This document shows positions 1 through 34,029 of a stretch of 34,029 bases of DNA, piece by piece. Numbering within the stretch: the stretch's first letter is position 1; every line of letters starts with the position of its first letter. The DNA lies in assembly GCA_947453065.1 (NCBI GenBank), contig CANGFJ010000008.1, positions 1-34,029 on the forward strand. The letters are read 5' to 3'. The notes beneath the pieces were generated by a model. That model did not search any database. It saw only the letters and a program-made list of their open reading frames with translations, and was not told the origin of the DNA. Position numbers and translations under genes: made by a program. The DNA comes from Pseudomonadota bacterium (GTDB taxonomy: Bacteria; Pseudomonadota; Gammaproteobacteria; Steroidobacterales; Steroidobacteraceae).

Positions 1-144
1 GCCATCGCCCTCAGCGTGGTCGCACAGTTGCTGGAGCACGCAGAGACGGCGTCGGCGACCACTGCGCACGACCACCCAAGGCCTGCGGCCGACTGCGGGC
101 GCGAATGCGCAGACTGCCTGCCCTTGCAACAGAGGCGCGCATGA
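1..144 (+). CDS. C-terminal end of an XdhC-like xanthine dehydrogenase accessory protein (partial)
   Basis: An open frame runs from the left edge to a TGA at 142-144 and supplies the last 47 residues of a protein whose start lies outside the window. The segment AIALSVVAQLLEH resembles the conserved last helix of XdhC/CoxI proteins, which insert the sulfurated molybdenum cofactor into xanthine dehydrogenase. The following Cys/His-containing tail is not diagnostic. Its stop overlaps the next start as ATGA, so it belongs to the same operon as the importer and the urate genes. Context (purine oxidation) supports XdhC, but the fragment is too short for certainty. Confidence 0.45.
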   Translation, partial: AIALSVVAQLLEHAETASATTAHDHPRPAADCGRECADCLPLQQRRA

Positions 145-1691
145 CCCCCGCCGAGCACCCGAACCGCCTGGTCCTGCGCGGCATCTGCAAGCGCTACCCC
201 ACTGTCGTGGCCAATCACGAGGTGGACCTGACGGTGCGCGTTGGTGAGATCCATGCGCTGCTCGGGGAAAACGGCGCCGGCAAGAGCACGCTCATGAAGA
301 TCGTCTACGGCGTCACCCGCCCGGACGCCGGCACGATCGAATGGGAAGGCAGACGCGTCAGCATCGCCAACCCGGCCGATGCGCGCCGCCTGGGCATTGG
401 CATGGTGTTCCAGCATTTCGCGCTGTTCGAAACCCTGACCGTGGCCGAGAACATCGCACTGGCCATGGATGAGCCCGTGAGTCCCGCGCAGATCGCGCCG
501 CGCATCGTGTCGGTGTCGCAGCGTTACGGCCTGCCCATCGACCCGAACCGGCAGGTCCACAGCATGTCCGTCGGCGAGCGGCAGCGCGTGGAGATCGTGC
601 GCTGCCTGCTGCAGAACCCGCGGTTGCTCATCATGGACGAGCCCACGTCGGTGCTCACGCCACAGGCCGTGCTAACCCTGTTCGAGACCCTGCGGCGCCT
701 GGCCAGCGAGGGCATCAGCATTCTCTACATCAGCCACAAGCTCGACGAAATCCGCGCCCTCTGCGACACCGCAACGGTGCTACGGGGCGGAAGGCTCAGC
801 GGCACCGTGGTGCCGCGGGAGCACAGCAACGACAGCCTTGCGCGCCTGATGATCGGACGGGACCTGGCCGCCTGCACCCTGACGCCGCAAGTGCCCGGGG
901 ACGTGGGACTGGAACTGTGCGACTACTCGCTGCCCTCGGCAGACCCGTTCGGCACGAACCTGGACTCCGTCTGCCTGCAGGTGCGGCAGGGCGAAATCGT
1001 GGGCATCGCCGGCGTGTCGGGCAATGGCCAGAAGGAACTGGCCGCAGCGATTTCCGGCGAGACACTCGCACCCCATGCCGGCTGGCTGCGCATCCGCGGA
1101 CAGTCCGCCGACGCATTGTCGCCGACACAACGCCGGGCATTGGGCTTCACCTTCGTGCCAGAAGAGCGCCTGGGACGCGGCGCCGTGCCGGACATGACGC
1201 TGGCCGACAACGTGCTGCTGACGGGCGCAGCGGCAGGCATGGTGCGCAGGGGCTTCATCCAGCGCGACGCTGCGCGTGGCTTCGCACGCCAGGTCATTGC
1301 GGACTACAACGTCAAGTGCAACAACGAAACTGCGCTGGCCCAGGGCCTTTCCGGCGGCAACCTGCAGAAGTTCATCGTGGGTCGCGAGATCGCACTGGCA
1401 CCCAAGGTCATGCTGGTGTCCCAGCCCACCTGGGGTGTCGATGTCGGCGCCGCCCAGCTGATCCGCCAGGCCTTGATCACGCTGCGCGACCAGGGCGTGG
1501 CACTGCTGGTGATCTCCGAAGAACTGGATGAGCTCTTCCTGATCTGCGACCGCATCGCGGTGCTCTCACAGGGCCGCCTTTCTGCCTGCCACGCGCGGGA
1601 CACGCTGACGGTCGAGCAGGTCGGCATCCTGATGGCCGGCGGCAGCACGCAGGGCAACGCACACAGCGAACCGGTGGTACTGAATGATTAA
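141..1691 (+). CDS. BMP-family purine/nucleoside ABC importer, duplicated ATPase subunit
   Basis: This 516-residue cytoplasmic ATPase has two nucleotide-binding domains in one chain, as in YufO/NupO and RbsA-type importers. Domain 1 has Walker A GENGAGKST (42-50), a signature region with SVGERQ (143-148) and Walker B ending MDE (165-167). Domain 2 has a degenerate Walker A (GVSGNGQKEL), signature LSGGN (403-407) and the QPTWGVDVGA stretch typical of the second domain in BMP-linked importers. I start it at ATG 141, which overlaps the upstream stop as ATGA; an upstream ATG at 105 would only add residues inside the preceding gene. Two permease genes follow with overlapping ends. The substrate-binding lipoprotein is not in the window. 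Purine, nucleoside or ureide uptake is inferred from family and context. Confidence 0.88.
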   Translation: MTPAEHPNRLVLRGICKRYPTVVANHEVDLTVRVGEIHALLGENGAGKSTLMKIVYGVTRPDAGTIEWEGRRVSIANPADARRLGIGMVFQHFALFETLTVAENIALAMDEPVSPAQIAPRIVSVSQRYGLPIDPNRQVHSMSVGERQRVEIVRCLLQNPRLLIMDEPTSVLTPQAVLTLFETLRRLASEGISILYISHKLDEIRALCDTATVLRGGRLSGTVVPREHSNDSLARLMIGRDLAACTLTPQVPGDVGLELCDYSLPSADPFGTNLDSVCLQVRQGEIVGIAGVSGNGQKELAAAISGETLAPHAGWLRIRGQSADALSPTQRRALGFTFVPEERLGRGAVPDMTLADNVLLTGAAAGMVRRGFIQRDAARGFARQVIADYNVKCNNETALAQGLSGGNLQKFIVGREIALAPKVMLVSQPTWGVDVGAAQLIRQALITLRDQGVALLVISEELDELFLICDRIAVLSQGRLSACHARDTLTVEQVGILMAGGSTQGNAHSEPVVLND

Positions 1692-2769
1692 CTGGCCACT
1701 GCGGCTGGAGAAGCGACCCGAGCCTCTGGCTGTGATGCGCATCGCGGCGCCCCTGATCGCCATCGCAGCCATGCTGATCACCGGCTACCTGGTGTTCGCA
1801 GCCCTGGGCCAGGATCCCCTGCAGGCATTGATGCTGTTCTTCATCACGCCGGTTGACTCGATCTATGGGGTCGGCGAACTGCTGCTGAAGGCAACGCCGC
1901 TGATGCTGTGTGCACTCGGACTGGCCATCGGGTTCCGCGCCAACGTCTGGAACATCGGCGCAGAGGGGCAACTGACCCTCGGTGCGCTCTGCGGCGGTGG
2001 GGTTGCGCTGTTCTGGGCGCCTTCGCTGGGAGGACTGGGCCTGCCGGCAGCCTTGCTGGCGGGCGTGCTGGGCGGCATGGCCTGGGCCGCCATTCCTGCC
2101 TTCCTGCGCACCCGCTTCAACACGAGCGAAATCCTCGTGAGCCTGATGCTGGTGTACATCGCCCAGTTGGCGCTGGTGTACCTGCTGCATGGCAGCTGGC
2201 GTGATCCCGATGGCTTCAACTTTCCGCAATCGAAGGCCTTCACGGAGGCACTGACCCTGCCACTGCTGGCCGATGGCCAGCGAGCCAGCATCGCCGTCTT
2301 GTTCTCGCTAGGACTGGCCGCCGTGTCGTGGGTCTTCTCCAGCCGCTTGTTTGCCGGCTACCGGATGCGCGTGGCCGGCCAGGCGCCTGCCGCAGCCGCC
2401 TATGCCGGCTTCAGCGAACGTCGCAACATCTGGCTCGCCCTGTTGGTAAGCGGTGGTGGCGCAGGGCTGGCAGGCATCTGCGAGGTACTGGGCCCCATCG
2501 GCCGGCTGCAAACCTCCATCTCGCCAGGCTATGGCTTTGCCGCCATCATCGTGGCCTTCGTGGGCCGCCTGCACCCTGTCGGCATTGTGCTGGCGTCGTT
2601 GCTGATGTCGCTGCTGTACCTCGGCGGTGAATCCGTCCAGCTGGCCCTGCAGCTGCCTGCCGCGGTCACGGGACTGTTCCAGGGCACGCTATTGTTCTAC
2701 CTGCTGGCCGCGGACCTGTTCGTCGGCTACCGCTTACGCAGGGTGCTCAGCCCCGGGGCAGCCCGATGA
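1684..2769 (+). CDS. BMP-family purine/nucleoside ABC importer, permease subunit 1
   Basis: The 361-residue integral inner-membrane protein has about nine or ten hydrophobic segments. It carries the conserved loop GFRANVWNIGAEGQLTLGAL near residues 80-100, which is diagnostic of the longer (YufP/NupP-like) permease of BMP-family nucleoside importers. Other supporting stretches are NTSEILVSLML and PGYGFAAIIVAFVGRLHP. The start overlaps the ATPase stop by 8 bp and the stop overlaps the next start as ATGA, so the three subunits are translationally coupled. It would form a heterodimer with the next protein. Substrate is inferred from family and context. Confidence 0.9.
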   Translation: MINWPLRLEKRPEPLAVMRIAAPLIAIAAMLITGYLVFAALGQDPLQALMLFFITPVDSIYGVGELLLKATPLMLCALGLAIGFRANVWNIGAEGQLTLGALCGGGVALFWAPSLGGLGLPAALLAGVLGGMAWAAIPAFLRTRFNTSEILVSLMLVYIAQLALVYLLHGSWRDPDGFNFPQSKAFTEALTLPLLADGQRASIAVLFSLGLAAVSWVFSSRLFAGYRMRVAGQAPAAAAYAGFSERRNIWLALLVSGGGAGLAGICEVLGPIGRLQTSISPGYGFAAIIVAFVGRLHPVGIVLASLLMSLLYLGGESVQLALQLPAAVTGLFQGTLLFYLLAADLFVGYRLRRVLSPGAAR

Positions 2770-3692
2770 ACACGAGCTTCCTGATCGCGATCTTCACCGG
2801 CACCGTCATCGCCGCCACGCCGTTGATCTATGCCGCACTGGGCGAGCTCGTTGCCGAGCGCGCCGGCGTGCTCAACCTGGGTGTCGAGGGCATGATGCTG
2901 GTGGGTGCACTGACTGCCTTCGCCGTCAGCGTCACGACCGGTAGCCTGATGCTGGGCTTTCTGGCAGCAGCCTGTGCGTCAATGCTGCTCGCCCTGCTGT
3001 TTGCCTTCCTGACGCTCACGCTGCAGACCAACCAGGTGGCGACCGGGCTCGCGCTGACCCTGTTTGGCCTGGGCCTCAGCGCCTTCCTGGGTCGAGCGTT
3101 CGCCGGCCTTCCGGGCCAGGGCATACCCGACGTGCACCTTCCTGGGCTGAGCGACCTGCCGGTGATCGGGCCCCTGCTCTTCCGGTTCGACCTGGCGGTC
3201 TACGGCTCCGTGCTGCTCTATGCAGCCCTGCACTATTTCCTGAATCACACGCGTGGTGGCCTGCTGCTGCGTGCCGTGGGCGAGTCGCCTGCCGTGGCGC
3301 ATGCATTGGGACAGCCTGTGCTGAAGACGCGCTACCTGGCCGTGCTGTTCGGCGGCGCGACCAGCGGTCTTGCCGGGGCCTACCTGTCGACAGGGCTCAC
3401 ACCGATGTGGGTAGAAGGCATGAGCTCCGGTCGCGGCTGGATCGCCCTGGCACTGGTGGTCTTCGCCACCTGGAAGCCGCTGCGGGTGCTGCTGGGCGCC
3501 TACCTCTTTGGGGGTGTCACGGTCCTGCAGCTGCATGCGCAAGGGTTCGGCATCAACGTACCCAGCGAACTGCTCTCGATGCTGCCTTACGTCGCCACCA
3601 TTGTGGTGCTGGTCCTGATCTGCCGCGATCCGCGCACGATCCTGCTGAACCAGCCCGCTTCACTGGGAAAGAGTTTTCACCCCGATGTGTAA
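2766..3692 (+). CDS. BMP-family purine/nucleoside ABC importer, permease subunit 2
   Basis: This is a 308-residue inner-membrane protein, the shorter permease partner (YufQ/NupQ-like). The N-terminal stretch TPLIYAALGELVAERAGVLN followed by LGVEGMMLVGA is the family hallmark. The loop around RAVGESPAVAHALGQPV matches the cytoplasmic coupling region of this family. It starts at ATG 2766 inside the stop of permease 1 (ATGA) and ends 9 bp before puuD. Tight linkage to urate and guanine enzymes supports import of purine bases, nucleosides or their ring-opened products. Confidence 0.9.
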   Translation: MNTSFLIAIFTGTVIAATPLIYAALGELVAERAGVLNLGVEGMMLVGALTAFAVSVTTGSLMLGFLAAACASMLLALLFAFLTLTLQTNQVATGLALTLFGLGLSAFLGRAFAGLPGQGIPDVHLPGLSDLPVIGPLLFRFDLAVYGSVLLYAALHYFLNHTRGGLLLRAVGESPAVAHALGQPVLKTRYLAVLFGGATSGLAGAYLSTGLTPMWVEGMSSGRGWIALALVVFATWKPLRVLLGAYLFGGVTVLQLHAQGFGINVPSELLSMLPYVATIVVLVLICRDPRTILLNQPASLGKSFHPDV

Positions 3693-3701
3693 GCCACTGC
3701 C

Positions 3702-4913
3702 ATGAGCACCTACTTGCTGGAATGGCTCAGCCTGCTGGGCCGCTGGGTGCACCTGATCACGGGCATTGCCTGGATCGGGTCGTCGTTCTACTTCGTCTGG
3801 CTCGACAACCACCTGCAGAAGCCCAAGGACGACGCCCTTCGCCAGAAGGGCGTGGGCGGAGAGCTCTGGGCCGTCCACGGCGGTGGCTTCTACAACGCGC
3901 AGAAATACCAACTGGCGCCGGCCGCGCTGCCTGAGACGCTGCACTGGTTCTACTGGGAAGCCTATTCGACGCTGCTGTCCGGGCTGTTCCTGCTGGGACT
4001 GCTGTATTTCGTCCAGGCCGAGGTCTACCTGATCGACCCTGCCGTGGCCGGACTCTCGAAATCTGCTGCGATCGGCATCGCCATCGCGTTTCTGGCGGGC
4101 GGCTGGCTCGTCTACGACACCTTGTGCCGCACGCGACTGGCCCTGCGCGGTCTCTGGCTGGCGAGCCTGGTGAGCGTGTTGCTGTCGGCTGCGGCCTACG
4201 CGCTGTGCCACCTGTTCAGCGGCCGCGGCGCCTTCATCGTGTTTGGCGCGATGTTGGGAACGATCATGGTCGCCAACGTGTTCTTCGTGATCATCCCCGG
4301 ACAGCGCGAGATGGTGCGCGCCAAACAGCAGGGCCGCGAACCCGACCCCCAGTCCGGCCAGCGCGGCAAGCTGCGTTCGGTTCACAACACCTATTTCACC
4401 CTGCCCGTGCTGTTCACGATGCTCAGCAACCACTACGCGCTGACTTTCGGCGCCCGCTGGAACTGGCTGGTGCTGATTGCAATGTGTGCGGCCGGCGCAC
4501 TGATCCGCGCGTGGTTTGTCGCGCGGCACCGCGCCCCGGAACGCGGTGGGCGCACACCGGCATGGCCCCTGGCTGTGGGGCTTTCCATTCTGGCGGCGGT
4601 CATCGTGGCCCTGTCGCCTGCTGCGCAGACCGGCGTATCGACCGCCGAACCTGCCGCGCAGCAGTTCGAGCACGTGCGCAACATTATCGAGACGCGCTGC
4701 ACGGCCTGCCATGCCGAGAGACCGACCCAGCCCGGCTTTGCCCTCGCACCCAAGGGCGTGATGCTGGATACGCCGCAACGTATCCTGGCGCTGGTGCCGC
4801 TGATGCAGCAGCAACTGGCCACGCGCGCGATGCCCGTCGGCAACCTGACTGGCATGACCGACGATGAACGCAGCGCCGTGCTGCGCTGGATCCGTGATGG
4901 CGCACGGCACTGA
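3702..4913 (+). CDS. puuD: Membrane urate oxidase (urate hydroxylase) PuuD with C-terminal cytochrome c domain
   Basis: PuuD-type proteins oxidise urate to 5-hydroxyisourate and pass electrons through a fused c-type cytochrome to the respiratory chain instead of making hydrogen peroxide. The 403-residue sequence opens with the family's first membrane region (LSLLGRWVHLITGIAWIGSS) and the WLDNHLQKPKD segment, and has about eight membrane helices over residues 1-310. The periplasmic tail carries the haem motif C333-T-A-C336-H337 and a candidate axial Met at 377 (AMPVGN). Length and order match PuuD. It sits 9 bp after the importer, and its 3' end overlaps the guaD start by 17 bp. No 5-hydroxyisourate hydrolase gene follows in this window. 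Confidence 0.93.
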   Translation: MSTYLLEWLSLLGRWVHLITGIAWIGSSFYFVWLDNHLQKPKDDALRQKGVGGELWAVHGGGFYNAQKYQLAPAALPETLHWFYWEAYSTLLSGLFLLGLLYFVQAEVYLIDPAVAGLSKSAAIGIAIAFLAGGWLVYDTLCRTRLALRGLWLASLVSVLLSAAAYALCHLFSGRGAFIVFGAMLGTIMVANVFFVIIPGQREMVRAKQQGREPDPQSGQRGKLRSVHNTYFTLPVLFTMLSNHYALTFGARWNWLVLIAMCAAGALIRAWFVARHRAPERGGRTPAWPLAVGLSILAAVIVALSPAAQTGVSTAEPAAQQFEHVRNIIETRCTACHAERPTQPGFALAPKGVMLDTPQRILALVPLMQQQLATRAMPVGNLTGMTDDERSAVLRWIRDGARH

Positions 4914-6246
4914 CGCCTCCCCCCTGCTCAGCGCACACCGCGGAGCCCTGCTGAGGTTCCGCGCGGACCCGGGCGCCAGCAACGACGCTGCCAGCCACGA
5001 CTATTTCGAGGACGGGCTGCTGCTGATCGAAGACGGGCGCGTGGCAGCCTGTGGTCCGGCAACGGAACTGCTGGCCCAGTTGCCCCGCAGCCTCGCCGTC
5101 ACGCATCACGTAGACAGCCTGATCCTGCCGGGCTTTATCGACACGCACATTCATTACCCGCAGGTCGATGTCATCGGTGCCGGCGGGCAGGGCTTGCTCG
5201 ACTGGCTGGAGACCTACACCTTTCCGCAGGAGCGTCGCTTCAGCGATTTCGCCCATGCCAGTGCCGTCGCGGAGGTCTTCCTGGATGAACTGGCCCGCAA
5301 TGGCACGACCACCGCGCTGGTGTTCTGTACGGTGCATGCGGCGTCGGTAGAGGCGTTCTTCACGGCGGCGCAGCGGCGCGGCCTGCGCATGATCGCGGGC
5401 AAGGTCCTGATGGACCGCAATTGCCCCGAGTACCTGCGCGACACCGCTGACGAGGGCATCGCCACCTCCCGGCAGCTGCTCACCCGCTGGCACGGGCAGG
5501 ATCGCCTGGGCTATGCGATCACGCCGCGCTTTGCGCCCACCTCCACACCCGAACAGCTGCTGGCCGCCGGCCGGCTGGCCGCGGAATTTCCCGACGTCCA
5601 CATCCACAGCCACCTGGCCGAAAACCACGACGAAATCGAGTGGGTCGGCAGGCTCTATCCGGAGGCACGCAGCTATCTGGACGTTTATGACCGCTGCGGC
5701 CTGGTGCGGGAACGGGCTGTTTATGCGCACTGCCTGCACATGGATGACGTCGATCGCCTGCGCATGGCCAGCGCAGGGGCTGCCGCCGCGTTTTGTCCGA
5801 CCTCAAATCTCTACCTGGGCAGTGGTCTGTTCGACATCCACGCGGCAGACCGTACCGGCCAGCGATTCTCCGTGGCCACCGATGTCGGCGGCGGCACCAG
5901 CTTCAGCCTGCTGCGCACGCTGGACGAGGCCTGCAAGGTCGCCAAACTCACCGGCCAGTACCTGTCACCGCTGCGGGCGTTCTACCTCGTGACGCTTGGC
6001 GCTGCCAGGTGCCTGGGCCTGCAACACCAGATCGGCACCCTGGCCACGGGCTCGGAAGCAGACTTTGTGGTCCTGGACCTGCAGGCCACCGAATTGCTCG
6101 CACGTCGCACGCGGGCCGCCCACGCACTGAATGACGTGCTGTCCGCACTGCTGACGCTGGGCGATGACCGCGCGGTGCGCGCCACCTACAGCCTGGGTCG
6201 CTTGATTGCCAGCCGCCCCACCCTCCGCAACCCGGAACGCCTATGA
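4897..6246 (+). CDS. guaD: Guanine deaminase
   Basis: This cytoplasmic amidohydrolase converts guanine to xanthine and ammonia. The 449-residue chain has the first metal motif FIDTHIHYPQ with H84 and H86, and the guanine-deaminase hallmark GLLDWLETYTFPQE. It also has the HSHLAEN segment, CLHMDD, FCPTSNLYLGSGLF and the late metal Asp in VATDVGGGTSFS. I prefer ATG 4897, inside the 3' end of puuD, over ATG 4864, because the extra 11 residues have no family counterpart and the shorter overlap fits the operon. The stop overlaps puuE as ATGA. Function is very well supported by sequence. Confidence 0.93.
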   Translation: MAHGTDASPLLSAHRGALLRFRADPGASNDAASHDYFEDGLLLIEDGRVAACGPATELLAQLPRSLAVTHHVDSLILPGFIDTHIHYPQVDVIGAGGQGLLDWLETYTFPQERRFSDFAHASAVAEVFLDELARNGTTTALVFCTVHAASVEAFFTAAQRRGLRMIAGKVLMDRNCPEYLRDTADEGIATSRQLLTRWHGQDRLGYAITPRFAPTSTPEQLLAAGRLAAEFPDVHIHSHLAENHDEIEWVGRLYPEARSYLDVYDRCGLVRERAVYAHCLHMDDVDRLRMASAGAAAAFCPTSNLYLGSGLFDIHAADRTGQRFSVATDVGGGTSFSLLRTLDEACKVAKLTGQYLSPLRAFYLVTLGAARCLGLQHQIGTLATGSEADFVVLDLQATELLARRTRAAHALNDVLSALLTLGDDRAVRATYSLGRLIASRPTLRNPERL

Positions 6247-7202
6247 ACCACACGGCCACTGCCACGCCCTATCCCCGTGACCTCACCGGCTATGGCCGGG
6301 TGCCGCCCCATGCCGCCTGGCCGGGCGGCGCACGACTCGCGCTGCAGTTCGTGCTGAACCACGAGGAAGGCGGCGAGAACAACGTGCTGGATGGCGACGC
6401 CGCGTCGGAGACTTTTCTCTCCGAGATCGTGGGTGCGCAGGCCTACCCCATGCGCCACATGAGCATGGAATCGTTGTTTGAATATGGCTCGCGCGCCGGC
6501 CTGTGGCGCGTGCTGCGGGCATTCGAGTCCCGAAAGCTGCCGCTGACGGTCTTCGGCGTCGCGCGCGCCCTGCAGCGGCATCCCGAGGCCGTTGCAGCCT
6601 ATCGGGAACTCGGCCATGAAATCGCGGCGCATGGCTTGCGATGGATCACCTATCAGCAGGTGGACGAAGCCACGGAACGCGCCCACCTGGCAGAGGCCGT
6701 GGCCATCCTGAAAGACCTCACTGGCGCTGCGCCGCTGGGGTGGTACACAGGCCGCGACAGCCCGAACACGCGCCGCCTGGTGGTGGAGCACGGTGGGTTT
6801 GTCTATGACTCGGACTCGTATGCCGACGATCTGCCGTACTGGACGCAGGTCGCCGGCCAGGCCCATCTGGTCGTGCCCTACACGCTGGACAGCAACGACA
6901 TGCGCTTCGCCGCGCTACAGGGGTTCAACTCCGGCACGCAGTTCTTCGATTACCTGAAGGACTCCTTCGACACGCTGTACCGCGAAGGAGACCCGAACGG
7001 ACTCAATCGCCCGAAAATGCTGTCCATCGGGCTGCACGCCCGCTTGTGCGGCCGCCCGGGGCGCATCGCCGCGCTGGAGCGGTTTCTGGATTATGTGAGT
7101 GGCCGTGAGCACGTCTGGATCTGTCGTCGCATCGACATCGCCCGACACTGGCAGGCCACGCACCCCTGCCCCGCCGACAGCGGCGCACAGGCGGCGCGAT
7201 GA
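6243..7202 (+). CDS. puuE: Allantoinase PuuE (polysaccharide-deacetylase-fold)
   Basis: PuuE hydrolyses allantoin to allantoate and is unrelated to the amidohydrolase AllB. The 319-residue protein begins YPRDLTGYGRVPPHAAWPGG and continues with ALQFVLNHEEGGENNVLDGD, both diagnostic of PuuE. It has the NodB-like ELGHEIAAHGLRW segment near residues 121-133 and WYTGRDSPNTRRLV. It overlaps guaD and the uraD-allC fusion by ATGA at each end, placing it between urate oxidation and allantoate hydrolysis in the transcript as well as in the pathway. Confidence 0.94.
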   Translation: MNHTATATPYPRDLTGYGRVPPHAAWPGGARLALQFVLNHEEGGENNVLDGDAASETFLSEIVGAQAYPMRHMSMESLFEYGSRAGLWRVLRAFESRKLPLTVFGVARALQRHPEAVAAYRELGHEIAAHGLRWITYQQVDEATERAHLAEAVAILKDLTGAAPLGWYTGRDSPNTRRLVVEHGGFVYDSDSYADDLPYWTQVAGQAHLVVPYTLDSNDMRFAALQGFNSGTQFFDYLKDSFDTLYREGDPNGLNRPKMLSIGLHARLCGRPGRIAALERFLDYVSGREHVWICRRIDIARHWQATHPCPADSGAQAAR

Positions 7203-8935
7203 TCGATCTGGACGCCCTTAACCAGTTGGCGCCTGCGGACTTCGTCACGGCGCTGGGCGCGATCTACGAACACTCGCCCTGGGTGCCGGAACGCGTCGCG
7301 ACGCTGCGCCCGTTTGCCACGGTGCTGTCACTGCATGAGGCGATGTTCGCCGCCGTGCTACAGGCAGACAACGCGCAGCAGCTCCAGTTAATCCGTGCGC
7401 ATCCGGAGCTGGCAGGCAAGGCCGCCATTCGCGGTGAGCTGACGCCGGAGTCCCGCAGCGAACAGCGCCATGCAGGCCTGTCTGCCTGCACGGCAACGCA
7501 GTACGAGCGGCTGCAGGCGCTGAACGCCACCTACAACGCGCGCTTTGGCTTCCCGTTCATCCTGGCGGTAAAGGGACACCATCCCGAGAGTGTCATTGAA
7601 CAACTGGCCACACGGGTCACGCACAGCCTGGAAGCCGAACAGGCCGTTGCCCTGCAACAGATTGGCCGGATCGCACGCTTTCGCCTGACAGACCTGGTGG
7701 AAGAGCCGCTTGGCGCGCAGATCCTGTCCATGGCCGAAGAGCTGGCCTCTTTCAGCGAAGACGCGAACGGCCTCAGCTGCACCTATCTCACGGCGACGCA
7801 CCGGGCAACGGCGCAGAAGATCCGCGACTACCTGTTGGCAGCCGGCTTCGTCGTGCACATCGATGCCGTGGGCAACGTGGTGGGCGTGCTGGCAGCCGAC
7901 ACGCCCGCTGCCCGGCATCTGCTGACGGGCTCGCACTACGACACCGTGCTGAACGGCGGCAAATATGACGGCCGGCTCGGCATTCTTCTGCCGATTGCCG
8001 TAGCAGGACGGTTGAAGCGACGCGGCCAGCACTTGCCCTATACCCTGGAAGTCATCGCCTTCGCCGATGAAGAAGGCGTGCGTTTTAAGTCGACGTTTCT
8101 TGGCAGCCGCGCTCTGGCAGGCTGTTTCGACCTTGCCGCACTGGAATCGCTCGATTCGAACGGCGAGTCAATGCGGGACGCTCTGGCGGCAGCGGCACTC
8201 GACAGCACGCAGATCCCGGCCATCGCCCGGGACCCGGCTGCCCTGCTCGGCTTTGTTGAAGTCCATATCGAACAGGGCCCCGTCCTGCTGGACGAAGGGC
8301 TGGCCGTTGGCGTCGTCAGCAGCATTGCAGGCAGTCGCCGCAGCCTGGTGACGGTCAACGGACTGGCCGGGCATGCGGGCACTGTTCCCATGTCACTGCG
8401 CCACGACGCCGCAGCCGGCGCGGCCGAACTCATCCTGGCCGTCGAACAGCGCTGCAGTGGCGAGCCGGGGCTCGTGGGCACTGTCGGCCAGCTGCAGGTG
8501 CCTGGTGGCGCCATGAATGTCATTCCTGGTCGCTGTGAGCTGAGCATCGATATCCGGGCGGCCGACGATGCCGTCCGTGATGCCGCCCATGCCGATGTCA
8601 TCGCATGCAGCGCGGCGATTGCAGCGCGCCGCGGACTCAGCGTTGAACACCGTCCGGTCGTCGAGGCCGCCAGCGTGGCCTGCGACAGCCGATTGAGCCA
8701 GGCCTTCGCACAGAGCATTGAACGCGTCACGGGCAAAGGCGCCCGCTGGCTGCCCAGTGGCGCGGGTCACGACGCCATGATGCTGGCCCGTATCACGCCG
8801 ATTGCCATGCTGTTTGTCCGCTGCGGCAACGGCGGCATCAGCCATCACCCGAACGAGACCCTGAGCAGTGCCGATGCAGGCCTCGCGTCACAGGTATTCG
8901 AAGACTTTCTTTTGACCCTCCAGGTATCCCCATGA
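7199..8935 (+). CDS. Fusion protein: OHCU decarboxylase (UraD) + allantoate amidohydrolase (AllC-like)
   Basis: One 578-residue frame joins two consecutive pathway activities. Residues 1 to about 165 form an OHCU decarboxylase: the catalytic His68 lies in RAHPELAGKAA, followed by SRSEQRHAGL and FGFPFILAVKGHH. Residues from about 175 to the end form an M20-type allantoate amidohydrolase with GSHYDTVLNGGKYDGRLG (H246, D257), the ADEEGVRF acid pair (E291, E292), VHIEQGP, GHAGTVPMSLRHDA and SGAGHDAM. UraD makes S-allantoin from OHCU, and AllC turns allantoate into ureidoglycine with release of ammonia and carbon dioxide. PuuE catalyses the step between the two halves and is encoded immediately upstream. 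Both halves keep their key residues, so both are probably active. No linker stop or frameshift was seen. Confidence 0.92.
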   Translation: MIDLDALNQLAPADFVTALGAIYEHSPWVPERVATLRPFATVLSLHEAMFAAVLQADNAQQLQLIRAHPELAGKAAIRGELTPESRSEQRHAGLSACTATQYERLQALNATYNARFGFPFILAVKGHHPESVIEQLATRVTHSLEAEQAVALQQIGRIARFRLTDLVEEPLGAQILSMAEELASFSEDANGLSCTYLTATHRATAQKIRDYLLAAGFVVHIDAVGNVVGVLAADTPAARHLLTGSHYDTVLNGGKYDGRLGILLPIAVAGRLKRRGQHLPYTLEVIAFADEEGVRFKSTFLGSRALAGCFDLAALESLDSNGESMRDALAAAALDSTQIPAIARDPAALLGFVEVHIEQGPVLLDEGLAVGVVSSIAGSRRSLVTVNGLAGHAGTVPMSLRHDAAAGAAELILAVEQRCSGEPGLVGTVGQLQVPGGAMNVIPGRCELSIDIRAADDAVRDAAHADVIACSAAIAARRGLSVEHRPVVEAASVACDSRLSQAFAQSIERVTGKGARWLPSGAGHDAMMLARITPIAMLFVRCGNGGISHHPNETLSSADAGLASQVFEDFLLTLQVSP

Positions 8936-10191
8936 ACACTGCCACTTTCATCAGCGACTGGGTCGCGCGTCATTTCGCCTCGGAGCAGGCCTTCCTGGCT
9001 GCCATGGTGCGCACGCCCAGCGACAACCCGCCTGGCGACTGCGCTGCGCATGCCGCCGTCGCACAACGGGAACTGGAGGCACTGGGCCTGGCCGTAGAGG
9101 TGTACCCAGTGCCGCAAGCCGAAGTAGCCGCCGCGGGCATGATCTCGGCCACCAACCTGATCGTGCGGGCGAGTTTCGGCACAGGCGGCCCCTGTATCGC
9201 GCTCAATGCCCATGGCGATGTGGTGCCACCCGGTGAGGGCTGGACACAAGACCCCTATGGCGCGGCCATTGTCACCGACCCAGTCCATGGCCCGGTGATG
9301 ATCGGGCGGGGTGTGGCCGTGAGCAAATCCGACTTTGCCACCTACACCTACGCGCTGCTGGCCCTGAATGCGCTGGCTGCCGAAGGTCAGGCCCTGTGCG
9401 GCACCCTGGAATTGCACCTCACCTATGACGAGGAGACCGGCGGGGACATCGGACCTCGCTGGTTGATCGAGCAGGGCCTGACGCACCCGGACCTGGCGAT
9501 CGGCGCAGGGTTTTCCTATGCAGTGACCACGGCCCACAACGGTTGCCTGCACCTGGAAGTGACGGTGCGTGGCCGCGTGGGCCACGCTGCGATGCCGGAG
9601 TCAGGTATTGATGCCCTGGCGGCCACGACCCAGATCCTGGGCGAGCTGTACGCCTCGCGCGAGGCGCTGAAGTCACGGCGCTCACAGGTCAAGGGCATTG
9701 ACCATCCGACGCTCAATGTCGGCCTGATCGACGGCGGCATCAACACCAATGTCGTCCCCGACAAAGTCAGCTTCCGGATCGACCGGCGCATCATTCCCGA
9801 GGAGTCCCCCGAGATTGCTGAGCAGGAACTGCGGGCGCTGATCAACGCGGCCGCTTCGCGCTGCGCCCCTGGCATTCAGGTGGAGATCAGGCGCATCCTG
9901 CTGGCCCTGCCCCTACCGCAGTTGCCGGGCGCTGAACGGTTGACGCAGGCGCTGCAGCGCCACGGTGCCGTCTATTTCGGTACGCCCATTGCCGAGCATG
10001 GCGTACCGCTGTACACGGACGCGCGTCACTACACGGCCGCAGGCATCCCCACCGTGCTCTACGGCGCTGGTCCGCGCACGCTGAAAGAAGCCAATGGTCA
10101 TGGTGCCGATGAATGCCTGCGCCTGGAAGACCTGCGCCATGCGACCGAAACCGTCGCGGCCGCCCTGGCTGAACTGCTCACCGCTTCGTGA
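8932..10191 (+). CDS. M20-family metallohydrolase (ArgE/DapE-like), substrate unknown, possibly a ureide
   Basis: The 419-residue cytoplasmic protein has the full set of M20 di-zinc residues: H94 and D96 in NAHGDVVPP, bridging D134 in GRGVAVSKSD, catalytic and metal acids E167-E168 in TYDEETGGDIG, and H390 in NGHGADE. Dimerisation-domain glycines (GRVGHAAMPE, LIDGGINTNVVPD) are also present. It is distinct from the AllC half of the preceding gene, being closer to the acetylornithine/succinyl-diaminopimelate group. It starts at ATG 8932 inside the preceding stop and overlaps the next gene as GTGA. Position in a ureide operon that lacks ureidoglycolate lyase suggests an amide hydrolase acting late in purine breakdown, but nothing in the sequence fixes the substrate. 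Confidence 0.82.
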   Translation: MNTATFISDWVARHFASEQAFLAAMVRTPSDNPPGDCAAHAAVAQRELEALGLAVEVYPVPQAEVAAAGMISATNLIVRASFGTGGPCIALNAHGDVVPPGEGWTQDPYGAAIVTDPVHGPVMIGRGVAVSKSDFATYTYALLALNALAAEGQALCGTLELHLTYDEETGGDIGPRWLIEQGLTHPDLAIGAGFSYAVTTAHNGCLHLEVTVRGRVGHAAMPESGIDALAATTQILGELYASREALKSRRSQVKGIDHPTLNVGLIDGGINTNVVPDKVSFRIDRRIIPEESPEIAEQELRALINAAASRCAPGIQVEIRRILLALPLPQLPGAERLTQALQRHGAVYFGTPIAEHGVPLYTDARHYTAAGIPTVLYGAGPRTLKEANGHGADECLRLEDLRHATETVAAALAELLTAS

Positions 10192-11324
10192 GCGCCAAGC
10201 GCATTCACCGGCTCGCCCTGATGCTCCTGGTGGCGGGAGTCACCAGCCTCTGCACGCCAGACCTGCGGGCGCAGACGCCACCGGAACGACGGAAGGTCAT
10301 CATCGACCAGGACGCCTTCGGCCCGGGTGGCTCCAACATGCAGGCCATCCTGATGCTGTTGCAGGCACGCGATGTCGACGTGCTGGGTATCACGATCACC
10401 AGTGGCGACGGCTGGCGGGACGAGGAAGTAGACCAGACGTTGCGACTGCTGGAGGTTGCGGGGCGGCCCGATGTCCCCGTTGTTCCCGGGGCAGTGCTGC
10501 CCCTCGTCAACAACCCGGCCCGCAGCAAGGCCTGGGAGGCACTGTATGGCAAGCTCTACTACAAGGGTGCCTGGACCGAACGCTGGCCTGACCAGGGCGT
10601 CACTCGCCGCACGCCCCACCCGGACAACGCGTTCCTGGTGCCACCTTCGCCGGCGGGCACGCCGCACCTCAAGCCCTCCGGAGAGATCGCCGCGAACTTC
10701 CTGCTGCAGGCGGTGCGCAAGTACCCGGGCCAGGTCAGTCTCATTGCCGCCGGGCCACTGACCAACATCGCGCTGGCTGCGCGCCTGGATCCGCAGTTCA
10801 GCAGCCTGGTGAAAGAACTGGTGTTCATGGGCGGCAGCTTCAACCCCAAGACGGCGGACAATGCCTTCGCCGCCGAATATGCGAACGCACCGCGCCGGGA
10901 GTTCAACTTCCGCTGGGACCCGGAAGCCACGTCGGCCGTGCTGCACGAACGCTGGGCGCACATCACGCAGGTTCCGGTAGATCCCACGACCCGCACTCTG
11001 TTTACACCCGCCATGCTTCAGCGCGTGGCCGCGGGCAAAGCGCCCTTCGCGGCCCATATCGGCCAGTTCGGCGAACCCTATCCGATGTGGGACGAACTGG
11101 CGGTAGCCGTCTGGCTGGATCCCACGCTGGTCACCCGCTATGCGCCACTGCTGGTGGATGCAGACACCAGTTTCACAGGTAGTTACGGCAACACGCTGAG
11201 CTGGTCACCCGGTGAAGGCCCTGGCCTGGGAGAGCAACTGGTACACGTCGTGCAAGACATTGATATCAAGCGCTTCGAATCCCTGACCGTAGACCTGCTG
11301 AGCCGACCCGCACCGACCCACTGA
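10188..11324 (+). CDS. Exported nucleoside hydrolase with variant active-site loop
   Basis: Nucleoside hydrolases split nucleosides into base and ribose. This 378-residue protein has a cleavable signal peptide (about residues 1-28, hydrophobic core LALMLLVAGVTSL, cleavage near LRA-Q), so it should act in the periplasm. The N-terminal beta strand and loop read VIIDQDAFGPGGSN (38-50). The first two Asp of the usual DxDxGxDD calcium motif are kept (D40, D42), but the last two are replaced by Pro/Gly. The usual His-Asp near the C-terminus is W301-D302. LLEVAGRPDVPVVPGA and VSLIAAGPLTNIALA are typical of the family. The GTG start at 10188 overlaps the M20 stop as GTGA and gives a good signal peptide. 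Substrate is not certain because of the variant loop. Confidence 0.82.
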   Translation: MSAKRIHRLALMLLVAGVTSLCTPDLRAQTPPERRKVIIDQDAFGPGGSNMQAILMLLQARDVDVLGITITSGDGWRDEEVDQTLRLLEVAGRPDVPVVPGAVLPLVNNPARSKAWEALYGKLYYKGAWTERWPDQGVTRRTPHPDNAFLVPPSPAGTPHLKPSGEIAANFLLQAVRKYPGQVSLIAAGPLTNIALAARLDPQFSSLVKELVFMGGSFNPKTADNAFAAEYANAPRREFNFRWDPEATSAVLHERWAHITQVPVDPTTRTLFTPAMLQRVAAGKAPFAAHIGQFGEPYPMWDELAVAVWLDPTLVTRYAPLLVDADTSFTGSYGNTLSWSPGEGPGLGEQLVHVVQDIDIKRFESLTVDLLSRPAPTH

Positions 11325-11363
11325 CCCGGCCCCTTACAAGAACTGACCGTCGAGGACTTCTTC

Positions 11364-12791
11364 ATGCGTATCCGTCTCGCTTTCCTGGGCTGCCTGCTCG
11401 GCCTTTTCGGGCCCACCCTACCCGCCAGCGCCGCCGACGCCTGGTTCGATGAGGTCAAAGCCACCGCGACACCTGACCAGCTGTATCGCTTCCTGTACGC
11501 GCTTCCGAAGGGCGGCGACCTGCACAACCACCTGACGGGGGCCGTGCGGTCGGAATGGTTCTGGGATTCCGCGATGAACCAGGCCTCGCGCGGTTACGTG
11601 TACTACACCCGCGTTCGCATCGAGAACTGTGCGCCCTACGGCAACAACGAATTCGGTGGCGCCAAGGCGCTGTTGCTGTTCAAGAACATCCAGTCTCCTA
11701 CCTACGCGAAACTCAGTGACTGCAGCAAGTCCGAGTTCAAGCGCCTGCAGGACCTCGACGCGCGCGAGAAACAGGCCTGGCTCAACAGCATGCGCCTGGA
11801 TGAAAGCTATGAAGGGCGAGATGAGTTTTTTGACGCCATCTGGGACCGCATCAACGACCTGCTGCTCAATCCCTACCTGATCTGCGACATCCTCCTGCGC
11901 AACATGGAGGCTTTCGGCAAGGAAGGCCTGGTGTACCTGGAAACCCAGCAGGGCGTGGAAGGGGCCGTCAAGGCAGACGGCACGCCGTATAGCAATGACG
12001 ACGTGGCTACGATCTTCAGGCAGTTCCTCGCCTCCCCACAGGCAAAGGCCACGGGCGTCGAAGTGCGCCTGCAGAACGCACTGCTGCGGTTCACGCCCAA
12101 TGCGGAACAGCGCCTGCGCGAGCTGTATGCCATCACGGACCGCTACCGCGACCTCTATGTCGGCGTGAACATGGTCGGGCGCGAGGACAACGACAAGGGT
12201 TACCCGCTGCGCTTCCTACCGGTGCTGCGCGAGCTGCGGCACAAGTATCCCGACATCAACCTGTCCATTCATGCGGGCGAAGTCGATGAACCCAACTACC
12301 ACATCCGGGACACGCTGCTGCTGGGGGCCCAGCGCATTGGCCATGGCGTCAACCTGATCACCGACCCCGAGACCATGTTGAGGATGCGCAATGGTCCGTA
12401 CATGGTGGAGATCAATCTCATCAGCAATCTGCTGCTGGAGTATGTCAGCGACTATTCGCAGCACCCCTTCCCCGAATACCTGCGGGTCGGCATTCCGGTG
12501 GCCCTGTCGACGGATGACCGGGGCATGTGGGACTCGAACCTGACCGACGAGTTCTATGTGGCCGTGAAGGAGTTCAACCTGTCGTGGCCGGAAATCGTGA
12601 AGCTCGGTCGCAACTCCCTGCAGTATTCCTTCCTGGACGAGCCGACAAAGCAGCGGCTCCTGCGCGAGTATGAGCAGCGCATGACCGCCTTCGCACAGCG
12701 CTTCCAGAAGAAGGGCTGGGCGGGTCTGGCCGATGTAAAGCCCGTGACCTACACCTTCCTCTGCAAGCACTACCAGGTCTGCCAGCCATGA
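11364..12791 (+). CDS. Exported adenosine deaminase-like protein, copy 1
   Basis: The 475-residue amidohydrolase has a signal peptide (residues 1 to about 24, cleavage at ASA-AD) and the adenosine deaminase metal and catalytic motifs. These are H54 and H56 in DLHNHLTG, H303-A-G-E306, the RIGHG motif, and D384-D385 in STDDRGM. The long N-terminal region before and after the first motif and paired Cys (FLCKHYQVC) recall secreted ADA/ADGF-type enzymes rather than the 330-residue cytoplasmic Add. It should convert adenosine (or deoxyadenosine) to inosine in the periplasm. It starts 39 bp after the nucleoside hydrolase, the only real gap in this operon since puuD, with GAGGA about 10 bp upstream. 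Its stop overlaps copy 2 as ATGA. Confidence 0.86.
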   Translation: MRIRLAFLGCLLGLFGPTLPASAADAWFDEVKATATPDQLYRFLYALPKGGDLHNHLTGAVRSEWFWDSAMNQASRGYVYYTRVRIENCAPYGNNEFGGAKALLLFKNIQSPTYAKLSDCSKSEFKRLQDLDAREKQAWLNSMRLDESYEGRDEFFDAIWDRINDLLLNPYLICDILLRNMEAFGKEGLVYLETQQGVEGAVKADGTPYSNDDVATIFRQFLASPQAKATGVEVRLQNALLRFTPNAEQRLRELYAITDRYRDLYVGVNMVGREDNDKGYPLRFLPVLRELRHKYPDINLSIHAGEVDEPNYHIRDTLLLGAQRIGHGVNLITDPETMLRMRNGPYMVEINLISNLLLEYVSDYSQHPFPEYLRVGIPVALSTDDRGMWDSNLTDEFYVAVKEFNLSWPEIVKLGRNSLQYSFLDEPTKQRLLREYEQRMTAFAQRFQKKGWAGLADVKPVTYTFLCKHYQVCQP

Positions 12792-14242
12792 CGATCCGCG
12801 GCCTGTGGCAAGGGGTCGGGCTGGCCGCACTGCTGCTGGCCCCGACCCTGGCGGGCGCAGCGGCCCCTGACGACTGGTTCGAGCAGGTCAAAGCCACGGC
12901 GACGCCACAGCAGCTGTACACCTTCCTGTATGCGCTGCCCAAGGGCGCCGATCTGCACAACCATCTGCCAGGCGCCGATCGTTCGGAGTGGTTGTGGACC
13001 TCCGCGCTTTCGCAGCAGGCGCGCGGCTACACCTACTACACCCGTGTGCGGGTGGCCAACTGCGCCCCTTACGGCCACAACGAGTTCGGGGGCGGCAAGG
13101 CCCTGCTGTTATTCAAGAACCTCCAAGGCAGCCACTACCAGCAGCTCGATGCCTGCCAGCAGTCAGAGTTCAAACGGCTGCAGGACCTGGACCCGCGCGA
13201 AAAACTGGCATGGATGAACAGCCAACGCCTCGATGAGGCCTATGAAGGTCGGGACGAGTTCTTCAACGCGCATTTCGATCGCGTCGATGAGCTCATCCGC
13301 AACCCGTATGTCATCCGGGATGTGCTGCTCACCAATATGGAAGCCTTCGGCCAGGAAGGACTCGTCTACCTGGAGCTGATGCAGTTTGTCACCGGTACCC
13401 TCCGGGCGGATGGCACACCCTTTCCGGCTGACGAGGTGGCGGCGCTGTTCCGCGAGGCGCTGGCCTCGCCGCGCGCACGGGCCACTGGGGTGGAAGTACG
13501 TTTCCTGGATACCGTCCTCCGGTTCGCGCCGAATGCAGAGCAACTCTTGCGTGACAGCTATGCCGTTGTGGACCGCTATCGCGACCTCTATGTGGGCACG
13601 AACCTCGTGGGCCGCGAAGACAACGACAAAGGCTATCCGCTGCGCTTCCTGCCAGTGTTGCGTGAACTGCGCCACCAATACCCGGACATCCACCTGTCGA
13701 TCCACGCCGGCGAAGTGGATGAACCCAACACACACATCCGGGACACCCTGTTGCTGGGTGCCGAGCGCATTGGCCATGGCGTCAACCTCATCAGCGATCC
13801 GGAGGGCATGCGGCTGATGCGCAACGGCCCCTATCTGGTCGAGGTCAACTTGATCAGCAATCTGCTGCTCGAATATGTGGGCGACTACACGCAGCACCCG
13901 TTCGGTGAGTACCTGCGAACCGGAGTGCCGGTAGCCCTGTCGACGGATGATCGGGGCATGTGGGACTCGAACATGAGCGACGAGTACTACGTTGCGGTCA
14001 AGGAGTTCAATCTCTCCTGGCCGGAACTCGTCACCCTCGGGCGCAACTCACTGCGCTACGCCTTCCTTGATGACGCCACCAAGCAACGACTGCTTGCCGG
14101 CTATGACCGCCGCATGGCTGCCTTCGAGCAGCGCTTCCGGCAGCAAGGCTGGGCCAGCCTGTCGGGGACCCAGCCCGAGAGCTATGGCTTCCTCTGCCGA
14201 CACTACCAACTGTGTCAGTGGCCGGGCGTCGTCTCACGATAG
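12788..14242 (+). CDS. Exported adenosine deaminase-like protein, copy 2 (tandem paralogue)
   Basis: The 484-residue protein aligns with copy 1 over its whole length, sharing long identical blocks such as GREDNDKGYPLRFLPVLREL and STDDRGMWDSN. Metal and catalytic residues are intact: H57 and H59 in DLHNHLPG, H306-A-G-E309, RIGHG and TDD. A signal peptide covers residues 1 to about 23 (LAALLLAPTLAGA). The start ATG 12788 lies in the stop of copy 1. The two copies differ most near the first His motif (LTGAVRSEWFW versus LPGADRSEWLW) and in the segment after EGLVYLE (TQQGVEG versus LMQFVTG), which may tune substrate choice. Its 3' end overlaps the convergent NUP-family gene by 28 bp. Confidence 0.86.
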   Translation: MTIRGLWQGVGLAALLLAPTLAGAAAPDDWFEQVKATATPQQLYTFLYALPKGADLHNHLPGADRSEWLWTSALSQQARGYTYYTRVRVANCAPYGHNEFGGGKALLLFKNLQGSHYQQLDACQQSEFKRLQDLDPREKLAWMNSQRLDEAYEGRDEFFNAHFDRVDELIRNPYVIRDVLLTNMEAFGQEGLVYLELMQFVTGTLRADGTPFPADEVAALFREALASPRARATGVEVRFLDTVLRFAPNAEQLLRDSYAVVDRYRDLYVGTNLVGREDNDKGYPLRFLPVLRELRHQYPDIHLSIHAGEVDEPNTHIRDTLLLGAERIGHGVNLISDPEGMRLMRNGPYLVEVNLISNLLLEYVGDYTQHPFGEYLRTGVPVALSTDDRGMWDSNMSDEYYVAVKEFNLSWPELVTLGRNSLRYAFLDDATKQRLLAGYDRRMAAFEQRFRQQGWASLSGTQPESYGFLCRHYQLCQWPGVVSR

Positions 14243-15303
14243 CCCGCCCACCCGCTCAGCAGCGCCTGCACGACGATGTTACCGACGCTGTAGGCCGCCT
14301 CGATGGCGGGACGCCCCCCTTCCGGGTATTCGGCCGTGGTGCTCCAGGCCGTGCTTTGGCCGGGCGGTGCCATCGAATAATTGCTCGCAGTCCGTAACAC
14401 CATGACGCGTTGCAGGTCGGCTTTGCCGACCCGGGAAAGGCGGCGCAGCGCCGTGAGCGTGCCGCTGTCTTCCATGTTGGACATCATGAAATTCGCGTCG
14501 CTGCCAGCCTGCAGCTTCACCCAGTCGTTGGCCCAGGTGTTCAGGTGCAGGCCATGCCAGTACTTGCTGGATGACAGGCTGTCGCCCAGCGTCACAAACG
14601 GCGGGCGCACAGCGTTGGGATAACCCGCGAATTGCTGACGGAATTCAGCCAAGGCCGGCCGGTCTGCCAGGGGATGGTCGCGCGTCAAGGCATAGGCCCA
14701 CTCGGCAAGACCTGCATTCAGCGGGTAATGGATGGTATCCACCGTCCAGCCATTGGCGATGTCGTTGGGTTTCTTCGCCCCCAGCGGCAGCAGGCCGTAG
14801 GGCCAATCCGCGGGAATCTCCCGGGCGTCGATCTCGTAGAGCAGGTCGCCATCCACCACGTGCCTGGCCCAGGCGGCCGTGCCCAGCGACACATCCAGCG
14901 GATCACCGCCAGCGATGCCGGCAATCAGCCAGTAGGCTTTGCTGAGGTCGAAGCGAGGATCCAGGCCCAGCGCCAGGATGGACGTCGTCGCATTGGTGAT
15001 GCCGCCGCCTGTGCAGATCAGCAGCACACCGGCGTCATTCATCCGCAGTTCGTACTCGCCCAGCGGAAATGCAAACGCCCGATCCAGCTTCTGACGTTCG
15101 ACCCACAGCTGCGCCTCTCCGGGTGCGTCACCGCTGAGTTGGCCGTTCTCGAACATCGACACCACGACCACTTTCACGGGAATGGGGCGGGGCGGCACCG
15201 AAACAGACGCGGCCTGCACCATTTCAGCCGCCGACCACAGCAGCAGGACACAGGAAGCGGCCGTCACCCGACACAGGCGGGAGAAGCGGGAATGGCTGGA
15301 CAT
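14215..15303 (-). CDS. Exported NUP-family purine nucleoside protein, copy 1 (nucleoside phosphorylase-like)
   Basis: The family is annotated purine nucleoside permease after a fungal protein, but this 362-residue protein has only an N-terminal signal peptide (about 1-31, cleavage near VQA-AS) and no other membrane segment. Stretches resemble the nucleoside phosphorylase-I fold: WLIAGIAGGDPLDVSLG, then SNMEDSG (E278) and VLRTASNYS (S307-N308), which line up with the MEA and RAISD motifs of MTA/SAH nucleosidase. It is therefore more likely a periplasmic nucleoside-binding or -cleaving protein than a transporter. Start ATG 15303 is chosen because of AAAGGA upstream and the signal peptide; an upstream alternative at 15435 would overrun the divergent promoter region. 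A sigma-54-type promoter precedes it. Confidence 0.8.
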   Translation of the reverse strand: MSSHSRFSRLCRVTAASCVLLLWSAAEMVQAASVSVPPRPIPVKVVVVSMFENGQLSGDAPGEAQLWVERQKLDRAFAFPLGEYELRMNDAGVLLICTGGGITNATTSILALGLDPRFDLSKAYWLIAGIAGGDPLDVSLGTAAWARHVVDGDLLYEIDAREIPADWPYGLLPLGAKKPNDIANGWTVDTIHYPLNAGLAEWAYALTRDHPLADRPALAEFRQQFAGYPNAVRPPFVTLGDSLSSSKYWHGLHLNTWANDWVKLQAGSDANFMMSNMEDSGTLTALRRLSRVGKADLQRVMVLRTASNYSMAPPGQSTAWSTTAEYPEGGRPAIEAAYSVGNIVVQALLSGWAGYRETTPGH

Positions 15304-15368
15304 CAGGACTGATCCTTTCAGGCGGCGTTTTAAGCGAGAGGTTCGCGCGAGGCGCGTCAGTTCAAATC

Positions 15369-15384
15369 TGCAAGAGGCGGGCCA
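15369..15384 (-). promoter_or_regulatory. Sigma-54 promoter for NUP copy 1
   Basis: Read on the - strand, TGGCCCGCCTCTTGCA matches the sigma-54 consensus with one change (A to C) and the required 10-bp GG-to-GC spacing. The predicted start is near 15359, about 55 bp upstream of ATG 15303. Only 5 bp (15385-15389) separate it from the promoter on the other strand. Confidence 0.62.
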
Positions 15385-15389
15385 CAGTC

Positions 15390-15405
15390 TGGCACTGGAC
15401 TTGCA
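15390..15405 (+). promoter_or_regulatory. Sigma-54 promoter for the adenine/adenosine deaminase operon
   Basis: TGGCACTGGACTTGCA matches the sigma-54 consensus TGGCACG-N4-TTGCW, with GG (15391-15392) and GC (15403-15404) separated by exactly 10 bp. The predicted transcript start is near 15416, about 30 bp before the ATG at 15447. This implies activation by a bacterial enhancer-binding protein such as NtrC, which would fit purines as a nitrogen source. Confidence 0.75.
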
Positions 15406-15446
15406 GATTTGCTGCCCTGCCTCCCTTGCGACCACAGGACATCACC

Positions 15447-16454
15447 ATGAGCGGATTCATACAGCGCCTCCCAAAGACTGAGCTGCACGTTCACCTGGAA
15501 GGCACCCTGGAGCCAGACCTGAGCTTTTCACTGGCCCGCAAGAACGGCATCGACCTGCCCTATGCGTCCCCCGAAGCCTTGCTGCAGGCCTATGACTTCC
15601 ATGACCTGCCGTCATTCCTGACGATTTACTACAAGGCCATGAACGTCCTGCAGGACGAATCAGACTTCTATGCACTGACCTGGGCCTACCTGTGCAAGGC
15701 CAAAGAGCAGAACATCGTGTACGCAGAGTTGTTCTTCGACCCCCAGGCGCACACCTCGCGCGGCGTCGCGTTTGACGTGGTGATCCGCGGCATACGCCGG
15801 GCGCAGGAACAGGCTGCCGCGGAACTGGGGGTGGAGACGCAGCTGATCCTGTGTTTCCTGCGTGACTTCAGTGCCGAATCGGCCATGCAGACCCTGGTCG
15901 AGGCCCTGCCCTGGAAGCACTGGCTGGTAGGCGTCGGCTTGGACTCCGACGAAAAAAACAACCCACCGATCAAGTTTTCGGCGGTCTTTGCCCTGGCCAG
16001 GGCTGAAGGCCTGAAGCTGACGATGCACTGCGACGTGAACCAGCTCAACACGCTGGTCCACATTGGCCAGGTGCTGCACGAGATCGGCGTCGATCGCATC
16101 GATCACGGCATCAATGCACTGGAAGATCCGGAGCTGTGCCGCGTGATCGCAGAGCGTGGATTGGGGCTCACCGTCTGCCCCGTCTCTAACCGGTTCTGCG
16201 TGCAGGACCTCACCGCGACGCAGTTGCGCCAAATGCTGCAGCTGGGCATGCGGGCCACGGTCAACTCCGATGACCCGGCCTACTTCCGCGCCTATCTGAA
16301 CGAGAACCTTTTGGCACTGCAGGACGAAGGCGGAATGACTCGGGCCGAGATCGTGCAGCTGGTCCGCAACGGCTTTGAGGTGGCCTGGATCCCGGAGGAA
16401 CGCCGCAGCCACTATCTGCACGCACTCAATCAGTACGTGGCGTCTGCATCATGA
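15447..16454 (+). CDS. Adenosine/adenine deaminase-family protein (cytoplasmic), variant HCDV motif
   Basis: The 335-residue protein lacks a signal peptide. It opens with LPKTELHVHLEGTLEPDLSF (H14, H16) and FFDPQAHTSRG, features shared with the adenine-deaminase branch of the Add family. It retains VDRIDHGINALEDPEL and NSDDPAYF (D275, D276). The usual HAGE motif, whose Glu is the catalytic acid in adenosine deaminase, reads H194-C-D-V197, so the Glu is absent at that place and an Asp lies one residue earlier. It may therefore act on a different aminopurine. I place the start at ATG 15447, about 30 bp after the sigma-54 promoter. Its stop overlaps the next gene as ATGA. Confidence 0.85.
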   Translation: MSGFIQRLPKTELHVHLEGTLEPDLSFSLARKNGIDLPYASPEALLQAYDFHDLPSFLTIYYKAMNVLQDESDFYALTWAYLCKAKEQNIVYAELFFDPQAHTSRGVAFDVVIRGIRRAQEQAAAELGVETQLILCFLRDFSAESAMQTLVEALPWKHWLVGVGLDSDEKNNPPIKFSAVFALARAEGLKLTMHCDVNQLNTLVHIGQVLHEIGVDRIDHGINALEDPELCRVIAERGLGLTVCPVSNRFCVQDLTATQLRQMLQLGMRATVNSDDPAYFRAYLNENLLALQDEGGMTRAEIVQLVRNGFEVAWIPEERRSHYLHALNQYVASAS

Positions 16455-18337
16455 GAGGCCGTCTCGCTGCCTTGGCGACGGCGCTGGCCCTGGGTACGGC
16501 ACTCTGCCCTGCTGCGGAAATGACCTTCAGCCCAGAGACGCTGGTTCGCCAATCGCTCGTGCAGGTGGCACTGGCCCGCGAGCCGGCCGACCTGATTCTC
16601 AAAGGCGCCACGGTGCTCAACGTGGTCACCGCAGAATGGGAGAAGAACCAGGACATCGTCATCCGTGGCGAACGCATCGCCTGGGTAGGGAAGTCCGGCG
16701 GCTGGACCGGCAAGGCCAAGCAGACTGTCGATGCCCGGGGAGAATGGGCCGTGCCGGGGTTCGGCGAATCCCACAAGCACATCGAGAGCACCTACCTCAC
16801 GCCGGAGTACGAGGCCACCCTGGTCATTCCGCGCGGCAACACCTGGACCGTCGAAGACTCGCACGAAATCTCCAACGTCGTGGGCAACCGCAACGTGCAG
16901 TTCTGGCTGGAGGCAGAGGCCAAGGGCAGCCCCCTGAAGATCTTTCCCTCAGTGGGTTCTGCAACGCCACCCACGGTGTACGAACAGGGCGGCGGCTACT
17001 ACGGCTACAAGGAAATGCGCGATTTCCTGCTGGCCGACAAGCGTGTGATTTCGTTGGGTGAAGTCATGGACTGGCCGGCCGTCAACGACCCGAAGTCCCG
17101 CGGCAGGCAGCGCATCTGGGAAATGATGCAGGCCACCACCGACGGGCGGGGCGTGATCGAAGGACATGGCAGCGGCCTCGTGGATCCGGGCTCGATCAAT
17201 GCCTTCTCGGCCGCAGGCCTGTCCTCGGACCATGAGTCGCGCGAGCCGGGAGAAGGCCTCGAGAAGATCCGTCGGGGTGTCTTTCTGGAAGTGCGCGTCG
17301 ACACGGCCCGCGACCTGTTCCCCTTCCTGGTCAAACAGGGGCTCAAGGACTGGTCGAACCTCTCGGTCACCACCGATGACCGCGACGTTTATGCCACCCT
17401 GCAACTGGGATCCATGGATTACAACATCCGGAACGCCATCGAGGCGGGGGTGCCCACCATCACGGCGTACCAGATGGGCAGTTACAACACCGCGCGCCAC
17501 TTCCACATCGAGCACCTGGTGGGCTCGATTTCGCCCGGCCGCTACGCCGACGTGGTGCTGCTCAGCAACCCGGACAAGGTGCAGATCACGCGCGTCTTTG
17601 CCAACGGCAAGCTGGCGGCCCGCAAAGGCGAGTACCTGCTGCCCGTTCCGAAGATTGCCTATCCCGAGTGGATCACCCGCACGCTGAACATCAAGCGACA
17701 GATCCAGCCGGCGGACTTTGTCATTCGTGCGCCCGCCGGCCGGACCTCGGTCAACGTGGCCCTCATGGAGCCGTTCTTCTTTGGCCCCGACTTCATCCAG
17801 GACAAGATGCCGGTCAAGGCCGATGGCACCGTGGTGGCCGATGCGAGTCGTGGCATCACGAAAGTGGCTGTCGTAGACCGCTACAGCGGCGCCGCACAGG
17901 TCTCCAAGATGTTCTGGCGCAACGCCGGTCCCAAGACCCCCGGCACCGCCTTGGCCAGTAGCCAGTCCCACGACCTGCACAACATCTGGGTCGTCGGCAA
18001 CGATGATGCGGCCATGGCCCTTGCGGTCAACACGATCCATGGCATGCAGGGCGGTTGGGCGCTCGTCAGCCAGGGCAAAGTCCTGGCCACCGTCAAGCTG
18101 GAAGTCGGCGGCCTGATGACGCCCCGACCCGTGGCAGCCGTCGCCGCAGAACTCGAAGCCCTGCATGCGGCCGCCGACAAGATTGACTGGATCAGTGGAC
18201 CGGGATTGCCCGACCGCCTGCGCTTTGCGTTTCTCACGGCGTCCCCCTGGAAGTGGCAGCTGGTCGCCCCCTATGCGGGCAACCCGGTCGGGTTCGTCAA
18301 CGTGAGTACGGGTGAAACGCATCCGGTGGTCTGGTAG
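16451..18337 (+). CDS. Exported AdeC-type adenine deaminase
   Basis: AdeC enzymes deaminate adenine to hypoxanthine with a dinuclear metal centre. The 628-residue protein shows the family order: ADLILKGATVLNVVTAEW, metal motif GFGESHKHIEST (H108, H110), EDSHEISNVVGNRN, LGEVMDWPAV, IEGHGSGL, LSSDHES and TTDDRD. The C-terminal AdeC domain includes MALAVNTIHGMQGGWALVSQ. The N-terminus (MRGRLAALATALALGTALCPAAEM) looks like a Sec signal peptide, which ordinary cytoplasmic AdeC lacks, so a periplasmic location is inferred. The ATG at 16451 overlaps the preceding stop as ATGA and lies 15 bp before the HupE/UreJ-type gene, which could serve its metal supply. Confidence 0.86.
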   Translation: MRGRLAALATALALGTALCPAAEMTFSPETLVRQSLVQVALAREPADLILKGATVLNVVTAEWEKNQDIVIRGERIAWVGKSGGWTGKAKQTVDARGEWAVPGFGESHKHIESTYLTPEYEATLVIPRGNTWTVEDSHEISNVVGNRNVQFWLEAEAKGSPLKIFPSVGSATPPTVYEQGGGYYGYKEMRDFLLADKRVISLGEVMDWPAVNDPKSRGRQRIWEMMQATTDGRGVIEGHGSGLVDPGSINAFSAAGLSSDHESREPGEGLEKIRRGVFLEVRVDTARDLFPFLVKQGLKDWSNLSVTTDDRDVYATLQLGSMDYNIRNAIEAGVPTITAYQMGSYNTARHFHIEHLVGSISPGRYADVVLLSNPDKVQITRVFANGKLAARKGEYLLPVPKIAYPEWITRTLNIKRQIQPADFVIRAPAGRTSVNVALMEPFFFGPDFIQDKMPVKADGTVVADASRGITKVAVVDRYSGAAQVSKMFWRNAGPKTPGTALASSQSHDLHNIWVVGNDDAAMALAVNTIHGMQGGWALVSQGKVLATVKLEVGGLMTPRPVAAVAAELEALHAAADKIDWISGPGLPDRLRFAFLTASPWKWQLVAPYAGNPVGFVNVSTGETHPVVW

Positions 18338-18352
18338 CGCGGGACCGCAGCG

Positions 18353-19495
18353 GTGCGTCGTGTCCTTCTGCTGATTGGCACGCTGTGGCTGTCTGTCGGC
18401 GTGTGCCAGGCGCACCTGCTCAACATGACGAAAGTGCAGATCAGCATCGATGCCGATGGCAGCGTCGCTGCGGACCTGCAGGTGGACCTGAGCCGTTCTG
18501 CGGGTGGCGGACTTACGTACTACCGCTACAGCCGCGTCGCAGAGCCGCTGCACGACCCGGAGGTCCGCGCGCTGCTGGATCGCCTTGGCACTGCCATCAC
18601 GCTACAGCTGGGCGCTGAGCGCATTCCACTGGCCGTCCGCAGCGCACGCTTCCCGGACGTCAGCAAAGAGGCCTTCCTGGACCCACTGAGCTGGCCGATG
18701 ACCCAGGTCCAGTTCCAGGGCACCCTCCCCGCGCAGTGGCAGCAGAGTCCTGGCGGACTACGGGCGGTGTTCAAACCAGGGTTCCACTTCGAAGAGCCCA
18801 TTGCCCTGACCTTCATGAGCCTTCCGGAACAGCGCAGCCAGACTCGCTGGCTGGTGACCTCGCAAACCAGCCAGGACTTCCCGCTGCCGGGTGCTGCAGC
18901 GGCAGGCCAGTCCAGCGCGGGCGCGGAGGAGCGGCCGTGGCAGTTCGTGGGCTTTGGCTTCCTGCACATCCTGCCTAAGGGACTGGACCATGTGCTCTTC
19001 GTGCTGGGTCTGGCGCTCGGCGCACGCAGCCTGAAGTCGCTGCTGGCACTGGTCACGGGCTTCACACTCGCGCATTCCCTCACGCTGGCGCTGGCAGCTG
19101 TCGGTCTCCTGCGCCTGCCGGCCAATGTGGTCGAGCCCCTGATCAGTGCCTCGATTGTGTGGATCGGCGTCGAGAACATGTTCCCCGGGACGAAGGTCGA
19201 TCGCTACCGACCGCTGCTCGTCTTCGGTTTCGGCCTGATGCACGGCCTGGGGTTCGCCAGTGCACTCTCCTCGCTGCAGGCACCCCAGGGCAGCTACCTG
19301 CTTGCCTTGCTGGGCTTCAACGCGGGGATCGAAATCGGACAGCTCACCGTGATCGCTGCGACCCTGAGCCTGACAGTGTGGTGGCGAGGCAGGCCTTGGT
19401 ACCGCTCAGCCATCACCCTGCCGGGTTCGGCCGCGATCGCGCTCATCGCCACGTTCTGGACCCTGCAGCGCGTGATGCTCGCACTGCAGGGCTAA
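18353..19495 (+). CDS. HupE/UreJ-type membrane protein with periplasmic N-terminal domain
   Basis: The 380-residue protein has a signal peptide (GTLWLSVGVCQA-H), a roughly 180-residue extracytoplasmic beta-rich region, then about six to seven membrane helices. The second half contains GFLHILPKGLDHVLFVLGLA (H205, D212, H213), GFTLAHSLTLALA and GFGLMHGLGFASAL, matching the HupE/UreJ_2 family. Relatives are linked with nickel, cobalt or other metal handling, but the substrate is unproven. The GTG start at 18353 is required for the signal peptide. It is the last gene of the deaminase operon and lies away from urease, so it may serve the metal-dependent deaminases. It faces the next operon with 11 bp between stop codons. 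Confidence 0.78.
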   Translation: MRRVLLLIGTLWLSVGVCQAHLLNMTKVQISIDADGSVAADLQVDLSRSAGGGLTYYRYSRVAEPLHDPEVRALLDRLGTAITLQLGAERIPLAVRSARFPDVSKEAFLDPLSWPMTQVQFQGTLPAQWQQSPGGLRAVFKPGFHFEEPIALTFMSLPEQRSQTRWLVTSQTSQDFPLPGAAAAGQSSAGAEERPWQFVGFGFLHILPKGLDHVLFVLGLALGARSLKSLLALVTGFTLAHSLTLALAAVGLLRLPANVVEPLISASIVWIGVENMFPGTKVDRYRPLLVFGFGLMHGLGFASALSSLQAPQGSYLLALLGFNAGIEIGQLTVIAATLSLTVWWRGRPWYRSAITLPGSAAIALIATFWTLQRVMLALQG

Positions 19496-19506
19496 GGGCA
19501 CTGGGC

Positions 19507-20349
19507 CTAGAGGTAACCGAGCAGGTGCAGCGAGAACTTGGCGGCCTCGCGCGCGGCAATCGGGCCCAAGCGCAGGTAATCGTCGTTCGGCGCTTCCTGC
19601 GCGGCATTGCTGCCAGCACGGACAATCAAGTAGGGAACGCCGAGTGTCTCGCAGACGTGTCCCAGCGGCGCCGACTCCATTTCCATGATGTCGGTATTGA
19701 AGCGGCTGCGCAGGTCATCAATGCGTTGCTGGGTAACGCCAAACAGGTCTGATGAAGACACGATGCCACGTCGCCCCTTCACGGTGTAGGTCGCGCCATT
19801 GGCCGTTACCTCCGGCCCCTTGTAGCTGGCCAGGGCGAGGTCAGCCCTGGCAAGCAGCGACGCAGGCGGCGAAAAGCGGTTTTCCACTTCGTTGCCGTCT
19901 ACCGGGCCATTCATCGCGCGGTACACCATGCCTTCGCGCGTGAGACTGCCGTAATCGTGCTCGTAGGTGCTGGTGGCAACGATCACATCGCCCGTGCGCA
20001 GTTGTGCATTGATGCGTGCGCCAGTGCCACTCATCAGCACCATCTTGGGCTTGAAGGACTGGATGAACAGGGTGGTGGTCATCGCCGTAAAGGTCTTGCC
20101 GATACCCGTGATGGCCACCACCACCGGCTTGCCGGCCAGCTTCCCCTGATAATAGGGAATGCCCCACAGCTCACGCTTGGCCGGATGGCCCATGGCGTCG
20201 GTGAAGATCGTGATCTCCTGCGGCACGGCGCCCAGGATGACGATCGTATCGCTGGGCGTGTAGTACCGCGGCGTTGCCGGTGCCTCACCGGCCTGTGCGC
20301 CAACGGCGAGGAGCGCAAGGGCAGCAAGCTGCAGCAATCTGTTCATCAT
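19507..20349 (-). CDS. Exported MTAN/PNP-family nucleosidase or phosphorylase
   Basis: The 280-residue protein has a signal peptide (1-20, LALLAVGAQA-G) followed by a nucleoside phosphorylase-I fold. Visible motifs are VAITGIGKTFTAMTT, MSGTGARINAQLRTGDVIVA (base- and phosphate-loop region), IMEMES (E223, E225) and GVPYLIVRAGSNAAQ. Compared with the RAISD motif of MTA/SAH nucleosidase, the catalytic Asp is Asn248. It should cleave purine nucleosides in the periplasm. The ATG at 20349 overlaps the dioxygenase stop (ATGA) and has CGGAG upstream; the next ATG at 20346 is an alternative. It is the last gene of the 27526-19507 unit. Confidence 0.83.
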   Translation of the reverse strand: MMNRLLQLAALALLAVGAQAGEAPATPRYYTPSDTIVILGAVPQEITIFTDAMGHPAKRELWGIPYYQGKLAGKPVVVAITGIGKTFTAMTTTLFIQSFKPKMVLMSGTGARINAQLRTGDVIVATSTYEHDYGSLTREGMVYRAMNGPVDGNEVENRFSPPASLLARADLALASYKGPEVTANGATYTVKGRRGIVSSSDLFGVTQQRIDDLRSRFNTDIMEMESAPLGHVCETLGVPYLIVRAGSNAAQEAPNDDYLRLGPIAAREAAKFSLHLLGYL

Positions 20350-21248
20350 GTCGGACTCCGATGGGTGGCAGCAATTTTCTGGCTGATGTGTGCACCCGCC
20401 GTGGTGGGCGGATAACGCGCTGGCCTTGCAGGTGTGACGCAGGCTGGCAGGCATTCGACCGGGACGGCGGAGTCGGGGTCGACAAACAGGGCGATCGAAT
20501 AGCGATCGACAGGGCCGCGGATCGGCCTCACGCGGTGAACGGTCGAGCGGTAGCGTCCGTTAGTCCAGCGTTCCAGGAGGTCGCCGGCATTGATGACCAG
20601 GGCATCCGGCACGGGTGGGGCTGCGTGCCACTCACCCTGCGCATCCCGCACTTCCAGGCCACCCACGGCGTCCTGGACCAGCAGCGTGAGCGTTCCATAG
20701 TCGGTGTGCGCGCCGGCCCCGAGCTGGGCCTCCGTGCAAACCGCCAGGTTCGCCGGGTAGTGCAGCAAGCGCAGCGTGACGTTTTCACCCTGATGCCGTT
20801 GCGTAAAGAAGTCCGGCGGCAGGGACAGGCCGGGCGCCAGCACGGCCATCAGCCGATGCGCAGCGGCCAGGGCAGAGGTATAAAACGCGAGCGCAGTGGC
20901 CTGGAACTCCGTGTCGGGCCAGGGGACCCGCCGTGCGTCCCGCAGCAGGGGGTTGCGCATCGTGAAGGTTTCTTTCAGATCGGGCATCGACAGGGGATCA
21001 AGGCGTTCACGGCCAATACCCTGGAAACCGAAGTTGGCCTCTACGTCTGAATAGACGTAACGGTCTTTGCGGTCCTCGGGCTGGGCAAAGAAGCGCCGGG
21101 CCGTGCTGAACAGACGCGCGGTCAGCGCGGCATCGATCCCGTGCCCGGTCAGGTACAGAAAGCCACTGACCGCCAGCGCCTCATCGATAGCCGCTGGCGC
21201 CGCATCGGCCGAAAGATCGATGACAGGCAGGCACAACGCATCGCTCAT
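20346..21248 (-). CDS. Fe(II)/2-oxoglutarate dioxygenase, isopenicillin N synthase-like
   Basis: The 300-residue cytoplasmic oxygenase has the family N-terminus (LPVIDLS, SGFLYLTGHGI) and the double-stranded beta-helix core. Iron ligands are H181 and D183 (AHTDYGTLTLL) and H238 (STVHRV), with the 2-oxoglutarate pair R249 and S251 (DRYSIAL). It is wedged between 8-oxoguanine deaminase and a nucleosidase, overlapping both by 4 bp, so a purine substrate is likely. Oxidation of a purine ring (for example to xanthine or urate) is an inference; it is not related by obvious motif to the fungal TauD-like xanthine dioxygenase. A similar oxygenase near 8-oxoguanine deaminase is known to me from Pseudomonas purine loci. 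Confidence 0.83.
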   Translation of the reverse strand: MSDALCLPVIDLSADAAPAAIDEALAVSGFLYLTGHGIDAALTARLFSTARRFFAQPEDRKDRYVYSDVEANFGFQGIGRERLDPLSMPDLKETFTMRNPLLRDARRVPWPDTEFQATALAFYTSALAAAHRLMAVLAPGLSLPPDFFTQRHQGENVTLRLLHYPANLAVCTEAQLGAGAHTDYGTLTLLVQDAVGGLEVRDAQGEWHAAPPVPDALVINAGDLLERWTNGRYRSTVHRVRPIRGPVDRYSIALFVDPDSAVPVECLPACVTPARPARYPPTTAGAHISQKIAATHRSPT

Positions 21249-22606
21249 CCCAGCACGATCTTCGCTGCCAGCCGATTCACGTTCTCTACCAGTTGCGGCA
21301 ACTCCGCCGTCGTCAACCTGCCCTGGTCGACGACACGACGCCCATTAATGAAACTGTAGTCAACGGTTCCGACGTCACAGAGCACCAGCGCCGCCACCGG
21401 ATCGTGCAAGGCCCCCGCAAAAGACGGCCGGTCCAGGTCAATGCTGATGAAATCCGCCGACATACCCGGCGCGAGCGATCCGATGTCATCGCGACCCAGC
21501 ACCCGCGCACCACCCAGCGTCGCCATCTCCAGCGCCTGTCTAGCGCTCATCGCCGCAGCATCAAGGTCGAGGACTCGCGCCGACAGGCAGGCCTGACGGG
21601 CCTCATGAAACAGGTTGGTGGCATCGTTGGAGGCGGCGCCATCGGCCCCGAGGCCAACGTTGACACCGGCCAAGAGCATCTTGCGCACGGGTGCAAACCC
21701 ACTGGCCAGTCGCATATTGCTGCAAGGGCAATGCGCAACGCCGGTACCGCTGCGCGCAAATCGCGCAATGGCGCTGTCGTCCAGCCACACACAGTGGGCA
21801 TGCCAGACGTCCGGCCCCATCCAGCCGACAGACTCTGCGTAATCACCCGGCGTCATGCCAAAGACCGCCAGGCTGTAGGCCACGTCGGGCTTGCTCTCCG
21901 CCAAATGGGTATGCAAGCGCACCCCCGGATAGCTACGGGCCAGCGCAGCAGATTCTTTCATCAAGGCCGGTGACACCGAGAAGGGCGAACAGGGCGCGAG
22001 GGTAATGCGGGTCATCGCGTGCCGGGAATTGTCGTGCCAGGTTTCAATCAGGCGGCGGCTGTCCCGCAGGATGCTCGCTTCGTCTTCCACCACCGAGTCC
22101 GGCGGCAAGCCACCCTTGCTCTCGCCGACACTCATGCTGCCGCGACTGGCATGGAACCGAAGGCCAATCTCCTGCACCGCGCGGATCTCGTCATCCAGGG
22201 TGGAATCGTTCGGAAAAATGTAGAGGTGGTCGCTGGCGGTCGTGCATCCGGAAAGAATGAGTTCCGCCGCGCACATCTGGGCGCTCGCCCGCACGCCCTC
22301 TGCGGTCAGCCGCGCCCAGATCGGATACAGCGCCTTGAGCCAGCCGAACAGATCGACGTTTTGCGCCGCAGGAATGGCGCGTGTGAGCGTCTGGTAGAAA
22401 TGATGGTGCGTATTCACCATGCCTGGCATCACCAGATGCCGCCCCTTGAGGTCGAGCACCTCGTCCGCCGCATCGGGCAAGTCTGCGGTGTGCCCGACCT
22501 GCTCGATGACCCCGTCACGCACGAAGATCGCGCCATCGCGCAACTCCTCACGCGCGGCGTTCATCGTCACGAGGGTATGGATCTGGCGGATCAGAAGCGT
22601 CGTCAT
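21245..22606 (-). CDS. 8-oxoguanine deaminase
   Basis: This cytoplasmic amidohydrolase converts 8-oxoguanine to urate and ammonia. The 453-residue protein has the characteristic PGMVNTHHHFYQTLTRA (H67 to H69), GWLKALYPIWARLT, GCTTASDHLYIFPN, HTHLAES, HCPCSNMRLASG and LGADGAASNDATNLFHEARQ, the last being distinctive of the branch represented by P. aeruginosa PA0142 and Pfl4080. The product enters the same pathway as PuuD's substrate. It overlaps the NCS2 permease upstream and the dioxygenase downstream by ATGA. Guanine deaminase activity alone is covered by guaD, so the two enzymes are probably not redundant. Confidence 0.9.
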   Translation of the reverse strand: MTTLLIRQIHTLVTMNAAREELRDGAIFVRDGVIEQVGHTADLPDAADEVLDLKGRHLVMPGMVNTHHHFYQTLTRAIPAAQNVDLFGWLKALYPIWARLTAEGVRASAQMCAAELILSGCTTASDHLYIFPNDSTLDDEIRAVQEIGLRFHASRGSMSVGESKGGLPPDSVVEDEASILRDSRRLIETWHDNSRHAMTRITLAPCSPFSVSPALMKESAALARSYPGVRLHTHLAESKPDVAYSLAVFGMTPGDYAESVGWMGPDVWHAHCVWLDDSAIARFARSGTGVAHCPCSNMRLASGFAPVRKMLLAGVNVGLGADGAASNDATNLFHEARQACLSARVLDLDAAAMSARQALEMATLGGARVLGRDDIGSLAPGMSADFISIDLDRPSFAGALHDPVAALVLCDVGTVDYSFINGRRVVDQGRLTTAELPQLVENVNRLAAKIVLG

Positions 22607-23958
22607 TGCCGTTCACCAGGCAGGAAAATATTGAGGAAGAGCGCGCACATGCCACCGCTGGCAATGCCGGACGACAGGGTACTACGCAGGAACGCAGGCA
22701 AACTCTGCGTGATCTCTGGCACGAAACTGACCCCCAGGCCGATACCCAGGGAGGTCGCAAGAATCGTGGCATTTCGTCGATTCATCGGCACGCGCGACAG
22801 GATGCGGATTCCCGAGGCCGCCACCATGCCGAACAGGATCAGCGTGGCACCACCGAGCGCAGACGGGGGCAGTGCCTGCACCAGGACCCCGACACCCGGC
22901 ATCAGGCCCAGCAGCATCAGCATGCCGCCGATGAACAGGCCGACGTAACGACTGCCCACGCCCGTCAGCTGGATGACGCCATTGTTCTGCGCAAACGTCG
23001 TGCTGGGGAAGGACGTCAGGCAGGCCCCCACCAGCGAATTGATGCCGTCAGCCAGCAGCCCCCCCTGCAGGCGCTTGAAATACACGGGCCCTGAAATGGG
23101 CTGCCCCGTCAGTGAAGAGGTCGCGGTGAGGTCCCCAATGGATTCCATCACGGTAATCAAGTACATGAACAGGAACGGCAGGAACACCGAGACGTCAAAC
23201 GAAAGCCCATAACGGAACAGGGTCGGCACATTCAACAGTGGTGCCTCATGCAGCGGCGACAGGTCGATGCGACCCAGGAGCGCAGCGGCCAGATAGCCTG
23301 CTGCAAGACCCAGCACGACGGACAGCATCCGCAGGCGTGGTGAGCGACAGCCGTTGAACACGAGGATGACCACCGTCACCAGCGCCGCCAGCCCGAGGTT
23401 CTGCAAGCTACCGAAGCTGCCGTCGGCCTTGGCGCCATAGCCACCCCCCACGCTCACCATGCCCACCTCCACGAGCGTGAGGCCGATCAGCAAAACCACC
23501 GTCCCTGTGACAACGGGGGTAATCACGGCATTGGCGTAGCGGATATAGCGGCTGACGAGCATCACCACGAGGGAGCCCGCCAGGCACAGCCCGAAAATAC
23601 CGCCCAGCGCCTGCTGCGCCGTCGCGCCACCGGCCATCGCGGCACCGGCGACGGAGATGATGGGTGCAATAAAGGTAAAGCTTGTGCCTTGAATGCTCAG
23701 CAGCCCGGACCCCACCGGACCAATGCGCGAGGTCTGCAGCATCGTGGCGGCACCCGACACGAACAAGGACATGCTGATCAGGTAGGCCGTCTCGATGGCT
23801 CCCAGCTTCAATGCCCCGGCAATCAACAGCGGCGGCGTAATCATGCCCACAAACACTGCAAACACATGCTGCAGGGCCACCAACAGCGTCTCGCGAAGCG
23901 GTGGACGATCCTCCAGTCCGTGGATCAAGTCCGCCGAGTCCGCAAGGGGCCTGTTCAC
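22603..23958 (-). CDS. NCS2-family xanthine/uracil-type permease (XanQ-like)
   Basis: This is a proton-coupled inner-membrane nucleobase transporter of 451 residues with about 14 membrane segments. The NCS2 signature QNNGVIQLTGVGSRYVG is present and closely matches the E. coli xanthine permease XanQ, as do PVVTGTVVLLIGLTL and the AGAAMAGGATAQQ segment. I start it at GTG 23958, which overlaps the upstream NUP stop as GTGA in keeping with its neighbours. An ATG at 23997 would add 13 residues inside the preceding gene. Xanthine, hypoxanthine or urate are the probable substrates, inferred from motif and neighbours. Confidence 0.9.
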   Translation of the reverse strand: MNRPLADSADLIHGLEDRPPLRETLLVALQHVFAVFVGMITPPLLIAGALKLGAIETAYLISMSLFVSGAATMLQTSRIGPVGSGLLSIQGTSFTFIAPIISVAGAAMAGGATAQQALGGIFGLCLAGSLVVMLVSRYIRYANAVITPVVTGTVVLLIGLTLVEVGMVSVGGGYGAKADGSFGSLQNLGLAALVTVVILVFNGCRSPRLRMLSVVLGLAAGYLAAALLGRIDLSPLHEAPLLNVPTLFRYGLSFDVSVFLPFLFMYLITVMESIGDLTATSSLTGQPISGPVYFKRLQGGLLADGINSLVGACLTSFPSTTFAQNNGVIQLTGVGSRYVGLFIGGMLMLLGLMPGVGVLVQALPPSALGGATLILFGMVAASGIRILSRVPMNRRNATILATSLGIGLGVSFVPEITQSLPAFLRSTLSSGIASGGMCALFLNIFLPGERQ

Positions 23959-25013
23959 GGGGCCTGGGCGGGCGTGTGATCGCGGTACACCGACCACTTA
24001 CTGACAAGTTCATTGACCACCGTGGACCCCACCCGGTAGGCCGCCTCTACGGAAGCATTAAGCCCGGCATATCCATCATTCTCTTTCAGTAAGTGTTCCG
24101 CGGCCGTCATGCCAGGCGGCGGCATTGTGTAATTGCTGGCGGTCCGCAGCACCATCATGCGGTCCTTATTCACCTTGCCGGTGGGGTGCAGGTAGGTCAG
24201 GGACTGCAGGCTGCCGGTGTCTTCCATCGCCGAGGTCACAAACTGCCCTTTTCCATCGGTCCAGTATTCCGTCCAGCGATTAGCCCACTCGTTGAGAATC
24301 TTGCCGTGCCAGAACGTCATGGCCGCCAGGTTGTCTCCCTTGAGCACGAATGGCGGGCGCTGCGCGTTCGGATAGCCCGTGAAGTGCGAGCGGGTCTCCT
24401 GCAGCGCGGGACTGTCCTCCAGCACCACGTTGCGTGTGAGTTGATACGCCCACTCGGTGAGCGCGCCATTCAAGTGCAGCACCTCACCCGTAGGCTTGGG
24501 CTTGTTCGGGTCATAGGGTTTGCGCGTGTTACGCGCGAAATAGCCGGTGGGCCAGTCAGCTGGCTTCTCCCGCGCATCGATTTCATGTGCGAGGTCGCCA
24601 TCTACCAGGTACTCGGCCCAGCCGGCGGAGCCAATCGAGGCATCCTCAGGGTCTACCCCGGCGATCCCGGCAACCAGCCAGTACGCATGCGAGAGGTCAA
24701 ACCGGGGATCGAGTCCCAACGCCATGACGGCGGTGGCTGAATTAATGCTGCCCATGTCCGTCACCATGCCGAGAACGCCGGTGTTCGGGTTCAGGTACAG
24801 GTCATGGCTGTGGGCAAAGGGATAGCGCTTGTCGAGCTTCTGGCGCTCGCGCCAGAGCTGGAATTCGCCGGCGGTATCGCCGGTGTCGGCACCAATTTCA
24901 AACATGCTGACCACCACCACTTTCACCTCGATGGGACGAGGGGGAGCGGGCGTCGCGGTGCAACCCACCAGCGCAAGAGCCAGGGCAACCGGAGCAATCA
25001 GCCTATGAAACAT
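23955..25013 (-). CDS. NUP-family purine nucleoside lipoprotein, copy 2
   Basis: The 352-residue paralogue of the 14215-15303 protein has a lipoprotein signal peptide with lipobox LVGC and lipidated Cys18, so it should be membrane-anchored in the periplasm. It shares VKVVVVSMFE, QLWRERQKLD, ALGLDPRFDLS, WLVAGIAGVDPEDASIG, SAMEDTGSL (E264) and VLRTASNYTMPPPG (S293-N294). There is no transmembrane domain that would support the label permease. Start ATG 25013 has AAGGA at a good distance and gives the lipobox. It lies 83 bp after the TonB receptor, with a strong hairpin between, and its stop overlaps the NCS2 gene. Confidence 0.8.
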   Translation of the reverse strand: MFHRLIAPVALALALVGCTATPAPPRPIEVKVVVVSMFEIGADTGDTAGEFQLWRERQKLDKRYPFAHSHDLYLNPNTGVLGMVTDMGSINSATAVMALGLDPRFDLSHAYWLVAGIAGVDPEDASIGSAGWAEYLVDGDLAHEIDAREKPADWPTGYFARNTRKPYDPNKPKPTGEVLHLNGALTEWAYQLTRNVVLEDSPALQETRSHFTGYPNAQRPPFVLKGDNLAAMTFWHGKILNEWANRWTEYWTDGKGQFVTSAMEDTGSLQSLTYLHPTGKVNKDRMMVLRTASNYTMPPPGMTAAEHLLKENDGYAGLNASVEAAYRVGSTVVNELVSKWSVYRDHTPAQAP

Positions 25014-25041
25014 GGCGCATCCTTGATGGCGGAACTTCAAT

Positions 25042-25069
25042 GCGGCGGACGCCTCTCGGCGCCCGCCGC
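25042..25069 (-). terminator. Strong GC hairpin between the TonB receptor and NUP lipoprotein genes
   Basis: Arms at 25042-25053 and 25058-25069 pair over 12 positions with one mismatch around a TCTC loop. On the - strand it begins 27 bp after the TonB receptor stop. No T-run follows, so it is more likely a processing, stability or attenuation element than a complete intrinsic terminator. Confidence 0.55.
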
Positions 25070-25096
25070 TCCAGTCCAACGCTCAGCAGCGTGCTG

Positions 25097-27526
25097 TTAG
25101 AACTTGAAGGTCCCCGACAGCAGGAAGCTGCGCGGCAACTCAGGCAGGACCACCGACGCGCCGAAGAGGTCCGGGAAGTTCGAGCGGAAATAGCGCTCGT
25201 CGGTCAAATTCTTGACCTGGCCATTGACGGCCCACTGCCCCTTCTCATAACGCAAACCAGCGTTAACCAGCGTGTAGGACGGCAACTTCACCGTCTTGGA
25301 GAACCCGGACCACACCGAATCAACATGCGACAGGCCAATCGTCGAGCTCAGGCCCTTGACCCAGGGGTCGAAGCCAAACATGAAGTTCATGCTGACGATG
25401 TTCTCCGGAATGCCGGCCTTGCGTGCGCCGTCACTGACCAGCACGATCGACGGCACCACACCGCCGAAGAGCAGCGCCGGATTCACACCCGGGAGGTCGC
25501 TGGCGCCGGCAAAGCTGAACTGCGTACCGTTCTTGGCGGCCGTGAGGTTGTAGATCTTCAGGTTCGTGTAGGCACCCGTCACCGTCAGCAGCGGATTGAC
25601 CACAAACCGAGCCTCGAACTCGTAGCCCTCGGCCTTGGTGGTGTTGTTGGTCACAACGTCCTGCGAGTTGTAATCCACCCGCTCCTGCGAGAACCAGTCA
25701 ACGGCGGCAAACAAACGACCCTCGAGCATCGTCGTCTTGATGCCCGCTTCCTTCAGTTTCGAATCGGCTACCGCGGTCTTGCCTGCGATGTTGCTCGGGT
25801 CAATCTGGCCGCCTTGGCCAATGATCAGGGTCGCCTGCTTCGCATACGTCACATAGGGACGGAAGCCATAAGGCAGGTCATACGACAGGCTGGCCGAGTA
25901 GGAGAAGGCGCCATCCGTATCAGAGGCCGAGACGCCGGTGTTCGAGGTGGCATCCAGCTGGCCGGTCGCCGTCATGTCCAGGTAGTCGTAGCGCGCCCCA
26001 CCCAGCAGGTTCAGCTTGCCGAAGAACGTCATGTCCACCATGGCCGCCAGGCCGTAGTCCGTGAAATGGCCCTTCACGTGGTCCGTGTACGGATCCTGGC
26101 CGCGGGTTGCCATCGTGCGACGGTCAACCGGCGAGCTGATCTTGGCCGGGACACTGATGTCGCGACGGTCAAAGTACTCGTAGGTGAAATCATCGCCGTG
26201 TTCGAAGTTCTGGTAGCGGACCGACGGGCTCAGCTGCACGCCGCTCTTGAACGAATCGCTGAACACAAAGTCCTTGCGGAAGATCAACTGGTCTTCAAAT
26301 GCCCAGGTATTGGCGAACTGCGAGAACCCATAAGCGTTCTCGTTATTGTTCTTCAGCGATTCGAAGAAGCTCTTGTTAGTGATTTTCAGGCCACCAGCGG
26401 TTTCGCCAATGAGGTCGAAATACAGGGTCGTGACGTCGTCTTCCAGGTTGTCGTCTTCGTTGACCAGGACCTGGTTGCCCGTGATATGCGTTGTGCCCGG
26501 ATTGAGCAGGGCCATATTCGGGTGAGCAGCCAGCGTCGCCGTGTTCTGCGCGGCAGTGTGAATCGTTGGCGCGAAGATGAAGGCACCCAGGCTACCGGCT
26601 GCCGACTCGGCATTGGACATCAGGCCATCGCCATTGGTGTCGAGCGAGCGCGGACTGCCGGTGATATAGGTGCCGTGGTCGATCAGGTCCTGGGTCAGGC
26701 GATTCCAGCCAGCCACCTGGTTGCCCTTGAAATACTGGTACATGCCACCGAACTCAGTCCGGAGGCTGTCGTTGATCTGCATGTCGAACGAAGCCTGCAC
26801 GATGCTCTGGTTCGTCGAAGTGTTGTCGTAATAGCTGCCGGAGTTCTCGGACTCGCCATAGACGTAGTAACCAAGGTCTTTGCCCATGAGCGAGGTCGGG
26901 CCACCGACTTCGGCATGCAGCACTTTCTTGTCCCAGCTGCCGGTGGTCATACCGAACTCGCCAGTCGCTTCCGTCAGGTACTTGCCGGAGCCCGCACGCG
27001 CCGACTTGGGAACGAAATTCAGGTAACCGCCGATCTTGGACGGGCCATAGATCGGAGAGGCCGGGCCGCGCACCACGTCGATGCGGTCACTCGCGCCAAT
27101 CGGCGTCGGGTAGTTGCCTGGGTTGTCGATGCGCTTCACGCCGCGGAAATAGTTCTCGCCGGGCGTACCACGGACGTCCAGGGAGCCTGCGACACCGAAG
27201 AAGGACTGCGTGAAGGCGCCTGGTGTCAGGGCGACCAGGTCGCTGATACCGGTGATGATCGTCTTGCTGAGCAGCTCGCTGCTGATGGTGGTCAGCGAGC
27301 GGGGGGTTTCGAGGGCTGTTTTGCCGAAGCCAAACACGGATTCGATGGCCTTGTTCGGCATGACCGACAGGCGGTCACCGACAACGACGACTTCTTCGAG
27401 GACATCCACGGGCGGCGCCTGTGCGCTTACATCAAAGGATGCCAGTAGGGGAACGACGACGGTGGCCGTCGCAAGCAGGGAATGGCAGCGGGCACGGGTC
27501 AGCGGGTTGGCGTGTGGGGCTTTCAT
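25097..27526 (-). CDS. TonB-dependent outer-membrane receptor, probable purine/nucleoside or metal uptake
   Basis: The 809-residue receptor has a signal peptide ending near VSA-QAPP, a TonB-box-like region (VDVLEEVVVVGDRLSVMP), a plug domain (ISDLVALTPGAFTQSFFGVA, VRGTPGENYFRGV, IDVVRGPASPIYGPSKIGG) and a beta barrel ending in Phe (LLSGTFKF). The start ATG 27526 has AAGGA 5 bp upstream; a farther upstream start would have no signal peptide. It is the first gene of the - strand unit containing NUP, NCS2 permease, 8-oxoguanine deaminase, dioxygenase and nucleosidase, so nucleosides, nucleobases or ureides are the likely ligands. Metal uptake for urease is the alternative because the urease operon is the other neighbour. 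A + strand frame of about 800 codons across the same region is its antisense shadow. Confidence 0.88.
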   Translation of the reverse strand: MKAPHANPLTRARCHSLLATATVVVPLLASFDVSAQAPPVDVLEEVVVVGDRLSVMPNKAIESVFGFGKTALETPRSLTTISSELLSKTIITGISDLVALTPGAFTQSFFGVAGSLDVRGTPGENYFRGVKRIDNPGNYPTPIGASDRIDVVRGPASPIYGPSKIGGYLNFVPKSARAGSGKYLTEATGEFGMTTGSWDKKVLHAEVGGPTSLMGKDLGYYVYGESENSGSYYDNTSTNQSIVQASFDMQINDSLRTEFGGMYQYFKGNQVAGWNRLTQDLIDHGTYITGSPRSLDTNGDGLMSNAESAAGSLGAFIFAPTIHTAAQNTATLAAHPNMALLNPGTTHITGNQVLVNEDDNLEDDVTTLYFDLIGETAGGLKITNKSFFESLKNNNENAYGFSQFANTWAFEDQLIFRKDFVFSDSFKSGVQLSPSVRYQNFEHGDDFTYEYFDRRDISVPAKISSPVDRRTMATRGQDPYTDHVKGHFTDYGLAAMVDMTFFGKLNLLGGARYDYLDMTATGQLDATSNTGVSASDTDGAFSYSASLSYDLPYGFRPYVTYAKQATLIIGQGGQIDPSNIAGKTAVADSKLKEAGIKTTMLEGRLFAAVDWFSQERVDYNSQDVVTNNTTKAEGYEFEARFVVNPLLTVTGAYTNLKIYNLTAAKNGTQFSFAGASDLPGVNPALLFGGVVPSIVLVSDGARKAGIPENIVSMNFMFGFDPWVKGLSSTIGLSHVDSVWSGFSKTVKLPSYTLVNAGLRYEKGQWAVNGQVKNLTDERYFRSNFPDLFGASVVLPELPRSFLLSGTFKF

Positions 27527-27632
27527 AGGAATCCTTCGCAATGGCAGATCGAGAGACCAGCGGCGCACAGGGCCGCTATGCGTAGGAACTAAGCAAGAAG
27601 CGTGCACACTTCACGGTTGCGCATGAAAAACA

Positions 27633-27728
27633 CAAAATTCAGCCTAAACGAAGCCTGTTTATCCGACGTGGTGGTTCTTCACCACAGGCTTCAATTCCAC
27701 AAAACAACGCTGAATCCAGTGAATTTTG
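27633..27728. other. Nested inverted repeats, possible structured RNA
   Basis: Three pairs of arms share nearly one centre: ATTCAGC (27637-27643) with GCTGAAT (27709-27715); GAAGCCTGT (27650-27658) with ACAGGCTTC (27684-27692); and GTGGTG (27668-27673) with CACCAC (27680-27685). CAAAATTC (27633-27640) can alternatively pair with GAATTTTG (27721-27728). Either strand could fold, as a TonB-receptor leader (-) or a small RNA (+). A protein-bound operator is also possible for the inner repeats. Confidence 0.5.
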
Positions 27729-27811
27729 GCAGGCCGTTGCCGCGGACCGGCAGGGCACGAAGAGATTTGTGGCTGCCGCCCACCATCTCTGTGGAAATGA
27801 TAGGTAGCAGT

Positions 27812-27850
27812 CAGAGGCGCACCATCATAGGCACGGTGCGCTCTGTTTTT
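27812..27850 (+). terminator. Intrinsic terminator reading on the + strand
   Basis: CAGAGGCGCACC (27812-27823) pairs with GGTGCGCTCTG (27835-27845) with one bulged base and an 11-base loop, followed at once by TTTTT (27846-27850). On the - strand, where it lies 16 bp past the hupE stop, the hairpin has no T-run, so it may stop the urease transcript only weakly. As a + strand terminator it has no obvious gene to serve. Confidence 0.6.
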
Positions 27851-27861
27851 GTACAAACGAA

Positions 27862-28452
27862 TCAGCTCACCAGCAGCGTCGCACCGGCGACCAACAGGGC
27901 GCCACCCATCCAGCGAATCGTGTGCGCCAACTGCACCCGTTGCAGCCACCGCGCTGCGAAGAGCGCCGCCACAGAGACGGCAACGCTGCACACAGACAGC
28001 CCAGCCAGATAGCTGCCGAGCGTGGCTTGCACCGGCATCTCTGAGCCGTGGGCGTATCCCTGCAGCAGAGCCAGCGCACTGAATATCGAAAGCCCGACAG
28101 CAGTATGCAGCTGGCGGATCATCACCAGACAGGCCCCACCGACCAGCACCGAGCTTGCAAGCGCCAGCTCGAGGTTGCCACCCTGGAGCACGGCCAGTGC
28201 ACCCACCTGGCTCAGGCCAGCGCCCACCCACAGCAGACCCAGATAACCTGTTGTCGCGCGGGCATACCAGGCCTTGCTGAGCCGAGCGGCCCAGAGGCCC
28301 ATGGCGAACATCACCAGAAGATGGTCGATCCCCGTGAGGGGATGCAGCAGCCCCACTGAGAAGGTAGCGGTGAGGTCGTGGCCGGGGTGGGCCTGTGCAA
28401 GCCCTGGCAGCAGGCTCAGCGGAGCGGAAAAACGAAGCATGTGCTTCAACAT
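27862..28452 (-). CDS. hupE: HupE/UreJ family protein, probable nickel permease of the urease operon
   Basis: The 196-residue protein has a signal-like first segment (LPGLAQA-HPGHD) and about six membrane helices. The family signature is clear: LLHPLTGIDHLLVMFAMGLW with H37, D43 and H44, and GYAHGSEMP later. HupE/UreJ proteins in urease operons are thought to import nickel for the active site. Start ATG 28452 has AGGAGA upstream. It follows ureF by 13 bp and ends the operon. It is clearly distinct from the longer HupE/UreJ-type protein at 18353-19495. Confidence 0.9.
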   Translation of the reverse strand: MLKHMLRFSAPLSLLPGLAQAHPGHDLTATFSVGLLHPLTGIDHLLVMFAMGLWAARLSKAWYARATTGYLGLLWVGAGLSQVGALAVLQGGNLELALASSVLVGGACLVMIRQLHTAVGLSIFSALALLQGYAHGSEMPVQATLGSYLAGLSVCSVAVSVAALFAARWLQRVQLAHTIRWMGGALLVAGATLLVS

Positions 28453-28465
28453 GAGGGATCTCCTG

Positions 28466-29140
28466 TCACGATCTAAAAAGCCGGGTGTATTGGGTTTCAT
28501 GCCAGGCGCTGGACATTGCGTGCAGGGGTGTCGAGACCCCCACATCCTGCGACTGCATCAGGTGTGCCTGTTCGACAAGGCGGGGGATCTCACGGAGCAG
28601 CCGGTCGAGAACCCGCTGGCCGGCGGACTGCCCCAGGGGCAGCAGCTTGACCGCCGCCAGCACCTGGTTTTCGCACCAGGCCCAGAGATACCCCTGCGCC
28701 ATGTTCCGGGCCGCTATACCGCCTTCGACGGCAGCCAGGGCGAACAGCGCTGCGTAACTCGCGTCATCGCTGCGCGTCCAGTCCGCGGCCGCCGCACTAT
28801 TCAGTTCGACGAGTACCTTGGCCAGCGACCGGCCCATGTGGCGCTCTTCGGCGCGCAGTTCCGCGGTTTCCCGTGCAGCCAGCAGTCGGCGACTGAGTTC
28901 CCGGACCGCAGCGACGTCACCGTCCTGCCAGGCCTCCTGAAGCCGGAATAACAACGGCAGGTCGAGCGTGCCGATGGCATGGCTGGCCAGGCCACTGATC
29001 CACGTGTACGCACTGTCCTCGTCGTGCACCCAGGCGCGTTCCACGGCATATTCCAGCGCCTGCGAGAAATTGTAGGCACCGATGGGCAGAGCCGGACTGA
29101 CCAGCTGGCAAAGCCGCAGAACCGCGAGGCTATCAGTCAT
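28466..29140 (-). CDS. ureF: Urease accessory protein UreF
   Basis: UreF acts with UreD and UreG in nickel insertion into apo-urease. The 224-residue protein contains the expected [21 protein letters not shown] start, the [21 protein letters not shown] region and the C-terminal [28 protein letters not shown] tail typical of UreF, though the tail is cited here in part for its order of motifs. I prefer ATG 29140, which overlaps the ureE stop by 8 bp; ATG 29149 three codons earlier is possible. It precedes hupE by 13 bp. Confidence 0.94.
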
Positions 29141-29600
29141 GGTCCACATGACTGTGGGCGTGCGAGGCGTGGGCCACGGCGTAGGCGCCGCCCTCAGGCT
29201 CGAAGGGCCACTGCCCCACGCTCACGGCCAGGCCAAGGCCCTGCACCATGTCATCCAGCACATGATCATGCAGATAGCGCAGCCAGCCTGCGCCAATCTG
29301 CACAGCGACGTGCCGGTTACCAAGGTGATAGGCCGCCCTGAGCAGCAACAAGGGATCTGCCGACTGCAGAACCGAAACTGTTTCATCAGCCGCAACGACC
29401 TCGATCACCCGACCGTCATCGGCCAGCAAGAGGTCACCGCCTCGCAGCATCGAGCCACGAGCCAGGATCAGACCGGCTTCCTCGCCGGTGTCCAGCTTGG
29501 CCAGCAGCCGGCTCTTCTGGCGCAGCTCGAACGGCAGCACGAGCCTCGCGTTCGCAGCACGGGCGTGATCGAGTCGAGTGTGTATCTGGATTCTGTTCAT
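29133..29600 (-). CDS. ureE: Urease accessory protein UreE (nickel metallochaperone)
   Basis: UreE delivers nickel to the UreDFG-urease complex. The 155-residue protein has the peptide-binding first domain ([35 protein letters not shown]) and the metal-binding second domain ([14 protein letters not shown], with the conserved His in DHVLDDM). A short His-rich tail ([12 protein letters not shown]) suggests extra nickel binding. The ATG at 29600 comes 4 bp after the ureC stop; open frame upstream of it is antisense-like and not homologous. Confidence 0.94.
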
Positions 29601-29604
29601 GGTT

Positions 29605-31308
29605 TCAAAAGAGAAAATAGCGCTGCGCAAGGGGCAGCACGGTGGCGGGCTCGCACACCAGCAGCTGGCCGTCGGCTCGCACCTCATAGGTTTGCGAGTC
29701 GACGTCAATCTTCGGCTGGTAGGTATTGAGGAGGAGGTCTTTCTTCCCGATGGTGCGGGTGTTTCTGACCGCAACGAGGCGCTTCTGCAAGCCCAGGCCA
29801 TCGAGGCTGCCTGCTGCCAGCGCAGCCTGGGACACAAAACTGACGGAGGTCGCCGCACGCGCCTGCCCCAGGGTGCCGAACATCGGTCGGAAGTGCACCG
29901 GCTGCGGCGTAGGGATCGACGCGTTCGCATCGCCCATGGGTGCTGCCACGATCATGCCCCCCTTGATGATGAGCGATGCCTTGGCCCCGAAGAAGGCCGG
30001 CCGCCACAGCACGATATCGGCCAGCTTGCCCACTTCGAGGGACCCGACCTCCTGCGAGATGCCGTGGGTCACGGCTGGGTTAATGGTGTACTTGGCGACG
30101 TAGCGACGTGCGCGGAAGTTGTCGTTCTGCGCGGAATCCTGCGCCAACGGCCCGCGCTGCTGTTTCATCTTGTGCGCGGTTTGCCAGGTGCGCGTGACGA
30201 CCTCGCCGACGCGCCCCATGGCCTGTGAATCCGAGGAGATCATCGAGAAGGCACCCAGGTCATGCAGGATGTCTTCGGCGGCGATGGTTTCGCGCCGGAT
30301 GCGGGATTCGGCAAACGCCACGTCTTCTGCAATACCCGGGTCCAGGTGATGGCAGACCATCAGCATGTCCAGGTGTTCATCGACCGTGTTGACGGTAAAC
30401 GGCCGCGTCGGATTGGTGGACGACGGCAGCACATTGGGCTCGCCACAGGCCTTGATGATGTCCGGCGCGTGGCCGCCACCGGCACCTTCGGTGTGATAGG
30501 TGTGGATCGCTCTGCCTTTGAACGCCGCAAACGTGTCTTCGACGAACCCCGACTCATTCAGCGTATCGGTATGGATCGCCACCTGGACGTCGTACTGCTC
30601 GGCCACGCCCAGGCAGCAGTCGATCGCTGCCGGCGTCGTGCCCCAGTCCTCATGCAGCTTCAGGCCCATGACGCCGGCTTCCACCTGCTCGACCAGGGCC
30701 CCGGGCAGGCTGGCGTTGCCTTTGCCGAGCAGTCCGAAATTCATCGGCAACTGGTCCAGCGCCTGCATCATTCGCTGGATGTACCAGGGCCCAGGGGTAC
30801 AGGTGGTGGCGTTCGTACCCGTCGCCGGCCCAGTTCCGCCACCGATCATGGTGGTGATGCCGGACATCAGGGCTTCATCCACCTGCTGCGGACAGATGAA
30901 GTGGATGTGTGCATCCACACCCCCTGCGGTTGCAATCAACCCTTCGCCCGCGATGATTTCCGTACCGGGACCGATGATGAGGGTGACGCCGGGCTGTATG
31001 TCCGGGTTGCCGGCCTTGCCAATGCCAGCGATGCGGCCGTTCTTGAGTCCGATGTCGGCCTTGACGATGCCCCAGTGATCCAGGATCAGCACGTTGGTGA
31101 TCACGGTGTCGACGGTCTCTGCGGCGCTGCGCTGGCTCTGGCCCATGCCATCGCGAATCACCTTGCCGCCGCCAAACTTCACCTCTTCGCCATAGATCGT
31201 GTGGTCGCGTTCGACCTCGATGATCAGGTCGGTGTCGCCGAGGCGCAGGCGGTCGCCCGTGGTCGGACCGAACATCTCGGCATAGGCACGGCGGCTGATG
31301 CGTGTCAC
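29605..31308 (-). CDS. ureC: Urease alpha subunit UreC (catalytic)
   Basis: UreC hydrolyses urea to ammonia and carbamate at a dinuclear nickel site. The 567-residue sequence matches the standard length, and all key residues fall at their usual numbers: H134 and H136 (VDAHIHF), carbamylated K217 (GLKLHEDWG), H219, H246, H272, flap residues C319 and H320 (MVCHHLDPG) and D360 (SSDSQAMGR). That numbering supports the GTG start at 31308, which overlaps the ureB stop as GTGA. The gene sits in order between ureB and ureE. Confidence 0.97.
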
Positions 31309-31610
31309 AGCGCCCCCATGATCTTGCCCTGGAATCCGTAAACGATGCCGGCACCGGCGTAACGCACCAGCTCCACCTCCCGCGTTTGGCCAGGTTCGAA
31401 GCGCACTGCAGTGCCCGCGGCAATATTGAGCCGGTAGCCCCGGGCTGCCTCACGATCAAACGTCAGGGCATCGTTGGTTTCATAGAAGTGATAGTGCGAG
31501 CCGACCTGAATGGGCCGATCGCCGGTGTTGGCCACCTTGACCGACAGCACCGGTCGACCGGCATTGAGTTCGATGTCGCCTTCGACGGTGAACAGTTCGC
31601 CGGGGATCAT
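31305..31610 (-). CDS. ureB: Urease beta subunit UreB
   Basis: UreB is the small structural subunit. From ATG 31610 the product has 101 residues and begins MIPGEL, the usual UreB N-terminus, followed by [39 protein letters not shown] and [24 protein letters not shown] at 31622 would add four residues and overlap the ureA stop as GTGA, matching the pattern of neighbouring genes, so the exact start is open. Its stop overlaps ureC. Confidence 0.95.
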
Positions 31611-31618
31611 AAGCACGC

Positions 31619-31921
31619 TCACGGAATGGGTTGGTGAACAGTGACAAGCTTGGTGCCATCCGGAAAGGTGGCCTCCACCTGCACGTCGGGAATCAACTCG
31701 GCAATGCCGTCCATGACGTCGGCGCGGGTCAGCAAGGTGGCGCCGTAGCTCATCAGCTCGGCCACACTGCGCCCGTCCCGGGCGCCTTCCAGGATGGCCG
31801 CCGAAATGTAGGCAATGGCCTCGGGGTAGTTCAGCTTCACGCCACGCGCCTTGCGCCGCTCAGCCAGCAAGGCGGCGGTAAACAGCAGCAGCTTGTCTTT
31901 TTCTCGCGGAGTCAGTTCCAT
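31619..31921 (-). CDS. ureA: Urease gamma subunit UreA
   Basis: UreA is the smallest structural subunit. The 100-residue protein is standard in length and sequence: [50 protein letters not shown], and the C-terminal [20 protein letters not shown]. It starts 10 bp after ureD. UreA, UreB and UreC are encoded separately, as in most proteobacteria, rather than fused. Confidence 0.96.
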
Positions 31922-31931
31922 GCATCAAGTC

Positions 31932-32783
31932 TCAGGTTGCCCAGATTCGGGGTGACAGGGCCTCTCGCTGTAGCAGCCGAGGTCGAAGATATCGCCAGAC
32001 CGATTGCAGCCGCGCCCGGACGTGCTCACCCTGTGCGCCGGCAACCCGACACACGAGTACGTGATCGACCAGGCTCACACTCAGGTCAGGCTGCGCGCCC
32101 GGGGCGTTCAGGCTGCGCAAACCCACTACATCCTCCTGCGAAGCGGGATAAGCCATGAGGCTGCCCAGCGCCGCGTGTCCGGCCAGCCCCCAGGGCGCCT
32201 GCATCATCGAGCCGGCACCCTCGACAAGCAGGTGGTCCAGCACCAGTGGTTGCCCCTCGCACCAGATCTCGAAGGCCTGTCGCAACTTGCCCTCGGTGAA
32301 CCACTGGTTGCCGGCAGGCCGGCCATAACAGGACACCTCCCAGCCAATGAAGCGCGACCGGCGCGTCAGGTGCACCTGCGTCGTCACGCGCGCCTGGGCA
32401 CCACAGAAGAAGATGTTTTCCTGCGGCAACCATTCCAGCGTGCTGTCGTCCAGGACCAGGGTCTGCACCAGGAGCGCCTCGCGCCCGGGCGCGGCCCGAT
32501 AGAATTTTGTTGCGGCCGGTGTCGTCAGCAACGCGTGGCTGCCAGCCGCGGCGGTGGCTGCCAGCCGCAACTGGTCACCCCCCACAATGCCGCCCGGGGG
32601 ATGCACCAGATACACATGGCACACCTCGCCCTCCGGGTAAAAAGGACGCTGCACCAGCAAGGGGCCCCGGTGCCGGCGCGAACTGAGCACCGTTCGCGTG
32701 GCGTCGCGGCTGAACCCCAGCTGCAGCTCGGCTTGCCAGCCGGCGACCAGCGCGTCGTGCGAGACCGCTGCCATCCTGCTCAC
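31932..32783 (-). CDS. ureD: Urease accessory protein UreD
   Basis: UreD (UreH) binds apo-urease and recruits UreF and UreG for nickel insertion. The 283-residue protein has the family motifs [54 protein letters not shown] and [17 protein letters not shown] start at 32783 overlaps the ureG stop as GTGA; ATG at 32774, three codons later, is the alternative. Placed directly after ureG, which is unusual since ureG is generally the last accessory gene. Confidence 0.95.
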
Positions 32784-33418
32784 TGACTGTGCAGGGCAGC
32801 CCTGGATTCCAGCATGCCCTGCTTGAGGACGAACTGGATCACAGCGTCGAGCCCCTCCCCGGTCTTCAGATTGGTGAAGAGGAATGGACGGTCACCCCGC
32901 ATGCGTCGCGCATCGCGGTCCATCACTTCCAGCGACGCACCGACATGTGGCGCCAGGTCGATCTTGTTGATGATCAGCAAGTCCGAACGGATGATGCCGG
33001 GCCCACCCTTGCGGGGAATCTTGTCGCCTGCAGAGACATCAATGACATAAAGCGTCAGATCCGAGAGCTCGGGGCTGAACGTCGCGGCCAGGTTATCTCC
33101 GCCACTCTCCACGATAATGAGGTCCAGCCCCGGGAATGCCTGCAGCAGTTCATCGATTGCAGCCAGATTCATCGAGGCGTCTTCGCGGATCGCGGTGTGC
33201 GGACAACCGCCAGTCTCGACCCCACGAATGCGGTCGGCCGTCAGCGCCTGGCTGCGAATCAGGAATTCCGCATCCTCTTTCGTATAGATATCGTTGGTCA
33301 CCACCGCGATATCCAGCCGGTCCCGCAACTGCTTGCAGAGCCGATCCACCAGCGCAGTCTTTCCGGACCCGACAGGGCCGCCAACGCCAACACGCAGAAC
33401 ATCGGGTTTCACTGTCAT
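32780..33418 (-). CDS. ureG: Urease accessory GTPase UreG
   Basis: UreG is the GTPase that drives nickel delivery. The 212-residue protein has the P-loop GPVGSGKT (14-21), the metal-binding C72-P-H74 motif in [15 protein letters not shown], the [15 protein letters not shown] segment and the NKIDLAP guanine-specificity motif. Start ATG 33418 is chosen because GAGGAT lies about 7 bp upstream; open frame beyond it has no UreG homology. It is the first gene of the urease operon, and its promoter must lie in 33419-33620. Confidence 0.96.
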
Positions 33419-33498
33419 GCACTGATCCTCAGGAATTGCGTACTCACTGTGGCGGGGATGACGCTTCAATTCAACCGCGCAGTCGTCCTGCAACACCT

Positions 33499-33517
33499 TG
33501 TTTTAACGTGCAAAACA
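33499..33517. promoter_or_regulatory. 19-bp palindromic operator candidate between ureG and the OsmC-like gene
   Basis: TGTTTT and AAAACA form perfect 6-bp arms around AACGTGC. The element lies 81 bp upstream of ureG and 103 bp upstream of the divergent OsmC-like gene in the 202-bp region 33419-33620. It has the size and symmetry of a dimeric repressor or activator site. I saw no sigma-54 motif with correct spacing here. Confidence 0.4.
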
Positions 33518-33620
33518 CGACGATTTGCCGCGCCAATCAATGCCGCGAGAGGCAACTACCTATTCTGCCAAGCCGTTGCACAGGCCTACTCTCCACTTCT
33601 AATTGCCCGGCGGAGTTCCC

Positions 33621-34029
33621 ATGCACCCCTACCCCCATCTCTACACCGCAGCCACCTCGGGTGGCCCGACCGCATTCGTCACCGTGACTTCGCCCGGGCT
33701 TCCAGACCTGTCCTCCGCGCCGCCACCGGAATTTGACGGCCCTGGTGGTGTGTGGTCCCCCGAGACCCTGCTCTGCGCAGCGGTGGCAGATTGCTTCGTG
33801 CTGACGTTTCGCGCGATTGCGCGCGCATCGAAGCTGGAATGGCTATCGCTGGACTGCAGCGTGGAAGGCACGCTGGAACGCGTGGAAGGCGTGTCGCGGT
33901 TCACCCGCTACGTGACGAAGGCCACGTTGCATGTGGCAGCAGGAACGGACCAAGCCAAGGCGAAGACCTTGATGGAGAAAGCCGAGCACAGCTGCCTGGT
34001 GGCCAACTCTTTGACGGGAACCCGGGAAC
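33621..34029 (+). CDS. OsmC/Ohr-family protein (partial, runs off the window)
   Basis: An open frame from ATG 33621, with GGAG about 6 bp upstream, continues to the right edge (136 codons seen). Features of OsmC-like peroxiredoxins are present: GVWSPETLLCAAVADCFVLTF with C58, the FRAIARASKLEW helix, and AEHSCLVANSLTG with C125. The two Cys form the thiol peroxidase pair in this family. It diverges from the urease operon and is probably a neighbour rather than part of purine catabolism. The C-terminus is missing. Confidence 0.83.
   Translation, partial: MHPYPHLYTAATSGGPTAFVTVTSPGLPDLSSAPPPEFDGPGGVWSPETLLCAAVADCFVLTFRAIARASKLEWLSLDCSVEGTLERVEGVSRFTRYVTKATLHVAAGTDQAKAKTLMEKAEHSCLVANSLTGTRE

Follow-up and report, generated by a model that had tools for sequence, protein, structure and literature searches.

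Several purine-processing enzymes with apparent signal peptides lie side by side in this gammaproteobacterial locus, which raises the question of whether purine nucleosides are taken apart before or after they cross the inner membrane. A preliminary description of the 34,029-nt stretch of DNA analysed here (the window) had placed seven such genes at 10188-25013. Their place and families stand, but the scope was too narrow, as the purine locus extends beyond that range, fills most of the window and runs on into contig C122 (Table 1). At its left end the window shares 24 identical bases with this contig, within the reading frame of xdhC, suggesting that C122 probably adjoins it there; Pfam matches on C122 comprise xdhABC, a Bmp/PnrA-like binding protein and NUP3, another exported member of the NUP family. 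Within the window stop-start overlaps join M20 to NH, ADGF1 to ADGF2, the cytoplasmic deaminase-family gene to AdeX, the MTAN-like gene (start at 20349, overlapping the stop of its neighbor) to the 2OG-Fe(II) oxygenase gene, the latter to the 8-oxoguanine deaminase gene, and this in turn to NCS2. We consider it quite likely that the whole is a catabolic locus leading from purines to ammonia, in which the early steps, those acting on nucleosides, would take place outside the inner membrane.

Table 1. Genes of the purine locus in the window, with the matches or features on which their assignment is based
Feature	Position	Strand	Evidence
ABC importer ATPase	105..1691	+	ABC_tran
ABC importer permease 1	1684..2769	+	BPD_transp_2
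ABC importer permease 2	2766..3692	+	BPD_transp_2
Membrane urate oxidase, PuuD type	3702..4913	+	Urate_ox_N 9.7e-128
Guanine deaminase, cytoplasmic type	4864..6246	+	TIGR02967 569.6 bits (cut-off 375.4)
Allantoinase PuuE	6243..7202	+	TIGR03212 513.7 bits (cut-off 424.6)
OHCU decarboxylase fused to allantoate amidohydrolase-like domain	7199..8935	+	OHCU_decarbox and Peptidase_M20; TIGR03164 198.7 bits (cut-off 96.25)
M20 family hydrolase	8932..10191	+	GTGA overlap with NH
Exported nucleoside hydrolase NH, variant metal motif	10188..11324	+	IU_nuc_hydro 3.6e-53; signal peptide
Exported ADGF-type adenosine deaminase 1 (ADGF1)	11364..12791	+	A_deaminase; signal peptide; catalytic positions
Exported ADGF-type adenosine deaminase 2 (ADGF2)	12788..14242	+	72% identical to ADGF1; signal peptide
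Exported NUP1	14215..15303	-	NUP 1.9e-104; signal peptide
Cytoplasmic adenine/adenosine-deaminase-family protein	15447..16454	+	HCDV replaces HAGE
Exported adenine-deaminase-like AdeX	16451..18337	+	Adenine_deam_C; PDB 3nqb match; motif positions; signal peptide
HupE/UreJ_2 membrane protein, paired with AdeX	18353..19495	+	Domain match
Exported MTAN/PNP-like nucleosidase	19507..20349	-	PNP_UDP_1; signal peptide; Asn at MTAN catalytic Asp
2OG-Fe(II) oxygenase	20346..21248	-	Domain match
8-oxoguanine deaminase	21245..22606	-	NF006055 675.1 bits (cut-off 532)
NCS2 xanthine-type permease, start provisional	22603..23997	-	TIGR03173 426.9 bits (cut-off 414.15)
NUP2, lipoprotein, MTAN/PNP fold	23955..25013	-	NUP 4e-116; lipobox; model and fold search
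TonB-dependent receptor	25097..27607	-	Plug and barrel domains
HupE/UreJ and urease genes (UreF, UreE, UreC, UreD, CobW/HypB/UreG-family protein)	27862..33496	-	Pfam scan, six ORFs

The N-termini of all seven proteins (NH, ADGF1, ADGF2, NUP1, AdeX, the MTAN-like protein and NUP2) are signal-peptide-like, as had been claimed, at inner starts in the case of NUP1 (15303) and NUP2 (25013, with a lipobox) and at the listed starts in the other five. Scoring relied on a home-made rule for hydrophobicity and cleavage sites instead of SignalP. This rule also fires at 55 of 789 pseudo-starts placed inside window proteins, so that chance noise amounts to about 7% for any single call. That noise, together with the 14 of 175 homologues without a call (79 ADGF loci, from the best 80 of 234 relatives), speaks for the view that these N-termini are chance hydrophobic starts or products of wrong start codons, and the enzymes cytoplasmic. 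Against this, 161 of the 175 homologues of the exported types in the same loci (best 80 of 234) keep a signal peptide, as opposed to 1 of 111 cytoplasmic-type neighbors, in counts of related rather than independent sequences that omit rows cut by a contig end and leave PuuD, NCS2 and the ABC permeases out of the controls; owing to this relatedness, the Fisher value for the contrast cannot be taken as a real probability. Moreover, cleavage motifs and lipoboxes recur in the homologues while the signal sequences themselves vary. A cytoplasmic location thus appears very improbable, and close homologues, whose lack of signal peptides had been named beforehand as a finding that would speak against export, mostly retain them. 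The deaminase-family protein at 15447-16454 bears no signal peptide, and neither does any of its 37 homologues in the 79 loci (best 80 of 234). The rule cannot tell whether it has hit a signal peptide or the first helix of a membrane protein (calls on membrane neighbors: PuuD 4/9, NCS2 3/15, ABC permease 1 4/4 and ABC permease 2 0/3), a confusion less serious for the seven as they belong to predicted soluble families. Export of the enzymes is supported by signal peptides conserved across homologues.

ADGF1 and ADGF2 match A_deaminase and, over nearly their full length, TIGR01431, at 120 and 117 bits, below its cut-off of 315. They display the A_deaminase domain with an N-terminal ADGF-type extension and a signal peptide; the best-matching solved chains, 9nti and 9nte, are ADGF-family deaminases, and the metal and catalytic positions (HxH, HxGE, H and DD) are invariant in all 85 aligned rows. 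AdeX, with its Adenine_deam_C and Amidohydro_1 domains, resembles adenine deaminase (TIGR01178; PDB 3nqb, 'Adenine deaminase 2') in domains and metal-site motif positions, and its binuclear-site positions (H-x-H, E, H, H, D) are common to four relatives without a signal peptide. It differs from adenine deaminase in having a signal peptide and a HupE/UreJ_2 partner, and as its score of 318.2 bits falls below the TIGR01178 cut-off of 472.5, we label it adenine-deaminase-like rather than an equivalog. Its identity to the signal-peptide-free types of the class and family is 31-33%; relatives that reach 57% or more occur in 3 of 217 family genomes, its own included, and the pair with HupE/UreJ_2 is also present in genomes G276 and G472.

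The remaining two candidate glycosidic-bond-cleaving enzymes outside the NUP family depart from their prototypes at key positions. NH is a clear member of the IU_nuc_hydro family (181.6 bits, gathering score 34.2), but its metal motif reads DQDAFGPGGSN instead of DxDxxxDD, and DQDAFGPxxSN is found in all four NH members seen; as the DD of the motif is lost, the activity of NH is uncertain. The MTAN-like protein passes TIGR01704 (82.8 bits, cut-off 73.8) and scores 135.3 with NF004079, below the cut-off of 169. At the position of the MTAN catalytic Asp (E. coli Asp197) it shows Asn in 12 of 12 rows (11 of the 13 locus rows plus the window protein), aligned with the Asp of 4jwt and 6if8. This Asn, also seen in the E. 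coli D197N mutant crystallized with MTA bound (PDB 1z5o), could entail a lower or changed activity.

Central to the question are the NUP proteins, which belong to a family (PF06516) named for purine nucleoside permeases: NUP1 and NUP2 score 349.7 and 388 bits with PF06516 (gathering score 27). The structure model of NUP2 (pLDDT 93) adopts the MTAN/PNP fold, is retrieved as such by Foldseek (8.4e-13), and superimposes on the periplasmic MTAN 5b7q with a VIA Z of 24.5 and an rmsd of 2.9 over 236 residues, a top row tied with other MTANs. Glu264, Arg290, Ser293 and Asn294 of NUP2 are invariant in 57 rows (two from the window and 55 of the 79 locus rows, best 80 of 234), seemingly resembling the MTAN pattern E...RxxS[D/N]. 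The kinship of NUP with MTAN rests on fold and motif, since a profile comparison with the MTAN-like family and PDB sequence searches gave nothing significant. In four loci (L049, L061, L065 and L071; Pfam, best 80 of 234) NUP is fused to IU_nuc_hydro behind a signal peptide, and in the three of these fusions that were aligned the hydrolase domain carries DTDMAIDD. Based on the predicted fold of NUP2 and on this fusion, we read NUP as probably a soluble exported MTAN-fold nucleosidase or phosphorylase, often lipid-anchored, and not a permease.

Alternatively, NUP may bind purine nucleosides in the periplasm or form part of a transporter for them, with the MTAN fold reused for binding only. The family name speaks for this, and the lipobox called in 47 of the 79 NUP rows (ADGF loci, best 80 of 234) would be in keeping with a binding protein. 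The Candida NUP (CaNUP) is presumably a member of PF06516 as well. In the available passages of PMC9431476 it is reported to transport adenosine in yeast that requires adenine; it shares its name with a protein that here appears to be soluble, exported and MTAN-folded. The lack of toyocamycin sensitivity with Candida NUP described in those passages would also fit cleavage outside followed by uptake of adenine, although this reading is not that of the authors. Given the invariant Glu and Asn positions in an MTAN/PNP fold, the fusion to a nucleoside hydrolase, and a NUP2 model free of any long helix run beyond the signal peptide, we deem a binding or transport function rather unlikely.

To place the exported set in context we used 79 ADGF loci drawn from the best 80 of 234 relatives; as these were chosen by ADGF similarity, the figures that follow hold for close ADGF relatives. 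Loci L019-L022 lie outside these counts (L020 repeats L026), and 33 of the 79 are shorter than 19 kb, so that partners may be cut off. In the DNA examined from these loci (best 80 of 234) NUP is present in 61 (42 of the 46 that span 19 kb or more) and not found in 18, the TonB receptor is present in 36 and not found in 43, and the core of ADGF, NUP and TonB receptor is complete in 35. A search for the same gene set in other genomes had been suggested: the core does recur, but all seven exported genes were seen together only here. The frequency of NUP in these loci stands out against the rarity of its family in the class as a whole, where PF06516 occurs in 5 of 369 genomes and ADGF (E up to 1e-40) in one, the present genome being included in both counts; this favors the catabolic-locus reading. 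The proposal that these enzymes form one route with the TonB receptor and the NCS2 permease is strengthened by the stop-start overlaps between exported genes and other purine genes, by co-location with the TonB receptor and NUP in other genera and by the NUP-NH fusions.

A competing view would hold that detoxification, signalling or ribose scavenging outside the cell is the task of the exported enzymes, which would then be merely co-located, with nitrogen catabolism importing whole nucleosides through the ABC importer. The presence of this importer in the locus, and of a PnrA-like binding protein on C122, is consistent with such a view, as are the 30 of 79 loci (best 80 of 234) from which all six other purine genes counted are absent and the role in bacterial communication attributed to Skaldin 2018 in the accessible text of PMC10358891. 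However, the overlaps tie exported genes to catabolic ones, one or more of the six other purine genes are present in 49 of the 79 loci (best 80 of 234), and no cytoplasmic PF01048 or PF01156 protein that could cleave imported nucleosides was found in the genome (92% complete), its single match to each family being an exported protein. We therefore regard mere co-location as improbable, slightly more so than a non-enzymatic NUP. As to the transporters, the best NCBIfam model for the ABC ATPase is NF047930 (putative B6 importer) and that for the TonB receptor is the siderophore-receptor model TIGR01783, both below their cut-offs; no CNT-type transporter was matched in this 92%-complete genome. 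Together with the PnrA-like protein the ABC importer probably has purine nucleosides or bases as its substrate, and it may take up intact nucleosides.

Under the favored reading of a catabolic locus with its initial steps outside the inner membrane, we infer the location, activities, substrates and order of the steps as follows. Purine nucleosides or nucleic-acid fragments would cross the outer membrane via the TonB receptor. In the periplasm the ADGF-type deaminases would convert adenosine to inosine and AdeX adenine to hypoxanthine. Cleavage of the N-glycosidic bond would fall to NUP1, NUP2, the MTAN/PNP-like protein and perhaps NH. The NCS2 permease would then take in bases, and the ABC importer, together with the PnrA-like protein, bases or nucleosides, for oxidation inside by guanine deaminase, XdhABC, PuuD, PuuE and the OHCU/allantoate enzyme, with urease as the predicted last step to ammonia. 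Purines are thus probably trimmed to bases before cell entry and then burned for nitrogen. We lend about even credence to a broader proposition, namely that some Gammaproteobacteria possess a convert-then-import purine pathway of TonB receptor, exported ADGF and MTAN-fold NUP nucleosidases, explaining the 'permease' of PF06516, with the catalytic Asn tuned to deaminase-made 6-oxopurines; in the present lineage this pathway would have gained an adenine deaminase, likewise exported, and a variant NH. The 6-oxopurine preference is put forward with reserve because Candida NUP, in the passages available, appears to make adenosine usable.

The rus nucleoside/ribose scavenging locus of Bacteroides reportedly also combines TonB-type outer-membrane uptake with nucleoside-cleaving enzymes; unlike the present locus, it is said to be SusC/SusD based and to have ribose as its aim. 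The system had been thought undescribed, and among open-licence PMC papers, judged from listings, we found no description of the combined exported route, but two of its elements are already in print. Firstly, a secreted bacterial ADGF-type adenosine deaminase is ascribed to Skaldin 2018 in the part of PMC10358891 available; going by that description, the window copies are set apart by being in tandem, inside a locus for purine catabolism that also has exported nucleosidases, AdeX and a TonB receptor. Secondly, the MTAN of Aeromonas hydrophila is periplasmic according to its PDB entries (5b7q, 5b7p). It shares the MTAN fold with NUP2, which is about 100 residues longer (352 versus 249) and 14% identical to 5b7q, and both NUP and the window MTAN-like protein have Asn in place of the MTAN Asp. 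In the accessible portions of a Xanthomonas periplasm proteomics paper (PMC7748154) the 'purine' and 'nucleoside' passages concern other proteins and 'adenosine' is absent. If the proposed route is true, Gram-negative bacteria would treat purine nucleosides like polysaccharides, processing them outside the inner membrane, and the name 'purine nucleoside permease' of PF06516 would be misleading for annotation and metabolic models. The secreted adenosine deaminases ancestral to animal ADGFs, an ancestry credited to Skaldin 2018 in the same part of PMC10358891, would also be given a bacterial setting.

Two further candidate peculiarities of this genome were set aside. The lack of a cytoplasmic PF01048 protein was dropped as a special trait, as 14 of 40 genomes have no PF01048 match and this one is 92% complete; the 2OG-Fe(II) oxygenase is superfluous as a substitute for xanthine dehydrogenase, given nine genome matches to PF20256 and xdhABC on the probably adjoining C122.

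The ORF list and matches to Pfam and NCBIfam models bear out the presence of the seven purine-active proteins named in the preliminary description: a nucleoside hydrolase (NH), two ADGF-type adenosine deaminases (ADGF1 and ADGF2), NUP1, NUP2, an adenine-deaminase-like protein (AdeX) and an MTAN/PNP-like protein. The signal peptides it had assigned to them were likewise recovered: by a home-made rule for scoring N-termini, all 7/7 have signal-peptide-like N-termini (NUP1 and NUP2 at inner starts, the latter with a lipobox), and a third adenine/adenosine-deaminase-family protein (ADA), cytoplasmic, has none. The rule was positive for 55 of 789 internal pseudo-starts, and as it also picks membrane proteins (PuuD 4/9, NCS2 3/15, a first ABC permease 4/4, a second 0/3), it marks an initial hydrophobic stretch that carries a cleavage-like site, rather than cleavage itself.

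A single contig scan with both ADGF copies yielded 79 distinct loci, the best of 234 relatives, in which homologs of the window's proteins were mapped and their N-termini scored, leaving out rows cut by contig ends. Far from being absent in close homologs, signal peptides were found in 161 of 175 exported-type proteins (ADGF 77/82, NUP 71/79, MTAN-like 11/12, NH 2/2), versus 1 of 111 neighboring cytoplasmic-type proteins (ADA family 0/37, PuuE 0/26, guanine deaminase 0/11, 8-oxoguanine deaminase 1/18, 2OG-Fe(II) oxygenase 0/6, others 0/13). This comparative evidence supports an exported purine-nucleoside degradation system, with location and activity predicted from sequence. The genome's sole PF01048 and PF01156 proteins are both predicted to be exported, and its three PF00962 matches all lie in the window; at 92% completeness it has no match to the PF07662 transporter or to PF02872. 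PF01048 is absent from 14 of 40 genomes compared. As to novelty, we found no description of the combined system in the open-licence PMC literature, which omits most subscription papers, but components are known: periplasmic MTANs appear in PDB entry titles, and a secreted bacterial ADA is reported by Skaldin 2018, as cited in PMC10358891.

Stop-start overlaps join NH to an M20 gene (GTGA), ADGF1 to ADGF2 and ADA to AdeX (both ATGA), with similar overlaps in MTAN/2OG, 2OG/8-oxoguanine deaminase and 8-oxoguanine deaminase/NCS2; the genes for exported proteins are thus coupled to further purine genes. The 2OG-Fe(II) oxygenase gene overlaps both the 8-oxoguanine deaminase and the exported MTAN-like genes, and a purine could be its substrate.

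Coordinates of features (window positions unless a locus is named)
Feature	Locus	Coordinates
NH	window	10188-11324
NUP1, inner start	window	15303
ADA	window	15447-16454
AdeX, then HupE/UreJ_2 protein	window	16451-19495
2OG-Fe(II) oxygenase	window	20346-21248
NUP2, inner start	window	25013
NUP-nucleoside hydrolase fusion	L049	13480-15750
NUP-nucleoside hydrolase fusion	L061	5865-7982
NUP-nucleoside hydrolase fusion	L065	17576-19687
NUP-nucleoside hydrolase fusion	L071	12707-14806

The locus extends beyond the 10188-25013 stretch originally described. Another contig of this genome (C122, L112) ends inside xdhC, its last 24 bases being the window's first 24 in the same frame, and the two probably adjoin. 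It encodes xanthine-dehydrogenase-type iron-sulfur/FAD and molybdopterin subunits, XdhC, a Bmp/PnrA-like protein, a third NUP (NUP3) and a phosphoribosyltransferase-domain protein; the home-made rule gives the Bmp protein and NUP3 signal-peptide-like N-termini. Together with guanine deaminase, PuuD, PuuE, an OHCU/allantoate fusion and urease genes, these predict a purine-to-ammonia route.

Among the 79 loci, 61 encode a NUP, 36 a TonB receptor and 35 both, and 49 have at least one of PuuE, PuuD, guanine deaminase, 8-oxoguanine deaminase, cytoplasmic ADA family and NCS2. The gene set was found elsewhere in part: the ADGF-NUP-TonB core recurs in other Gammaproteobacteria, an addition to the preliminary description. 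AdeX has no homolog in these loci. Of 369 class genomes, this one included, 5 have PF06516 and 1 has ADGF with E up to 1e-40; ADGF is found in 2 of 8 other same-genus genomes, making the locus patchy. In one family genome (G276) a single 11.9-kb contig carries 8-oxoguanine deaminase, 2OG, MTAN-like, HupE/UreJ_2, AdeX, ADA, ADGF, NH, OHCU fusion and guanine deaminase genes.

AdeX retains the adenine deaminase motif positions. Among 217 family genomes searched, homologs with signal peptides occur in G276 (84%) and G472 (57%), and 33% matches in three further genomes, two of which (L131, L132) showed no signal peptide in the deaminase frame. The AdeX-HupE/UreJ_2 pair recurs in G472 (L134), there following a TonB receptor, which hints at a separate adenine-uptake unit.

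The NUP2 structure model (pLDDT 93, pTM 0.90) best matches MTANs in Foldseek (8.4e-13), and VIA-align superimposes 236 residues on the periplasmic Aeromonas MTAN 5b7q (Z 24.5, rmsd 2.9), other MTANs tying. NUP2 residues E264, R290, S293 and N294, invariant in 57 rows, in our reading occupy the strand-helix and strand-end sites of the MTAN catalytic Glu and Asp, by secondary structure only. In the exported MTAN-like protein, Asn takes the place of that Asp in 12/12 rows. A catalytic Asn goes with a preference for 6-oxopurines in trimeric PNPs, and such a preference would fit prior deamination. In four loci NUP precedes an IU_nuc_hydro domain in one protein with one signal peptide. In PMC9431476, a Candida NUP is reported to have enabled an adenine-requiring yeast to use adenosine and to have conferred no toyocamycin sensitivity; its authors interpreted this as transport, and cleavage outside the cell would account for both effects. 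From the model, the invariant residues and the fusions, we add that NUP is probably an MTAN-fold nucleosidase rather than a permease.

The catalytic positions of ADGF do not vary across 85 rows; Helix pomatia AMP deaminase is among the solved chains that match best, so AMP may be a substrate. In NH, DQDAFGPGGSN replaces DxDxxxDD, keeping the first Asp pair, a variant conserved in four members (window, L019, L036, L039); with SN for DD it is an altered family member of uncertain activity. The cytoplasmic ADA has HCDVNQ in place of its relatives' catalytic HAGE: among 39 rows, the window counted, HCDV is present in 24 and HAGE in 15. The two motifs seem to mark paralogous groups, which lie side by side in some loci.
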